This document shows, piece after piece, positions 1 through 64,000 of a stretch of DNA of 64,000 bases (positions within the stretch are counted from its first letter, which is position 1; the number at the start of each line of letters is the position of its first letter). The position numbers and the translations under genes are program-made. Origin of the DNA: Pseudoxanthomonas broegbernensis (GTDB taxonomy: Bacteria > Pseudomonadota > Gammaproteobacteria > Xanthomonadales > Xanthomonadaceae); the NCBI RefSeq assembly GCF_014202435.1, contig NZ_JACHGU010000007.1:1-64000 (forward strand), read 5' to 3'. The notes under the pieces are model-generated. The model did not search any database, was not told the origin of the DNA, and worked only from the letters and a program-made list of their open reading frames with translations.

Positions 1-1
1 C

Positions 2-184
2 GGCAAGCCGGTGCACATCCTCACCACCAGCGCCAGCCCGCGCCGCATCCTCAACATGACCGCCATCGCCGCCGTCGACGCGCAGATCCGGCAGCGTGAA
101 GAACTGGAGCGAGAGGAAACCAAGAAGGCCGCCGCTCGCCGCTACCAGAGCCGTTTCGAGAGCACGGTGCGCGCGAAGAAATAG
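2..184 (+). CDS. C-terminal fragment of an unrecognised protein
   Basis: An open frame enters from the left edge and ends at TAG 182-184, giving about 60 residues that begin GKPVHILTTSASPRRIL and finish in a charged, probably helical tail rich in Glu, Arg and Lys (EELEREETKKAAARR). No domain can be named from this fragment. The coding frame is supported by its continuity to the window edge and its strongly charged, non-random composition. The start lies outside the window, so neither length nor function can be judged. Confidence 0.5.
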   Translation, partial: GKPVHILTTSASPRRILNMTAIAAVDAQIRQREELEREETKKAAARRYQSRFESTVRAKK

Positions 185-388
185 CGATACGCCGCGCCGC
201 CTTTCGTCCCGGCATCGTCGTCCGGTCGAAGCGTGCCGGCATCGCCTGCGCGTGCCGGGCAAGCCCGGCGACGCGTCATGGACGGCCCCTGTTCCCCGCG
301 ATCCGCAGCCTGGCTGACGCCTCGCATCAGTGGGATATCAGGTCGATGACGCTACACATGGAAGGAACGTCGTCGAGAGGGATCGGAT

Positions 389-1147
389 GTGATGCAAAAA
401 GTGAAAACCGGGCGCGGGATGGGGCTGTTGGTCATCGTCCTCGCGGGCTCGGCCCTGCTGCAGGAAGCGAACGCGGGCCCTTGGGAAGTCGGGGGGACGG
501 GCGTGGACAGCAAGAGGAAGGTCAAGGCGGAGGTGGCGCTGCGCGATAGTTCCGGCGCCCGGGTATGGGCACGCCCCGTGCTGGGCTATGCGCATCCCGT
601 CAACGAGAGGATGTCGTTCGAGGTGTCCCACGGCTATGGCGTGATCGATCGCCCCGGGTACCGCGCATCCGGCGCGCGCGACCTGGACGTCAAGTTGAAG
701 TACCAGTTGGCCCGGGAGTCCCCGACCGGGCTCGCATGGCTCGTCGAGCCCAAGCTCGGCGTGCCGGTGGGCGACGACCGCAAGGGAATCGGGCGCGGCA
801 GGCATGCCGTCGAGCTTCCGCTTCGAGCGAGCCGGACGGTCGATGCGACGACCTATACCGGCGAGGTGCGCTACACCCACGTGCTGGGCGGCGACCACGG
901 CCAGCGGCTCTGGGGCGTGGGAGGGCTGGTCGAGCATGTGCCCGGCCCGGCATGGGTGCTCGGGGTGGATGTGTTCGCCGATACGCCGGTGGATCGCGCA
1001 AGCCGCTACCACGTCCGGTCCAACGTGGCCGCCAAGTGGAGGCCCACCGCGGCGTTCGAGGTGCAGGGGCTTGTCGGAAGCACGCTCACCAACAGGCGCG
1101 GAGAAGAGCAGGTCTCCTACAAGGTCGTGCTGGAGTACAAGTACTAG
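389..1147 (+). CDS. Exported beta-rich protein, probable outer-membrane barrel, unknown function
   Basis: About 252 residues. The N-terminus has a basic stretch (QKVKTGRG) followed by a hydrophobic core LLVIVLAGSALL and an Ala-x-Ala-like site near ANAGP, i.e. a Sec signal peptide of about 28 residues. The mature part alternates polar and hydrophobic residues in strands (FEVSHGYGVIDR, YTGEVRYTHVL, VSYKVVLEYKY) and ends in an aromatic C-terminal residue, as outer-membrane barrels do. GTG 389 and ATG 392 are adjacent; GAGAGG at 374-379 suits ATG 392. I do not recognise a named family; a channel or MetA-like porin is possible. It stands alone, with about 200 non-coding bases before it. Confidence 0.65.
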   Translation: MMQKVKTGRGMGLLVIVLAGSALLQEANAGPWEVGGTGVDSKRKVKAEVALRDSSGARVWARPVLGYAHPVNERMSFEVSHGYGVIDRPGYRASGARDLDVKLKYQLARESPTGLAWLVEPKLGVPVGDDRKGIGRGRHAVELPLRASRTVDATTYTGEVRYTHVLGGDHGQRLWGVGGLVEHVPGPAWVLGVDVFADTPVDRASRYHVRSNVAAKWRPTAAFEVQGLVGSTLTNRRGEEQVSYKVVLEYKY

Positions 1148-1256
1148 GGATGGCCGGGAAGCTGACGCCGACCTGACAGCATGGATGCGGCGGCTGTCAG
1201 GTGCACATGGGTATACAGGATCGGCCGAATTGCGGCAGATGATCTGGAGTCACGTC

Positions 1257-1625
1257 ATGACTGCATGGTTCAAGTACGTATCCATCGCACTCCTGTCGGC
1301 GGCCGCCTCGGGACTGTTCGTCCACGGGGCAGCCGCGCAAACCGGGCAGCCCGGGCCCGCATACCACGAGGGCGTGGTCCAGCCGACCGCGGCGGTGCTG
1401 CCCTTCGAGCAGCTCGAGCGCATCGCGGCCGGCGAGATGGCGCACGTGACCGAGCTTGAGGTCCGCGACCTGCTGCTGAAGGCGAAGGGGTTCGACGCGC
1501 AAGGCATGAAGGTGGAGGTGCTGCTGGACCGCCGGGACGGCTACGTGCTCTCTCGCCGGATCAAGGCTCCCAAGCACATGCAGCGGTACGCCCCGCATCC
1601 GGCGCCCAACCTGCGGGTGCGCTAG
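1257..1625 (+). CDS. Small exported hypothetical protein
   Basis: A 122-residue product whose first ~28 residues form a signal peptide (WFKYVSIALLSAAASG core, cleavage near GAAAQ). The mature part has a helical stretch (LPFEQLERIAAGEMAHVTELEVRDLLLKAKG) and a basic, Pro/His-rich tail. Start ATG 1257 is chosen because GGAG at 1246-1249 lies 7 nt upstream; an in-frame ATG at 1239 has no comparable site. It lies 110 bp behind the preceding exported protein on the same strand and could be co-transcribed. No family recognised; periplasmic location is inferred only from the signal peptide. Confidence 0.6.
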   Translation: MTAWFKYVSIALLSAAASGLFVHGAAAQTGQPGPAYHEGVVQPTAAVLPFEQLERIAAGEMAHVTELEVRDLLLKAKGFDAQGMKVEVLLDRRDGYVLSRRIKAPKHMQRYAPHPAPNLRVR

Positions 1626-1673
1626 AGACATCGCCCTTTTCGGGAGATGCAAGCGCGAGGCGGCGTCGCTGGC

Positions 1674-2792
1674 TCAGAACCACCCGCGCACGCCGGCCAC
1701 CCAGCGCGTCCGGCCCGCCGGCCCGCCTTCGTCGCGGCGATGGTCGGCGGTGCCGCCGAAGCCGCGTTCGTGGGCCAGGCCGATGTAGGGGGCGAAGCGG
1801 CGGGTGATCTCGTAGCGCAGGCGCAGGCCGGCTTCCACGGAGGACAGGCCCGAGCCGATGCCGCGCCGGGGATCGCTCCCGGCGTTCAGTTCCGCCTCCA
1901 GCGTCGGCTGCAGGATGAGGCGATGGGTCAGCAGCAGTTCGTACCCGGCCTCGACGCTGAAGCCCGCCCGGCCGCCGTCGCCGAGGTAGGCCATGGCCGA
2001 CATTTCGAACTTGTACGGCGCCAGCCCTTGCACGCCGATGGCGGCCCGGGTCCGCGACGGACCCGGTGCGAAGTCGTGGCGCGCGCCGGCCACCAGGTCC
2101 CACCACGGGCCGATGGCGTGGCCGTAGAGCGCTTCCAGGTGGGCCGAATCGGTGCGGCCATGTTCGCGCTCGCCCTCGCTGCGCAGCCATAGGCGGCGGA
2201 CGTCGCCGCCGATCCAGGCGCTGCCTTCCCAGGCCTGGCCGCGACCGGACGTGGCGTCCCAGGCCTCGAAGCGATCGAAGCGGACCAGGCTGTGGATGCC
2301 CTCGCCATGGGGGGCGTGGGCATGGTGCAGTGGCGGGAAGGCGGCCGCGCGGTCGGCCTCGGTCGGCGGCGGGACGGGCGCATGCGGCGTCATGGCCGGT
2401 ACCGCCACGGCTGCGGTGCGCGCCGAGGGTCCCTGCACGGCGGGATGGTGCGCATGCGTGGCGCGCGCGTCGTCCTGGGCGGGCTGCCGGTGGCCGGCAT
2501 GAAGACCGGCGCGGGTTGCCGGGTCCGTCGCAGCGGATACGCCCGGCACGGGCTCGTCCCGGCGGTTGCCGGACGAGTCGTGCGCGGCACCGTGCCGATG
2601 GCCGGCGTGCGGGTCGGCGGCGACGTCGTGCAGGGAGTGTGCATGCGGGTCGGGGCGAGTCGCCGGGTCTTGCGGTGCCGGTACGGGCCGCCCCGCATCG
2701 CCGGCCTGCGCGTGCGACCACGCCGGGGTGCAGGCCAGGAGGACGGCGCCGGCCAGCGCGACCCGCGCAGGCCGTGGTGCGAGCGCGCTCAT
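1674..2792 (-). CDS. copB: Copper resistance protein B, outer-membrane
   Basis: A 372-residue exported protein of the CopB/PcoB family, which sits in the outer membrane and works with the multicopper oxidase CopA to keep periplasmic copper harmless. A signal peptide (RVALAGAVLLACTPAWSHA) is followed by a long low-complexity His/Asp/Pro region, residues ~25-150, with many HAGH and DPHAH-like metal-binding motifs, then the conserved barrel domain beginning near GEGIHSLVRFDRFEAWD and running to the C-terminal GWF. The start codon overlaps the copA stop (ATGA, 2789-2792), so the two are translationally coupled. Expression is expected from the copper-type promoter upstream of copA. Confidence 0.92.
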   Translation of the reverse strand: MSALAPRPARVALAGAVLLACTPAWSHAQAGDAGRPVPAPQDPATRPDPHAHSLHDVAADPHAGHRHGAAHDSSGNRRDEPVPGVSAATDPATRAGLHAGHRQPAQDDARATHAHHPAVQGPSARTAAVAVPAMTPHAPVPPPTEADRAAAFPPLHHAHAPHGEGIHSLVRFDRFEAWDATSGRGQAWEGSAWIGGDVRRLWLRSEGEREHGRTDSAHLEALYGHAIGPWWDLVAGARHDFAPGPSRTRAAIGVQGLAPYKFEMSAMAYLGDGGRAGFSVEAGYELLLTHRLILQPTLEAELNAGSDPRRGIGSGLSSVEAGLRLRYEITRRFAPYIGLAHERGFGGTADHRRDEGGPAGRTRWVAGVRGWF

Positions 2793-4585
2793 GCCCGCTC
2801 CTCCACCCGCACCTCGCGCATCATCCCCGCTTCCATGTGGTAGAGCAGGTGGCAGTGGTAGGCCCAGCGGCCGAGCGCGTCGGCGCGCACGCGGTAGCTG
2901 CGGCGCGTGCCCGGCGGCATGTCGACGGTGTGCTTGCGCACCTGGAAGCCGCCCTGCACGTCCTCCACGTCGCTCCACAGGCCGTGCAGGTGGATCGGGT
3001 GCTGCATCATGGTGTCGTTGACCAGGACGATGCGCAGGCGCTCGCCGTAGTTCAGGCGCAGCGGCTCGGCGCCGGAGAACGGGATGCCGTCGAACGACCA
3101 GGCGAACTTCTCCATGTGCCCGGTCAGGTGCAGCTCGATCTCGCGGCCGGGATCGCGCCCGTCGGGGTCGTCGAACAGGCTGCGCAGGTCGGCGTAGGCC
3201 AGCACGCGGCGGCCGTTGCCGCGCAGGCCGATGCCCGGGTCGTCCAGGCGCGGGCCGGTGGGCGCGGACTGCATGTCCACCCGTGGGTTGCCGCGCTCGC
3301 TGGCCGGATGCATGGCCGCGGCGGCGTGGCCGGCGTGCGTGCCGCCATCGCCGTGCGCGGCGGGCCCATGGCCGCCGTGCATGGCCGCCCCGTGGCCGCC
3401 GGAGCCGTGCCCGGCCGCTTCGCCGTCGTGGCCGGCATGCGCGCCATGGCCCATGTCCTCCATGGTCAGCAGCGGGCGCGGGTCGGGCACGGGCACCGGC
3501 GCGGCCAGCCCATGGCGTACGGCCAGGGTGCCGCGGGCGAAGCCGGTGCGGCCCATGTCCTGGGCGAAGAGGGTGTAGGCGTCCTGGCCGGAAGGCTCGA
3601 CGATCACGTCGTAGGTCTCGGCGGCGGCGATGCGCAGCTCGTCCACCGTCACCGGGTGCACGTACTGGCCGTCGGCGGCGACCACGGTCATCTTCAGGCC
3701 GGGGATGCGCACGTCGAAGTAGGTCATCGCGCCGGCGTTGATCAGGCGCAGCAGCACCTTCTCGCCGGGCCGGAACAGGCCGGTCCAGTTGCCGGCCGGG
3801 GCGATGCCGTTGAGCAGGTAGGTATAGGTGTGGCCGTTGACGTCGGACAGGTCGCTGGGCGTCATCCGCATCCGGCCCCATGCGCCGCGGTCGGCCAGGG
3901 TGGCGCGCAGGCCGTCCTGGCGCGCATCGCGGAGGAAGTCGCCGGCGGTGCGCTTGTAGTGGTTGTCGTAGGAGGGCGCCTTCTTCAGGCGGCGGAACAG
4001 TGCGTCCGGCGCCAGGTCGGTCCAGTCGGAGAGCAGCAGCACGTGCTCGCGGTCGTAGCGGTACGGCGGCGGCTGCAGCGGGTCGACCACGATCGCGCCG
4101 TACAGGCCGGCCTGTTCCTGGAACATGGAGTGGCCGTGGTACCAGTAGGTGCCCGACTGCCTGAGCGTGAACCGGTACAGCCAGCTCTCGCCCGGGGCGA
4201 TGCCGTCGAAGCTCATGCCCGGCACGCCGTCCATGTTGGCCGGCAGCAGGATGCCGTGCCAATGGATCGAGGTCGGCGCGGCGGCCAGGCGGTTGCTTGC
4301 GCGCACGCTCACGGTATCGCCCTCGCGCCAGCGCAGGGTCGGCGCGGGCAGGCGGCCGTTGACGGTGATCGCCTGCCGCGGCCGGCCGGTGATGTTCACC
4401 TCGCTGGCGCCGATGGCCAGGTCGAAATCGGTGCCGTGCAGGGTTTCCGGAATGGCGGTGCCGCCGGCGTGCGCGGGGATGCGCAGCAGCCCGGCGCCGC
4501 CGGCCAGGCCGGCCAGGGCCAGGCCCTGGACGAAGCGGCGGCGCGGCAGCGAGGGGGGCGGGGAAGGCGGGAAGTTTTCGGTCAT
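2789..4585 (-). CDS. copA: Periplasmic multicopper oxidase CopA
   Basis: A 598-residue CopA/PcoA-family cuprous oxidase. The N-terminus carries a twin-arginine signal (PRRRFVQGLALAGLAGG, residues ~14-30), as expected for a cofactor-loaded periplasmic protein. Three cupredoxin domains are marked by copper ligands HWHG (~108-111), WYHGH (~148-152), HPIHLHG (~529-535) and HCHLLYHMEAGMM (~577-589). Between domains 2 and 3 is a roughly 60-residue Gly/His/Met insert (~385-445) likely to bind extra copper. ATG 4585 is preferred over an in-frame upstream ATG at 4699 because the latter overlaps the -35 element of the promoter and would lie upstream of the transcript start. Forms a coupled operon with copB. 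Confidence 0.95.
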   Translation of the reverse strand: MTENFPPSPPPSLPRRRFVQGLALAGLAGGAGLLRIPAHAGGTAIPETLHGTDFDLAIGASEVNITGRPRQAITVNGRLPAPTLRWREGDTVSVRASNRLAAAPTSIHWHGILLPANMDGVPGMSFDGIAPGESWLYRFTLRQSGTYWYHGHSMFQEQAGLYGAIVVDPLQPPPYRYDREHVLLLSDWTDLAPDALFRRLKKAPSYDNHYKRTAGDFLRDARQDGLRATLADRGAWGRMRMTPSDLSDVNGHTYTYLLNGIAPAGNWTGLFRPGEKVLLRLINAGAMTYFDVRIPGLKMTVVAADGQYVHPVTVDELRIAAAETYDVIVEPSGQDAYTLFAQDMGRTGFARGTLAVRHGLAAPVPVPDPRPLLTMEDMGHGAHAGHDGEAAGHGSGGHGAAMHGGHGPAAHGDGGTHAGHAAAAMHPASERGNPRVDMQSAPTGPRLDDPGIGLRGNGRRVLAYADLRSLFDDPDGRDPGREIELHLTGHMEKFAWSFDGIPFSGAEPLRLNYGERLRIVLVNDTMMQHPIHLHGLWSDVEDVQGGFQVRKHTVDMPPGTRRSYRVRADALGRWAYHCHLLYHMEAGMMREVRVEERA

Positions 4586-4668
4586 GGGGATTCCAGCGGA
4601 TCGCGCGGGCCTGCATGCGCCGGTGCCGATGGTCGGGGTAAAGGTCGGGGGCGGAAACGGCGGCCGCC

Positions 4669-4699
4669 ATTGCACACCCTGGAGCCGCATCAAGGTCAA
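4669..4699 (-). promoter_or_regulatory. CueR/MerR-type copper-responsive promoter of copAB
   Basis: On the minus strand a -35 TTGACC (4694-4699) and -10 TGCAAT (4669-4674) are separated by exactly 19 bp instead of 17. The spacer contains an imperfect dyad (ACC-TTGA ... TCCA-GGGT) centred between the boxes. An overlong spacer with a spacer-centred dyad is the hallmark of promoters activated by MerR-family metal sensors such as CueR/HmrR. The predicted start, about 4662, leaves a leader of roughly 77 nt before copA ATG 4585. No MerR-family gene is seen in this window, so the regulator would act from elsewhere. Confidence 0.6.
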
Positions 4700-4753
4700 G
4701 CGCCGGGCGGCCGGTCCGCTGCGTCGCCGCGGCGCGCTCGCCCAGCGTCCGGC

Positions 4754-7700
4754 TCAGGCCTCGGTGCGCTCGGCGGCCGGCACCTGCGCGGCCAGCCAGG
4801 CGCGCAGCGAGGCCGGCTTCACCGGCTTGGTCAGCAACTGGTACCCGCGCAGGCGCACCTGGCGCTTGAGTTCGTCGCGGCCGTCGGCGGTGAGCAGCGC
4901 GCCGGGCAGGGCGCCGCCGGCCTGGCGCAGCGCGTCCAGCGTCTCCAGGCCGTCGAGGCGGTCGTGCAGGTGGTAGTCCACCAGCATCGCCTGCGGGGCG
5001 CTGTCGGCCATCCGCGCCAGCGCCTCGTCCACCGTGCTGGCGGTGATCGCCGTCGCCTCCCAGCGCGCGAGCAGCACGCGCATGCCGTCGAGGATCTCCC
5101 TGTCGTTGTCCACGCACAGCACCCGCAGGCCGCCCAGCGTGCCCGGCGTGGGCAGGACCGGCGGCGGCGGCGCGGCCGGCTCGGCGGCCGCCTGCGGTAC
5201 GGCGATGGAGAACATGCTGCCGCGCCCCACTTCGCTGCGCGCGTCCAGCGCGTGGCCGAGCAGGCGCGAGATGCGCTGGCAGATCGACAGGCCCAGGCCC
5301 AGCCCGCGCTCGCCCCAGTCGAACGGCTGCTGGTAGCGATGGAACTCGTCGTAGATCTGGCGCATGTGCTGGCCGGGGATGCCCGGGCCGCTGTCCCAGA
5401 CCTGCAGCACCACGTCGCCGCCGCGCGTGCGCATGCCCAGCACGATGCGGCCCTGGCGGGTGTAGCGCAGGGCGTTGGCGAGGAAGTTCTGCAGCACGCG
5501 GCGCAGCAGGCGGCGGTCGCTGCGCACCGTGCAGGTGCGCGCGCGCACGCGCAGGTCCAGGCCGCGGCCGGCGGCCACCGGGGCGTACTGGGCGGCCAGC
5601 TCGTGCAGCAGTTCGCCGGCGTCGAACACGGTCGGGTCGGCCTGCAGCGCACCGGTGTCCAGGCGGGAGACGTCGAGCAGGCCGTCGAGCAGTTCCTCGG
5701 CCGCGCGCAGTGAGGCGTCCACGCGCTCGGCCAGGTGCCGCTGCTCCTCGGGCGGCTGGCCGCCGTCGCGCAGGGCCGAGGCGAACAGGCGCGCGGCGTT
5801 GAGCGGCTGCAGCACGTCGTGGCTGATCGCGGCCAGGAACCGGGTGCGCGACAACTGCGCGTCCTCGGCCTCGCGGGTGCGCGCGGCCACGCGCTGCTCC
5901 AGGGTCTCGTTGGCCTCGCGCAGGGCCTGCTCGGCATGCTTGAACGCGGTGATGTCGTTGTAGCTGGTGACATAGCCGCCGCCTGGCAGGGCCTGGCCGC
6001 GCATCTCGATCACGCTGCCGTCCGCGCGCACGCGCTCGTACACGTGGGCGTTGCCGGCACGCATGTGCTCGATGCGCTTGTGCACGTGCTCCTCCACCGC
6101 GCCATCGCCCAGGTCGCCGCGCTGGGCGTTGTAGCGGATCAGGTCGGCGACCGGGCGGCCGACGTAGAGCATCCCGGCCGGGTAGCCGAACATCTGCTGG
6201 TAGCGGCGGTTCCAGGCCACCAGGCGCATCTCCGGGTCGACCACGCTGACCCCGGCGCTGATGTTCTCCAGCGTGGTGGAGAGGATCTGGCGGTTGAAGC
6301 GCAGCTCCTGCCCGGCCTCGTCCAGCAGCGCCACCACCTCGCCCAGCTCCATGCCCGAGCCGCGCAGCGCGCTGGTCAGCACCAGGCGCGCGGAGGCCGC
6401 GCCGATGGAGGCCGCCAGCAGGCGCTCGGTGAACTGGATCCACGCCCGGTCGGCCGCCGCGGCCGCGTGCAGGTCGCGGCCCAGCGCGACGGCCTGCTCG
6501 GAGAACGCGCGCCGGGCGTGGCGCTCGCCGACGATGCGCACCGCCAGCGCCTGCAGGTCGCCGATGCTGACGTTGCCGGTCCATTCGCCCTGGGCCAGGG
6601 TCTGGCGCTCGGCGTACGGGTCCAGGAACGGGGCGATGCGCAGGCGCTCGTCCACGCCCGGGCGGCCGCGCACCGACACCACCATCAGCACCGCGCTGTT
6701 GAGCAGCAGCGACCAGAACGTGCCATGGGTCAGCGCGTCCCAGCCGCTGAGGCCGAACAACTGCTGCGGCCGCAGCCAGCCCAGGCCGAACGGGCCCTCG
6801 TGCATCCACCGCGCCTGGAACAGGCCCGAGTCCGACAGCGCCGGCAGCAGCAGGGTGTAGAGCCAGGTGGCGAAGCCCACCAGCAGGCCGAACTCCACCC
6901 CGCGCCGGCTGGCGCCGCGCCAGTACAGGCCGCCGATCAGGCCCGGGGCGAACTGGGCCACCGCGGCGAAGGCCATCACCCCGTAGGCGGCCAGGGTGGT
7001 GTCGCCGCCGATCCAGCGGTAGTACCCGTACGCGCACAGCGACAGCAGCAGGATCGAGGCCCGCCGCACCCACAGCACCAGCGAGGCCACGTCGGCCGCG
7101 GCGTGGCGTTCGCCCCAGCCGCGGCGCAGCAGCACCGGCATCACCAGGTCGTTGCTGACCATGGTCGCCAAGGCGATGCTGGCCACGATCACCATGCCGG
7201 TGGCGGCGGAGAAGCCGCCCACGTAGGCGACCAGGGCCAGCGCGTCGCGGCCGCCGGCCAGGGGCAGGGCCAGCACGAAGGTATCGCTGGCGACCTCGCC
7301 GCCGCTGCCGAACAGGGCCACGCCGGCGGCGGCGATGGGCACCACCATCACCGATATCAGCAGCAGGTAGCCGCCGAACATCCAGCGCGCCTTGCGGATG
7401 TCGGCCACGTCGCCGCATTCCACCACCGCCACCTGGAACTGGCGCGGCAGGCAGACGATGGCCAGGAAGCCGAGCAGGGTCTGGGAGACGAAGCCCACCG
7501 GCGGCGCCTGCTGGAACAGGGTGTGCGCCGAGTCGGCGATGCGCAGCCCGTTCCCGTCCAGCCACATCCAGGCGAACACGCCCACCGCCACCATCGCCAC
7601 CAGCTTGACCAGCGACTCCAGGGCGATGGCCAGCATCATGCCGTGGTGGTGCTCGGTGGCGTCGACCTGGCGGGTGCCGAACAGCGCGGCGAACAGCGCC

Positions 7701-8203
7701 ATCAGCAAGGCCACGTACAGCGCCGGGTCGGCCACCATGCCCGCCTGGCCAGGTTCCTGGCCCGACAGCACCGACAGGCTCATCGCCACCGCCTTGTACT
7801 GCAGGGCCACGTAGGGCACCACGCCGATCAGCGCGATCACCGCCACCAGCGTGGCCAGCCGCCGCGAACGGCCGTAGCGCACGGAGATGAAGTCGGCGAT
7901 GGAGACGGTGTTCTGGCTGCGCGCGATCAGCGCCAGGCGCTCGATGATGCGCCAGCCGAACAGCAGCAGCAGCAGCGGACCCAGGTAGATGGGCAGGTAG
8001 CCGATGCCGTTGCGCACCGCGCTGCCGACCGCGCCGTAGAACGTCCACGACGAGCAGTACACCGCCAGCGCCAGGCTGTAGACCACCGGGCGCAGCCACG
8101 GGCGATCCGGGTACATCGGACGGCGGTCGCCGAACCAGGCCACCGTGAACAGCAGCGCGGCGTAGCCGACCGACACCAGCAGCAGGATCCAGCTCGGGAC
8201 CAA
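4754..8203 (-). CDS. Hybrid sensor histidine kinase with N-terminal sodium/solute symporter domain
   Basis: A 1149-residue inner-membrane kinase. Residues ~1-500 are a polytopic SSS (SLC5-like) domain with about 13 membrane segments. A PAS-type sensor follows (~620-750, including FNRQILSTTLENISAGV), then a short coiled coil, an H-box (RFLAAISHDVLQPLNAARL, His phosphoacceptor), ATP-binding motifs NFLANALRY, DSGPGIP and GLGLGLSIC, and a C-terminal receiver with LCVDNDRE, phosphoacceptor Asp in MLVDYHLHD, and Lys in LLTKPVKP. This architecture matches CrbS/AcsS, which with a LuxR-type partner controls acetate use; the partner is not in view. TTG 8203 is chosen: an in-frame TGA lies just upstream and GGAG is suitably spaced. 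Confidence 0.85.
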   Translation of the reverse strand: MVPSWILLLVSVGYAALLFTVAWFGDRRPMYPDRPWLRPVVYSLALAVYCSSWTFYGAVGSAVRNGIGYLPIYLGPLLLLLFGWRIIERLALIARSQNTVSIADFISVRYGRSRRLATLVAVIALIGVVPYVALQYKAVAMSLSVLSGQEPGQAGMVADPALYVALLMALFAALFGTRQVDATEHHHGMMLAIALESLVKLVAMVAVGVFAWMWLDGNGLRIADSAHTLFQQAPPVGFVSQTLLGFLAIVCLPRQFQVAVVECGDVADIRKARWMFGGYLLLISVMVVPIAAAGVALFGSGGEVASDTFVLALPLAGGRDALALVAYVGGFSAATGMVIVASIALATMVSNDLVMPVLLRRGWGERHAAADVASLVLWVRRASILLLSLCAYGYYRWIGGDTTLAAYGVMAFAAVAQFAPGLIGGLYWRGASRRGVEFGLLVGFATWLYTLLLPALSDSGLFQARWMHEGPFGLGWLRPQQLFGLSGWDALTHGTFWSLLLNSAVLMVVSVRGRPGVDERLRIAPFLDPYAERQTLAQGEWTGNVSIGDLQALAVRIVGERHARRAFSEQAVALGRDLHAAAAADRAWIQFTERLLAASIGAASARLVLTSALRGSGMELGEVVALLDEAGQELRFNRQILSTTLENISAGVSVVDPEMRLVAWNRRYQQMFGYPAGMLYVGRPVADLIRYNAQRGDLGDGAVEEHVHKRIEHMRAGNAHVYERVRADGSVIEMRGQALPGGGYVTSYNDITAFKHAEQALREANETLEQRVAARTREAEDAQLSRTRFLAAISHDVLQPLNAARLFASALRDGGQPPEEQRHLAERVDASLRAAEELLDGLLDVSRLDTGALQADPTVFDAGELLHELAAQYAPVAAGRGLDLRVRARTCTVRSDRRLLRRVLQNFLANALRYTRQGRIVLGMRTRGGDVVLQVWDSGPGIPGQHMRQIYDEFHRYQQPFDWGERGLGLGLSICQRISRLLGHALDARSEVGRGSMFSIAVPQAAAEPAAPPPPVLPTPGTLGGLRVLCVDNDREILDGMRVLLARWEATAITASTVDEALARMADSAPQAMLVDYHLHDRLDGLETLDALRQAGGALPGALLTADGRDELKRQVRLRGYQLLTKPVKPASLRAWLAAQVPAAERTEA

Positions 8204-8296
8204 GGCCGCTCTCCGTCACTTGACCGGGCGAGTGTACTGCCCGCATGGGCGGCATTCGCCGGCCGCTTGCCTGCGCGGCGCAATACCGGCAAGCTC

Positions 8297-8325
8297 GACA
8301 GCGCTGTCAGACAGTGCCGTAGCAT
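8297..8325 (+). promoter_or_regulatory. LacI-type operator and promoter of the cellobionate operon
   Basis: A perfect 12-bp palindrome GACAGCGCTGTC occupies 8297-8308, with the central CpG-containing GCGC core usual in LacI/GalR-family operators. A -10-like TAGCAT follows at 8320-8325, placing the transcript start near 8332 and the operator at about -35 to -24, where a bound repressor would block RNA polymerase. It lies in the 165-bp gap between divergent genes and faces the transporter gene. No LacI-family regulator is encoded in this window. The operator assignment is an inference from symmetry and position. Confidence 0.5.
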
Positions 8326-8368
8326 GCGCGCATGGTGCGCCGGCATGCCGGTTTCCGGGGCGAGGGGC

Positions 8369-9760
8369 ATGCAGCAAAACCAGAACGTGGCCACGGCCGC
8401 ACATCCGCGCGCGGCCGCCGAGCGCCTGCCGCTGCGCGAGAAGATCGGCTACGGCGTGGGCGATTTCGGCTTCAACCTGTACTGGGCCAACATCTCGGCC
8501 TTCCTGCTGATCTTCTACACCGACGTGATGGGCCTGGCCGCCGCCGCGGTGGGCACCATGATGCTGGTCACCAAGCTGGTCGACGCGGTGACCGACCCGC
8601 TGATGGGCGCGATCGCCGACCGCACCCGCACCCGCTTCGGCCGGTTCCGGCCGTACATGCTCTATGGCGCGCTGCCGCTGGCGCTGACCGGCGTGTTGAC
8701 CTGGACCGTGCCGGACCTGGACGGCGGCGGCCGGCTGCTGTGGGCCTATGCCACCTTCACCCTGATGATGCTGGCCTACACCGTGCTGAGCATGCCGTAC
8801 TCGGCGCTGTCGGGGGTCATGACCGCCGACAGCCAGCAGCGCACCACCCTGATCAGCTTCCGCTTCATCGCCGCCTTCGCCGGCACCACCCTGGTCAACT
8901 GGCTGACCCTGGATCTGGTGCGCTGGCTGGGCCGGGGCGACGAGCCGCTGGGCTGGCAACTGACCCTGGGCCTGTACGGGGCGGTGGCCGCGGTCGTGTT
9001 CTTGGTGGTGTTCGCGACCACGCGCGAGCGGATCGAGCCGCCGCCGCAGCAGCGCAGCGCCGTGCGCCAGGACATCGCCGACCTGCTGCGCAACAAGCCG
9101 TGGCGGGTGCTGTTCGTGCTGGCGCTGGTGATCATGGTCACCATCGTGATGCGCAGCGGCACGCTGGTGTACTACCTCAAGTACCACGTCGACCGGCCCG
9201 AGCTGACCGGCCTGTTCCTGGGCTGCTACTCGCTGGCCCTGGCCGCCGGCGCGGCGCTGACCCCGGTGCTGACCCGCTTCGTCGACAAGCGCAGCGCGAT
9301 GATCTGGCTGATGGTCGGCGTGGGCCTGATCAGTTGCGCGATGTACTTCCTGCCCAAGGAGCAGATCTGGACGATGCTGGCGCTCAACACCCTGGTGGGC
9401 CTGCTGCTGGGGCCGAAGTCGCCGCTGGCCTTCTCCATGTACGCCGACTGCGCCGACTACACCGAGTGGAAGACCGGCCGCCGCGCCACCGCGATGACCT
9501 TCGCCGCGGCCACGTTCTCGCAGAAGCTGGGCGGCGCGGTGGCCTCGGCCGCCATCGCCTGGATGCTGGCGGCGATGGGCTACGTGGCCAACCAGGCCCA
9601 GTCCGACGCCTCGCGCCTGGGCATCGTCCTGCTGCTGACCGTGATCCCCGGCGTGGTGGCGCTGCTGGCGGCCTGGGTGATGCGCGCCTACCCGCTGGAC
9701 GACGCGGCGCTGGCGCGGGTGCAGGACGAGCTGCGCGCGCGGCGCGAGGCGGCGGCATGA
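8369..9760 (+). CDS. GPH-family sugar (probable cellobionate) symporter
   Basis: A 463-residue, 12-segment major-facilitator protein of the glycoside-pentoside-hexuronide:cation symporter family. The family opening [18 protein letters not shown] is intact, and the [14 protein letters not shown] loop after segment 2 and [14 protein letters not shown] loop in the second half are typical of MelB/XylP-like carriers. It overlaps the downstream phosphorylase gene by ATGA (9757-9760) and is first in a three-gene operon with cellobionate phosphorylase and gluconokinase, so I infer cellobionic acid or a related aldonate as substrate. ATG 8369 has GAGGGG too close for an ideal site; an in-frame ATG at 8345 is the alternative start. 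Confidence 0.85.
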
Positions 9761-12186
9761 ACGCCGGTCCACATGCTCCGGCGCCCTACGGCTTCGTCGA
9801 GCAGGGCCGGCGCTTCGTCCTGGCCAGCCCCACCGCCATGCCGCAGGCGTCCACCTTCCTGTGGAACCGGCGCATGCTGCTGCAGCTCAACTGCCGCGGC
9901 TACACCACCGCGCAGTTCATGCAGCCCGAGCCGGCCAAGTACGCGCACGCGCCGATGCTGGAGGCCAAGACCTTCATGCAGCCGGAGCAGCCGTACTACG
10001 CGCACCACCCCGGGCGCTTCTGCTACGTCAAGGACGAGGACAGCGGCCTGCTGTTCTCCGTGCCGCACGCGCCGGTGAACCGGGAAGCGGATGCGTTCGC
10101 CTTCTCCGTCGGCCTGGGCCAGGTGGCCTGGACGGTGAGCAACAACGGCATCGAGGTGGAGATGGCCGTGGCCCTGCCGCTGGACGAGGTGGCCGAGCTG
10201 TGGACCGTGCGCGTGCGCAACCGCTCCGGTCGGCCGCGGCGGATCAGCCTGTACCCGTACTTCCCGGTCGGCTACATGTCGTGGATGAACCAGTCCGGCG
10301 TCTACCGGCCCGACCTGGGCGGCATCGTCTGCGCCAGCGTGGCCCCGTACCAGAAGGTGGCCGACTGGTTCCGCCAGCGCGACTTCATGGACCGTACCGT
10401 GCTGTTGCACGAGCGCGCGCCCGACGCGTGGGAGGCCAACCAGGCCGCGTTCGAGGGCGCGGGCGGCCTGCACGCGCCCTCCTCCATCGCCGGCGTCGAG
10501 CAACTGGCCGGCGGCGACGCGCTGTACGAGACGCCGACCGCCGCGCTGCAGTACCGCATGCGCCTGGCGGCGGATGCGCAGGAGGAATACCGCTTCCTGT
10601 TCGGCCCGGCCCGCGACGACGCCCAGGTCGCCGCCCTGCGCGAGCGCCACCTGTCCGCGTCCGGCTTCGCCGATGCGTCCGCGGCCTACGCCCGATACCT
10701 GGAGGGCGCCCGCGGCTGCCTGCGCATCGAAACGCCCGACCCGTGGCTGGACGATTTCGCCAACCACTGGCTGCCGCGCCAGGTCTACTACCACGGCGAC
10801 TCCAACCGCCTGACCACCGACCCGCAGACCCGCAACTACCTGCAGGATCACATGGGCATGGCCTACCTGCGGCCGGACACGGCGCGCGCGGCCTTCCTGC
10901 ATGCGCTGTCGCAGCAGGAGCCCAGCGGCGCCATGCCCGACGGCATCCTGCTGGTGGAAGGCGCCGAGCTGAAGTACATCAACCAGGTGCCGCACACCGA
11001 CCACTGCGTGTGGCTGCCGGTGTGCCTGCAGGCCTACCTGGACGAGACCGGCGACGACGCGTTGCTGGATGCGCCGGTGACCGACCGCGAAGGCAGCGCC
11101 GCCAGCGTCGCCGAGCGCATCGACCGGGCCATGCGCTGGCTGCTGGCCCAGCGCGACGAGCGCGGGCTCAGCTACATCGCCCAGGGCGACTGGTGCGACC
11201 CGATGAACATGGTCGGCTGGAAGGGGCGCGGCGTGTCCGGGTGGCTGTCGCTGGCCAGCGCCCACGCCCTGAACCTGTGGGCCGGCATCTGCGAGCGACA
11301 CGGGCGCGGCGACCGCGCGCAAGCCTTCCGCGAGGGCGCGGAGGCCTTCAACGCGGCGGTCAACGCGCACCTGTGGGACGGCGACTGGTACGGCCGCGGC
11401 ATCACCGACGACGGCGTGGCCTTCGGCGTGAGCGCCGACCCCGAGGGCCGCATCTACCTCAACCCGCAGAGCTGGGCCATGCTCAGCGGCGCGGCCGACG
11501 CGCCGCGCCGGGAGCGCCTGCTGGCCGCGGTGGACGCGCAACTGGTCTCGCCCAGCGGCGTGGCCATGCTCGACCCGCCCTATACCGGCATGCGCGAGGA
11601 CGTGGGCCGGCTGACCCAGAAATTCCCCGGCTCGGCCGAGAACGGCGCGGTGTACAACCACGCCGCCGCCTTCTACCTGCACGGCCTCTACCAGGCCGGC
11701 GAATCGGACCGCGCCTGGGGCGTGCTGCGGGCGATGCTGTCCGGCCCGGACCTGGACGACTGCGTGCGCCGCGGCCAGTTGCCGGTGTTCGTGCCCAACT
11801 ACTACCGCGGCGCCTGGCGCCTGCATCCGCGCACCGCCGGCCGCTCCAGCCAGTTGTTCAACACCGGCACCGCGGCCTGGATGTACCGCTGCCTGGTGGA
11901 GGCGCTGTTCGGCCTGCGCGGGGAAGGCGAGGGCCTGCGCATCGCCCCGCAACTGCCCTCGCACTGGCCGCGCGCACGGGCCTGGCGGCGCTTCCGCGGC
12001 GCCGAGTTCGAGGTGGAGATCGAGCGCGTGGACGGCCTGGCGCAACCGCGGGTGCGCGTGGACGGGCAATGGCTGGACGGGCAGGTCCTTACCGCCATCG
12101 CGCCCGGCCGCCGCTACCAGGTGCGGGTGGAGCTGCCGCGGGCGCCTGCGCCGGATGCGGCCATCGCCGCGGGCGCGGGCGCATGA
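9757..12186 (+). CDS. GH94 cellobionic acid phosphorylase
   Basis: An 809-residue cytoplasmic GH94 enzyme. It would phosphorolyse cellobionic acid to alpha-glucose-1-phosphate and gluconate. The general-acid motif is GDWCD (residues 477-481) followed by [13 protein letters not shown], whereas cellobiose phosphorylases carry GDWND; from memory of the family this variant is the aldonate-specific branch (EC 2.4.1.321) characterised from Xanthomonas campestris and Neurospora crassa. Other GH94 landmarks are the [18 protein letters not shown] segment and the late [19 protein letters not shown] motif. The gene overlaps its neighbours on both sides by ATGA, and the following gluconokinase consumes the predicted product, which strongly supports the assignment. 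Cellobiose or laminaribiose phosphorylase is the less likely alternative. Confidence 0.88.
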
Positions 12187-12710
12187 ACGCAGGCGGGGGG
12201 AGCGCGGTGCGCGTGGCGGTGGCGATGGGCGTGTCCGGCAGCGGCAAGACCACCCTGGCGCGCGCGCTGGCCGCGGCCTGGGACGCCACCTTCCTCGATG
12301 CGGACGACTTTCACAGCGACGAAGCCAAGGCGCGCATGGCCAGCGGCCAGCCGCTGACCGACGCCATGCGCCGGCCCTGGGTGGAACGCATCGCCGCCGA
12401 CCTGTCGCGCCGGGTGGCCGCCGGCGAGCGGGTCACCCTGGCCTTCTCCGGCCTGCGCCGCGGGCACCGCGACATGCTGCGCGCAGCCGGGTTGCCGCTG
12501 CGCTTCCTGTTCCTGCACGGGGACGCGGGGCTGATCGCCGCGCGCATGCGCGCGCGCAGCGGCCACTACATGCCGGTGACGCTGCTGGACAGCCAGTTCG
12601 CCACCCTGGAGGAGCCGGTGGGCGAGGCGGACGTGGTCGAGCTGGCGGCCGCGCTGTCGCCCGAGGAACAGTTGCAGCGCGCGCTGGCCGCCGTGGCCGC
12701 TCCCCCGTAG
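12183..12710 (+). CDS. gntK: Gluconokinase
   Basis: A 175-residue P-loop kinase of the GntK family, phosphorylating D-gluconate to 6-phosphogluconate. Walker [10 protein letters not shown] is at residues ~16-24; [17 protein letters not shown] is the substrate-binding segment that distinguishes gluconokinases from shikimate kinases; RRGHRDMLR and [11 protein letters not shown] follow as in the family. Its start overlaps the phosphorylase stop (ATGA). In this operon it captures gluconate released from cellobionate and feeds it to the pentose-phosphate and Entner-Doudoroff routes. Confidence 0.93.
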
Positions 12711-12718
12711 GACGCGCC

Positions 12719-14134
12719 TCACATGAAGGAGTCGGCCAGGCGCGCCAGCCCTTCCAGGCTGCGCCTCCAGGGAGGGCGCGCGCGCCAGGCGGACAGGTCG
12801 ACCTGCTCGGCATCGGCCAGGTATTCGTCCTCGATCGTGCGCATCCGCGCGACCACGCCGCGGTCGTAGCAGACCATGCCGACCTCGGCGTTGAGCGCGA
12901 ACGAGCGGATGTCCAGGTTGATCGAGCCGATCAGGGCGATCGAATCGTCCACGCTCAGGTGCTTGGCGTGGAGGAAGCGCGGGTGGTACAGGGCGATGCG
13001 CACGCCGGCCTGCAGCAGTTCCTCGTAGTAGGAGTGCTGCGCCCAGGCGGTGAGCCGCTGGTTGTTGCTGGCCGACAGCACCAGTTGCACCTCCACCCCG
13101 GACAGCGCGGCGATGCGCAGCGAACCGACGGTGGCGTCGTCGGGCACGAAGTAGGGCGTGACCAGCACCAGCCGGTGCTGGGCCAGGTGGATCAGCGCGT
13201 TGACCGTGTCGCGGGCGTTGCCGAACGGATAGGCCGGGCCGCTGGGCAGCAGTTGCGCGGCCACGTCCTGCGCGTGCACCGGCCGCTGCGGCGAGACCTC
13301 CAGCGCCTGGCCGGTCTCCAGGTACCAGTCGCTGGCGAACACCGCCTCCAGGTGCGAGACCACCGGGCCGCGCACGCGGGCGACCAGCTCGCGGTTGGGG
13401 TGGCCGGGCACGAAGGCGTCGTCGGCCAGGTTCTGCGAGCCGATGTAGCCGACGTGGTCGTCGATGACCGCGACCTTGCGGTGGTTGCGCAGGTCCATGC
13501 GCCCGCTGCGGCGCCAGCGCAGGCCGCCGGGCAGCATCTGCTCCACCTCCACCCCGGCGGCGCGCAGCGGCCCGGCGAAGCGCCGGTAGCCGCGCTTGGC
13601 GCCCACCGCGTCCAGCAGCAGCCGGCAGCGCACCCCGCGCGCGGCGGCACGGGCCAGCGCGTCGGCGACCCGCGCGCCGGCGCCGTCGTCGAACATCAGG
13701 TAGTACAGCAGGTGCACGCGCTCGCGGGCGGCGTCGATGTCGGCCACCAGCGCGGCCAGCGAGGCGTCGTAGTCGTCCAGCAGGTCCACCGCGTTGCCGC
13801 GCACCGGCATGAAGTCGCCCAGGCGCTCGACCAGGGGCACCGCCTCGGCCGCCGGGCCGGTGGCCGGCGGGTGCCAGCGCAGCGCCTGCTGCGGCACCTG
13901 GCCCGTGCGCACGGCCTGCGAGGCCTGCGCCTGGCGCAGGATGCGCTGCCGCGACAGCCACGGATGGCCGAACAGCAGGTACAGCGGCAGGCCCAGCAGC
14001 GGCACGAAGCCGACCAGCAGCAGCCAACTGCGCGCGGCCGCCGGGGTGGTGCGGCTGGGGATCCACCACAGCGCGGCCAGCCGGATCAGCCAGTCCAGGA
14101 CGAGCAGCGCGGTGCCGAACGACCAATCCGTCAT
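12719..14134 (-). CDS. cls: Cardiolipin synthase (phospholipase D family)
   Basis: A 471-residue membrane enzyme that joins two phosphatidylglycerols into cardiolipin. Two N-terminal membrane segments (ALLVLDWLIRLAALWWIP and WLLLVGFVPLLGLPLYLLFG) precede two HKD catalytic half-sites: HRKVAVIDDHVGYIGSQN and HAKHLSVDDSIALIGSINLD, each with the H-x-K-x4-D pattern intact. Length matches Cls proteins. ATG 14134 is chosen because the hydrophobic segment starts immediately after it; the frame stays open upstream but with no plausible protein. It converges on the gluconokinase gene with only 8 bp between them, with no visible terminator. Confidence 0.92.
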   Translation of the reverse strand: MTDWSFGTALLVLDWLIRLAALWWIPSRTTPAAARSWLLLVGFVPLLGLPLYLLFGHPWLSRQRILRQAQASQAVRTGQVPQQALRWHPPATGPAAEAVPLVERLGDFMPVRGNAVDLLDDYDASLAALVADIDAARERVHLLYYLMFDDGAGARVADALARAAARGVRCRLLLDAVGAKRGYRRFAGPLRAAGVEVEQMLPGGLRWRRSGRMDLRNHRKVAVIDDHVGYIGSQNLADDAFVPGHPNRELVARVRGPVVSHLEAVFASDWYLETGQALEVSPQRPVHAQDVAAQLLPSGPAYPFGNARDTVNALIHLAQHRLVLVTPYFVPDDATVGSLRIAALSGVEVQLVLSASNNQRLTAWAQHSYYEELLQAGVRIALYHPRFLHAKHLSVDDSIALIGSINLDIRSFALNAEVGMVCYDRGVVARMRTIEDEYLADAEQVDLSAWRARPPWRRSLEGLARLADSFM

Positions 14135-14344
14135 GGGTGGGGCGGATGGAGGCGGAGGATGGGCGGATTCTGCGGGCAGCCGATGCCGGGCGCAAAGCCG
14201 GGCGGGCGGACTGCGGCGCGGCCACGCGGGCCGCCGGGTGCTTCGTATCGCGCCACGCCGGGCGATGTGCCTCGATGCGGGGTGGCGGCCCGGCGGGCAC
14301 CGGGGGTCCCACCGGGGCGGGGGCCGCCGAACGGCATCCGCGGA

Positions 14345-14374
14345 AAAAGAAAGCCCGCCGGGTGGCGGGCTTTC
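14345..14374 (-). terminator. Rho-independent terminator of rpmB-rpmG
   Basis: On the minus strand an 11-bp perfect GC-rich stem (14364-14374 with 14349-14359, 4-nt loop) is followed by a T-rich tail, TTTCTTTTTCC. It lies about 115 bp beyond the rpmG stop. The rest of 14135-14486 shows no gene. Confidence 0.8.
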
Positions 14375-14486
14375 CCAAGGCATTGGACGATTGGCCGTTC
14401 GGCGGCCGGACGGCCCTTCCCGCAAGACCGGAAGCCCCGGGGATGGCGCGGCGGCACGGGCGTTCGCAGGCGAACGCGCCGCTGCG

Positions 14487-14651
14487 TCACTTGATCTTGC
14501 CTTCCTTGTAGATCACGTGCTTGCGAACGACCGGATCGTACTTCTTGATCTCGATCTTGTTCGGCGTGTTCTTCTTGTTCTTGTCGGTCGTGTAGAAGTG
14601 GCCGGTGCCGGCCGAGGAGGTCAGGCGGATCTTGTCGCGCTTGGATGCCAT
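14487..14651 (-). CDS. rpmG: 50S ribosomal protein L33
   Basis: A 54-residue basic protein, [20 protein letters not shown] through [19 protein letters not shown], matching L33 over its entire length. It is the Cys-free type, without the CxxC zinc knuckles of some L33 paralogues, so no zinc is needed. It sits 13 bp downstream of rpmB, the usual gammaproteobacterial pairing, and both are probably transcribed from the promoter at ~15.1 kb and stopped at the hairpin near 14.36 kb. Confidence 0.97.
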
Positions 14652-14664
14652 GGTCGCTTACTCC

Positions 14665-14901
14665 TCAGATCTTCTCGCCGCGTGCACGCAGCTCGGCCAG
14701 GACGGTGTCGATGCCGTTCTTGTCGATGGTGCGCAGGGCGGCGGCGGAAACGCGCAGTTTCACCCAACGGTTCTCCGAGGCCACCCAGAAGCGGCGCTCG
14801 TGCAGGTTGGGGAGGAAACGGCGGCGGGTCTTGTTGTTGGCGTGCGAGACGTTGTTGCCGGTCTGCACGCCCTTGCCGGTGACTTGGCAAACTCGGGACA
14901 T
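14665..14901 (-). CDS. rpmB: 50S ribosomal protein L28
   Basis: A 78-residue L28: [20 protein letters not shown] at the start, then [15 protein letters not shown] and a C-terminal [20 protein letters not shown] segment, all diagnostic of the family. First gene of the rpmB-rpmG operon. The predicted transcript start (~15069) leaves an unusually long leader of about 170 nt, which may hold a translational control element. Confidence 0.97.
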
Positions 14902-15075
14902 ACGCACCTCGAAAGGTCTGGTTGTCGCCCATAGCCCGGGAGACGGCGGCCCCGCGACCGTGCCCGGGAAGGGACGCGGCGCACGCGATGCAGGAAGGGA
15001 TCGACCGCGGTCGCGGCCCCGGATCGCGTTCCCGGGCCGCAGGATCCGGAAACGACCGGACGCAGCGAGCCGCGC

Positions 15076-15104
15076 ATTATGCGGCCCCAAGTGACTGATT
15101 GCAA
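15076..15104 (-). promoter_or_regulatory. Sigma-70 promoter of rpmB-rpmG
   Basis: On the minus strand, -35 TTGCAA (15099-15104) and -10 CATAAT (15076-15081) are separated by 17 bp. The AT-rich boxes stand out against very GC-rich surroundings. The rest of 14902-15217 holds only the long leader and a degenerate palindromic repeat around 15.14-15.22 kb. Confidence 0.65.
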
Positions 15105-15217
15105 CCGGATTCGGGGCCGCGCGCGGGTGCCGGCCCATGCAGGAGGCGGGCGTGGCCGGCGCCTGCATGCCTGGCCATCCCGGGCTTCGGCGCCGGGTCG
15201 CCGGCCATGCCCGGTTC

Positions 15218-15565
15218 CTACAAGGCGGCCTTGTCCCGCCGCCAGCCGCGGTGGCGGATGTCCAGGTGCAGGCTGTAGATCGCGGTGAAGGCCGGGAACA
15301 GGTTCTGCAGCACGCCCACCGAGTCCTGCTTGGCCGAGAACAGGAAGTAGCTCAGGGTCATCAGGCTGCCGAGCACGCTCATGTACCAGAACAGGCGCGG
15401 GATCACCGGCTTGCCGGCCCGGCGCGAGGCGACGAACTGCACCAGCCAGCGGCCGCCGAACATCAGCGCGCCCGTGTAGCCGATCAGCTTCCAGCCGGTG
15501 ACGTGCAGGCCGGTCCAGAACAGCCAGCGGATCGGCTGGTCGAGCCAGTGCAGTTCCAGGTCCAT
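15218..15565 (-). CDS. Lipid-A-disaccharide-synthase N-terminal-domain membrane protein
   Basis: A 115-residue membrane protein with three hydrophobic segments. The pattern [20 protein letters not shown] then [21 protein letters not shown] is that of the LAB_N domain (PF07578), found at the N-terminus of some LpxB proteins and, as here, as a free-standing protein. It lacks the catalytic glycosyltransferase part of LpxB. It overlaps by one base (TGATG) with the upstream GT2 gene; such pairs are thought to process polyprenyl-phosphate-linked sugars for envelope glycans. Its exact role is inferred from this context only. Confidence 0.85.
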
Positions 15566-16287
15566 CAGCGCTCCTCCACGTCCGTGCGGCGGCTGCGGGC
15601 GATCAGCCAGGACACGCCCAGCAGGTCGCGCACGCCGACCAGGGCGCGGCCCAGGTTGGTGTACTTGGACACGCCCGCGGTGCGCTGGCGGTGGTTCACC
15701 GGCACGCTCAGGGTCGTCCAGCCCGCGCGCTGGACCAGTGCCGGCAGGTAACGGTGCATGTGGTCGAAATAGGGCAGGTCGAGGAACACGGCGCGTTCGA
15801 ACAGCTTGATCCCGCAGCCGGTGTCGGGGGTGTCGTCGCCCAGCAGGCGCGCGCGGATGCGGTTGGCCCAGCGGCTGGCCCGGCGCTTGGAGCCGGAGTC
15901 CCGCCGCTCCACCCGCCAGCCGGCCAGCAGCTTGACCTGCGGCGCGGCGGCGTCGCGGGCGGCCAGCAGTTTGGGGATGTCGGCCGGGTCGTTCTGGCCG
16001 TCGCCGTCCAGGGTGGCGACCCAGGGCGCGCGCGCGGCCTTGACCCCGTTGCGCACGGCGGTGCTCTGCCCGCTCCGGATCGCATGGTGCAGCACCCGCA
16101 GCTCCGGCACTTGCGCCTTCAGCGCCGCCAGCACCGGCAGTGAGTCGTCGCGCGAATGGTCGTCGACGCAGACGATCTCGAACGCCAGCCGGCCGCGCAG
16201 GGCGGCGAGGATCTCGCCGACCAGCGGGGCGACGTTGTCGCGCTCGTTGAAGACCGGGACGACGACGGACAACTGCGGTTGGTTCAT
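15565..16287 (-). CDS. GT2 glycosyltransferase, dolichol-phosphate-mannose-synthase-like
   Basis: A 240-residue GT-A fold transferase without membrane segments. It shows SVVVPVFNERDNV, the nucleotide-sugar site IVCVDDHSRDDS, the DGDGQNDPADIP metal-binding region, and DTGCGIKLFER and HRQRTAGVSKY late motifs, which place it with polyprenyl-phosphate sugar transferases (DPM1/GtrB/ArnC-like). The reaction would load a sugar from a nucleotide donor onto undecaprenyl phosphate at the inner face of the membrane. It is coupled to the LAB_N protein. The sugar is unknown. Confidence 0.88.
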   Translation of the reverse strand: MNQPQLSVVVPVFNERDNVAPLVGEILAALRGRLAFEIVCVDDHSRDDSLPVLAALKAQVPELRVLHHAIRSGQSTAVRNGVKAARAPWVATLDGDGQNDPADIPKLLAARDAAAPQVKLLAGWRVERRDSGSKRRASRWANRIRARLLGDDTPDTGCGIKLFERAVFLDLPYFDHMHRYLPALVQRAGWTTLSVPVNHRQRTAGVSKYTNLGRALVGVRDLLGVSWLIARSRRTDVEER

Positions 16288-16333
16288 GAGGGAGGGACGG
16301 AAGTGGAGGGCGCCGTGCATTCTCGCGCGGCCG

Positions 16334-16367
16334 GGTGATTGCCCGATAAAGGTGATTGCCCGATAAA
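16334..16367 (+). repeat. Perfect 17-bp tandem duplication
   Basis: GGTGATTGCCCGATAAA occurs twice head to tail (16334-16350 and 16351-16367) in the 325-bp gap between the GT2 gene and parB. No gene or terminator is seen in the rest of this gap. Confidence 0.85.
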
Positions 16368-16612
16368 GCATCGCACGCGGCGCTCGGACGAGGCCGCATC
16401 GGGGCGCCGCCGGCCGCGGTGCGCCCGGTGCGGGCACGGGACACGAGTCTAGGACCGCCCTGGTCGGCGAAATGTCGGAATCCCCCGCGCCGGGCGATGC
16501 GTGTGGGTGGGGACCGGGTGTGGCGATGCCTCCCGGGGGCCGGGAGCCTTCCGCGGGCGACTGGCCTGGGCGCAGTAGATGGTCGGCGGGCGGGCGCCGC
16601 CGCTCCCGCCGC

Positions 16613-17530
16613 TCAGCCCTGGCGGTTGCGCAGGCGTTCCAGCACGCCGTCCAGGGTGTCCAGGTCGGTGTAGTGGATCACCAGCCGGCCCTTGCCGCTG
16701 CGGGCGTGGGCGATGGCCACCTTCGCGCCCAGGCTCTCGGACAGTTCGGTCTCCAGCGAGGCGATGTCCGGCTGCTGCGGGCGCGCGGCCCTGGCCTTGC
16801 GCGCGCCGTTGCCGGCCGGCACCTTGCCGGCGGCGAACTGCTGGGCGCGATGCTCGACCTCGCGTACCGACCAGCCGTTCTCGGCGGCTTCGTGGGCCAG
16901 CTTGCCGGCCAGCTCCGGGGACAGGGTGAGCAGGGCGCGGGCGTGGCCCATCTCCAGCCGGCGCGCCTCGACCAGGGCGCGGATCGCCGGCGGCAGGTCG
17001 AGCAGGCGCAGCAGGTTGGACACCGCCGCGCGCGAACGGCCCACCGCGGCGGCGGCCTCGGCGTGGGTCAGGGAGAATTCGTCGATCAGCCGCTGCAGCG
17101 CCTGGGCCTCTTCCAGCGGGTTGAGGTCCTCGCGCTGGATGTTTTCGATCAGCGCCATGGCGATGACCGTGCGGTCGTCCAGCTCGCGCAGGACCACCGG
17201 CACCTCGGACAGGCCGGCCAGCTTGGAGGCGCGCCAGCGGCGCTCGCCGGCCACGATCTCGTAGCGGTCCTTGCCGATCTGGCGCACCACGATCGGCTGG
17301 ATCACGCCCTGGGCCTGGATCGAGGCCGACAGCTCGTCCAGCTTGCCCGGGTCCATGTCGCGGCGCGGCTGGTACTTGCCCGGCTGCAGCCGCTCCACCG
17401 GCAGGGTGCGCATGACGTCGCCCGGCTGCGGCTGCTCCACCGCGGCCGGCGCCGCGGCGCCGGCCATGCCCTTGGGGCCGAGCAGGGCCTCCAGGCCCCT
17501 GCCCAGGCCGCGCTTCTTGGCCGCGCTCAT
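16613..17530 (-). CDS. parB: Chromosome partitioning protein ParB
   Basis: A 305-residue chromosomal ParB. The N-terminus RGLGRGLEALLGP is typical of chromosomal ParB; it is followed by the CTP-binding domain with QPRRDMDPGKLDELSASI and the GERRWRASKLAG box, ENIQREDLNPLEEA, a helix-turn-helix (THAEAAAAVGRSRAAVSN) that binds parS, and a C-terminal dimerisation domain. It overlaps the parA stop by ATGA (17527-17530). ParB loads at parS near oriC and works with ParA and SMC in chromosome segregation. I saw no parS-like palindrome in this window. Confidence 0.96.
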   Translation of the reverse strand: MSAAKKRGLGRGLEALLGPKGMAGAAAPAAVEQPQPGDVMRTLPVERLQPGKYQPRRDMDPGKLDELSASIQAQGVIQPIVVRQIGKDRYEIVAGERRWRASKLAGLSEVPVVLRELDDRTVIAMALIENIQREDLNPLEEAQALQRLIDEFSLTHAEAAAAVGRSRAAVSNLLRLLDLPPAIRALVEARRLEMGHARALLTLSPELAGKLAHEAAENGWSVREVEHRAQQFAAGKVPAGNGARKARAARPQQPDIASLETELSESLGAKVAIAHARSGKGRLVIHYTDLDTLDGVLERLRNRQG

Positions 17531-18327
17531 CGGACCGCCTCCACCGGGCGCGGCGCGCGCTGGCGCTCGTGCTGGCGGCGGATGACCTCGCCGGCCAGGC
17601 CCAGGTAGGCCACGCCGCCGCGCGAGGCGCGGTCGTAGCCGACGATGCTCTGGCCGTGGCTGGGCGCCTCGGCCAGGCGCACGTTGCGCGGCACGATGGT
17701 GCGGAACACGCGCTCGCCGAAGTGCTCGGTCAGCTCGGCCGAGACCGCGTTGGCCAGGTTGTTGCGCACGTCGAACATGGTCCGCAGCACCCCTTCGATC
17801 TCCAGCGCCGGGTTCAGGTGCTGGCGCAGGGCGTCGATGGTCTCCATCAGCGCGCTCAGCCCTTCCAGCGCGTAGTACTCGCACTGCATGGGCACGATCA
17901 CCGAGTCGGCGGCGGTCAGCGCGTTGAGGGTCAGCAGCGACAGCGCGGGCGGGCAGTCGACGATGATGAAGTCGTAGTCGCCGCGCAAAGGCTCCAGCGC
18001 GTCCTTGAGCTTCCGCTCGCGGCCGTCGACCTCCATCAGTTGGATCTCGGCGGCGGTCAGGTCGGTGTTGCCCGGCAGCAGGTCGAAGTCCTCGGCGGTG
18101 GAGACCACGGTGGAGCGCGCGTCGCGCTCGCCCAGCAGCACGTCGCAGGCCGAGGCCTCCAGCTCGCGCTTGTCCACGCCGCTGCCCATGGTCGCGTTGC
18201 CCTGGGCGTCCAGGTCCACCAGCAGCACGCGCTTGGGCGCGCGGGCCAGCGCGGCGGCCAGGTTGACGGCCGTGGTGGTCTTGCCTACGCCGCCTTTCTG
18301 GTTGGCGATGGCGATGATGCGGGCCAT
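17527..18327 (-). CDS. parA: Chromosome partitioning ATPase ParA
   Basis: A 266-residue deviant-Walker ATPase. MARIIAIANQKGGVGKTTTA carries the signature Lys of the deviant Walker A (KGGVGKTT, 11-18), LLVDLDAQGNAT the A' motif, and FIIVDCPPALSLL the Walker B. Chromosomal Soj/ParA size without an N-terminal DNA-binding extension. Operon order rsmG-parA-parB is the classical origin-proximal arrangement. Confidence 0.97.
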   Translation of the reverse strand: MARIIAIANQKGGVGKTTTAVNLAAALARAPKRVLLVDLDAQGNATMGSGVDKRELEASACDVLLGERDARSTVVSTAEDFDLLPGNTDLTAAEIQLMEVDGRERKLKDALEPLRGDYDFIIVDCPPALSLLTLNALTAADSVIVPMQCEYYALEGLSALMETIDALRQHLNPALEIEGVLRTMFDVRNNLANAVSAELTEHFGERVFRTIVPRNVRLAEAPSHGQSIVGYDRASRGGVAYLGLAGEVIRRQHERQRAPRPVEAVR

Positions 18328-18384
18328 GCGGAATGCCTTGGGACGGGGACGCGCGGGGGTCCGGGACGGGCCATTATGCGGGTT

Positions 18385-19026
18385 TCACGCCGCCCGGCCC
18401 ACCTCGACCAGGTGGCGCTCGGCCTCCAGGCCGGGCACGGACAGCGGATGCACGGCCAGCGCGGCCCAGCCGGTGGGCAGGGCCGCGATCTCCGCGGCCG
18501 GGTGCACGCCCTTCATCGCCAGCAGGCGCCCGCCGGGCGCGAGCAGGTGGCCGCCGACCGCGACGATGCCGGCCAGGGTGTCCAGGGCGCGGGCGGTGAC
18601 CTGGGCGTAGGCGCCGGGTTCGTCCAGCGCCTCGGCGCGCGACTCGGCCACCCGCGCGTTGCCGAGCCGGAGCTGGCGCACCGCCTCGCGCAGGAAGCGG
18701 GCCTTCTTGCCGTTGCTCTCCACCAGGGAGACCTGCAGGTCCGGGCGCGCGATCGCCAGCGGGATGCCGGGCAGGCCGGGGCCGGTGCCCAGGTCGGCCA
18801 GGCGGCCCGGCCGGACATGGGGATGCATGGCCAGCGAGTCGAGCAGGTGGCGGGTGACCATCTCGTCCGGGTCGCGGATGGCGGTGAGGTTGTAGGTGCG
18901 GTTCCAGCGCAGCAGCAGGGCCAGGTAGTCGAGCAGCGGCGCGGCCAGGGCGCGGTCCAGGCCCAGCGCGTCCAGGCCATCGTCCAGGCGCTGGCGCAGG
19001 GCGTCGGAAAAGGCGGGGGCATCCAT
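18385..19026 (-). CDS. rsmG: 16S rRNA (guanine-N7) methyltransferase RsmG
   Basis: A 213-residue Rossmann methyltransferase that methylates N7 of G527 (E. coli numbering) of 16S rRNA using S-adenosylmethionine. [20 protein letters not shown] is the family signature, [16 protein letters not shown] the SAM-binding loop, and [15 protein letters not shown] and TARALDTL follow in order. Located 57 bp upstream of parA. On the minus strand a GATACT -10 box (19033-19038) ends 6 nt before the ATG, suggesting a leaderless message. Confidence 0.96.
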
Positions 19027-19327
19027 GCGGGCAGTATCGCCGATGCGGGAACCGGGGCGCTCGTCGTGCGTGGAGGCCGTGGCTTGGAAATGCCGCTCGA
19101 ACGCGATGGCGTGCACGGCGAAACCGCGGCACGGTGGAAGGCATCGCGCCGAGGACATTCCCACAGGCCAACTTTTCGCTTCCTTGCCGGCGCCGGCTGC
19201 AGTCGGCGACAGGGCCGCGTCGCGGTCGCCGGCTACACCCGGCATCTACAAGTGCCGGCACATGCCGGGGCCATCCCTTCTCCAGGGACCGGCTCCAGCT
19301 TGGCGCCCGCCTGCGGCCGCCGCGGAG

Positions 19328-19933
19328 TCAGCGCGGGCGCCAGGCCAGGGCGGCGAGGTAGCCGGGCTGGGGAATCCATTCGCGCAACTGCCAGTGCGCG
19401 GGATCGCCCAGTTCCGGGTCGCAGGCCAGCAGGCGCAGCGGCGCGTGGTCGCGATCGTCCGTGTTGCCGAACTCCAGCCGGTGCAGGCCGAAGGCCAGGC
19501 CGCGGCCGTGCGCCTTCAGCAGCGCTTCCTTGGCGCACCACAGGCGCAGGAAGGCCGGTTCGCGGCGTTCCGGGGCCAGGGCCTGGAGGCGTTCGGCCTC
19601 GGCCGGGGCGAAGAAGCGCTCGGCCAGTTCCAGGGCGCGCGGGCGCGGGCGCAGGCGTTCCAGGTCCACGCCCAGGGTGACGCCGCGGCCCAGGGCCAGC
19701 AGCAGGCGCTCGCCGCTGTGGCTCCAGCCGGCATCGCGGTCGTCGAACGGCGCGCGCAGATGCGGCCGGCCGTGGTCGTCGCGCACCAGCGGCAGCGCGT
19801 CGGCGTCCTGGCCCAGCCAGCCGGCGAGCACGCCGCGCGCCTGCGGTTCGCCGCGGCGGCCGGGCACGTGCGGCAGGGCCTGGACCCGCACCGGGCCGAA
19901 ACGCCAGGCGCCGGGCGCTTGAACGTCGCTCAT
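19328..19933 (-). CDS. 4'-phosphopantetheinyl transferase, Sfp type
   Basis: A 201-residue transferase that moves the phosphopantetheine arm of coenzyme A to a serine of carrier proteins. WSHSGERLLLALGRG is the first conserved motif, GVDLERLRPR the Mg-binding motif, and FFAPAEAERLQ followed by RLWCAKEALLKAHGRGL the third (WxxKEA). No AcpS is linked here. A likely client is the acyl carrier protein of the xanthomonadin cluster at 56.6 kb, as PPTases of this type are needed for pigment synthesis in xanthomonads, but that is inference across 37 kb. The 19027-19327 gap before it holds a palindromic repeat and no gene. Confidence 0.9.
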   Translation of the reverse strand: MSDVQAPGAWRFGPVRVQALPHVPGRRGEPQARGVLAGWLGQDADALPLVRDDHGRPHLRAPFDDRDAGWSHSGERLLLALGRGVTLGVDLERLRPRPRALELAERFFAPAEAERLQALAPERREPAFLRLWCAKEALLKAHGRGLAFGLHRLEFGNTDDRDHAPLRLLACDPELGDPAHWQLREWIPQPGYLAALAWRPR

Positions 19934-20053
19934 CGGCGTCCTCCGCGGCGCCCGTATCGCGGGAACACGGCTCCTTCACGCGGGCACGGGTTTGATGGCT
20001 GCGTACGCTCCGGGAGTCGGAGCGGATTCCGTTGACCTGAGGAGGCGCACGGC

Positions 20054-20305
20054 ATGGGCATCATCATCTGGTTGATCGTAGGCGGTATCGTCGGCTGGCT
20101 TGCCAGCCTGGTCATGAAGCGCGACGGGCAGCAGGGCATCCTGCTCAACATCGTGGTGGGCATCGTGGGGGCGCTGCTGGCCGGCTGGCTGTTCGGCGGC
20201 GGCATCAACGAGGCCATCACCATACGTACCTTCCTGTTCTCGTTGATCGGCGCGATCATTTTGCTGGCGATCGTGAACCTGTTCACCCGCGGCAAGGTGC
20301 GCTGA
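20054..20305 (+). CDS. GlsB/YeaQ/YmgE-family small membrane protein
   Basis: An 83-residue protein with three hydrophobic segments: MGIIIWLIVGGIVGWLAS, ILLNIVVGIVGALLAGWL with the GG-GGIN turn, and FSLIGAIILLAIVNLF. This is the transglycosylase-associated (PF04226) fold; despite the name no enzymatic residues exist, and the family is linked to general stress. GAGGAG about 8 nt before ATG 20054 is a strong ribosome-binding site, and a hairpin terminator follows 25 bp after the stop, so it is a single-gene unit. Confidence 0.92.
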   Translation: MGIIIWLIVGGIVGWLASLVMKRDGQQGILLNIVVGIVGALLAGWLFGGGINEAITIRTFLFSLIGAIILLAIVNLFTRGKVR

Positions 20306-20330
20306 GGACCGACCGCCACGGTAGAGGCAA

Positions 20331-20362
20331 CGAAGGCCCGGCCATGCCGGGCCTTCGCGTTT
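20331..20362 (+). terminator. Rho-independent terminator after the GlsB-like gene
   Basis: A 12-bp perfect stem (20331-20342 with 20346-20357), 3-nt loop, followed by CGTTTT. It faces the plus strand; the minus-strand flank of the convergent xthA has no T run. Confidence 0.8.
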
Positions 20363-20371
20363 TCGGGGCCG

Positions 20372-21142
20372 TCAGCGGGCCAGTTCCACCCAGGCCGGGG
20401 CATGGTCGCTGGGGCGGTCCCAGGTCCGCGGCTCGCGGTCGATGCCGGCGGCCGCCACCTGCGGGCGCAGGGCCTCCGATACCAGGGTCAGGTCGATGCG
20501 CAGGCCCAGGTTGCGGCGGAACGCGGCCTGGCGGTAGTCCCACCAACTGAACACGCCGCCGTCGGCATGCAGCAGGCGGTAGCCGTCGTGCAGGCCCAGG
20601 CCGAGCAGGCCGCGCAGCGCGGTGCGCTCGGCGGCCGAGGTCAGGATGTGGCCCTCGTGCCACACCGCCGGGTCGTGCACGTCGCGCTCGTCCGGGGCGA
20701 TGTTGAAGTCGCCCATCACCACCAGCCTCGGGTGCGCGCGGGCTTCCTCGGCCAGCCAGCGGTGCACCGCGGCCAGCCACTCCAGCTTCAGCGCGTACTT
20801 GTCGGTGCCCACGTCCTGGCCGTTGACCACGTACAGGTTGACGATGCGCACATCGCCCACCGTGGCGCTGATCGCGCGCCGGTGCTCGTGCTCGAAGCCG
20901 GGCACGCCGACCACCACGTCGCGCGGCTCCTCGCGCGCCAGGATCGCCACCCCGTTGTAGGTCTTCTGCCCGGAGAACACGCTGCGGTAGCCCAGCGCGG
21001 CCAGCGCGTCGTCGGGGAAGCGGTGGTCCTCCAGCTTGGTCTCCTGCAGGCCGACCACGTCCGGGGCGAAGCCGCGCAGCCACTGTTCCAGGTGCGGCAG
21101 GCGCACGTTGAGCGAATTGACGTTCCAGCTTGCGATTTTCAT
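20372..21142 (-). CDS. xthA: Exodeoxyribonuclease III / AP endonuclease
   Basis: A 256-residue member of the endonuclease/exonuclease/phosphatase fold, cleaving 5' of abasic sites and degrading duplex DNA from 3' ends in base excision repair. All catalytic motifs are present: MKIASWNVNSLNVRL, the metal-binding Glu in LQETKLED, NLYVVNG, GDFNIAPDERDVHDP, and the terminal catalytic pair in PSDHAPAWVEL. Full length. Converges on the GlsB-like gene and its terminator. Confidence 0.96.
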   Translation of the reverse strand: MKIASWNVNSLNVRLPHLEQWLRGFAPDVVGLQETKLEDHRFPDDALAALGYRSVFSGQKTYNGVAILAREEPRDVVVGVPGFEHEHRRAISATVGDVRIVNLYVVNGQDVGTDKYALKLEWLAAVHRWLAEEARAHPRLVVMGDFNIAPDERDVHDPAVWHEGHILTSAAERTALRGLLGLGLHDGYRLLHADGGVFSWWDYRQAAFRRNLGLRIDLTLVSEALRPQVAAAGIDREPRTWDRPSDHAPAWVELAR

Positions 21143-21291
21143 GGACGGAAGCGCTGCGGTGCGGGCCGCTAGCATAGCCGCCGGCCCGTGCCGCGGCGCG
21201 GATGCGCGGGCCGGTGCGGGAACCGGCGTCGGCGTGGCCGCACGCGCCGCGCGTGCCGGGTCTGCGGCCGCCGCATCGGTACAATCGCGCC

Positions 21292-21846
21292 ATGAACCTT
21301 TCCCTGCGTCCTTACCTGGACAAGCTTCCCGCACTGGGCGAGCGCGTGTACGTGGACCCGGCCGCCACCGTCATCGGCGACGTCGAGCTGGGCGAGGACG
21401 CCTCGGTGTGGCCGGCCTGCGTGCTGCGCGGCGACGTCAATTTCATCCGTGTCGGCGCGCGCACCAACATCCAGGACGGCAGCATCGTCCACGTCAGCCA
21501 CCACAGCCCGTACAACGCGGCCGGATACCCCACGCTGATCGGCGCGGACGTGACCGTCGGCCACGGCGCCATCGTCCACGCCTGCACCATCGAGGACCTG
21601 TGCCTGATCGGCATGGGCGCGCGCATCCTCGATGGCGCGACGGTGCGCAGGTACGGGTTCGTCGGCGCCGGCGCGGTGGTCGGGCCGGGCAAGACCGTCG
21701 GCGAGGCCGAGCTGTGGCTGGGCAGCCCGGCCCGCTTCGCGCGCCGGCTGACCGACCGGGAGATCGAGAGCCTGCATTACTCGGCCGCGCAGTACGTGCG
21801 GCTCAAGGACCGCTACCTGCAGGCGCCGGTGCCAGGCGGAACCTGA
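21292..21846 (+). CDS. Gamma-class carbonic anhydrase family protein
   Basis: A 184-residue left-handed beta-helix protein built from hexapeptide repeats (residues ~20-150). RGDVNFIRVGARTNIQDGS and the histidines in GSIVHVSHHS and VGHGAIVHAC match the metal-binding residues of gamma-carbonic anhydrases (YrdA/CaiE-like). Carbonic anhydrase activity in YrdA-like members is often weak, so the in vivo reaction is uncertain. A TACAAT -10 box (21280-21285) ends exactly 6 nt before the ATG, so the mRNA is probably leaderless. Divergent from xthA. Confidence 0.92.
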   Translation: MNLSLRPYLDKLPALGERVYVDPAATVIGDVELGEDASVWPACVLRGDVNFIRVGARTNIQDGSIVHVSHHSPYNAAGYPTLIGADVTVGHGAIVHACTIEDLCLIGMGARILDGATVRRYGFVGAGAVVGPGKTVGEAELWLGSPARFARRLTDREIESLHYSAAQYVRLKDRYLQAPVPGGT

Positions 21847-21854
21847 CGGCGCCG

Positions 21855-22493
21855 CTAGCGCCGGTGCACGTTGGTGATCCGGCCGCCGTCGCGGAACCGC
21901 TGCAACTGTGCGGTGGAATACTGCAGGCTGTCGGTGGAGTAGTAGCCCGCGTCGCTGGCCTGCCGGCCGAGGTTGCGGCGGGCGCCCTCCAACCGGCTGT
22001 AGCCCACGCTGGGTACCTGCAGGGTGACGTCGTCCCCATCGACCGCCGTCACCCGCATCAGGCCCCAGGCGTGCCGCCCGAACCCGTCCGGCACCAGCGC
22101 CTGCAGGTCGACCGTGTAGACGTCGCCCACGTGCGGGCTGAGCAGCATCTGCGCGTCGCGGTGGCCGGAAAACCGGGTGCCGGCCAGCGCGGCCACCGCC
22201 ACGATGGCGGCCACGCCCAGCAGCGCCAGGCCGCCGAAGCGGCGATGGATCGGGATCGGCACGCGCCCCAACTGGCGTTCGAACGATCCGCTGTCGTGGC
22301 GCCGGCCGCGTCCGCACACGGCACAGGCGGTGAAGTAGTTCTTTTCGGTGACCCAGGCAAACAGGTACCAGATGTGCGCGTAGCGGTAGTTGAGCAGGTG
22401 CCGGTACTCGCGCGGCGCCTGGCAGGTGCCGCAGTCGTGCGTGCCGGCCGCGCCGAGCTGCACGACGTCCCCGCCCGATCCCCAGACGATCAT
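21855..22493 (-). CDS. Zinc-ribbon membrane protein of unknown function
   Basis: A 212-residue protein. The N-terminal ~90 residues hold two Cys pairs, CGTC (HDCGTCQAP) and CAVC (TACAVCGRG), spaced like a zinc ribbon, with an aromatic segment YRYAHIWYLFAWVTEKNYF between them. One transmembrane segment follows (GLALLGVAAIVAVAALAG), then a ~110-residue extracytoplasmic domain (VGDVYTVDLQAL onward) of beta-rich character. GAGGAG upstream of ATG 22493 supports the start. I recognise the layout as a conserved hypothetical of xanthomonads and assign no function. Confidence 0.75.
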   Translation of the reverse strand: MIVWGSGGDVVQLGAAGTHDCGTCQAPREYRHLLNYRYAHIWYLFAWVTEKNYFTACAVCGRGRRHDSGSFERQLGRVPIPIHRRFGGLALLGVAAIVAVAALAGTRFSGHRDAQMLLSPHVGDVYTVDLQALVPDGFGRHAWGLMRVTAVDGDDVTLQVPSVGYSRLEGARRNLGRQASDAGYYSTDSLQYSTAQLQRFRDGGRITNVHRR

Positions 22494-22617
22494 TCCATGA
22501 TCTCCTCAAGTGGTGGTGCGCCTCGTCCATGAGTGAGGCCATGGCGATGGTAGGCCAGTTGCGTGGATGTTGCGAGGGGGGCGCGCGCTCACCGGGCGGG
22601 ACCGCCGCGCGGGGCGG

Positions 22618-22899
22618 TCAGGGCGCGGTCGCCGCCTCCAGCGCGGCCAGGATGGACATCGCCTCGGCGCGGCTGGCGCCGCACATCTCCGGGCCGGGCC
22701 GCAGCGAGGCGCAGAACGCGGGCCGTTCGGGCCGGCCGAACAGGCGGCAGCGCAGCGACGGGTCCAGTTGCAGGCACGGCACGCCGGCGGGCTTGCCCTG
22801 CGGCATGCCGGGAATCGGCGAGGCGATCGACGGCGCCGTGCAGCAGGCCGCGCAGCCGGGCCGGCAGGCCGGGTCGCGGCCGGAAGGGGAGATGTCCAC
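22618..22899 (-). CDS. YkgJ-family cysteine-cluster protein
   Basis: A 93-residue protein starting at GTG 22899. Cysteines lie in [29 protein letters not shown] and MCGAS, the pattern of the YkgJ/PF03692 family, proposed to bind an Fe-S cluster or zinc. A TACACT -10 box at 22907-22912 on the minus strand ends 7 nt before the GTG, which fits a leaderless message and supports this start. Divergent from the RDD-MoxR operon. Biochemical role unknown. Confidence 0.8.
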
Positions 22900-23028
22900 C
22901 CGGCGCAGTGTAGGGGCTGGCGCCGCGCCGCGCTGGGCAATCGCCGCGGCGGCGGCTACAGTCGCGCGCAGGTACGCAACGGGGAACGCATGCCGCCACA
23001 GGCAGCCAGCCGGCAGGAGCGCCGGCCG

Positions 23029-23757
23029 ATGTCCGCCACCGCCATGGCGGCGCCGTCGCGCGCCGCCACGCCGGCCATGCTCGACACCTACCGCGAAGTG
23101 GTCACGCCCGAGGGCGTGGCCCTGCACCTGCCCGCCGCCGGGCCGGTGCCGCGGGCGCTGGCATGGGGCGTCGACCTGTTCGTGCGCATGGCGGTGCTGC
23201 TGGTGCTGTCGATGGTCCTGGGCATGCTCGGCGGGCTGGGCCAGGGCCTGTATCTGGTCGGGATGTTCCTGGTGGTATGGGGCTATCCCATCGTCTTCGA
23301 GGTGCTGTGGCGGGGGCAGACGCCGGGCAAGCGCGCGCTCGGCCTGCGGGTGGTCGCCGGCGATGGCGCGCCGGTGGGCTGGTTGCCGGCGATCGTGCGC
23401 AACCTGCTGCGCAGCGTGGACATGCTGCCGTTCGGCTACGCCGCCGGCCTGGTGGCCTGCCTGTGCGACCGCGACAGCCGCCGCCTGGGCGACCGGGTTG
23501 CCGATACGGTGGTGGTGCACGTATCGCCGCGGGTCGCGCACGCGCCGGTGCCCGGGGTGCCGCCGCTGGCGCCGGGGCAGCCGCTGCAGGCCGTCGAGCA
23601 GGCGGCCATCGTCGCCTTCGGCGAGCGTGCCGCCCTGCTGGCGCCGCCGCGCCAGGCGGAGCTGGCCGACCTGTTGCAGCCGCTCACCGGCGCCACCGGC
23701 GTGGAAGGCGTGCGCCGCCTGCTGGGCATCGCCAACGCATTGCTGGGGCGGCGATGA
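23029..23757 (+). CDS. RDD-family membrane protein, first gene of MoxR operon
   Basis: A 242-residue protein with an RDD domain: [19 protein letters not shown] carries the family Arg/Asp segment, then [24 protein letters not shown], the family signature, and [17 protein letters not shown]. Three to four membrane segments lie between residues ~45 and 150; a soluble tail of ~90 residues follows. ATG 23029 has AGGAG 9 nt upstream; ATG 22990 with weaker GGGGAA is an alternative 13 residues longer. It overlaps the next gene by ATGA. Substrate unknown; some RDD proteins act in cation transport. Confidence 0.87.
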
Positions 23758-24758
23758 GGCAGGAACAGTTCATCGCCCGCCACCGGGCCGAGTGGGACGC
23801 ATTCGAGCAATGGCTGCAGCGCCGAGGCGACGGCCCGTCGCGCACGCGCACCGCCGCCACCGGCGCGGTGCCCGACGATGAAATCCCCGCGCGCTATCGC
23901 CGCCTGTGCCAGCAACTGGCGCTGGCCCGCCGCCGCGGCTACAGCCCGCCGCTGCTGGAGCGCCTGCAGCAACTGATGCACGGCGGCCACGCGGCGCTCT
24001 ACCGTGCGCCGCCGCCGCGCTGGCGGCGCATGCTGGACTTCCTGGTCGCCGGCTTCCCGCTGCTCGTGCGCCGCCAGGGCAGGGTGATGTGGGCCTCGGC
24101 GGCGCTGTTCGCGCTGCCGCTGGCGGGCGTGTTCCTGGCGCTGCAATGGCGGCCGGAACTGATCCACCACATGCTGGACCCGGCCCAGGTCGCGCAGTTC
24201 GAGCGCATGTACGACCCGGCCGACCCACGGCAGACGCTGGGCCGCGAGAGCGGCGGCGACTGGCAGATGTTCGGCCACTACGTGATGAACAACATCAGCA
24301 TCGGCCTGCGCACGTTCGCCGGCGGCCTGCTGGCGGGAGTGGGCACGATCGCGGTGCTGATCGCCAACGGCGTGAGCATCGGCGCGGTGGCCGGGCATCT
24401 GCAGGCAGTGGGCCACGGCGATCCGTTCTGGCGCTTCGTCGCCGGGCATGCGCCGCTGGAGCTGACCGCGATCGTCATCGCCGGCGGCGCCGGCCTGCGC
24501 CTGGGCCTGGACCTGGTCGCCCCGGGCAACCGCCGCCGCCGCGATGCGCTGGTGGACGCCGGCCGGATCGGCGCGCGGCTGTGCCTGGGAGTGGCGGCGA
24601 TGCTGCTGCTGGCCGCCTTCGTCGAGGCGTTCTGGTCCTCGACCCAGTCGATCCCGGCGTGGATCAAGTTCACCGTCTCGGGCGTGCTGTGGGCGCTGGT
24701 GCTGGGCTGGCTGTGGCGCGGCGGGCATGGCGCGGTGGAGGACGGCGATGCGGCCTGA
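23754..24758 (+). CDS. SpoIIM-family (stage II sporulation M-like) membrane protein
   Basis: A 334-residue inner-membrane protein. An N-terminal helical part ([20 protein letters not shown], then [18 protein letters not shown]) precedes five or six membrane segments, including [20 protein letters not shown] and [20 protein letters not shown], the core of the SpoIIM/DUF95 domain. This is not a sporulation gene here; homologues occur in non-sporulating bacteria beside MoxR. Overlaps the preceding stop by ATGA and the next gene begins 11 bp inside it. Confidence 0.87.
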
Positions 24759-26328
24759 GGACCTGCAGGTCAACCTGCGCCCGCGTTCGTCGTGGGAGGC
24801 GATGGAACTGGGCGCGGCGCTGCTGCGGCGGCATGCCGGTGCGGTCTGGCGGCCATGGCTGCTGGCGACCCTGGCCGCCTTCGCGCTGGCCAACGCCGCC
24901 GCGTGGCGGCTGGGCCAGCCGTGGCTGGCGGGCCTGCTGCTGTGGTGGCTGAAGCCGGCATTCGAACGCATCGTGCTGTACGTGCTCTCGCGCGCGGTGT
25001 TCGGCCGGGCGCCGGGCACCGGCGAGGCGCTGCGCGCGCAGTGGCGCTTCGGCGCCGGGATGCTGCCGGCCTACCTGACCTGGCGGCGCCTGGGACCCGC
25101 ACGCTCGCTGCTGATGCCGGTGGACCTGCTGGAAGGCAATGCGCGGGCGAAACGCCGCGCACGCCGCGCGGTGCTGGGCGGCCCGGCCTATGCGCAGGCC
25201 TCGGTGCTGACCCTGGTGTGCGCGAATTTCGAGCTGGCGCTGCTGCTGGGCTGCGTGGCGGCCGTGTACCTGTTCGTCCCGGCCGAGCATCTGTCCGGCG
25301 CGCTGCACGCCTCATGGGACGTGCTGCGCGCGGGGCCGCCGACCTGGGTGGGGGTGGCGGCGAACGCGGCCGCGTGGGTGGCGGCCATGGCGATCGGCCC
25401 GTTCTACGTGGCGGCCGGTTTCGGCCTGTACCTCAACCGCCGCAGCCAGAGCGAGGCCTGGGACGTGGAACTGGCGTTCCGGCGCCTGCGCGAGCGGCTG
25501 CTGGCGCGTGCCGCTCCCCTGCTGCTGGCGCTGGCGGCCGGCCTGCCGCTGTTGGCGCCGGCCCCGGCCGCCGCGCAGCAGGCACCGGCGCCGGGTGCGG
25601 CGCCCGCCGGCGAGGACGGCAAGCAGGCGCCCGCCGCCGCCGTCCCGGGCGATGCGGGGAACGCCACCCTGCCGGCCGTGTTCGGCCAGTCGCTGCAGGA
25701 CGATGCGCGGTTCCGCGCCGCCGCCGCCCGTGCCTACGAGGACCCGCTGATCGGCGGCCGCCGCACCCTGGTGGAGTGGCGGCCGAAGGTGCCGTCGGCG
25801 CAGAAGGGCCGCGACCTGCCGGCCTGGCTGGAAGCGGCGGCCAGGCGGGCCGCGCGGGTGGCCGAATGGGGCCTGTGGCTGTTGCTTGCCGTGCTGCTGC
25901 TGGTGATCGCGCTGACCGCGCCGCGGTGGCTGCCATGGTTTCGCGGCGGCGTGCGCCGCCCGCGCCGCGCGGCCGCGCCCGACCCGGACAGCCAGGCGCT
26001 GGCCCTGCCGCAGACCTTGCCCGACGACATCGCCGCGACCGTGCGCCGGCTCTGGCGCCAGGGCCGGCAGCGCCCGGCGCTGGCCCTGCTGTACCGCGCC
26101 AGCGTCGAGGCGATGGCCGCGCGGGTCCGGGCCACGCTGCCGCCGGGCGCGACCGAAGCGCACTGCCTGCGCGTTTCGCGGCAACTGCAGGACGAGGCGG
26201 CGTGCACCCTGTTCTCGCGGACGGTGCGGGTGTGGCAGTACGCGGCCTATGCCGGGCGCCTGCCGGACGAGGCCGGCTTCGAGGCGCTGCTGGCGCAGTC
26301 GCAGGCGCAATGGGGATGGGCGTCATGA
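24748..26328 (+). CDS. Membrane protein with C-terminal DUF4129-like domain
   Basis: A 526-residue protein. Residues 1-300 contain about five membrane segments (WLLATLAAFALANAAAW, LALLLGCVAAVYLFVP and others) and basic loops. A hydrophobic stretch with an Ala-rich, Pro-rich linker (~250-310) leads to an extracytoplasmic region (FGQSLQDDARFRAAAARAYE), another membrane segment (WLLLAVLLLVIALTA), and a cytosolic C-terminal DUF4129-like part (RRLWRQGRQRPALALLYRAS, then HCLRVSRQL). Translationally coupled to both neighbours. Part of the MoxR operon; molecular role unknown. Confidence 0.8.
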   Translation: MRPEDLQVNLRPRSSWEAMELGAALLRRHAGAVWRPWLLATLAAFALANAAAWRLGQPWLAGLLLWWLKPAFERIVLYVLSRAVFGRAPGTGEALRAQWRFGAGMLPAYLTWRRLGPARSLLMPVDLLEGNARAKRRARRAVLGGPAYAQASVLTLVCANFELALLLGCVAAVYLFVPAEHLSGALHASWDVLRAGPPTWVGVAANAAAWVAAMAIGPFYVAAGFGLYLNRRSQSEAWDVELAFRRLRERLLARAAPLLLALAAGLPLLAPAPAAAQQAPAPGAAPAGEDGKQAPAAAVPGDAGNATLPAVFGQSLQDDARFRAAAARAYEDPLIGGRRTLVEWRPKVPSAQKGRDLPAWLEAAARRAARVAEWGLWLLLAVLLLVIALTAPRWLPWFRGGVRRPRRAAAPDPDSQALALPQTLPDDIAATVRRLWRQGRQRPALALLYRASVEAMAARVRATLPPGATEAHCLRVSRQLQDEAACTLFSRTVRVWQYAAYAGRLPDEAGFEALLAQSQAQWGWAS

Positions 26329-27461
26329 GCGCGGCGCGGCGCTGGCTGCTGGTGGGCGTGGCCGTGGCGGTGCTGGCCGGCGCGGTCGCGGCGATGGTCG
26401 CCGGGTTCGTGCGCACGCACGAGCGGATGGAGCGCGAAGTGCCGCTGCCGCCGCGCGGCGAGGCGGTGGGCAACCCGCTGTACGCATTGCGCCAGACCCT
26501 GCGCGCCGACGGCATCGATGCGCACTCGCGGCTGCGCCTGCAGCCGGAGACGTTCGCCGATGCGCCCGGCGATACCGTGCTGCTGCACGGCGACCCTTCG
26601 CTGCTGACGCCGGACCAGGTCGAGGCGCTGCTGGCCTGGGTGGCGCGCGGCGGGCACCTGCTGCTGCGCACCCCGCCGGCGCGGCTGGACGGGTCCGATG
26701 CGCCGCCGCCGATGCTGCGCCGCCTGGGCGTCGGGGGCAAGCTGCTGGGCAGCGGCTGCGAGCCGCTGCAGGTCCAGGGCCAGCCCAGCCACGTCGAATT
26801 CTGTCGCGGCCGCCGCTTCGAGCTGGCCGGGCACGCGGCCGCGCGCCTGCGCTGGGGCGACGGGAAGCGCGGCTACGCCTATGCGCGGCTGGTCCGCGGC
26901 CGCGGCACGGTGGACCTGCTGGCCGACTTCGATTTCCTCGACAACGAGTCGCTGGGCGAGGTGCCGCACCAGGCCCTGGCGCGCCAGGTGCTGGCCCCCA
27001 ACTACGGCCGCGGCCGCGTGCACCTGGTGCATGGCGGGCGGCCGGTGTCGTTCTGGCGCGACCTGGCCCGGCGGGCCTGGCCGGCCTGGGGGCCGCTGGC
27101 GCTGCTGCTGGCGGCCTGGCTGTGGCGCCGCGGCCAGCGCTTCGGCCCGTGGCTGCCCTCCCCGGCGCCCGGGCGCCGCTCGCTGCTGGAGCACGTGCGT
27201 GCCAGCGGCGAACTGCTGCATCGCTATGGCCAGGCGCCGCTGCTGCACGCGGCCGTGCGCGACGCGTTCCTGGCGCGCCTGCAGCGCCGCGCGCCCGCCG
27301 CCGCCGCGCTGGCCGGCGATGCCCGCGTGGCCGCCATCGCCACGCGCCTGCAACTGCCGCACATGACCGTGCGCGATGCGCTCGCCGCGCCCGAACCCCG
27401 CGACCGCCACGCCTTCTTCGCCCGCGTGCGCACCCTGATCCAGATGAGGAACCGGCTATGA
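26325..27461 (+). CDS. DUF4350-domain protein of MoxR operon
   Basis: A 378-residue protein with an N-terminal membrane anchor (WLLVGVAVAVLAGAVAAMVAG) and a GATase-like DUF4350 domain (~40-250: NPLYALRQTLRADGI, LLTPDQVEALLAWVARGGHL, DFDFLDNESLG), then a second membrane segment (AWGPLALLLAAWLWRRG) and a cytosolic tail. This is the standard DUF4350 layout beside MoxR ATPases. ATG 26325 overlaps the previous stop (ATGA); an in-frame ATG at 26310 is possible. Function unknown. Confidence 0.82.
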   Translation: MSAARRWLLVGVAVAVLAGAVAAMVAGFVRTHERMEREVPLPPRGEAVGNPLYALRQTLRADGIDAHSRLRLQPETFADAPGDTVLLHGDPSLLTPDQVEALLAWVARGGHLLLRTPPARLDGSDAPPPMLRRLGVGGKLLGSGCEPLQVQGQPSHVEFCRGRRFELAGHAAARLRWGDGKRGYAYARLVRGRGTVDLLADFDFLDNESLGEVPHQALARQVLAPNYGRGRVHLVHGGRPVSFWRDLARRAWPAWGPLALLLAAWLWRRGQRFGPWLPSPAPGRRSLLEHVRASGELLHRYGQAPLLHAAVRDAFLARLQRRAPAAAALAGDARVAAIATRLQLPHMTVRDALAAPEPRDRHAFFARVRTLIQMRNRL

Positions 27462-28447
27462 CCGATACCGCTGCCCCCCTGCCGCCGATCGCCGGCGACC
27501 GCCTGGCCGAACGCGCCGCCGCCGTCCGCAACGAAGTGGCCAAGGCGTTCATCGGCCAGGAGGAGGTGCTCGACCAGATCCTGATCGCCCTGCTGGCCGG
27601 CGGACACGTGCTGATCGAGGGCGTGCCCGGGCTGGGCAAGACCTTGCTGGTGCGGGCGCTGGGACAGGCGCTGGAACTGGAGTACGCGCGCGTCCAGTTC
27701 ACCCCGGACCTGATGCCCAGCGACATCAGCGGCCACGCCGTGTACGACCCGAAGACCGAGAGCTTCAAGATCCGCCGCGGCCCGGTGTTCACCCACCTGC
27801 TGCTGGCCGACGAGATCAACCGCGCCCCGGCCAAGACCCAGTCGGCGCTGCTGGAAGTGATGCAGGAGGGGCAGGTGACCATCGAGGGCCGGGCCTTTGT
27901 CCTGCCGCCGCCGTTCATGGCCCTGGCCACCCAGAACCCGGTCGAGCAGGAGGGCACCTACCCGCTGCCGGAAGCGCAACTGGACCGTTTCCTGCTGAAG
28001 GTGCTGATCGGCTACCCGAGGCCGGAGGACGAGGCGCGCATGGTCGCGCAGATCACCGGCGGCCGCGGCGGCGGCGATTTCGAACTGTCGCAGGTGCGGC
28101 GCGTGCTGGGCGCGCCCGAGCTGGCGGCGATGCAGCGCGGCGTGGCCCAGGTCGCGGTGGACCCGGCGGTGGTCGACTACGCGGTGCGCATCGCCACCGC
28201 GACCCGGCGCTGGCCGGGCATCGCCCTGGGGGCGGGGCCGCGCGGCAGCATCGCCCTGGTCCGCGCCGCGCGCGCGCAGGCGGTGCTGGGCGGGCGCGAC
28301 TTCGCCACCCCGGACGACGTGCGCACGGTCGCGTTGCCGGCATTGCGCCACCGCATCGCGCTGGCGCCGGAACTGCAGATCGACGGGCAGTCGCCGGACG
28401 ACGTGCTGCGCGCGCTGCTGGCCCGGGTGGAGGCGCCGCGGCAGTGA
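27458..28447 (+). CDS. MoxR-family AAA+ ATPase
   Basis: A 329-residue cytosolic ATPase. Walker A GVPGLGKT (~50-57), Walker B LLLADEINRAPAKTQSALL, sensor-1 ATQNPVEQEGTYPLPEAQ and sensor-2 region are all intact. MoxR proteins act as chaperones that load cofactors into, or remodel, VWA-domain partners. The partner here is most probably the adjacent DUF58 protein. ATGA overlap with the DUF4350 gene; 61 bp separate it from the DUF58 gene. Confidence 0.93.
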   Translation: MTDTAAPLPPIAGDRLAERAAAVRNEVAKAFIGQEEVLDQILIALLAGGHVLIEGVPGLGKTLLVRALGQALELEYARVQFTPDLMPSDISGHAVYDPKTESFKIRRGPVFTHLLLADEINRAPAKTQSALLEVMQEGQVTIEGRAFVLPPPFMALATQNPVEQEGTYPLPEAQLDRFLLKVLIGYPRPEDEARMVAQITGGRGGGDFELSQVRRVLGAPELAAMQRGVAQVAVDPAVVDYAVRIATATRRWPGIALGAGPRGSIALVRAARAQAVLGGRDFATPDDVRTVALPALRHRIALAPELQIDGQSPDDVLRALLARVEAPRQ

Positions 28448-28508
28448 GCGGATCGCGGGCGATGGCCGCTGCGCAAGGCAGGCCGCGGATGCCGACGGCG
28501 CACGCCGC

Positions 28509-29807
28509 ATGAGGCCCGCGCCGCCGCTGCTGGCGTTGCTGGGCCTGTGCGGCCTGGCCGGGCTGATGCCGGCGCTCGGCCTGGTGCCGGTGCCGGCGTG
28601 GTGGGCGCTGGTGGCGGCGATCGCGCTGCTGGCCGCCGTCGATGGCTTGCGCCTGGTGCGGTCGCCGACGCCGGCGGTGGTGCGCATGCTGCCCGACGCG
28701 CTGGCCGTGGGCGTGGCGCGCGAGGTCGAGATCGCATTGGAATCGCGCCGCCGCCTGCGCGTGGACGCGTTCGACCTGCACCCGCCCGACTGGCAGGCCG
28801 ACGGCCTGCCGCGCCGTCTGCGGCTTCCGGCGGCCAGCCTCACCCGGTTCCGCTACCGGCTGCTGCCCGCCGCGCGCGGCCGCTTCGTGTTCGAGGGCGC
28901 GCACCTGCGCCTGCATTCGCCATGGCGATTGTGGACCGGCCTGCGCACCGCCGGCACCGCGCAGGAAGTGCGCGTCTACCCGGACTTCGCGCCGCTGGCC
29001 AGGCTGGCGCTGTTCAGCGCCGAACAGGCCTCGCTGCTGGTCGGCGCGCACCTGCGCCGGCGCCGCGGCGAGGGCACCGACTTCCGGCAGATGCGCGAGT
29101 ACCGCGTCGGCGACAGCCTGCGCCAGGTGGACTGGAAGGCCACCGCCCGCGCGCGCAAGCTGATCTCGCGCGAGTACCAGGACGAGCGCAACCAGCAGTT
29201 GCTGCTGGTGGTGGACACCGGCCGGCGCATGCTCGCCAGCGAGGGCGGGCTGTCGCACTTCGACCATGCGCTCAATGCCGCGCTGGTGGTGGCCTGGCTG
29301 GCCCTGCGCCAGGGCGACGCGGTGGGCCTGATGGCCACCGGCGCAGACCCGCGCTGGGTGCGGCCGCGGCGCGGCCCGGCCGCACTGCAGGGCCTGCTGC
29401 GAGACAGCTACGACCTGCAGCCGCGGCCGGTGGCCACCGACTACCTGGCCATGGCCGAGGAACTGTCGCTGCGCCAGCGCCGCCGCGCGCTGGTGATGCT
29501 GGCCACCAACGTGCGCGACGAGGACGCCGACGATCTGCTGGCCGCCGTGCGCCTGCTCCAGCGCCGCCACCTGGTGTGCGTGGCCAGCCTGCGCGAGCGC
29601 GAACTCGACGAAGCGCTGGCGCGCGAGGTGGACGACCTGCCAGGCGCGATCGCCGCCGGGGCCACGGCGCGCTACCTGGCGCAGCGCGCGCAGGCGCACG
29701 ATGCGCTGCGCCGGCAGCGGGTGATGACCCTGGACGTGGCCGCCGCCGAGCTGCCGGCGGCCCTGGTCGAGCGCTACCTGGCGGTCAAGCGCGACGGGTT
29801 GCTGTGA
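28509..29807 (+). CDS. DUF58 (VWA-like) protein, MoxR partner
   Basis: A 432-residue protein with two N-terminal membrane segments and a large soluble part. The DUF58 signature is EGTDFRQMREYRVGDSLRQV followed by DWKATARARKLISREYQDE, leading into a von Willebrand-like domain with LLLVVDTGRRMLASEG, a MIDAS-like DTGRRM in place of the canonical DxSxS. It closes the RDD-SpoIIM-DUF4129-DUF4350-MoxR-DUF58 operon. Usually found with MoxR, implying assembly or quality control at the cell envelope. Confidence 0.9.
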   Translation: MRPAPPLLALLGLCGLAGLMPALGLVPVPAWWALVAAIALLAAVDGLRLVRSPTPAVVRMLPDALAVGVAREVEIALESRRRLRVDAFDLHPPDWQADGLPRRLRLPAASLTRFRYRLLPAARGRFVFEGAHLRLHSPWRLWTGLRTAGTAQEVRVYPDFAPLARLALFSAEQASLLVGAHLRRRRGEGTDFRQMREYRVGDSLRQVDWKATARARKLISREYQDERNQQLLLVVDTGRRMLASEGGLSHFDHALNAALVVAWLALRQGDAVGLMATGADPRWVRPRRGPAALQGLLRDSYDLQPRPVATDYLAMAEELSLRQRRRALVMLATNVRDEDADDLLAAVRLLQRRHLVCVASLRERELDEALAREVDDLPGAIAAGATARYLAQRAQAHDALRRQRVMTLDVAAAELPAALVERYLAVKRDGLL

Positions 29808-29906
29808 CCTTCGCCCCGCAGGAAGAGCGCACGCGTGACCTCCTTCACTGGCGCCCGCCCCGGTTCCGGCGAGGATAGGGCCATACGACCGGAAGGAGGT
29901 GGAAAC

Positions 29907-30146
29907 ATGAGCAGCGGACAGGGTTCGACCGGCAACGTCATCGCCGCCATCTGCAGCTTCTTCGTGCCCGGGCTGGGGCAACTGGTGCAGGGCCGGGTAC
30001 TGTCGGCCGTGTTCTGGTTCCTGGCCGCCTGCGCGGCCGGCGCGCTGACCTGGGTGCTGACGCTGTCGCTGTTTCCGTTCGGCTGGTTCGTGGTCAGCGT
30101 GCTGTCGTGCATCAGCGCGGCGGTCTATCGGCGCCCGGTGGGCTGA
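29907..30146 (+). CDS. Small two-segment membrane protein
   Basis: A 79-residue protein with two hydrophobic segments (VLSAVFWFLAACAAGALTWVL and FPFGWFVVSVLSCISAAVY) joined by a short loop; the motif FFVPGLGQLVQGR near residue 18 resembles the PGLGQ-x-YxG motif of TM2-like small membrane proteins. AAGGAGGT at 29893-29900 is an almost ideal ribosome-binding site 6 nt from the ATG, indicating strong translation. A hairpin follows between it and the convergent ThuA gene. Function unknown. Confidence 0.85.
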   Translation: MSSGQGSTGNVIAAICSFFVPGLGQLVQGRVLSAVFWFLAACAAGALTWVLTLSLFPFGWFVVSVLSCISAAVYRRPVG

Positions 30147-30161
30147 AGGGGCGGGCCCTGG

Positions 30162-30195
30162 CGGCCGGCATCGGGCATCTCCCCGATACCGGCCG
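30162..30195 (+). terminator. Probable terminator hairpin between convergent genes
   Basis: A 14-bp stem with one mismatch (30162-30175 with 30182-30195) and a 6-nt loop, followed on the plus strand by TTGCGTTC. The T run is poor, so it may be Rho-assisted; its position between two converging genes supports a termination role. Confidence 0.5.
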
Positions 30196-30201
30196 TTGCG
30201 T

Positions 30202-30993
30202 TCAATCGGCCGAGCGCGCGGGCGATGCCGGCTCGACCCCCTTGCCCGTCGCCGCCCACCAGAGGCCCCCGTACAGGTGCTCCAGGTACAGCGGGTCGTC
30301 GTACAGCGCCGGGGTATGCCCCAGCGCGGTGGCGAACACGCGGCCGCCGTCGTAGGCGTGGTACCAGGCCACCGGGTGCTCGGCGCCCATGCCGCGCGCG
30401 GTCTGGCCGGGCCAGATGCGGGTGGGGTCGTAGCTGCGCTCGTCCACGCTCAGCACGGTACGCAGGCCCTCGACCAGCGGCGCGTCGAACTCGTACCACT
30501 CGTCGGTCCAGACCCAGCGCGCGGGCAGGCCGAAGGTAGCGGGGAAGGCGGCGTCCACCACCCGCACGGTGGCGGTCTGCACCATCGGGTGGATGCGGAA
30601 GGCGCGGCCGACCAGCTTCTCGAACCAGGGCCAGTCGCCGGGCGGGCCGAAGATCATCGCCCGGTGCACGGCGACCACGCCGCCGCCGCCGCGCACGTAG
30701 GTTTCCAGGGCATCGCGTTGCTTGCCCTTGAGCGCGTCGCCGGGGGTGTTGAGCAGGACGATGGCCGCGTACGCCGACAGGTCCGCGTCGAACGGCGCGG
30801 TATTCCACGACCAGTCCAGGTCGAAGGCGTGCCGTTGCGCCATCCGCTCGAACTGCGGCTTGGCCACCACCGCGTAGTCGTGGTGGTAGCGGTTGGGGAT
30901 GGCGACCACCAGCACCTTGAACTGGCCCTGGGCGAAGGCGGGAACGGCCAGCGTGGCGGCCAGCAGCAGGCAGGCGAGCAGGAAGCGTTTCAT
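30202..30993 (-). CDS. Exported ThuA-like domain protein
   Basis: A 263-residue protein with a clear signal peptide (KRFLLACLLLAATLAVPAFA, cut near AFAQG). The mature part has the ThuA/GATase-like fold: FKVLVVAIPNRYHHDY, IVLLNTPGDALKGKQRDALE, YVRGGGGVVAVHRAM and PVAWYHAYDGGRVFATALGHT are the family's typical blocks. ThuA-like proteins are linked to sugar oxidation or binding, but substrates are mostly unknown. On the minus strand TAGCAT (31000-31005) ends 6 nt before the ATG, suggesting a leaderless transcript even though the product is secreted. Confidence 0.88.
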   Translation of the reverse strand: MKRFLLACLLLAATLAVPAFAQGQFKVLVVAIPNRYHHDYAVVAKPQFERMAQRHAFDLDWSWNTAPFDADLSAYAAIVLLNTPGDALKGKQRDALETYVRGGGGVVAVHRAMIFGPPGDWPWFEKLVGRAFRIHPMVQTATVRVVDAAFPATFGLPARWVWTDEWYEFDAPLVEGLRTVLSVDERSYDPTRIWPGQTARGMGAEHPVAWYHAYDGGRVFATALGHTPALYDDPLYLEHLYGGLWWAATGKGVEPASPARSAD

Positions 30994-31042
30994 GCGGCCA
31001 TGCTAGCCCGTCGCGGCCGCTGGCTGCACCGCGGCGATGCGC

Positions 31043-31405
31043 TCACCCGCGCGGCGGCGCGCGCATCGCCCGGCTCGCGCCCAGCGCCAGCAGGAACAGG
31101 CCCACGGCACTGGCGATGGCCAGCAGCACGAAGCTGACCTGCATCGCGGACACCAGCATGCCGTGGTCACTGAAGGGCCGGCCTTCGTCCACGGCGCGGG
31201 CGAGCAGCCAGCCGTGGATGGAGGTTCCGACCAGGCGCAGCAGGGTGGCGCCCAGCAGCAGGCCGATGCCGGACAGCGCCAAGGTCTGGCCCGGCGCCGG
31301 ATGGGCGGTGCGCGGCCACAGCAGCGCCAGGCCGGCGGCGCAGGCCAGCAGCCAGGGAGACTGGTGGACGATGAGGCTCAACAGGTGCGGCAGTGCGTCT
31401 TCCAT
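31043..31405 (-). CDS. Hypothetical four-segment membrane protein
   Basis: A 120-residue hydrophobic protein with segments around residues 5-25 (LLSLIVHQSPWLLACAAGLALLW), 40-60 (TLALSGIGLLLGATLLRLVG), and 85-110 (MLVSAMQVSFVLLAIASAVGLFLLALG). It begins 46 bp after the aroE stop on the same strand and may be co-transcribed. No family recognised. Confidence 0.65.
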   Translation of the reverse strand: MEDALPHLLSLIVHQSPWLLACAAGLALLWPRTAHPAPGQTLALSGIGLLLGATLLRLVGTSIHGWLLARAVDEGRPFSDHGMLVSAMQVSFVLLAIASAVGLFLLALGASRAMRAPPRG

Positions 31406-31451
31406 GAGGCAGGACCTCGTCGGGGCGCGGCGCCCGCGGCGCCGCAGGGGG

Positions 31452-32306
31452 TCACTCGGCGGTGACCAGGTTGTCGCCGCGCGCGCGCAGCGCCTCGTAC
31501 ACCGGGCCGGTGTCCGGACGCACGCCGTGCCACAGCTTGAAGCTCTCGGCGGCCTGCTCGACCAGCATGCCCAGGCCGTCGACCACGGTGCGGCAGCCGC
31601 CGGCCCGCGCCCAGGCCAGGAACGGGACCGCCACCTGGCCGTAGTTGACGTCCACCGCCAGGGTGCGGCTGTTGACCAGGGTGAAGGGCGCGCTGAAGCC
31701 GGCGCTGCCGTTGCGCCCGGCCGAGGTGGCGTTGACGATCAGCTCGAAGTCGCCCTGGTTGGACAGGTCGTTCCAGTAGCGCGAATGCGCGCGCTTGGGC
31801 TGGCCCAGCGCGTCGACCAGCGCATCGGCGCGCTCGGGCGTGCGGTTGACCACCACCAGCTCCAGGATGCCGGCGTCCAGCAGCGCCGGCGCCACCCCGC
31901 GCGCGGCCCCGCCGGCGCCCAGCAGCAGCGCGCGGCGGCCGCGCAGGTCCAGGCCGCGGCGGCCGGTGAGGTCGCGCACCAGGCCGGCGCCGTCGGTGTT
32001 GTCGCCGTGCCACTGGCCATCGTTGCGGACCAGGGTGTTGACCGCGCCGGCCAGGCGCGCGCGTTCGCTGACCTGCGTGCACAGGGCGAAGGCGGCCTCC
32101 TTCAGCGGCAGGGTGACGTTGCCGCCGCGCCCGCCGGCGGCGGCGAACGCCTCCAATATGGCCGCGAACCGTTCCGGCGGCGCGTCGATGGCGGCGTAGT
32201 CCAGGGCGATGCCGGTCTGCGCGGCGAAGGCGGCGTGGATGCGCGGGGAAAGCGAGTGGGAGATCGGATGGCCGAAGACGGCGTATCGGGAGGTGGGCGT
32301 TGGCAT
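31452..32306 (-). CDS. aroE: Shikimate dehydrogenase
   Basis: A 284-residue NADP-dependent enzyme reducing 3-dehydroshikimate to shikimate. [14 protein letters not shown] is the substrate-binding serine motif; NVTLPLKE holds the catalytic Lys; [13 protein letters not shown] holds the conserved Asn/Asp pair; [14 protein letters not shown] is the dinucleotide-binding loop and VVNRTPERA its basic NADP-selecting segment. Full length. The shikimate route feeds chorismate, which is also the substrate of XanB2 in the pigment cluster at 55-56 kb. Confidence 0.96.
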
Positions 32307-32409
32307 GCTTGCGATGGATCCCCAGGGGTCGGTTGAACCGGAGCGTGCACGGTGCGGCGCCTGTGCGCGGCGTTCGTCCGCAGTCTACTCCGCGCCCCGC
32401 ACTTGCGGC

Positions 32410-33522
<1,113 letters not shown>

Positions 33523-33574
33523 TCACCGGCCGCGGCCGATGATGGCGCCGTCGCCACCGTGCCCGGGGTCCGCC

Positions 33575-34033
33575 ATGCTTCGTCCCATTCTCGTACTTGC
33601 CGCCGTGCTGGCCCTGGCCGGTTGCGCCGGCATCTCCAAGGTCATGCTCGGCCCGGCCCGCGCGCCGGTGGACCCGTCGCAGGTGCAGGTCTACTCGGTG
33701 CCGCCGCCCGGGTCGCAGGACATCGCCCAACTGGAGGCCTCCAGCGCGGTCGGCTTCGGCACCCAGGGCCAGACCGACGCGGCGGTGGCGCGGCTCAAGC
33801 GCGAGGCCGCGGCGCTGGGCGCCAACGGCGTGGTGCTGATGGGCGTGGGCTCGTCCGGCTCGCCGGTGGGCATGTCGGTGGGCGCCGGAAGCTACGGCCG
33901 CCACAGCGCCGGCGGGCTCAGCGTGGGCATTCCCACGACGCAGAAGAAGGCGGCCGGGGTGGCCATCTGGGTGCCGCCGGGCGCGGTCGCGCCGCCGTTG
34001 CAGCCGGTGCCGTCACCGCAACCGCAGGACTAG
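33575..34033 (+). CDS. Exported lipoprotein, unknown function
   Basis: A 152-residue lipoprotein: the signal ILVLAAVLALAGC ends in a lipobox (LAGC, Cys17). The mature part has VDPSQVQVYSVPPPGSQDIAQLEASS and a helical block DAAVARLKREAAALGANGVVLMGVG, the layout of bacterial DUF4156/RcsF-like small lipoproteins, then a Gly/Ser-rich stretch and a Pro/Gln-rich tail. Convergent with the DPP IV gene. Anchored in the outer or inner membrane; role unknown. Confidence 0.8.
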   Translation: MLRPILVLAAVLALAGCAGISKVMLGPARAPVDPSQVQVYSVPPPGSQDIAQLEASSAVGFGTQGQTDAAVARLKREAAALGANGVVLMGVGSSGSPVGMSVGAGSYGRHSAGGLSVGIPTTQKKAAGVAIWVPPGAVAPPLQPVPSPQPQD

Positions 34034-34061
34034 CGCCGGGCCTCGCGGCCTTCGGGGACAC

Positions 34062-34087
34062 CCATCGCCTTCGCGCGGGGGCGATGG
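34062..34087. terminator. Hairpin between convergent lipoprotein and DPP IV genes
   Basis: An 8-bp perfect stem (34062-34069 with 34080-34087) with a 10-nt loop. There is no T run on either side, so an intrinsic terminator is uncertain; position between converging genes is the main support. Confidence 0.3.
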
Positions 34088-34138
34088 CGATGCGCCGAAG
34101 GGTCGAAAGGCGCAGGCGCCCGCCTTCGGACCGCCGCG

Positions 34139-36574
<2,436 letters not shown>

Positions 36575-36661
36575 CTAGGTGAGCAAGTACGTCGCAGTCG
36601 CGGTGGCCGGCCCCGGGCTTGCGTGCGCGTTGAGATCTCCCCCTGCGGCGAGTCTTCGCGA

Positions 36662-36711
36662 GAACCGTCCAAGCCGACGCCGCCTCGCGGCGCGGCTTGA
36701 CTCCACGGTTC
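36662..36711. repeat. Compound inverted repeat, strong hairpin
   Basis: Inside the 356-bp gap 36410-36765 lies a nested palindrome: outer 7-bp arms (36662-36668 with 36705-36711) and an inner 12-bp stem with one bulged A (36671-36683 with 36687-36698, 3-nt loop). No T run follows on either strand. It may be a Rho-assisted terminator for the glutathione transferase gene, an RNA element or a mobile palindrome. Nothing else is seen in the gap. Confidence 0.7.
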
Positions 36712-36765
36712 GCCTCGTGGCTTCGCAGGTGTTCTGCCAGAAGCGGCGTTATCCACGCCCGGTGC

Positions 36766-37449
36766 TCACCGCCCGAACAACTGCTTGCGCTGCTCCTCCG
36801 TGAGTGGCTTGCCCGCGTCCGGGTTCACCTGCTTGGCCAAGGCGTAGGCGCGCACGGTCGCCGGCCGTGCGGCGATGGCGGCATGCCAGCGGCGCACTTC
36901 CGGGTACGGCTCCAGGTCCAGCGGGGTGGGGTAGGGATTGATCCACGGGTAGGCGGCCATGTCGGCGATGGTGTAGTCGTCGCCGGCGATGAAGGCGCGG
37001 CCGGCCAGGCGCCGGTCCAGCACGCCCAGCAGGCGCTGCACCTCGCGGGTGTAGCGGTCGACGGCGTAGTCGATCCTCTCCGGGGCGTAGGTGGTGAAGT
37101 GGCCGTACTGGCCGGTCATCGGGCCCAGGCCGGCCATCTGCCACATCAGCCATTGGTCGACCTCCACTTTCTGGCGCACGTCGGCGCCGAAGAAGCGGCC
37201 GGTCTTGTCGGCCAGGTACAGCAGGATCGCGCCGGATTCGAACACGCTCAGCGGGGCGCCGCCATCGGCCGGGGCGCGGTCGACGATCGCCGGCATCTTG
37301 TTGTTGGGCGAGAACGCCAGGAAGTCCGCCTGGAACTGGTCGCCCTTGCCGATGTCCACCGGCTTGAGGGTGTAGGGCAGGCCGGCTTCTTCGAGGAACA
37401 GGGTGATCTTGTGGCCGTTGGGGGTGGGCCAGTAGTACAGGTCGATCAT
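36766..37449 (-). CDS. yfcG: YfcG-like glutathione transferase / disulfide-bond oxidoreductase
   Basis: A 227-residue cytosolic GST. The thioredoxin-like domain begins MIDLYYWPTPNGHKITLFLE, where TPNG is the Nu-class glutathione-activating Thr/Asn motif seen in E. coli YfcG and YghU; SPNNKMPAIVD and FESGAILLYLADKTG complete the G-site. The helical domain carries WQMAGLGPMTGQYGHF and IADMAAYPWINP. YfcG uses GSH or GSSG to reduce organic disulfides and peroxides. AGGAG lies 8 nt before the ATG and a TAAACT -10-like box further up. Confidence 0.93.
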   Translation of the reverse strand: MIDLYYWPTPNGHKITLFLEEAGLPYTLKPVDIGKGDQFQADFLAFSPNNKMPAIVDRAPADGGAPLSVFESGAILLYLADKTGRFFGADVRQKVEVDQWLMWQMAGLGPMTGQYGHFTTYAPERIDYAVDRYTREVQRLLGVLDRRLAGRAFIAGDDYTIADMAAYPWINPYPTPLDLEPYPEVRRWHAAIAARPATVRAYALAKQVNPDAGKPLTEEQRKQLFGR

Positions 37450-37555
37450 GGGGGCGGCTCCTGCGTCGGGGGAACGGCCAGTTTAGAGCGGCCGCGCTTG
37501 GCAGCCGCGGCGCCGGTCGTTAACCTGCGCCGTCTTTTTCGCAACGCAGCGTCCC

Positions 37556-38194
37556 ATGTCTCAGCCCTCCGTCCCGACCTCTGTCGCCGGCACCCACCGC
37601 CTGAGCCCGCTGTCCACCCTGATCTTTGCCTCGCGCTGGCTGCAGTTGCCGCTGTACCTGGGGCTGATCGTGGCCCAGTGCGTGTACGTGTTTCTGTTCG
37701 GCAAGGAGCTGTGGCACCTGATCCACGACGCGCCGGCGATGGGCGAGCAGCAGATCATGCTGCTCGTGCTGGGGCTGATCGACGTGGTGATGATCTCCAA
37801 CCTGCTGGTGATGGTGATCGTCGGCGGCTACGAGACCTTCGTCTCGCGCCTGCGCCTGGAGGGGCACCCGGACCAGCCGGAATGGCTGAGCCACGTCAAC
37901 GCCTCGGTGCTGAAGGTGAAGTTGGCGATGGCCATCATCGGCATCTCCTCGATCCACCTGCTCAAGACCTTCATCGCCGCCGGCACGCTCAACGGCCTGC
38001 CGTTCTGCCCGCCGGAACTGGTGGCCACCGCCGCCTCCAACGTGGGCGCGGCGCGCTGCACCGCGCTGACCACCGACGGCGTGCTGTGGCAGACGGTGAT
38101 CCACATCGTGTTCATCCTCTCGGCGCTGGGCATCGCCTGGACCGACAAGCTGATGACCCACACCAGCGCCAAGCGCGAGCAGGCCGTGCACTGA
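37556..38194 (+). CDS. UPF0114 (YqhA) family membrane protein
   Basis: A 212-residue protein with four membrane segments. The family core is present: [47 protein letters not shown] and [23 protein letters not shown]0114/TIGR00645 members are inner-membrane proteins whose function is not established. This copy has an extra Cys-containing loop ([22 protein letters not shown]) between segments 3 and 4. Divergent from the GST gene across a 106-bp gap. Confidence 0.9.
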
Positions 38195-38336
38195 GCCATC
38201 GCTTCGCAGGGGCGCCCTTGGGCGCGCGAGGCCCTTCCCTGGGCGCCTGGGCATCGCGCCCAATAGTGCTCCTGCGCGACAGGCGGCCGCGGTTTTTTTG
38301 CGGGGACCGCGGCGCACCGCCGGTAGAATGGTGCGC

Positions 38337-40529
38337 ATGGATGTCTCCCACCTGCTCGATGACCTCAACGTCGCCCAGCGCGAGGCCGTGTCCGCCCCGC
38401 CGGGGCACTACCTGGTGCTGGCCGGCGCCGGTTCCGGCAAGACCCGGGTCCTGACCCATCGCATCGCCTGGCTCAACGAGGTCCAGGGCGTGCCGGCGCA
38501 CGGCATCCTCGCCGTCACCTTCACCAACAAGGCCGCCGGCGAGATGCGCGCGCGCGCCGACGCGCAGTTGCGTCATGGCGCGCGCGGGATGTGGATCGGC
38601 ACCTTCCACGGCATCGCCCACCGCCTGCTGCGCCTGCACTGGAACGAGGCGCGCCTGCCCGAGTCGTTCCAGGTGCTCGACAGCGACGACCAGTTGCGCC
38701 TGGTCAAGCGCGTGGCCCAGCAACTGGAGCTGGACGACGGTCGCTTCCCGCCGCGCCAGATCGCTTGGTGGATCAACGCGCAGAAGGACGAGGGCCGGCG
38801 CCCGCACCACATCCAGCCCGGCGAAGACCCCTGGACCGATGCCCTGCGCCGCGCCTACGCGCTGTACCAGGAGCGCTGCGACCGCGCCGGCCTGGTCGAC
38901 TTCGCCGAGCTGCTGCTGCGCGCGCACGAGCTGCTGCGCGACACCCCGGCGCTGCTGGCCCACTACCGCACCCGCTTCGGCGACCTGCTGGTGGACGAGT
39001 TCCAGGACACCAACGCGATCCAGTACGCCTTCATCCGCGTGCTGGCCGGCCCCGCTGCTGATGGGAGCGGTGGCCGGGTGTTCGTGGTCGGCGACGACGA
39101 CCAGGCCATCTACGGCTGGCGCGGGGCCAAGGTGGAGAACGTGCAGCAGTTCCTCAAGGACTTCCCCGGCGCGAAGACCATCCGCCTGGAGCAGAACTAC
39201 CGCTCCTCCGCCAACATCCTGGGCGCGGCCAACGCGGTGATCGCGCACAACCCCGGCCGCATCGGCAAGCAGTTGTGGACCGACAGCGGCGAGGGCGAGC
39301 CGGTGGACGTGTACGCGGCCTACAACGAGATGGACGAGGCCCGCTTCGTGGTCGAGCGCATCCGCCAGTGGGTGCGCGACGGCGGGAGCTGGCGCGAGGC
39401 GGCGGTGCTCTACCGCAGCAACGCGCAGTCGCGCGCGCTGGAGGAGGTGCTGCTGGCCGAGCAGGTGCCGTACCGGGTGTACGGCGGCATGCGCTTCTTC
39501 GAGCGTGCCGAGGTCAAGGACACCCTGGCCTACCTGCGCCTGGTCGCCAGCCGCGCCGACGACGCGGCGTTCGAGCGCGCGGTCAACACCCCGGCGCGCG
39601 GCATCGGCGACCGCACCCTGGACGAGGTGCGCCGGCGCGCGCGCGCGGCGGAAGTCTCGCTGTGGCAGGCCGCCGCCTCGCTGGTGTCCGAGAACGCCTT
39701 GGCCGCGCGCGCGCGCAACGCGGTGGCCGGCTTCCTCGGCCTGATCGAGGCGCTGGACGCGGAGACCACCGACCTGGACCTGAAGGACCGCGTGGACCAC
39801 GTGCTCGGCCGCTCCGGCCTGCGCGAGCACTGGTCCAGCGAGGCGCGCGGCCAGCTCGACGCCGAGTCGCGCCTGGAGAACCTGGACGAACTGGTCTCGG
39901 TGGCCTCGCGCTTCTCCCGCGCCGAGCTGGACGACGACCAGGAAAGCATGAGCGAGCTGGTCGCCTTCCTTTCCTATGCGGCGCTGGAGGCCGGCGAGGG
40001 CCAGGCCCAGGCCGACGAGGACGGGGTGCAGTTGATGACCCTGCACTCGGCCAAGGGCCTGGAGTTCCCGCTGGTGTTCCTGGTGGGCGTGGAAGAGGGC
40101 GTGTTCCCCAGCTCCAAGTCGCTGGAGGAGGACGGCCGCCTGGAGGAGGAGCGCCGCCTGGCCTACGTCGGCATCACCCGCGCCCGGCAGAAGCTGGTGC
40201 TGGCGTATGCGGAGAGCCGGCGCATCCATGGCATGGACATGTACGGCATGCCCTCGCGCTTCCTGCGCGAGATCCCCGGCCACCTGCTCAACGAGGTGCG
40301 GCCGCGGGTGCAGGTGGCCCGGCCGATGGCCGCGCCGCCGCGCGTGTCCCATCCGGCGCTGGAGGTGCCGGTGCTGAAGCTGGGCCAGGGCGTGATGCAT
40401 GCCAGCTTCGGCCGCGGCGTGGTCACCGACTACGAGGGCAGCGGCGCGCATGCGCGGGTGCAGGTGAACTTCGACGAGGCCGGCAGCAAGTGGCTGGTGC
40501 TGGCCTTCGCCAGGCTGCAGCCGCTGTGA
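38337..40529 (+). CDS. uvrD: UvrD-family DNA helicase II
   Basis: A 730-residue SF1A helicase for nucleotide-excision and mismatch repair. Motifs in order: Q-motif LNVAQREAV, Walker A AGAGSGKTR (~29-37), Ia AVTFTNKAAGEMR, II LVDEFQDTN, III GDDDQAIYGWRGA, IV RLEQNYRS, V LMTLHSAKGLEFP, VI EERRLAYVGITRAR. The C-terminal RNA-polymerase-binding Tudor-like domain (MHASFGRGVVTDYEG) is intact. A TAGAAT box (38324-38329) ends 7 nt before ATG 38337; the in-frame ATG at 38328 would lie inside this box, so 38337 is preferred. Confidence 0.96.
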   Translation: MDVSHLLDDLNVAQREAVSAPPGHYLVLAGAGSGKTRVLTHRIAWLNEVQGVPAHGILAVTFTNKAAGEMRARADAQLRHGARGMWIGTFHGIAHRLLRLHWNEARLPESFQVLDSDDQLRLVKRVAQQLELDDGRFPPRQIAWWINAQKDEGRRPHHIQPGEDPWTDALRRAYALYQERCDRAGLVDFAELLLRAHELLRDTPALLAHYRTRFGDLLVDEFQDTNAIQYAFIRVLAGPAADGSGGRVFVVGDDDQAIYGWRGAKVENVQQFLKDFPGAKTIRLEQNYRSSANILGAANAVIAHNPGRIGKQLWTDSGEGEPVDVYAAYNEMDEARFVVERIRQWVRDGGSWREAAVLYRSNAQSRALEEVLLAEQVPYRVYGGMRFFERAEVKDTLAYLRLVASRADDAAFERAVNTPARGIGDRTLDEVRRRARAAEVSLWQAAASLVSENALAARARNAVAGFLGLIEALDAETTDLDLKDRVDHVLGRSGLREHWSSEARGQLDAESRLENLDELVSVASRFSRAELDDDQESMSELVAFLSYAALEAGEGQAQADEDGVQLMTLHSAKGLEFPLVFLVGVEEGVFPSSKSLEEDGRLEEERRLAYVGITRARQKLVLAYAESRRIHGMDMYGMPSRFLREIPGHLLNEVRPRVQVARPMAAPPRVSHPALEVPVLKLGQGVMHASFGRGVVTDYEGSGAHARVQVNFDEAGSKWLVLAFARLQPL

Positions 40530-40662
40530 TGGCGCGCGTTCGGCGTTAGCGCCGCCGCCGCGCGTTCGGGTCCAATGCGGGCGCTGCGCCCTGCGTACCG
40601 TTCCGAAGCCACGTGCGGCCGATGCGCGGCATGGCGGCCGGCTCCCGCATCCCCTTCCAGAC

Positions 40663-40690
40663 GCCGGCTTCAGCCGGCGACCGCCATGCC
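40663..40690 (+). repeat. Palindromic intergenic repeat, CCGGCTTCAGCCGG type
   Basis: CGCCGGCTTCAGCCGGCGACC followed by GCCATGCC, in the 259-bp gap after uvrD. The same core recurs at 43410 and, in modified form, at 49240 and in inverted form at 41275 and 49316. Belongs to the REP-like family of this genome. Confidence 0.65.
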
Positions 40691-40788
40691 CGGGCACCGG
40701 GCACCGCCTTCTCCAAGCCAAAGGTTCCGCCGTTGCCTGCCGGCGCCGGCGGGTGTGCAATGGGTCCACGCCCGCCGTGGAGCCCGCC

Positions 40789-41235
40789 ATGTACGACCGC
40801 ATCCTGATCGCCACCGATGGTTCGGAGCTGGCCGGCAAGGGCCTGGCCCATGGCCTGCGCCTGGCCGCCGCGTTGGGCGCGCCGGTGGTGGCGCTGACCG
40901 TGACCGAGCCGTGGATGCCCGCCTTCGACGACGCGCTGGCGCTGACCGCCGATGCGGGGCTGAGGCAGGAATACCGGCGCGGCTGCGCGGACGCCGCGCA
41001 GCGCATCCTCGGCGATGCGCAGGCCCGGGCCGCGGCGGCGGGGGTGGCCTGCGAGGCCGTGCACGTCCCCGATGGCTGGCCGTCCGACGTCATCGTCGAG
41101 GCCGCGGTCGAGCACGGCGCCGGGCTGGTGGTGATGGCCTCGCACGGCCGCCGCGGGCTGGGCCGGGCGCTGCTGGGCAGCCAGACCCAGGCGGTGCTGT
41201 CGCATTCGAGCGTGCCGGTGCTGGTGGTGCGCTGA
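40789..41235 (+). CDS. Universal stress protein, UspA family
   Basis: A 148-residue single-domain Usp. MYDRILIATDGSELAGKGLAHG is the N-terminal nucleotide-binding strand-loop, VVMASHGRRGLGRALLGSQT is the G-2x-G-9x-G(S/T) ATP-binding motif, and HSSVPVLVVR the closing strand, so it is likely the ATP-binding class. It is an isolated gene with palindromic repeats on both flanks. Confidence 0.92.
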   Translation: MYDRILIATDGSELAGKGLAHGLRLAAALGAPVVALTVTEPWMPAFDDALALTADAGLRQEYRRGCADAAQRILGDAQARAAAAGVACEAVHVPDGWPSDVIVEAAVEHGAGLVVMASHGRRGLGRALLGSQTQAVLSHSSVPVLVVR

Positions 41236-41325
41236 GCGTGGCGGAAGCGCCGAGTGGCGGGACGGGGCCGCCGACTGAAGCCGGCTCCTGCAAGGCCATA
41301 TCCGGCGGCGGGGTTCGACCGCCCG

Positions 41326-41895
41326 CTACGCCGCGCCGGACAGGTGCTCGTACAGGATCGCCGCGCCGACCGCGATCATGATCGCGCCGCCGGCGATCTC
41401 GGCGCGCTTGCCCGCCAGGGTGCCCAGCACGCGGCCCAGCATCACCCCGGTGGTGACCATGGCCAGCGTGCACAGGCCGATGACCGCGGCCACCAGCACG
41501 ATGGGCGCATCGAGGAAGGCCAGGCTCACGCCCACCGCCATCGCATCGATGCTGGTGCCCAGGCCGGTGGCGGCCAGGCTCCAGAAGCCGTGGTGGCGTG
41601 GAGCGCGGTCGTCCGCGCTGTCGGGCCGCAGGCCGTTCCACAGCATGTGCAGGCCGAGCAAGGCCAGCACGGTGAAGGCGATCCAATGGTCCCAGGCGGT
41701 GATGTAGCGCGCGGCCGCCGTGCCCAGCAGCCAGCCGATGAGGGGGGTGACCGCTTCGATCGCACCGAAGATCAGGCCGGCGCGCAGGGCCTCGGAAAGG
41801 CGCGGTCGGCGCATGGCCACGCCCTTGCCCACGGCGGCGGCGAAGGCATCCGTGGACATGGCCAGGCCGATGAGCAGAATGGAGAGCGGGGTCAT
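41326..41895 (-). CDS. mntP: Manganese efflux pump MntP
   Basis: A 189-residue, six-segment inner-membrane protein of the MntP (YebN) family that exports Mn(II). The two inverted half-repeats each bear the conserved acidic motif: [15 protein letters not shown] (segment 1) and [15 protein letters not shown] (segment 4), plus [16 protein letters not shown]. Start ATG 41895. It is preceded by a yybP-ykoY manganese riboswitch, so synthesis should rise with Mn(II). A close counterpart, yebN of Xanthomonas oryzae, is a known case of this arrangement. Confidence 0.96.
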
Positions 41896-41939
41896 GGGGA
41901 CTACCGGGCCGGGCATAGACGCGGTCTGCCGGCGCCCAG

Positions 41940-42068
41940 CCAAGGACGCACCGACAGACCGTTGGTCTCGCCAACCCGGCGGGTGTCCGCACCACGGCCG
42001 CACAGGGCCGAGCATGTTGACGCGGACGCTGCGCGTGGATGCGCGCGGCAGGCTACTCCCCAAGGGGC
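41940..42068 (-). promoter_or_regulatory. yybP-ykoY manganese riboswitch upstream of mntP
   Basis: Read on the minus strand the leader contains, in order, TTGGGGAGTAGCCTGC (about 42064-42049), a GC-rich paired region, GTCAACATGCTCGGCC (about 42021-42006), another variable helix, and GGCGAGACCAACGGTCTG (41972-41955). GGGGAGTAGC and the ..AACAU.CUCG / GAGACC elements are the conserved Mn-binding loops L1 and L3 of the yybP-ykoY class. A following GC-rich stretch to ATG 41895 probably forms the expression platform. A TATCCT -10 is at 42074-42079. Boundaries are approximate. Confidence 0.85.
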
Positions 42069-42216
42069 TGCGCAGGATAGCACGTGCCTCCAGTCCCTGA
42101 ATACGCGACGCGGGCCGGCGCGGGCGGGAATCCGCCGGCCGTGCACGCTCCCTGTCCGGCCCTGGGCGCTAGGATCGTCCCGGCCGCTCCGTGCCGCCAG
42201 CCCAGGGAGTCAGACC

Positions 42217-43161
42217 ATGCACTCGCACCCGCGCCGCCGGTTTCTTCTCGGTTCCGCATTCGCCGCCTCCGCCGCCGGCCTCGGCCTGGCCGGGGGGCCG
42301 GCGCGCCTGCTGTTCGCCGCCACGCCCGCCGCCGCGCCGCTGCTCACCCGGCCCATCCCGTCCAGTGGGCAACGCCTGGCGGTGATCGGCGCCGGCACTT
42401 CCGGCAGCTACGACGTGGAATGGGACACGCCCGAATACGCGCAACTGCAGGAAGTGGTGAAGCGGTTCTTCGACGGCGGCGGCAGGCTCATCGACACCGC
42501 GCCCAACTACGGCCGTTCCGACGTGGTGCTGGGCCGGCTGCTGGCCGATGGCGACTGGCGCGAACGCTGCTTCCTGGCCACCAAGATTGCCGCCGACAGC
42601 GTGCAGGACGCCCAGGCGCAATGGGCGCAGTCCCTGCGTCGGCTGCGCACCGATCGGGTGGAACTGCTGCAGGTCCACAACCTGCGCCACTGGCGGCGGC
42701 AACTGCCGTATGCGCGCGAGCTGCAGGCACAGGGCGGCACGAAGTACGTGGGCGTGACCCACTACACCGATGCCGGCCTGCCGGAACTGGAGCGCGTGCT
42801 GCGCAGCGAGAAGCTGGACTTCGTCCAGATCCACTATTCGGTCAATTCGCCCGGCGCGGCGAAGACGGTGCTGCCGCTGGCCCGCGACAAGGGCGTGGCG
42901 GTGATCGTCAACCGCGCATTCGACGACGGCCGCCTGTTCGCCCAGGTGAAGGACGCGCCGCTGCCGGCCTGGGCCACCGAGGCCGGGGTGGGCTCGTGGG
43001 CGCAGATGTTCCTGAAGTTCGCCATCAGCCACCCGGCGGTGACCGTGGTGATCCCGGCCACCGGCAAGCCCGAGCGCCAGACCGACCAGCTCAAGGCCGG
43101 CACCGGGCCACTGCTCAGCCAGGCCCAACAGCAGGAACTGATGCGGCGGTTCGCCGGCTGA
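42217..43161 (+). CDS. Tat-exported aldo/keto reductase
   Basis: A 314-residue protein. The N-terminus HPRRRFLLGSAFAASAAGLGLAG is a twin-arginine signal, indicating folded export. The (beta/alpha)8 AKR core follows: FFDGGGRLIDTAPNYGRSDVVLG has the catalytic Asp and Tyr, FLATKIA the Lys and LLQVHNLRHWR the position of the catalytic His; VVIPATGKPERQTDQ lies at the cofactor site. Export of an NADPH enzyme is unusual because the periplasm lacks free NADPH; substrate and cofactor are unknown. Similar Tat-AKR genes occur in other Gram-negatives. Confidence 0.88.
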   Translation: MHSHPRRRFLLGSAFAASAAGLGLAGGPARLLFAATPAAAPLLTRPIPSSGQRLAVIGAGTSGSYDVEWDTPEYAQLQEVVKRFFDGGGRLIDTAPNYGRSDVVLGRLLADGDWRERCFLATKIAADSVQDAQAQWAQSLRRLRTDRVELLQVHNLRHWRRQLPYARELQAQGGTKYVGVTHYTDAGLPELERVLRSEKLDFVQIHYSVNSPGAAKTVLPLARDKGVAVIVNRAFDDGRLFAQVKDAPLPAWATEAGVGSWAQMFLKFAISHPAVTVVIPATGKPERQTDQLKAGTGPLLSQAQQQELMRRFAG

Positions 43162-43170
43162 GGCCGGCCG

Positions 43171-43410
43171 ATGAACGCCACCGCGCCCGGCCCGGCGATG
43201 CGCGCGTGCGCCGGCGGGCTCGCCGGGGCCGCTGCTCAGCGCGGTGCTGGTGCGGCCGCCGGCTTCCTGTGGCTGGCGGCCGCGCCGGTGTTCGCGGTGT
43301 TCGTGGTGGCGAGGGTCATCGGCGCCGGCATCGCCTTGGCCTGGGCCGGCACCGGCCTGGCGCTCGGCGCGCAGCGCCGCCGCGAGGCCCCCGCGCCCGC
43401 CACCCCGTAG
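43171..43410 (+). CDS. Possible small single-pass membrane protein
   Basis: A 79-residue open frame 9 bp after the AKR gene, with two adjacent hydrophobic stretches (AAGFLWLAAAPVFAVFVVARVI and AGIALAWAGTGLALG) and a basic C-terminus (AQRRREAP). It ends exactly where a palindromic repeat begins. Composition is Ala-rich and could arise by chance at this GC content; treat as tentative. Confidence 0.4.
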   Translation: MNATAPGPAMRACAGGLAGAAAQRGAGAAAGFLWLAAAPVFAVFVVARVIGAGIALAWAGTGLALGAQRRREAPAPATP

Positions 43411-43440
43411 GCGCCGGCTTCAGCCGGCGACAGTCGCCGG
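43409..43440 (+). repeat. Palindromic intergenic repeat, CCGGCTTCAGCCGG type
   Basis: GTAGGCGCCGGCTTCAGCCGGCGACAG at the 3' end of the small membrane ORF; the first bases overlap its TAG stop. Same core as the repeat at 40663 and the paired element at 49240-49337. Confidence 0.65.
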
Positions 43441-43481
43441 AGGGTGCCGGCCGTTCGCCCTCCGGTCCCGCAGGCGAACGG

Positions 43482-45386
<1,905 letters not shown>

Positions 45387-45601
45387 GGGTCGATCGTGGG
45401 GCCGCTCGGGCCGGTTCATGGTGGGATGGGGTTGCGGCCGGGGCACCGGGCGGCGCGGCCGGGCAACCGTGTCGCTGGCGGGAGCGGCGGGGGCCGCGGC
45501 GCTTCTTCGGCAGAGGGGCCGCGGGGCCGGCCGTCTTCACGGCGACGGAGCGCTACCTGGCGCGGCCGCGCCGCGCTGGCGGCGGCGATGGGCCGGATCG
45601 C

Positions 45602-45895
45602 TCACCACTGGAACAGCTTCCAGTAGACCTGCGGCAACCGCTCGCGGTCGTCGGCATCCAGCGTGCCGTCGCCGTCGCGGTCGTACAGGTAGTAGGCCGG
45701 GCCGCGCAGCGGGGTGATCTTCACCATGCGCAACTGGCTGCCGACGCGGTATTCCTCCAGCACGTCGCCGTTGTCCAGGGTGCGGGCGGCGACCTCGGCC
45801 CCGCGTACGTCCACCGGCGCATCGCCGGTCGTGGCGCAGCCGCCCAGGGACAGGAGCGCGGCCAGCGCCGCGGTGGACAGGATCGACATGCGCAT
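45602..45895 (-). CDS. DUF2782 lipoprotein with an added EF-hand-like loop
   Basis: A 97-residue lipoprotein: lipobox LSLGGC (Cys20). The mature domain follows the DUF2782 pattern (VAARTLDNGDVLEEYRVGSQLRMVKITP then YYLYDRDGDG), a family regularly found beside polA, as here. The last third, DRDGDGTLDADDRE, has the DxDxDG spacing of a calcium-binding EF-hand loop. GGAGG lies about 8 nt before the ATG and a CATAAT box further up. Divergent from polA. Function unknown. Confidence 0.85.
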   Translation of the reverse strand: MRMSILSTAALAALLSLGGCATTGDAPVDVRGAEVAARTLDNGDVLEEYRVGSQLRMVKITPLRGPAYYLYDRDGDGTLDADDRERLPQVYWKLFQW

Positions 45896-46058
45896 GGCGG
45901 TGCCTCCGTGGGGGATGCGGGCATTATGCGGCAGGCACCGCCCGGGCAGGCCAGCGGATGCGGAGGCGGGCGGGCGGCGTCGGCGGCCGTCGCCGCGGTC
46001 GGCGGCGGTGCACGGCCGCTTCCGCCGCGGCCCGGGCCCGCGCCGCTAGAATGCCGGG

Positions 46059-48869
46059 ATGACGCGCCTCGTACTGATCGACGGTTCCAGCTACCTCTAC
46101 CGCGCCTTCCACGCCTTGCCGCCGCTGACCAACTCGGCCGGCGAGCCGACCGGCGCGCTGTTCGGCGTGGTCAACATGCTGCGTGCCACGCTGAAGGAGC
46201 GGCCCGACCACATCGCCTTCGTCGTCGACGCGCCCGGCAAGACCTTCCGCGACGACCTGTACCCGCAGTACAAGGCCAACCGCCCGCCGATGCCCGACGA
46301 GCTGCGCGCGCAGGTGCAGCCGATGTGCGAGATCGTGCACGCGCTGGGCATCGACATCCTGCGGGTGGAGGGCGTGGAGGCCGACGACGTGATCGGCACC
46401 CTGGCGGTGCGCGCGGCCGATGCCGGCATGGAGGTGACCATCTCCACCAGCGACAAGGACTTCGCCCAACTGGTGCGCGAGCCCGGCGTGGGCGGTGGCT
46501 CGGTGGCGCTGGTCAACACCATGAGCGGCAGCCGGATGGACTCGGACGCGGCGGTGGCGGAGAAGTTCGGCGTGCCGGCCGCGCGCATCGTCGACCTGCT
46601 GGCGCTGATGGGCGATGCCGTGGACAACGTGCCCGGCGTGGACAAGTGCGGGCCCAAGACCGCGGCCAAGTGGCTGGGCCAGTACGGCTCGCTGGACGGG
46701 GTGATGGGCAACGCCGCCGCGATCAAGGGCAAGATCGGCGAGAACCTGCGCGCGGCGCTGGAACGGCTGCCGCTCAACCGCACCCTGGTGACGATCAAGA
46801 CCGACGTGGCCCTGGAGTGCACGCCCCAATCGCTGCGCCTGCGCGAGCCGCACGTGGACGACCTGCGCGCGCTGTACACGCGCTACGGCTTCAACCAGGC
46901 GCTGAAGGAACTGGAGGCCGGCTCGGTGGCCGCGGGCGCCGGGATCGCCGCGGTGGCGGAGAAGGAACCGGGACGCGCGCGCAGCAGCGGGTTCGTCGCC
47001 GCCCAGGTGGCCGTGCCGGAAGGGCTCGATCCGGCCCTGGCCACGCCCGGCCGGTACGAGGCGGTGACCGAGGCCGGGCACCTGGAAGCCTGGATCGCCG
47101 TGCTGCGCAATGCAGGCCGCTTCGCCTTCGACACCGAGACCGACAGCCTGGACCCGATGCGCGCCAACCTGGTGGGCCTGAGCTTCGCCGCCGAACCGGG
47201 CCGCGCCGCCTACGTGCCGCTGGGCCACGACTACCCCGGCGCGCCGCCGCAACTGGACCGCGCCCGCGCGCTGGACCTGCTGCGCCCGCTGCTGGAGGAC
47301 GCCTCGGTGGCAAAGCTGGGCCAGCACGGCAAGTACGACCTGCACGTGATGCGCCGCCACGGCGTGGCCCTGGCCGGCTACGCCGACGACACCCTGCTGG
47401 AGAGCTTCGTGCTGGAGTCGGGCAATGCCCGCCACGACATGGACAGCCTGGCCCGGCGCCACCTGGGCTACGAGACCAAGAAGTACGAGGAGGTGGCCGG
47501 CAAGGGCGCCAAGCAGATCCCGTTCTCCCAGGTGTCGGTCGAGGACGCCACCTTCTACGCGGCCGAGGATGCGGACATCACCCTGCGCCTGCACCGCGTG
47601 CTGGCCCCGCGCCTGGCCGCCGAGCCGGCGCTGGAGGCGGTGTACCGCGACATCGAGATGCCGCTGGTGCCGGTGCTGGAGCGCATCGAGGCCAACGGCG
47701 TGAAGGTGGACGTGGACGAACTGCGCCGGCAGAGCGCGGACCTGTCCCGGCGCATGCTCGCCGCCCAGCAGCGCGCCACCGAGCTGGCCGGCCGCGCCTT
47801 CAACCTGGATTCGCCCAAGCAACTGTGCGCGCTGCTGTTCGAGGAGCTGAAGCTGCCGGCGCTGGTGAAGACCCCCAAGGGCCAGCCCTCGACCAACGAG
47901 GAGGCGCTGGAGGCCATCGCCGACCAGCACGAGCTGCCGCGGGTGATCCTGGAATACCGCGGCCTGGCCAAGCTGCGCGGCACCTACACCGACAAGCTGC
48001 CGGAGATGGTCGACCCGGACACCGGCCGGGTCCACACCAGCTACCACCAGGCCGGCGCGGCCACCGGGCGGCTTTCCTCGTCCGACCCGAACCTGCAGAA
48101 CATCCCCATCCGCACCGAGGACGGCCGCCGCATCCGCCGCGCCTTCGTCGCCCCGCCCGGGCGCAAGCTGGTGGCCTGCGACTATTCGCAGATCGAGCTG
48201 CGGATCATGGCCCACCTCTCGCAGGATGCCGGCCTGCTGCGCGCCTTCGAATCCGGCGCCGACATCCACCGCGCCACCGCCGCCGAGGTGTTCGGCCGGC
48301 CGCTGGAGGAGGTGACGGCCAACGAGCGGCGCGCGGCCAAGGCGATCAACTTCGGCCTGATGTACGGCATGGGCGCCTTCGGCCTGGCCCGGCAACTGGG
48401 CATCGGCCGCGGCCAGGCTCAGGACTACATCGCCCTGTACTTCAGCCGCTACCCGGGCGTGCGCGACTACATGGAGCGCACCCGCGAGCAGGCGCGCGAG
48501 CACGGCTACGTGGAGACGGTATCCGGCCGGCGCCTGTACCTGGAGTACATCCGCGGCGGCACCCAGGCCCAGCGCGCCGGCGCCGAGCGCGCGGCGATCA
48601 ACGCGCCGATGCAGGGCACGGCGGCGGACATCATCAAGCGGGCGATGGTGGAGGTGGACGGCTGGCTGGCCGGCCAGCGCGACGCCTCGGGCCGGAGTCC
48701 GGCGCTGATGATCCTGCAGGTGCACGACGAACTGGTGTTCGAGGCCGACGAGGCCTTCGTGCCGGCCCTGCTGGAGGGAGTGGGCGAACGCATGGTATCG
48801 GCCGCAAGACTGACTGTCCCACTGGTGGTGGACAGCGGTGTGGGCGACAACTGGGACGAGGCGCATTGA
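46059..48869 (+). CDS. polA: DNA polymerase I
   Basis: A 936-residue family A polymerase with all three domains: 5'-nuclease (RLVLIDGSSYLYRAFHALP, VEADDVIGTLA, ISTSDKDFAQLV), 3'-5' exonuclease with an intact Asp-x-Glu (FAFDTETDSLDPMRANLVG), and polymerase with motif A VACDYSQIELRIMAHL, the O-helix RAAKAINFGLMYGMGAFGLA and motif C LQVHDELVFEAD. It fills gaps in repair and removes Okazaki primers. The TAGAAT -10 box (46047-46052) ends exactly 6 nt before the ATG, predicting a leaderless mRNA. Confidence 0.98.
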   Translation: MTRLVLIDGSSYLYRAFHALPPLTNSAGEPTGALFGVVNMLRATLKERPDHIAFVVDAPGKTFRDDLYPQYKANRPPMPDELRAQVQPMCEIVHALGIDILRVEGVEADDVIGTLAVRAADAGMEVTISTSDKDFAQLVREPGVGGGSVALVNTMSGSRMDSDAAVAEKFGVPAARIVDLLALMGDAVDNVPGVDKCGPKTAAKWLGQYGSLDGVMGNAAAIKGKIGENLRAALERLPLNRTLVTIKTDVALECTPQSLRLREPHVDDLRALYTRYGFNQALKELEAGSVAAGAGIAAVAEKEPGRARSSGFVAAQVAVPEGLDPALATPGRYEAVTEAGHLEAWIAVLRNAGRFAFDTETDSLDPMRANLVGLSFAAEPGRAAYVPLGHDYPGAPPQLDRARALDLLRPLLEDASVAKLGQHGKYDLHVMRRHGVALAGYADDTLLESFVLESGNARHDMDSLARRHLGYETKKYEEVAGKGAKQIPFSQVSVEDATFYAAEDADITLRLHRVLAPRLAAEPALEAVYRDIEMPLVPVLERIEANGVKVDVDELRRQSADLSRRMLAAQQRATELAGRAFNLDSPKQLCALLFEELKLPALVKTPKGQPSTNEEALEAIADQHELPRVILEYRGLAKLRGTYTDKLPEMVDPDTGRVHTSYHQAGAATGRLSSSDPNLQNIPIRTEDGRRIRRAFVAPPGRKLVACDYSQIELRIMAHLSQDAGLLRAFESGADIHRATAAEVFGRPLEEVTANERRAAKAINFGLMYGMGAFGLARQLGIGRGQAQDYIALYFSRYPGVRDYMERTREQAREHGYVETVSGRRLYLEYIRGGTQAQRAGAERAAINAPMQGTAADIIKRAMVEVDGWLAGQRDASGRSPALMILQVHDELVFEADEAFVPALLEGVGERMVSAARLTVPLVVDSGVGDNWDEAH

Positions 48870-49021
48870 GCCTGGAATCAAGCGTTTGCGCGTTTTTTCG
48901 CGATGGCCGTCACAGTACGGAAATCGTGAGGGTGACAGGCGAATGAACCCATCCTAAATCTTCCCGTTTTCCGACCGGTTTCTTCACGAACCATCAATGC
49001 TCCGAGTGGTCATATAGCTCG

Positions 49022-49147
49022 CGACAGGTGCAATGCCTGTCGTGGATCTTCTCCCTTCCCCTGGAGTGGATCTATGGAACGGGGGCTCCTCCCCAAGTCG
49101 CCGTTCCCTGGCCCCGTCGACCTCCCCCTGGTCGGCGGGGCTTTTTT
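49022..49147 (+). ncRNA. sX13: sX13-like C-rich small RNA downstream of polA
   Basis: No ORF is convincing here, but the region folds into a chain of hairpins: CGACAGG/CCTGTCG (49022-49042), a CTCC/GGAG hairpin with a CTTCCCCT loop (~49052-49066), GGAACG/CGTTCC enclosing CTCCTCCCC (~49076-49108), and a final terminator stem with a TCCCCCT loop followed by T6 (~49112-49147). An AT-rich CATATA box just before 49022 is a plausible -10. Location behind polA, length, and unpaired C-rich (CCCC) loops are those of sX13, the Hfq-independent regulator of Xanthomonas that pairs with G-rich motifs of mRNAs. Confidence 0.75.
49112..49147 (+). terminator. Intrinsic terminator of the sX13-like RNA
   Basis: Stem CCCCG-(T)-CGACC pairing with GGTCG-(G)-CGGGG, C-rich loop, then CTTTTTTATTT. 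The strongest T run of any hairpin in this window; it also would stop read-through from polA. Confidence 0.85.
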
Positions 49148-49239
49148 ATTTGTGCTCCGCCGCCGGCTGCCCTGGAAAGCAGGGTCGGCCTCGCCGGCGC
49201 CGAAGCTCACGTGGCCGTCCGCCGCGCCGGGGCCGGGAC

Positions 49240-49337
49240 TTGTAGGGCCGGCTTCAGCCGACGACCGCCATGCCAGCATGCCGGCCATCCGTTACTCGCG
49301 TTACTCGCCGTGTCCCGGCTGAAGCCGGCCCCTACAA
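49240..49337. repeat. Paired inverted REP-like element (98 bp)
   Basis: The ends are inverted repeats: 49240-49260 (TTGTAGGGCCGGCTTCAGCCG) matches the complement of 49316-49337 with one extra G. Between them are a GCATGCCGGCC-rich part and a small direct repeat GTTACTCGC GTTACTCGC (49291-49308). Such paired elements (BIME/MITE-like) are usually spread by RAYT-type transposases. No gene in 48870-49392 other than the small RNA. Confidence 0.75.
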
Positions 49338-49392
49338 AAGGGATTGCGGACCCGCAGGTCGTGAAAGGAGCGGATGCAGACCGCCCCGGCCG

Positions 49393-50316
49393 CTATTCGG
49401 CCAGCCAGTCGCGCGGGACCAGGTAGTCCTGCAGCCGCGCCTCGGCGCTGCCCGCTCCCGGTTGGTAGCCGTATTCCCAGCGCACCCGCGGTGGCAGGCT
49501 CATCAGGATGGATTCGGCGCGCCCGCCGCTCTGCAGGCCGAACAGGGTGCCGCGGTCGTAGACCAGGTTGAACTCGACGTAGCGGCCGCGCCGGTAGAGC
49601 TGGAACTCGCGCTCGCGCTCGCCGTAGGGCGTGTCCCGGCGTCGCTCGACGATGGGCAGATAGGCATCGAGGAAGCCGTCGCCGACCGCGCGCAGGTAGG
49701 CGAAGTCGCGCCCGAAGTCCTCGTGCAGGTCGTCGAAGAACAGCCCGCCCACGCCGCGGGTCTCGTTGCGGTGCCTGAGGAAGAAGTAGTCGTCGCACCA
49801 GCGCTTGTGCTCGGCGTAGCGCTGCGGGCCGTAGGGCGCGCACAGGCCGGACGCGGTGCGGTGCCAGTGGGCCACGTCCTCGTCGAAGGGGTAGAACGGG
49901 GTCAGGTCGAAGCCGCCGCCGAACCACCAGGCCACCGTTTCCCCCTCGCGCTCGGCGCGGAAGTGGCGGACGTTGGCATGGGTGGTGGGCAGGTAGGGAT
50001 TGCGCGGATGGAACACCAGCGACACCCCGGCCGCGCGCCAGGACGCGCCGGCCAGCTCCGGCCGTGCCGCGCTGGCCGAGGGTGGCAGGCGGCTGCCGGA
50101 CACGTCGGAGAACCCGATGCCGGCCTGCTCGAACACCGCGCCCTCGCGCAGCACCCGGGTGCGCCCGCCGCCGGCATGCCCGCCGCCGCCGTCCGGGGTG
50201 CGGGTCCAGGCGTCCTCGGCGAAGCGGGCCTGGCCGTCGGCCGCCTCGATGGCCGCGCAGATGCGATCCTGCAGGCCGGTCAGATAGTCGCGTACGGCGT
50301 CGAAGTTCGGGTTCAT
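49393..50316 (-). CDS. hemF: Oxygen-dependent coproporphyrinogen III oxidase
   Basis: A 307-residue cytosolic enzyme decarboxylating coproporphyrinogen III to protoporphyrinogen IX with O2. Family blocks are intact: [66 protein letters not shown] and [19 protein letters not shown]. Full length. On the minus strand TAGAAT (50323-50328) ends exactly 6 nt before the ATG, so the mRNA should be leaderless. Confidence 0.97.
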
Positions 50317-50359
50317 GCCGGCATTCTAGCCGGGCCCCCGCAGCCTCCCTTGATCGCGA

Positions 50360-50923
50360 TCAAGCGGCCGGGCGGCGGAATTCGTCGCGCGCCGGCGCCG
50401 TGCACAGCTTCCAGGCGATCCAGCCGTGCAGCACCGCGAAGGCCACCGCGCCGACCAGGCCGGTGACGTAGGAGAGATAGCGGCTGGCCTGCATCTGGGC
50501 CAGGAATTCGCGGCCCTCCGGAGTGTCGATCATGTCCGCGGGGAACATCGCCTGCAGGGTGTCGAACACGTGGCCGATGGCGGCCAGGCCGGCGAAATTG
50601 AGCACCGCACCGCCGACCAGGAAGGCGATGAAGGTCCAGCGTGCCCATTCCCGGCGCCTCAGCAGGCCCCAGGAGGCGGCCAGGAACAGCGCCGACAGCA
50701 GCAGGCACAGCAGAGAGAGCGCCAGGCGCCATTCCAGCACCCAGACCACCCCGGCCGGCACCTCCGGCCGCTGCGCCAGCGTGGCCACCGCCGCATCCGG
50801 CATCAGCAGCGCCAGCAACGCCTGCGCCGCCGAGCCGGCCACGCCCAGCGCGCCCAGCAGCAGCGAGATCTTGGCCATCACGGTGACGAAGCCGGCGCGC
50901 GGCAGCGGAGGCGGGACGGTCAT
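50360..50923 (-). CDS. Four-segment membrane protein, unknown function
   Basis: A 187-residue protein with hydrophobic segments near 18-40 (ISLLLGALGVAGSAAQALLAL), 65-90 (WRLALSLLCLLLSALFLAASW), 95-120 (WARWTFIAFLVGGAVLNFAGLAAIG) and 148-172 (YVTGLVGAVAFAVLHGWIAWKL). A hydrophilic loop (MFPADMIDTPEGREFLAQM) lies before the last one. AGGA lies about 6 nt before ATG 50923. No family recognised; a conserved hypothetical of this lineage is likely. Confidence 0.72.
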   Translation of the reverse strand: MTVPPPLPRAGFVTVMAKISLLLGALGVAGSAAQALLALLMPDAAVATLAQRPEVPAGVVWVLEWRLALSLLCLLLSALFLAASWGLLRRREWARWTFIAFLVGGAVLNFAGLAAIGHVFDTLQAMFPADMIDTPEGREFLAQMQASRYLSYVTGLVGAVAFAVLHGWIAWKLCTAPARDEFRRPAA

Positions 50924-51086
50924 GGGCGATCCTGCACGGGCATGGGGACGTGCGCGGCATTGTGCCGGGCCGGCACGGGAGCGGGTATCCCGGCGGGCGG
51001 CTTGCCTGCGCCGCCCCGTGCCGCCAAGCTAACCGGCAACACAGGCAGGCGCCGCGCCTGCCGCAGGGGGAGCGGGCAAACCGCCG

Positions 51087-52496
51087 ATGTCAGCCGTCAT
51101 CCAGATTCACGCCCAGGCCACCGGCCGCCTGCCGCTGGCCAGCGGCGATCCCGACCGCGTCCTGGTCTTCGGCGGCGGTGCCGCGCCGGTACGGCTGGGC
51201 GGCTTCCTGGCGCAGGCGCACGCCCTGGCCGCGCGCCTGCCCGAGGGACGCCACATGGTCCCCCTGGTCGAGGACCGCCACCGTTTCCTGCTGGCGTTCT
51301 GCGCCGCTGCGCTGCGCGGGCAGTCATTGCTGCTGCCGCCCTCGGGCGCGCCCGGCACGGTGGCCGAGATCCTGCGGACCCATGCCGCCGCGGGCGCGTA
51401 CGGCCTGGGCGGGACGCCACTGGAACCGCCGGCCCGGCACGTCCCTTTGCCCGACCTGGGGCAGGCTGCGCCCTGTAATGGGGTGCCGCAGGTCGAGGCC
51501 GCCGCGCTGGCCGCGATCGGCTACACCTCCGGCAGCACTGGGCGGCCGCAGGCGCACGCCAAGACCTGGGCCGCTTTCGCCACCGGGACCGCGCAGAACC
51601 GGCTGGCGCTGGCCGACCTGTGGGGCGATGCGCAGCCGCAGATCGTGGCCACGGTGCCGCCCCAGCACATGTACGGCATGGAGCTGTCGGTGCTGCTGCC
51701 GCTGCTGGGAGGCGCGGCGGTCCATGCCGGCCGGCCGCTGCTGCCGGCGGACGTGGCCCGCGCCCTGGGCGAGGCCCGCGGCCCGCGGCTGCTGGTCACC
51801 ACGCCGGTGCACTTGTCTGCGCTGCTGCGTTCCGGAGTGGCACTGCCGCCGTTGGCCGGCCTCGTCTCGGCCACCGCACCGCTGTCGCCGGAACTGGCCG
51901 CGCAGGCCGAGGCGCGCTACGGCGGCCAGGTGCGCGAAATGTTCGGTTCCACCGAGACCTGCGTCTTCGCCTGCCGCCGCACGGCGCTGGAATCGCTGTG
52001 GAGGCCGATGCCCGGCGTGCGCCTGTGGCCGCAGCCCGATGGCACCCAGGTGCAGGCGCCGCACCTGCCCGCGCCGGTGGCCCTGGCCGACCTGGTCGAG
52101 ATGCACGAGGACGGCCGCTTCCGCCTGTGCGGGCGGCAGGCCGACCTGCTGGAGATCGCCGGCAAGCGCGCCTCGCTCGGCGACCTGACCCGGCGCCTGC
52201 TGGCCGTGTCCGGGGTGGAGGACGGCGTGGTCGTGCAACTGGACGCGGAGCGGGACGGCGATGTCGGCCGCATCGCCGCGCTGGCGGTGGCGCCGGGGCT
52301 GTCGGCCGCGGACATCGTCGCCGCCCTGCGCGGCTCGGTCGACCCGGTGTTCCTGCCGCGCCGGATGCGCCTGCTGCCGGCGTTGCCGCGCAACGCCACC
52401 GGCAAGCTGCGTCGCGATGCGTTGCTGGACCTGCTGAACGACGCGCCGGCACCGCATTCATCCTCCATCGCGGATGGCGGCGGCGGCGCGGCCTAG
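51087..52496 (+). CDS. xanA2: Acyl/aryl:ACP ligase of the xanthomonadin cluster (XanA2-like)
   Basis: A 469-residue ANL-superfamily adenylating enzyme. AIGYTSGSTGRPQAHAKTW is the P-loop-like A3 motif, MFGSTETCVFACR the A5 motif, GRFRLCGRQADLLEIAGKR the hinge region and LPRNATGKLRRDAL holds the catalytic Lys. Shorter than acyl-CoA synthetases, as aryl-polyene ligases are. In Xanthomonas XanA2 activates 3-hydroxybenzoate and loads it on the carrier protein XanC as the polyene starter. Neighbouring patatin gene follows within about 50 bp. Confidence 0.82.
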   Translation: MSAVIQIHAQATGRLPLASGDPDRVLVFGGGAAPVRLGGFLAQAHALAARLPEGRHMVPLVEDRHRFLLAFCAAALRGQSLLLPPSGAPGTVAEILRTHAAAGAYGLGGTPLEPPARHVPLPDLGQAAPCNGVPQVEAAALAAIGYTSGSTGRPQAHAKTWAAFATGTAQNRLALADLWGDAQPQIVATVPPQHMYGMELSVLLPLLGGAAVHAGRPLLPADVARALGEARGPRLLVTTPVHLSALLRSGVALPPLAGLVSATAPLSPELAAQAEARYGGQVREMFGSTETCVFACRRTALESLWRPMPGVRLWPQPDGTQVQAPHLPAPVALADLVEMHEDGRFRLCGRQADLLEIAGKRASLGDLTRRLLAVSGVEDGVVVQLDAERDGDVGRIAALAVAPGLSAADIVAALRGSVDPVFLPRRMRLLPALPRNATGKLRRDALLDLLNDAPAPHSSSIADGGGGAA

Positions 52497-52539
52497 AATC
52501 GCAGGGCCGCATCCCGTGGCGCCAGGCCCCGCCGATCCC

Positions 52540-53613
52540 GTGAACGTCTCCCAGCCGCCGTCTCCGCCGGTGCGCCTTGTGCGCCGCGCCGCACTGCCGT
52601 TTCTCGCCGGCCTGATGCTGGCCGCCTGCGGCGGTCCCCGGCCCGGGCCGCCGCCGGCACCGGCGGCGCCGCCCGCCGCGCAAGCCGATCCGGTGCTGCC
52701 GCCGCTGAAGATCGGCCTGGCGCTGGGTGGCGGCGCGGCCAAGGGCTTCGCCCATGTCGGCGTGATCAAGATGCTGGAGGCCAACGGCCTGCGCCCCGAC
52801 GTGGTGGCCGGGACCAGCGCCGGCAGCGTGGTCGGCGCGCTGTACGCCGGCGGCATGGACCCGTTCCTGCTGCAGGAGCGCGCGGTGGCGCTGGACGAGG
52901 CCAGCATCCGCGACGTGCGTCTGTTCTCCGGCGGCCTGGTGCAGGGCCTGAAGCTGCAGGAATACGTGAACGACCAGGTCGGCAAGCGCCCGATCGAGCG
53001 CCTGCGCAAGCCCTTCGCGGCGGTGGCCACGCGCCTGGAGACCGGCGAGCGCACGGTGTTCGTGCGCGGCAACACCGGCCAGGCGGTGCGCGCCTCCAGC
53101 AGCGTGCCGGGCGTGTTCGAGCCGGTGACCATCGGCGATTACCAGTACGTGGACGGCGGCGTGGTCAGCCCGGTGCCGGTGGACGCGGCGCGCCAGCTCG
53201 GCGCGGACTTCGTCATCGCCGTGGACATCTCCAACAAGGCCGGCGGCCGCCGCCCGGACGGCATGCTCGGCATCGTCAACCAGTCCATCGCGATCATGGG
53301 CCAGCGCCTGGGCGAGCAGGAGCTGGCGCGCGCCGACGCGGTGATCCGGCCGAAGGTGCTGGAGTTCGGCTCGGCCGATTTCAGCCGCCGCAACCAGGCG
53401 ATCCTGGAAGGCGAGAAGGCCGCGCTGGCGGCGCTGCCGCAGATCCGCGCGGGGCTGGAAACGCTGCAGGCGCAGCGCCTTCGGCAGGCGCGCGAACAAC
53501 AGGCGCGCATGGCGGCGCAGCGCGCGGCCGCCGAGGCGCCGGCATGCGACGAGGACGGCTCGCGCTGGAACCCGTTCCGGCGCAAGGACGGTACCTGCGC
53601 GGCGTCGCGCTAG
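52540..53613 (+). CDS. Patatin-like phospholipase lipoprotein
   Basis: A 357-residue lipid hydrolase. After a lipoprotein signal (ALPFLAGLMLAAC lipobox) and a Pro/Ala linker, the patatin domain shows the oxyanion loop GLALGGGAAKGFAHVGV, the nucleophile GTSAGSVVG and the dyad Asp in YVDGGVVSPVP. It resembles RssA/YchK-type bacterial patatins. GTG 52540 gives the neatest signal peptide; GTG 52516 is an alternative. A TAGAAT box is at 52494-52499. It lies between the XanA2-like gene and an IS481 remnant that starts 2 bp after its stop. Role in pigment synthesis is not established. Confidence 0.88.
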   Translation: MNVSQPPSPPVRLVRRAALPFLAGLMLAACGGPRPGPPPAPAAPPAAQADPVLPPLKIGLALGGGAAKGFAHVGVIKMLEANGLRPDVVAGTSAGSVVGALYAGGMDPFLLQERAVALDEASIRDVRLFSGGLVQGLKLQEYVNDQVGKRPIERLRKPFAAVATRLETGERTVFVRGNTGQAVRASSSVPGVFEPVTIGDYQYVDGGVVSPVPVDAARQLGADFVIAVDISNKAGGRRPDGMLGIVNQSIAIMGQRLGEQELARADAVIRPKVLEFGSADFSRRNQAILEGEKAALAALPQIRAGLETLQAQRLRQAREQQARMAAQRAAAEAPACDEDGSRWNPFRRKDGTCAASR

Positions 53614-53614
53614 C

Positions 53615-53790
53615 TGTGATCTCTCAGTAGGTTGTTCATCCGGGGTGATCCCGGAAGACTGGAGGTGCGACCCAACCAGCCCCCCAGGAGCCCCGGATGA
53701 ACCTGCATAAACATGCCCGTCTTACGCCTCGCGGTCGAGCCCTGCTTGTCGAGCGGGTGATCAATCACGGCCTGCGGGTCGAGGAGGCCG
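53615..53790 (+). mobile_element. Remnant of an IS481-family insertion sequence (left end)
   Basis: The segment starts TGTGATCTCTCAGTAGG, resembling an IS481-type terminal repeat, then the leader and the first codons of an IS481 transposase. Homology ends near 53790; the rest of the element, including its right end, is missing. It is wedged between the patatin stop (53613) and the end of the convergent serine-hydrolase gene (53816). Exact right boundary is uncertain. Confidence 0.75.
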
Positions 53791-53852
53791 CCACCCTGCC
53801 GGCGTGGCCGGCGCCTCACTCCCGCGGCGCGGCCGCCGAGGTGTCGTGGTAG
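53697..53852 (+). pseudogene. Truncated IS481-family transposase, N-terminal fragment
   Basis: ATG 53697 begins MNLHKHARLTPRGRALLVER, the standard start of IS481-family transposases, followed by a first part of the helix-turn-helix region (VINHGLRVEEAA). After about 33 residues the frame runs into unrelated sequence and stops at TAG 53850-53852, overlapping the antisense end of the serine hydrolase gene. More than 85% of the normal ~320-residue protein, including the DDE catalytic domain, is absent, so it cannot transpose. Confidence 0.82.
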
Positions 53853-55114
53853 TACACCGCGTCGCGGAAGGCCTTGTGCAGCGGCACCTTGCCGAATGGC
53901 AGCCACTGCGCGAACAGCACCGCGGCGATGTCGTTGGTCGGGTCCACCCAGAACAGCGTGTTCGCCGCGCCGTCCCAGAAGAACTCGCCCACCTCGCCGG
54001 ATGCCTCGGCCGCGTTCTTCGGCGGCGCGATGCGCACCGCGAAGTCGATGCCGAAGCCCACCTGGCCCTTGCCCGGCAGCCAGGAGGTGTCGGTGGCCGC
54101 GGCGGGCAGCGCATCGCTGGCCATCAGCCGTACGGTGGCCGGCTTCAGCAGGCGAGCGCCGTCCAGCTCGCCGCCGTTGCCCAGCATCCGGGCGAAGCGC
54201 ATGTAGTCGTCGAGGGTGGAGGTCAGCCCCCAGCTTCCGGGCTTGAGCGCGGTCTCGCGGGCGTTGAGCTTGTAGGCCTCCGCGTCGGGGATGCGGGTCA
54301 TCACCCCGTCGTCGCTGCGCAGGTACAGCGCGGCCACGCGCGGCCAGTCGCCGGCGCGGATGGTGTAGCGGGTGTCCTTCATCTTCAGCGGATCGAACAC
54401 CCGGCGCTGCAGGTAGCGGTCGAACGGCTGCCCGGACAGCACTTCCACCAGCCGCGCCTGCACGTCCACCGCCGGCGAATAGAGCCAGCGCGTGCCCGGC
54501 GCGTACAGCAGCGGCACGGTGGCCAGGCGGCGGCTCATCTCCTCCAGGGTGTTGCCGAAGTTCTCCGGGTCGGCCTGGCGGTACAGCAGGCCCACCGGGC
54601 CGGAATCGCCGTTGCCGCCGACGAAGCCGGCGGTATGGCGCAGCAGGTCGCGGACCAGGATCGGCCGCGGCGGCGCCACCAGCAGCGGCTGGCCCTTGAC
54701 GTCGGTGCCGGCGTGGACGCGCACGTCGGCGAACTCCGGCAGGTACTTGGCCAGCGGGTCGTCGAGCTGGAACTTGCCCTGCTCGTACAACTGCATCAGC
54801 GCCACGCCGGTGACCGGCTTGGTCATGGAGAAGATCTGCACGATGGTGTCGCGCGCTATCGGCCGGCCGGCCTCGCGGTCGGCCAGGCCGAAGCTGCCGA
54901 AGTAGGCCTCGCGCCCGTCCTGCCAGACCAGTGCGGAAACGCCGACCAGGCTGCCGGCGTCCACCAGCCCGCCCAGGGCCTCGTCGATGCGTTGTGGCTC
55001 GATGCGCGCCACGTCGGCGGCACCGGAACCATCCGGCGGGAGGGCCGTGGCCGGCAACGACGCCGCGGCGAGGATCAGGACGGACAGCAAAGCGGTCAGG
55101 CGCGGATGGATCAT
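53816..55114 (-). CDS. Exported beta-lactamase-family serine hydrolase
   Basis: A 432-residue class C/esterase-like protein (EstB, S12 type). Signal peptide MIHPRLTALLSVLILAAASL with cleavage near ATA. The active-site SxxK is SMTK in IVQIFSMTKPVTGVAL, the YxN-equivalent is YSP in RWLYSPAVDVQ, and the third motif near FFWDGAANTLFWVD resembles W-G-(G/A)-x in esterases rather than KTG, so it is more likely a peptidase or esterase than a true beta-lactamase. AGAGGGG lies 6 nt before ATG 55114. It splits the xanthomonadin cluster and faces the IS481 remnant. Confidence 0.87.
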   Translation of the reverse strand: MIHPRLTALLSVLILAAASLPATALPPDGSGAADVARIEPQRIDEALGGLVDAGSLVGVSALVWQDGREAYFGSFGLADREAGRPIARDTIVQIFSMTKPVTGVALMQLYEQGKFQLDDPLAKYLPEFADVRVHAGTDVKGQPLLVAPPRPILVRDLLRHTAGFVGGNGDSGPVGLLYRQADPENFGNTLEEMSRRLATVPLLYAPGTRWLYSPAVDVQARLVEVLSGQPFDRYLQRRVFDPLKMKDTRYTIRAGDWPRVAALYLRSDDGVMTRIPDAEAYKLNARETALKPGSWGLTSTLDDYMRFARMLGNGGELDGARLLKPATVRLMASDALPAAATDTSWLPGKGQVGFGIDFAVRIAPPKNAAEASGEVGEFFWDGAANTLFWVDPTNDIAAVLFAQWLPFGKVPLHKAFRDAVYYHDTSAAAPRE

Positions 55115-55370
55115 CGTATTCCCCTCTCGGATTCGTGCTCGGCGGCCGGGCGCGCGCATCGCGGCGCGGTGGCGGCGGGGAGCTGGCCGCAGTATGGCAG
55201 CGCGCGGTGCGACCGGCGGCAATGGTTGCCGATGAGACCTGGGGCCTGGGTCCGCCTGGCCGCCGCGTCGGCCTGTCCTGTGGCATCCACGAGGCGCGTG
55301 TTGCGAGCATCCGATCGTACGATGGCCAAGCCGGCCCGGGGCCAGCGCGATCCGTCGCCGGACCGGCCGG

Positions 55371-56480
55371 CTACGGCTCGCCGGGGGCCGGCCCGTGCAC
55401 GCCGTCGATCTCCACCAGCAGTTCGCTGCGGCATACCTGGGCATGCAGCAGCAGGCGCTGCACCGACGGGTCCAGGCGGGATTCCAGCCGCGCGGCGACG
55501 TCGCCGACGTCGCCGCGGTCGCGGACGTAGACCTTGAGCAGGCTGCCGGCGCCGAGGGTGGCCGGCAGGTCGGGCGATTGGTGCCGGGCGGCGGCGATCA
55601 GGCTGTGGAGATTGGCCAGCGTCTCGTCCGCCTGCGCCGCCGCCGAGCCGGAATGGAGCGAGGCATGGCCGACGATGGCGGCCGTACCCGACAGCAGCAG
55701 CGGCATGGCCGCGCCATCGGGCGGCAGCATCGCGCGGGCGAAGCTGGGCGGCTGCGGCCCGTACTGGCGCGGGTAGCGGTAGGCGCTGACCTGGCGCGGA
55801 TTCTCCACCGGCGTGCCCGGCGTGCGCGATGCCAGCCAATACACCTGCAGTCGACGCCGGCCGTCGCAACGGCCGATGGCGGTGGCCGCCGGCAACCGCG
55901 CCGCATCCATCTCGCCCAGGCCGGCGGCGCGGCCCACGCAGAATTGCCGGTAGCGTTCCTCGTCGCTTTCGCCCAGGGTGATGGCGTCCATGTAGTTCCA
56001 CACGCGCAGCAGGTGCGGCATGCCGCACTCGGCCAGCGAAGCGATCATGCGCGCATAGGCCTGGCTGGCCGCGGCGCCGATGCCGGCATCCGGCTCTTCG
56101 ATCTCCAGCGCGGCGAACAGCAGGTCCCCGTCGCTGGACCAGGCCACGCCGTCGCGGCGGCCGGCGGCCACCGGCGACCGGGTGCGCCAGACCTCGATCC
56201 AGGGCGGCGTCCCCGGCAGGGGTTCCAGCGGCACCCTCAGCCAGCGCGGGTCGTCGCCCGCGTCTGGTGCGTCCTGGCCGAAGCCGAACACCGCCAGCAC
56301 GCGTTCGTCGGCCAGTTGCCGCGGCAGCGTGTCCGCGGGCGCATAGAAGACCTGCAGATGCGGCAGGGAGGTGCTGCGGTTTCCCGCCAACGGCGGTGCC
56401 CGCCCGCCCGGGCCCTCGCCCTCGACTGCCGCGCCCGCCGTCGATGCGGGCGCTGGATTCGTCGATGCGGTGCGGGTCAT
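55371..56480 (-). CDS. xanB2: XanB2-type chorismatase (3-/4-hydroxybenzoate synthase)
   Basis: A 369-residue chorismatase of the FkbO/Hyg5/XanB2 group. In xanthomonads XanB2 converts chorismate to 3-hydroxybenzoate (xanthomonadin starter) and 4-hydroxybenzoate (also for ubiquinone). The hallmark HLLRVWNYMDAITLGESDE then ERYRQFCVGRAAGL holds the active-site Arg and Glu; WLASRTPGTPVENPRQVSAYRYP is the second conserved block. The C-terminal third (VGHASLHSGSAAAQADETLANL) has a RidA/YjgF-like fold. It is transcribed divergently from the carrier-protein operon. Residues 1-35 form a low-complexity leader; the ATG has no clear ribosome-binding site. Confidence 0.9.
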   Translation of the reverse strand: MTRTASTNPAPASTAGAAVEGEGPGGRAPPLAGNRSTSLPHLQVFYAPADTLPRQLADERVLAVFGFGQDAPDAGDDPRWLRVPLEPLPGTPPWIEVWRTRSPVAAGRRDGVAWSSDGDLLFAALEIEEPDAGIGAAASQAYARMIASLAECGMPHLLRVWNYMDAITLGESDEERYRQFCVGRAAGLGEMDAARLPAATAIGRCDGRRRLQVYWLASRTPGTPVENPRQVSAYRYPRQYGPQPPSFARAMLPPDGAAMPLLLSGTAAIVGHASLHSGSAAAQADETLANLHSLIAAARHQSPDLPATLGAGSLLKVYVRDRGDVGDVAARLESRLDPSVQRLLLHAQVCRSELLVEIDGVHGPAPGEP

Positions 56481-56613
56481 TCGGCGGAAACCGGGGTGCG
56501 AGGGCGGGTCCGGGATGATAACTCGGCCCCACGCCGGCCGCGTTCGGGCTTGCGCGGCAGCGGCCGATGCCGGATCGTTGCCGGCCTGCAATGTCTTCGG
56601 AAGGGAAACCGCA

Positions 56614-56883
56614 ATGCCGCAGCAGACCGACGCCGAGCGCGAGCTGGCCGAACTCCTGGTGGAAAGCCTGAACCTGGAGGGCATGGACCCGCACGGGATC
56701 GATCCGGAGGCGCCGTTGTTCAACGAGGGCCTGGGCCTGGATTCGATCGATGCGCTGGAGTTGTCGCTGGCCATCGGCAAGCGCTACGGCGTGCAATTGC
56801 GTTCGGAAGGCGAGGACGACCGCCGCATCTTCGGGTCGCTGCGCGCGTTGTCGGCCCATGTCCAGTCGCAACGCGCCGGCTGA
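56614..56883 (+). CDS. xanC: Acyl carrier protein of the xanthomonadin cluster
   Basis: An 89-residue carrier protein. GLGLDSIDALELSLAI carries the phosphopantetheine Ser in the canonical DS(I/L) motif; flanking helices LAELLVESLNLE and YGVQLRSEGEDDRR complete the four-helix fold. It is not the housekeeping AcpP, which lies in the fab cluster elsewhere. In the pathway it carries 3-hydroxybenzoate and the growing polyene. GGAAGGGAA is the ribosome-binding site. Its last 26 bp overlap the next gene. Confidence 0.9.
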   Translation: MPQQTDAERELAELLVESLNLEGMDPHGIDPEAPLFNEGLGLDSIDALELSLAIGKRYGVQLRSEGEDDRRIFGSLRALSAHVQSQRAG

Positions 56884-57622
56884 AACGCCGGCCGCGGCGG
56901 TGGGTCCCGCGCCGTCGCTGCGCGACCCGGCCGAGGCGCTGGTGCTGCCTGCGCAGGCGGCGCTGGGCGTGGCCTACCCGTTCCTCGCCCACGCCGCCGC
57001 CATCCAGGGCAGCGGCTGGGCGGCGCTGGCGCTGGCCGACCTGGTGCTGTTGGTGCTGGCCGGACCTCTGCTGCATCGGCGGGCGTGGGCGCTGGCGTTG
57101 TTGGTGGCGCTGCTGGCGGGGCTGGCATGGCTGGTCGGCACGTCCTGGCCGGACTTGCTGCTGCTCGCGCCGCCGGTGCTGTTCACCGGCTGGCTGGCGT
57201 GGTGGTTCGCGCGCAGCCTGCGCGAGGGGCGCACGCCGCTGGTATCCCGAATCGTGGCCGCGCTGTACGCGCGCGCGGGCTGGGCGACGTCGCCGCCGCT
57301 GCTGGCCTATGCGCGCAGCCTGACCGCGGCCTGGGCCGCGCTGCTGGCCTTCCTGACCCTGGCCAATGCGGCGCTGGCCCTGTGCGCCGTGCCGGGCGGG
57401 GCGCTGCATGCGCTCGGTCGCGTGCCGTGGGTGGCGGTATCGCACACGGCCTGGTCGTGGTTCGCCAACCTGCTCAACTACGGCGTGGTCGGCGGCTTCA
57501 TGGCCGGCGAATTCCTCTATCGCAAGCGCCGCTTCCCGCAGCGGCCCTACCGCAATGCGGCGCAGTTCGTACGCCAGATGGCCGGCCTGGGCCCGGCGTT
57601 CTGGCGCGACCTGCTGCGCTGA
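56858..57622 (+). CDS. COG4648-type polytopic membrane protein of the aryl-polyene cluster
   Basis: A 254-residue inner-membrane protein with about six segments (WAALALADLVLLVLAGPLL, WALALLVALLAGLAWLVG, LAFLTLANAALALCAV and others) and a C-terminal family signature YGVVGGFMAGEFLYRKRRFP. Genes of this type accompany aryl-polyene ketosynthases and acyltransferases in APE clusters. The start overlaps the carrier-protein gene by 26 bp in another frame. Role in assembly or membrane tethering of the pigment complex is inferred from context. Confidence 0.82.
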   Translation: MSSRNAPAETPAAAVGPAPSLRDPAEALVLPAQAALGVAYPFLAHAAAIQGSGWAALALADLVLLVLAGPLLHRRAWALALLVALLAGLAWLVGTSWPDLLLLAPPVLFTGWLAWWFARSLREGRTPLVSRIVAALYARAGWATSPPLLAYARSLTAAWAALLAFLTLANAALALCAVPGGALHALGRVPWVAVSHTAWSWFANLLNYGVVGGFMAGEFLYRKRRFPQRPYRNAAQFVRQMAGLGPAFWRDLLR

Positions 57623-57657
57623 GCGCGCCGCCGTGATCGGGCGATTATGCTTGGGCC

Positions 57658-57945
57658 ATGCGCTTCGCCGTTCCCCACGACCATCCCTGCCTGGCCGGGC
57701 ACTTCCCCGGGTGCCCACTGGTGCCCGGCGTGGTGGTGCTGGAGCGCGTGCTGGAGGCCATCGAGGCCGAATGCGGCCGGGTGGGCGCGCTGTGCCTGCC
57801 GCAGGTGAAGTTCCTGCGGCCGCTGCTGCCGGGCCAGGAAGCGGAGGTGGTGCTGGCCGGGACCGCGCCGCGCTGGCGCTTCGAGGTCCGCGGCGCCGTG
57901 GGCCCGCTGGCGCGCGGGGAGATACGGATCGGTGGGCATGATTGA
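57658..57945 (+). CDS. Hotdog-fold 3-hydroxyacyl-ACP dehydratase (FabZ-like)
   Basis: A 95-residue single hotdog domain. VPHDHPCLAGHFPGCPLVPGVV contains the FabA/FabZ catalytic His and the HFPG-x-P-x-x-PG signature. Short compared with FabZ (~150) but usual for the APE-cluster dehydratase. It would dehydrate the beta-hydroxyacyl intermediate to form each double bond of the polyene. A TATGCT box ends 6 nt before the ATG, possibly an internal promoter. Confidence 0.88.
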   Translation: MRFAVPHDHPCLAGHFPGCPLVPGVVVLERVLEAIEAECGRVGALCLPQVKFLRPLLPGQEAEVVLAGTAPRWRFEVRGAVGPLARGEIRIGGHD

Positions 57946-58948
57946 GCGGGAAGAGGATGCGCGCTCGTCCTGGAAGCACCGGCCCGAAGGCGGGAGCCGT
58001 GGCTCGCTGGCGTTGATCGTGGCCATCGCCCGGCATGGCGGGCGATGGCTGGCGCGGCTGTGCCTGTACCCGATCACGCTGTATTTCCTGGTCATGCGCG
58101 GACCGGAGCGGCGGGCCTCGCGCGCATGGCTGTCGCAGGTGCGCGGGCGGCGCGCGGGCGTGTGGGCGGCGGCGCGGCACATCCATACCTTCGCCGCGAC
58201 CATCCTCGACCGGGTGTACCTCATCGGCGGCAGTGCGGACCGCTTCGACATCCGCGTGCATGGGCTGTCGCCGCTGCACGCGCTGGTGGACGCGGGCCGC
58301 GGCGCGTTGCTGTTCGGCTCGCACCTGGGCAGCTTCGACGCCCTGCGGGTGCTGGCGCGGCAGCGGCCGGGGCTGACGGTGCGTGTGGTGCTCGATCGCG
58401 CCCACAATCCGGTGCTGACGGAAATCTTCGAATCGCTCGACCCCTCCCTGGCCGCGGGCGTGATCGACGGTGGCCAGCCCGGCGCGGCCATCGCCCTGGA
58501 GATCAGGGATGCGCTGGAGGCGGGGTCGCTGGTGGCGCTGCTGGTCGATCGCGCGCTGCCGCACGAAGCCACGGCCGCGGTGCCCTTCCTGGGACGGCCG
58601 GCCCGGTTCCCGCTCACGCCCTGGGGGCTGGCGGCGGCCCTGCGCGCGCCGGTGCTGCTGTGCTTCGGCCTGTACCGCGGCGGCAAGCGCTACGACCTGC
58701 ACTTCGAACCGTTCTGCGATCCGGCGGTCGAAGGTGGGCCGCCTGCGCGCGGCGCGCGCGCGCAATGGATGCGCGATCGCGTGGCCGGCTACGCCGCGCG
58801 GCTGGAACACCATGCGCGCCAGGCCCCCTGCAACTGGTTCAACTTCTACGACTTCTGGAACGACGATGGCCAAGACCCCATGGCGGCCCCTCCGCACGAT
58901 CGCACCGCTGCTGGCATGCGTGCTGGCGCTGCCGTGCGCCGTGGCTGA
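57938..58948 (+). CDS. LpxL-like acyltransferase of the xanthomonadin cluster
   Basis: A 336-residue acyltransferase of the LPLAT/HtrB-LpxL superfamily with one N-terminal membrane segment (LCLYPITLYFLVM). LLFGSHLGSFDALRVLA has the H-x4-D catalytic motif and LLVDRALPHEATAAVPFLGR the substrate pocket; NWFNFYDFW is the family's C-terminal block. In APE clusters this enzyme joins the polyene to its lipid or glycerol anchor. The open frame continues 28 residues past NWFNFYDFW, overlapping the next gene by 83 bp. Start may be ATG 57938 or GTG 57932. Confidence 0.88.
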   Translation: MIEREEDARSSWKHRPEGGSRGSLALIVAIARHGGRWLARLCLYPITLYFLVMRGPERRASRAWLSQVRGRRAGVWAAARHIHTFAATILDRVYLIGGSADRFDIRVHGLSPLHALVDAGRGALLFGSHLGSFDALRVLARQRPGLTVRVVLDRAHNPVLTEIFESLDPSLAAGVIDGGQPGAAIALEIRDALEAGSLVALLVDRALPHEATAAVPFLGRPARFPLTPWGLAAALRAPVLLCFGLYRGGKRYDLHFEPFCDPAVEGGPPARGARAQWMRDRVAGYAARLEHHARQAPCNWFNFYDFWNDDGQDPMAAPPHDRTAAGMRAGAAVRRG

Positions 58949-59534
58949 GAAGGCGCCGGACCTCGATGTCGACTGGGTGCTGGAGGCGGTGGCGCGCCCG
59001 GCGCCCAGCCGGACCCCGTTCGTCGAGCTGCGCGACTCGCCCTTGTTGAAGCAGCCCCTGCGCCTGCAGGGCGAGTACCGGCGCGAGCAGGACGGACGCC
59101 TGGTACGGCGAGTGGAGTCGCCCTACCTGGAGACCACCACGCTGACCGCCGGCGAAGCGGTGATCGAGCGCGCCGGGCGCGCGCCACGGCGCATCGCCCT
59201 GCGTCAGGCGCCGGAACTGGCCGCGGTGCAGGCCGGTTTCGGTGCCTTGCTGGCCGGCGACCGGGAGTTGCTGCAGGAGACCTATGCGGTGCAGGCGCAG
59301 GGGGTGCGCGAGCGCTGGACGCTGCGGCTGGTGCCGCGCGACCCGCGCCTGGCCGCCTCGCTGGCGCGCATCGACCTGCGTGGGCGCGGCGTGGAGCTGC
59401 GTTGCGTGGAGAGCCACCCGGCCAAGGGCGAGCCGCAGCGCACGTTGATGGCCGGCGCCGCGGCTGCCGCGACCGGCGTGGACGACGCCTCCGCGCTGGC
59501 GGCGCTATGCCACGACGGCGAAGAAGCGCCTTGA
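58866..59534 (+). CDS. LolA-like outer-membrane lipoprotein carrier protein of the cluster
   Basis: A 222-residue periplasmic protein: signal peptide (PLRTIAPLLACVLALPCAVA) then a LolA/LolB-like half-barrel (FVELRDSPLLKQPLRLQGEY, VESPYLETTTLTAGEAVIE, RWTLRLVPRDPRLAASLARI). In aryl-polyene clusters it is believed to ferry the polyene lipid across the periplasm to the outer membrane. It starts 83 bp inside the acyltransferase gene, in a different frame, and ends with TGATG overlap to the exporter. Confidence 0.85.
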   Translation: MAKTPWRPLRTIAPLLACVLALPCAVAEKAPDLDVDWVLEAVARPAPSRTPFVELRDSPLLKQPLRLQGEYRREQDGRLVRRVESPYLETTTLTAGEAVIERAGRAPRRIALRQAPELAAVQAGFGALLAGDRELLQETYAVQAQGVRERWTLRLVPRDPRLAASLARIDLRGRGVELRCVESHPAKGEPQRTLMAGAAAAATGVDDASALAALCHDGEEAP

Positions 59535-61921
59535 TGGGGGCTGGCGCCACCGCCGCCCCGCGCGCCGGCGTGCGCATCGCGCTGCTGCTGGGCTGGCTGG
59601 CGGTGCTGGCGGTGGGCGGCATGCTGTTGAGCGGCGGCCTGCGCATGGAAGAGGACCTGCGCAGCTTCCTGCCCACGCCGCGCACCCCGGCGCAGGTCCT
59701 GCTGGTGGACGAACTGGGCGAAGGGCCGGGGTCGCGCCTGCTGCTGCTGGCCCTCTCCGGGGCGCCGCCGCAGGCGCTGGCGGCGCGCTCGCAGGCGCTG
59801 CGCGCGGCCTTGGCCGCGCGGCCGGAGATCGCCCTGGCCGGCAACGGCGACGATGGCGGCCTGGAGGCGGTGCCCGAACGCCTGCGCCCCTACCGCTACC
59901 TGCTGTCGCCCACTCTGGATTCGCAGCCACTGGATTCGGCCTACCTGCACGGCGAACTGCAACAGCGGCTGCAGGACCTGGGTTCCCCGGCGGCCGACCT
60001 GGTCGAGCCATTGCTGCCGTCCGATCCCACCCTGGAGACGCTGCGCCTGGCCGAGGCCTGGCAACCCTCGCAGGCACCGCAGCGCCGGTATGGCGTGTGG
60101 TTCGACCGTGCCGGGGAACAGGCGCTGCTGCTGGCGCAGACCCGGGCCGCCGGCTTCGACGGCGCCGCGCAGCAAGAGGCCGTCGCGGCCATCGAGGAGG
60201 CCTTCGCACAAGGGGCGCATGAGGTTTCCGGGGGCGAGGGCGGCATGCCTCCGGAGGCCGAGGCCGCGCGGCTGGAGATCTCCGGCCCCGGCGCCTTCGC
60301 CGTGGCCATCCGCGAGCGCACCGAAGCGGAGATGCGCTGGATCGGCACCGCCGACACGCTGGGCCTGCTGCTGCTGTTGGCCGTGGCCTACCGGCGCTGG
60401 AGCATGCCGCTGTTCGGCGCGCTGCCGCTGGCCAGCGGCGGGCTGGCCGGGCTGGGGGCGGTGGCGCTCCTGTTCGACGGCGTGCATGGCATCACCCTGG
60501 CGTTTGGCTTCACCTTGATAGGCGTGGCCCAGGACTACCCGATCCACTTCTTCAGCCACCTGCGCCCGGGCGTGGAACCGCACGCCAGCGCGCGCGCGCT
60601 GTGGCCCACGCTGGTGACGGGCGTGGCCGCCACCTGCATCGCCTATGCCACCTTCCTGCTTTCCGGCGTGGACGGGCTGAAGCAGTTGGCGGTGCTCACC
60701 ATCGCCGGCCTGGTCGTGGCCGCCGCTTCCACCCGCTGGCTGCTTCCGGTACTGGTCACGCCCGCGCGCCACGACCCGGCGCGCTCGCCACGCCTGGAAC
60801 GGGCGTGGCGAGCGATCGAGCGATTGCCGCGCCCGCGCGCAGCGTTGGCCGGGCTGGCGATCGCGGCCGGTGGCGTGGTCGCGTTCGCCCCGGGCGCGTT
60901 CTGGCAGAACGACCTGGCGCGGCTGACCCCGGTGCCGCCGGCGGACCTGCAGCGCGATGCGCAACTGCGCGCCGAACTGGGTGCGCCGGACGTACGCTAC
61001 ATGGCCGCCCTGACCGCGGCCGACGCCGAGGCCGCGCTGCAGGCATCCGAGCGTCTGCTGCCGGTGCTGCGTCGGCTGCAGGGCCAGGGCGTGCTCGACG
61101 GCTACGACCTGGCCGCGCGCTACCTGCCCAGCGCGACCACCCAGCGCGCGCGCCAGGCGCGGCTGCCTGACGCGGTATCGCTGCGGTATGCGCTGGACGC
61201 GGCGCTGGCGGACGCGCCGTTCCGCGGCGATGCCTTCGCTCCTTTCCTGGAGGACGTCGCCACCGCGCGCGCCGCGCCGCCGCTGGGCATGGACGATCTG
61301 GCGGGCACCCCGCTGGAACTGGCCGTGGCCGGCCTGCTGCTGCGCGGCCCGGACCACGCCACCGCGCTGGTCTCGCTGTCCGGGCTGCGCGACCCGGAGG
61401 CGCTGGCGGCGGCCATCGCGCCGTACGGCGCGCAATTGCTGGACCTGAAGCAGGCGTCCGAATCGCTGGTCGAGGAGTGGCGATCGCGCCTGCTCGGTGC
61501 GCTGGCGGTGGCGGCGCTGCTGCTGGCCGGCATCGTGTGGCTGGCGCTGCGCGCGCCGCGGCGGGTGCTGCGGGTGCTGGCGCCGATGGTGCTGAGCACG
61601 CTGCTGATCCTGGCGGTGCTGCGCGGCTGCGGCGCGGAGCTGAACCTGTTCCACCTGGTCTCGCTGATCCTGGCCGCCGGCCTGGGCCTGGACTACGCGC
61701 TGTTCTTCGACCACGCCGGCGACGACCGGGCCGCGCAGTTGCGCACGCTGCACGCGGTGATCGTGTGCAGCCTCACCACGCTGCTGGTGTTCAGCCTGCT
61801 GGCGCTGTCCTCGATCCCGGTGCTGCGCGCCATCGGCAGCACCGTGGCGCTGGGCGTGTTCTTCAACTTCGTCCTGGCCCTGCTGGTGGCGCGCGCGCCC
61901 GCGGCGGAGCGCATGGCATGA
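59534..61921 (+). CDS. MMPL/RND-family exporter of the xanthomonadin cluster
   Basis: A 795-residue inner-membrane exporter with the 12-segment MMPL layout: one N-terminal segment (LLLGWLAVLAVGGMLLSGGL), a large periplasmic loop, five segments with GFTLIGVAQDYPIHFFSHLR, then a repeat of the pattern ending in LILAAGLGLDYALFFDHAGDD. The Asp-Tyr pairs QDY and LDY are the proton-relay positions of MmpL proteins. In Xanthomonas and Flexirubacter-type clusters this protein moves the pigment lipid outward, handing it to the LolA-like carrier encoded just upstream. Confidence 0.9.
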   Translation: MGAGATAAPRAGVRIALLLGWLAVLAVGGMLLSGGLRMEEDLRSFLPTPRTPAQVLLVDELGEGPGSRLLLLALSGAPPQALAARSQALRAALAARPEIALAGNGDDGGLEAVPERLRPYRYLLSPTLDSQPLDSAYLHGELQQRLQDLGSPAADLVEPLLPSDPTLETLRLAEAWQPSQAPQRRYGVWFDRAGEQALLLAQTRAAGFDGAAQQEAVAAIEEAFAQGAHEVSGGEGGMPPEAEAARLEISGPGAFAVAIRERTEAEMRWIGTADTLGLLLLLAVAYRRWSMPLFGALPLASGGLAGLGAVALLFDGVHGITLAFGFTLIGVAQDYPIHFFSHLRPGVEPHASARALWPTLVTGVAATCIAYATFLLSGVDGLKQLAVLTIAGLVVAAASTRWLLPVLVTPARHDPARSPRLERAWRAIERLPRPRAALAGLAIAAGGVVAFAPGAFWQNDLARLTPVPPADLQRDAQLRAELGAPDVRYMAALTAADAEAALQASERLLPVLRRLQGQGVLDGYDLAARYLPSATTQRARQARLPDAVSLRYALDAALADAPFRGDAFAPFLEDVATARAAPPLGMDDLAGTPLELAVAGLLLRGPDHATALVSLSGLRDPEALAAAIAPYGAQLLDLKQASESLVEEWRSRLLGALAVAALLLAGIVWLALRAPRRVLRVLAPMVLSTLLILAVLRGCGAELNLFHLVSLILAAGLGLDYALFFDHAGDDRAAQLRTLHAVIVCSLTTLLVFSLLALSSIPVLRAIGSTVALGVFFNFVLALLVARAPAAERMA

Positions 61922-62379
61922 GCACGGTGCTCCTGGACCGCGCCGGCATCCTCGCCCTGGTGCCGCACCAGGGCGCGATGTGCCTGTGGGACGAAGTCGT
62001 CGAGTGGGACGCGCAGCGCATTGGCCTGCGTGCCCGGAACCACGTCGCGCCCACCCATCCGCTGCGCGCGCGAGGCCGGCTGCCGGCACTGGCGCTGTGC
62101 GAATACGGAGCCCAGGCGATGGCGGTGCATGGCGGCCTGCTGACGCGGGAACACGGCGGCCGCGCCGCCGCGGGAGTGCTGGTGGCGCTGCGCGAAGTGG
62201 ACCTGGCGGTGGCCCGCATCGACGACCTGGCGGGCGCGCTGGAGGGCGAGGCCGAACTGCTCGCGGCCGGGCCAGGCAGCCAGCAGTACGCGTTCCGCAT
62301 TCGCCACCGTGGCCGCCTGCTGGCGAGCGGCCGCGCCGCGGCGATGCTCGATGCCACCGGCCTCGATACTGGCGGGTAA
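61918..62379 (+). CDS. Hotdog-fold dehydratase-like protein of the aryl-polyene cluster
   Basis: A 153-residue protein of the ApeP-like 3-hydroxyacyl-ACP dehydratase family: LALVPHQGAMCLWDEVVEWD, then ALALCEYGAQAMAVHGGLL, with the PHQGxM and EYGAQAMAVHG motifs typical of this branch. It partners with the shorter FabZ-like protein at 57.7 kb. Start ATG 61918 overlaps the exporter stop (ATGA). Confidence 0.86.
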   Translation: MSTVLLDRAGILALVPHQGAMCLWDEVVEWDAQRIGLRARNHVAPTHPLRARGRLPALALCEYGAQAMAVHGGLLTREHGGRAAAGVLVALREVDLAVARIDDLAGALEGEAELLAAGPGSQQYAFRIRHRGRLLASGRAAAMLDATGLDTGG

Positions 62380-62481
62380 GGCGCATCGGCGGATGCGATG
62401 GCGTCCGGTCCACCGGCATCGCAAAGGACGCCTGGCCGCACGCATGCCGGCGAAGCGCCGGCACGCTGGCACAATGGGCCG

Positions 62482-63222
62482 ATGAGCCAGACCCGTATTC
62501 CTACCCGACGCGCCCTGGTCACCGGCGGCAGCGGCGACATCGGCGGCGCGATCTGCGGCGCCCTGGCCGATGCCGGCCTGGAGGTGATCGTGCATGCGCA
62601 TGGCAACCTGGCCCGCGCCGAGGAAGTGGCCGGGTCGATCCGCGCGCGCGGCGGGCGCGCGCAGGCGACGGCTTTCGACGTGGCCGACGGCGGCGCCGTC
62701 GCGGCGGCGGTCGCCGTGTTGCTGGAGCAGGGCCGCATCGACGTCCTGGTCAACAATGCCGGCGTCCACGACGACGCACCGATGGCCGGGATGAGCGACG
62801 CGCAGTGGCAGCGTGTGGTCGACGTATCGCTGCATGGCTTCTTCCATGTCACCCGCCCGCTGTTGCTGCCGATGGCGCGCGCGCGCTGGGGCCGCATCGT
62901 CAGCCTGTCCTCGGTGGCCGCGGTGCTGGGCAACCGCGGCCAGGCCAACTACGCCGCGGCCAAGGCAGGGCTGCATGGTGCTTCCCGGTCGCTGGCGCGG
63001 GAGATGGCCAGCCGCGGGATCACCGTCAATGTCGTCGCGCCGGGGGTAATCGAAGGCGCGATGACGGCCGGGCGCTTTCCGCCCGAGGCGCTGAAGCAGA
63101 TGGTTCCGGCGGCCCGGCCGGGCCGCCCCGAGGAGGTGGCCGCGCTGGTGGCGTTCCTGTGCTCGGAGGCGGCCGGTTACGTCAACGGCCAGGTGATCGG
63201 CATCAACGGCGGAATGGCCTGA
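62482..63222 (+). CDS. FabG-like 3-ketoacyl-ACP reductase of the cluster
   Basis: A 246-residue short-chain dehydrogenase. ALVTGGSGDIGGAICGALAD is the NADPH-binding TGxxxGxG motif, VLVNNAGVHDD the NNAG motif, and Ser in VSLSSVAAVLG with YAAAKAG gives the Ser-Tyr-Lys triad; INGGMA closes the fold. It would reduce beta-keto intermediates of the polyene. A CACAAT -10 box (62470-62475) ends exactly 6 nt before ATG 62482, so it may have its own leaderless promoter, separate from the upstream genes by 102 bp. Confidence 0.92.
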   Translation: MSQTRIPTRRALVTGGSGDIGGAICGALADAGLEVIVHAHGNLARAEEVAGSIRARGGRAQATAFDVADGGAVAAAVAVLLEQGRIDVLVNNAGVHDDAPMAGMSDAQWQRVVDVSLHGFFHVTRPLLLPMARARWGRIVSLSSVAAVLGNRGQANYAAAKAGLHGASRSLAREMASRGITVNVVAPGVIEGAMTAGRFPPEALKQMVPAARPGRPEEVAALVAFLCSEAAGYVNGQVIGINGGMA

Positions 63223-63365
63223 ACGTCTTGCCGACGGCCGCGCGGGTGGCGATAGCGGCCACCCACCATCCGGGCAAGGGATGCGCGCCATCGCGCGTCG
63301 CGAGGCATGGCCATCGGTTCTCGCACCGCCGGGATTCGTCGCTCCCGGCGGCAATGCCGTCTTGA

Positions 63366-64000
63366 TTACTCGACCGTACGCGTGCCATCCGGAGCGGTGG
63401 CCCGTCCGTCGGTGCGCCAGCCGCTCAACGTCAACAGCGGCCCGGTCATCAACGTGGTCGTCAGGGCCACCAGCAGCAGCAGGGTGAACATCTCCGGGCC
63501 GATCAACCCGGCGTCCAGCCCGACCTTCATCACGATCAATTCGATCATGCCGCGCGCATTCATCAGCGAGCCCACCGCCACGCTGTCGCGGGCGCTGTAG
63601 CCCGACAGCCGGGCGCCGAGCCCGCCGCCGGCGAGCTTGCCCACCACCGCCACCGCCAGGATCAGCAGCAATGCGCCCACGCCGGCGCCGGTGAAGGCGT
63701 CGGCGGTGGTGTCCAGCCCGGCCAGGGCGAAGAACACCGGCATCAGCAGCACCAGCGCCAGGTGCTCGATGCGTTCCACCAGGCTCTGCATCAGGCGCGC
63801 GTCGCGCGGCAGGCAGGCCCCGAACAGGAACGCACCGAACACCGCATGCACGTGCAGCCACTCGGTGGCCGCCGCGCAGGCGAACAGCCCCACCAGCAGC
63901 GCGGCCAGCACGGTGCCCGATGGCTTGCCGTCGGCGGCATGGCGGTGCAGTAGCCAGGCGAACAGCGGCTTGAGGCCGGCGAATATCACCACCAGCAGCA
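63366..64000 (-). CDS. Cation/proton antiporter, CPA2 family (C-terminal part)
   Basis: The C-terminal ~208 residues of a polytopic antiporter; the N-terminal half lies beyond the right edge. Membrane segments include VFGAFLFGACLPRDARLM, LVLLMPVFFALAGLD, LLLILAVAVVGKLAGGGLG and MFTLLLLVALTTTLMTGPLL; the RDSVAVGSLMNARGMIELIV segment with its Arg-Asp-containing motif is typical of KefB/GerN-type CPA2 transporters. It runs convergent to the FabG-like gene. Na+ versus K+ specificity cannot be judged. Confidence 0.88.
   Translation of the reverse strand, partial: LLVVIFAGLKPLFAWLLHRHAADGKPSGTVLAALLVGLFACAAATEWLHVHAVFGAFLFGACLPRDARLMQSLVERIEHLALVLLMPVFFALAGLDTTADAFTGAGVGALLLILAVAVVGKLAGGGLGARLSGYSARDSVAVGSLMNARGMIELIVMKVGLDAGLIGPEMFTLLLLVALTTTLMTGPLLTLSGWRTDGRATAPDGTRTVE

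Follow-up and report, generated by a model that had tools for sequence, protein, structure and literature searches.

Sigma-70-type -10 elements abutting start codons point to leaderless mRNAs in Pseudoxanthomonas broegbernensis

In Pseudoxanthomonas broegbernensis, sigma-70-type -10 elements directly abutting reading frames very probably drive leaderless mRNAs. The window analysed was a stretch of 64,000 nucleotides (contig NZ_JACHGU010000007.1, positions 1..64,000 of the forward strand, assembly GCF_014202435.1). The proposed hexamer would be the -10 of a sigma-70-type promoter adjoining the reading frame, and RNA polymerase would start at about the seventh base after it, the A of the ATG. 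The resulting mRNA would be leaderless and the ribosome would recognise its 5'-terminal AUG rather than a Shine-Dalgarno (SD) sequence; we infer both the transcript start at the ATG and translation from the 5' AUG from the DNA sequence. This mode would sit at transcript heads; elsewhere the genome often relies on SD leaders.

The initial annotation had described -10-like hexamers 6 nt (7 nt for ykgJ and uvrD) before the start codons of eight genes. All eight hexamers read as claimed at the coordinates given below, and strands, spacings and start codons were correct for every gene.

19033..19038, minus strand, rsmG -10-like GATACT, weaker, 6 nt before the ATG beginning at 19026
18385..19026, minus strand, rsmG (gidB), 16S rRNA m7G527 methyltransferase (TIGR00138, 171.9 bits)
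21280..21285, plus strand, gamma-carbonic anhydrase-like -10 TACAAT, 6 nt before ATG 21292
21292..21846, plus strand, gamma-carbonic anhydrase-like (gamma-CA) hexapeptide protein (NF050158, 150.7 bits, under the model cut-off of 250)
22907..22912, minus strand, ykgJ-like -10-like TACACT, weak, 7 nt before the GTG beginning at 22899
22618..22899, minus strand, YkgJ-like CxxCxxCC protein (PF03692, 25.9 bits)
31000..31005, minus strand, thuA-like -10-like TAGCAT, 6 nt before the ATG beginning at 30993
30202..30993, minus strand, ThuA-domain protein (PF06283, 186.2 bits)
38324..38329, plus strand, uvrD -10 TAGAAT, 7 nt before ATG 38337
38337..40529, plus strand, uvrD, DNA helicase II (NF008743, 1179.8 bits, alignment from residue 1)
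46047..46052, plus strand, polA -10 TAGAAT, 6 nt before ATG 46059, no SD and no -35-like 4/6 match
46059..48869, plus strand, polA, DNA polymerase I (NF004397, 1136.7 bits), predicted leaderless from the A of the ATG
50323..50328, minus strand, hemF -10 TAGAAT, 6 nt before the ATG beginning at 50316
49393..50316, minus strand, hemF, oxygen-dependent coproporphyrinogen oxidase (NF003727, 434.6 bits)
62467..62475, plus strand, fabG-like extended -10 TGG-CACAAT, 6 nt before ATG 62482
62482..63222, plus strand, fabG-like 3-oxoacyl-ACP reductase (NF004200, 322.6 bits)

Wrong start codons were ruled out for polA and uvrD, with profile matches beginning at residues 3 and 1, respectively; residue 3 of polA aligns with profile position 2, leaving little room for a later start. 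For the ykgJ-like gene, the gene finder chose a later ATG (22806). As had been claimed, the eight genes lack a ribosome-binding site and genes with good sites lack the motif: an SD match of at least 4 nt was present in 0/8, and among the 49 other window genes SD occurred in 27 and SD together with the motif in none. A -35-like match of at least 4/6 was absent at all eight window hexamers, which leaves promoter strength unclear. A conserved -35 element was ruled out, none being found in the orthologue sets or at the eight window sites.

The window was scanned using an independent gene call, with all in-frame starts up to 120 nt away from the called one taken into account. A strict -10 had to have both A2 and T6, and no more than one of T1, A4 and A5 could differ; the rsmG hexamer fails this definition. 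Strict -10 elements at spacing 5-8 were found in 8 of 58 window genes, with 0, 1, 1 and 2 of 58 in the control bands at 9-12, 13-16, 17-20 and 21-24. The eight comprised seven of the originally listed genes and gene 15565-16320, whose match, at a GTG lying 117 nt before the called start, is probably due to chance. When only called starts were used, 5/57 genes carried a strict -10 against a mean of 0.23 in shuffled upstream regions, and none of 2000 shuffles reached five genes.

A genome-wide count at start codons against shuffled controls, proposed along with the initial annotation, revealed enrichment. In short, 713 genes were called in a 0.8-Mb sample and 662 were used (150 nt upstream and a neighbour present); 413 sampled genes were transcript-heading. 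A -10 at spacing 5-8 was found in 23/413 heading genes, compared with 3.26 on average after shuffling (300 shuffles gave at most 9) and an expectation of 8.3 from distant positions (12-79). The peak lay at spacing 6 (13/413); positions 0-4 and 9-24 averaged 1.0 each. SD matches of at least 4 nt were present in 0/23 motif genes and in 152/390 other heading genes (Fisher 2.3e-5). All 23 motif genes started with ATG, compared with 317/390 others (p 0.02), a result weakened because the gene finder favours ATG. One of them, rplS, has its hexamer at 8 nt and looks like a chance match. A second hump of -10 elements at 26-34 nt is the leadered class. Among operon-internal genes, the motif occurred in 1/200 (0.3 expected).

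Over the whole genome, TANAAT-N6-ATG was found at 27 sites and TANAAT-N12-ATG at 2; in nine genomes of the same family, the N6 and N12 counts were 344 and 32. Weaker tests were the looser TANNNT-N6-ATG (148 sites versus 100 for the reversed pattern) and plain TANNNT at spacing 6, which occurred in 14/662 genes, with one spacing within 15-60 giving 13. In the same-family genome G022, 4/200 genes had the motif versus 2.9 expected, with 0 at 9-16, in a small sample (400 kb of 4.96 Mb). Three other gammaproteobacterial genomes, picked for near-equal N6 and N12 counts, showed no excess of the motif.

It is exceedingly improbable that the hexamers arose by chance and were simply picked out visually from so long a window. 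Such an origin would suit the ykgJ-like, thuA-like and perhaps fabG-like hexamers, which are without wide conservation, and two of the eight, GATACT (rsmG) and CACAAT (fabG), do not match TANNNT; against it stand the shuffles and the 27 versus 2 genomic sites, and conservation over 58 listed uvrD orthologues and 80 polA orthologues (best 80 of 581). Chance is excluded for the set; it may apply to an individual gene, ykgJ or thuA for example.

Orthologue sets were freed of own-genome copies, of duplicates identical from -40 to +60, of matches beginning after query residue 25 and of starts less than 100 nt from a locus end; identity floors were 65% for fabG and 30% for thuA. For polA, 581 loci were confirmed and the best 80 of them used. 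The other sets combined kept homology-search loci (at most 30 each) with extra copies found via tblastn in the remaining loci. A -10 at spacing 5-8 was present in 65 of these 80 polA loci (elsewhere: 17-20 in 8, 25-28 in 5), in 53/58 listed uvrD orthologues (21-24 in 5), in 29/40 listed hemF orthologues (21-24 in 4, 25-28 in 7) and in 20/31 listed gamma-CA orthologues (25-28 in 4). Among 27 listed rsmG orthologues, a strict -10 was found in 9 and the looser NANA[ACT]T at spacing 5-9 in 20. The fabG CACAAT is common to the same-genus genome G002 (L256), and 5/29 listed fabG orthologues had a -10 at 5-8; the motif was found in 2/8 listed thuA-like and 3/25 listed ykgJ-like relatives. Judged from these counts, conservation appears good for polA, uvrD, hemF and gamma-CA, weaker or partial for rsmG and fabG, and poor for thuA and ykgJ. 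The arrangement of the first four looks ancestral to the family, and Rhodanobacteraceae relatives keep it in uvrD and, via an extended -10, in polA.

The polA hexamer exchanges with an extended -10. Among the best 80 of 581 loci, which share descent, TG stood at -15/-14 in 12/12 hexamers without T1 and in 0/52 with T1. TG appeared only where T1 was lost among the five orthologue sets examined; in rsmG, 14/18 hexamers without T1 were also without TG. The free third base of the polA -10 is conserved at 1.6 bits, a figure computed on loci picked because their -10 lies at spacing 6, a choice that itself fixes A2 and T6. The swap TAGAAT <-> TGC-GAGAAT neatly illustrates how nature can exchange a -10 for its extended form.

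These data bear on whether the hexamer might be an AT-rich unstructured patch aiding ribosomes on SD-less leadered mRNAs made from upstream promoters. AT letters near SD-less starts would be favoured for start-codon access in GC-rich genomes, and the absent -35 elements agree with such a patch. However, the letters form a -10 hexamer at one preferred spacing, the third polA base is conserved and the TG appears when T1 is lost; operon-internal genes also need ribosome access, yet they carry the motif in 1/200. This explanation is highly improbable.

A minor but real probability attaches to a true -10 serving a short leader, with the start within the ATG or a few bases ahead of it, or to a leaderless promoter that is minor beside a leadered one. 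Transcription starts usually scatter across a few bases, and the spacing varies: 7 nt in 9/65 polA matches (best 80 of 581 loci), 8/53 listed uvrD matches and 12/29 listed hemF matches, and 5 nt in 5/65 polA matches. Inspected by eye, the hemF loci L046 and L066 have a spacing of 7 nt. The mode is nevertheless 6 nt in polA (51/65), uvrD (45/53) and hemF (16/29), in a tally that took 6 nt first where several spacings fitted, and the ATG start of all 23 sampled genes likewise favours transcription from the start codon itself.

Upstream of hemF, a further element was located:

50350..50363, minus strand, FNR/Anr-type box TTGATCGCGATCAA, 21 nt before the -10, centre at -40.5 from the A of the ATG

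Class II FNR/Anr promoters carry TTGAT-N4-ATCAA with its centre near -41.5 relative to the transcript start. The hemF box matches this sequence, and its centre falls at -40.5 solely when the A of the ATG is taken as +1; its position would fit a start at the ATG. An FNR-type box was found in 9/41 listed hemF loci, with a gap of 21-22 nt to the -10 in 9/9. Among the 662 sampled genes, a scan for FNR-type boxes found a single one, located at -61.5 in front of a gene that is no leaderless candidate. A PF13545 search of the genome yielded six matches, three above the cut-off; by eye, two of these three have a cluster of Cys residues near the N-terminus and an ETVSR helix, features that mark FNR-type regulators. 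The genome thus appears to encode two FNR-like regulators, and the ORF beside one of their genes is presumably hemN-like.

Overall, the leaderless reading of the initial annotation gains support from the genome-wide enrichment, the conserved -10 distance in polA, uvrD, hemF and gamma-CA, the polA TG and the lack of SD. Its description as a whole translational mode holds as to a leaderless class, but the class covers only around 2-3% of genes (70-90 or so out of approximately 3,100). DNA repair and haem genes are included, as it had emphasised, but no category effect was seen: the 23 sampled motif genes are mixed housekeeping genes, and a special link to DNA repair was ruled out. A tentative and rather improbable reading is that the leaderless state itself, beyond the mere promoter, is selected in polA, uvrD and hemF; it would have been kept through family divergence while other upstream DNA, even the -10 type, changed, and 5'-AUG messages would keep repair and haem supply going when SD initiation is impaired.

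Gammaproteobacteria are commonly assumed to initiate translation at Shine-Dalgarno sites, as E. coli does. Leaderless gene starts are already known and no new kind of system is added; here certain genes appear to have retained such starts throughout much of one bacterial order. These genes, which code for the housekeeping enzymes DNA polymerase I, helicase II and coproporphyrinogen oxidase, lend themselves to studying why leaderless initiation persists. For annotation in the order, a -10 six bases upstream flags a likely start codon. Bradyrhizobium japonicum, an Alphaproteobacterium, offers a mapped example. Its 192 mapped starts lying exactly at the start codon, and leaderless promoters with an extended -10 TGnTA, are described in the passages seen of PMC4842269, whereas here we infer the starts and, in the five orthologue sets examined, TG occurs only upon loss of T1. 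The part of PMC3744752 concerning its own method states that starts cannot be assigned unambiguously by it.

For Deinococcus-Thermus, the sections seen of Zhong et al. 2025 (PMC12340547) report that a -10 motif, with TACACT its commonest version, sits about 6-7 bp ahead of the ORF, that a GGAG-type RBS motif marks the other class and that there is no pathway bias. The -10 next to the ORF, the separate RBS class and the missing pathway bias are alike here; nearly one third of D. radiodurans genes are concerned in those sections, versus 2-3% in the present genome, and that study's section titles announce expression tests, whereas our class is predicted from sequence. The excerpts of Zheng et al. 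2011 (PMC3160421) describe TA-led leaderless genes in which TANNNT precedes the translation start by about 12 bp, and already predicted leaderless genes for Xanthomonadales. The -10 distance is the same here and the share of 2-3% is of that paper's order; added to those excerpts are gene-by-gene conservation, the extended -10 exchange and the hemF FNR geometry.

The initial annotation had placed -10-like hexamers 6 or 7 nt upstream of the start codons of eight window genes (polA, uvrD, hemF, rsmG, a gamma-carbonic anhydrase-like gene, and fabG-, thuA- and ykgJ-like genes), and 8/8 were found exactly as stated. It had further described these genes as devoid of a ribosome-binding site, and genes with good sites as devoid of the hexamer. 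A Shine-Dalgarno (SD) match of 4 nt was detected in 0/8 of them and in 27/49 other window genes, and no gene carried both signals. The window spans positions 1-64000 of contig 7 and has a GC content of 73%; the genome measures 3.47 Mb. The closest named polA relatives, at 82-86% identity, were a Lysobacterales MAG, Pseudoxanthomonas species and one Xanthomonas strain, from which the genome is probably a Pseudoxanthomonas or a close neighbour, and its family (f1) probably Xanthomonadaceae.

Genes were called using a codon-model gene finder that was written for the analysis, trained on 290 long ORFs from this genome and blind to upstream motifs in its choice of start. A strict -10 had to carry A2 and T6 and could deviate at no more than one of T1, A4 and A5. 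Among the 58 window genes called, 8 carried a strict -10 at 5-8 nt from an in-frame start near the called start; the next four bands beyond this distance, used as controls, were occupied in 0, 1, 1 and 2 genes. With called starts only, a strict -10 was present at 5/57 genes against a mean of 0.23 for shuffled upstream 30-mers, and five such genes were never reached in 2000 shuffles.

A genome-wide count, which the annotation had proposed as a check, gave 27 TANAAT-N6-ATG sites against 2 TANAAT-N12-ATG sites; the looser TANNNT-N6-ATG was less enriched (148 sites versus 100 for the reversed pattern). A 0.8-Mb sample of the genome yielded 713 genes, 662 of them usable and 413 possible transcript heads. 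A -10 at a spacing of 5-8 nt preceded 23/413 heading genes, versus 3.26 expected by shuffling and 8.3 expected when positions 12-79, ordinary leadered promoters included, were averaged. Exact spacing 6 accounted for 13/413, the mean per position at 0-4 and 9-24 being 1.0, and operon-internal genes had a -10 at 5-8 in 1/200 (0.3 expected). A broad second hump of -10s lay 26-34 nt upstream of the start, as would be expected for SD-bearing leaders; when plain TANNNT was counted, one position within it reached 13, almost level with 14 at spacing 6. The -10-adjacent and remaining genes differ in translation signals, with SD matches in 0/23 and 152/390, respectively (Fisher's test, 2.3e-5). ATG was the start in 23/23 versus 317/390 (p = 0.02), although the gene finder has a preference for ATG. 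With 3 to 8 of the 23 set aside as background, the leaderless share is estimated at about 15-20 of 662 genes, or 2-3%.

In orthologous loci, a -10 at 5-8 nt from an in-frame start was found for polA in 65/80 (best 80 of 581), uvrD in 53/58, hemF in 29/40 and the carbonic anhydrase-like gene in 20/31. For rsmG a strict -10 was found in 9/27 loci, and conservation was weak for the fabG- (5/29), ykgJ- (3/25) and thuA-like (2/8) genes; the hexamer is widely conserved in four of the eight genes. At spacing 9-12, the counts were 0/80 for polA, 0/58 for uvrD, 0/40 for hemF and 2/31 for the carbonic anhydrase-like gene. Farther bands were occupied at 17-20 (polA, 8/80), 21-24 (uvrD, 5/58) and 25-28 (hemF, 7/40; carbonic anhydrase-like gene, 4/31).

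Information content was calculated for 50 polA and 45 uvrD loci picked for a spacing-6 -10, by which A2 and T6 are fixed. T1, A4 and A5 held 1.4-2.0 bits, the free third base of the polA hexamer 1.6 bits (G), and the four bases preceding the uvrD hexamer 0.9-1.4 bits. Around -35, positions held at most about 0.6 bits and no conserved -35 was kept in these selected loci, so the hexamer is held in place while most upstream DNA drifts. Four uvrD orthologues (L050, L104, L141, L147) have a GTG start at the same 6-nt spacing, and are predicted leaderless GUG starts. In four polA loci (L090, L091, L097, L100; two Arenimonas, two MAGs), a TAGAAT/TACAAT -10 lies about 26-32 nt before the ATG, and polA has apparently moved from one state, leaderless or leadered, to the other.

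Hexamer T1 was lost in 12 polA loci, mostly of genera that we take to belong to Rhodanobacteraceae:

L102, L107, L109, L110, L112, L113, L118-L121, L124, L125: extended -10 upstream of polA, mostly TGC-GAGAAT replacing TAGAAT

TG at -15/-14 (extended -10) was present in 12/12 of these and in 0/52 polA loci retaining T1, although the loci share descent and the counts are not independent events. TG where T1 is lost is as predicted by RNA polymerase recognition, and the polA promoters represent a natural swap of promoter element at one place. Among 18 rsmG loci without T1, TG was present in 4 and absent in 14. The fabG-like window gene carries TGG-CACAAT.

A further element was found at hemF:

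Window 50350-50363, -47 to -34 from the ATG: FNR/Anr-type box TTGATCGCGATCAA, palindrome upstream of hemF

A matching box was present in 9/41 hemF loci, with 21-22 nt between box end and -10. Class II FNR sites are centred near -41.5 from the transcript start; given the box position, the hemF transcript would start at the A of ATG or one base off. A palindrome of this type at a constant distance from the -10 points to oxygen-dependent regulation of a predicted leaderless gene. The genome encodes at least two FNR-like proteins, one adjoining a hemN-like ORF (sequences judged by eye).

Nine genomes of the own family held 344 N6 versus 32 N12 TANAAT-ATG sites (10.8-fold); a small ORF-aware sample of same-family genome G022 gave 4 versus 2.9 expected. 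In ten other sampled families of the order the excess was 1.3 to 7.1-fold, with p below 0.01 in 8/10 (f5 and f6 fell short). Other gamma families, with 138 genomes, one each, summed to 10577 N6 and 9472 N12 sites. Five of these genomes had p below 0.001 (N6/N12: G101, 22/3; G145, 13/0; G160, 26/5; G199, 19/3; G161, 89/51), and their families are possible further leaderless-using lineages outside the order. ORF-aware samples of G188, G177 and G197, selected for near-equal N6 and N12 counts, showed no excess (4 versus 4.2, 4 versus 5.2 and 3 versus 3.3 expected).

Above the NCBIfam cut-off, the 23 sample genes include dinB, proS, otsB, dusB, rlmH, rplS, apaG, ksgA, ubiH, lpxH, yqgE, ccmA, a Kdo kinase gene, a moeB-type gene and NAD(P)H-hydrate dehydratase/epimerase; nfuA-, pssA-, hflK- and ftrA-like genes fell below it, and four had no match at the E-value used. 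No functional category was seen among the 23; likewise, a Deinococcus study reports -10-adjacent genes without category bias (PMC12340547).

Enrichment, orthologue conservation, SD absence and TG exchange agree with the annotation's reading of the hexamers as marking leaderless mRNAs, the transcript start being predicted. In open-licence literature, no paper was found linking leaderless mRNA with polA and uvrD, or combining leaderless, Pseudoxanthomonas and start codon; on leaderless genes in Xanthomonadales only Zheng et al. 2011 (PMC3160421) appeared relevant. In that paper, a TANNNT some 12 bp upstream is the criterion for a leaderless gene in bacteria, and gamma-proteobacterial ones are placed mostly in Xanthomonadales and Legionellales, at a mean of 4.5% of genes. 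This kind of gene and its occurrence in this order were therefore already known. The genes predicted here to be leaderless are ordinary in kind, and their prediction is well supported.
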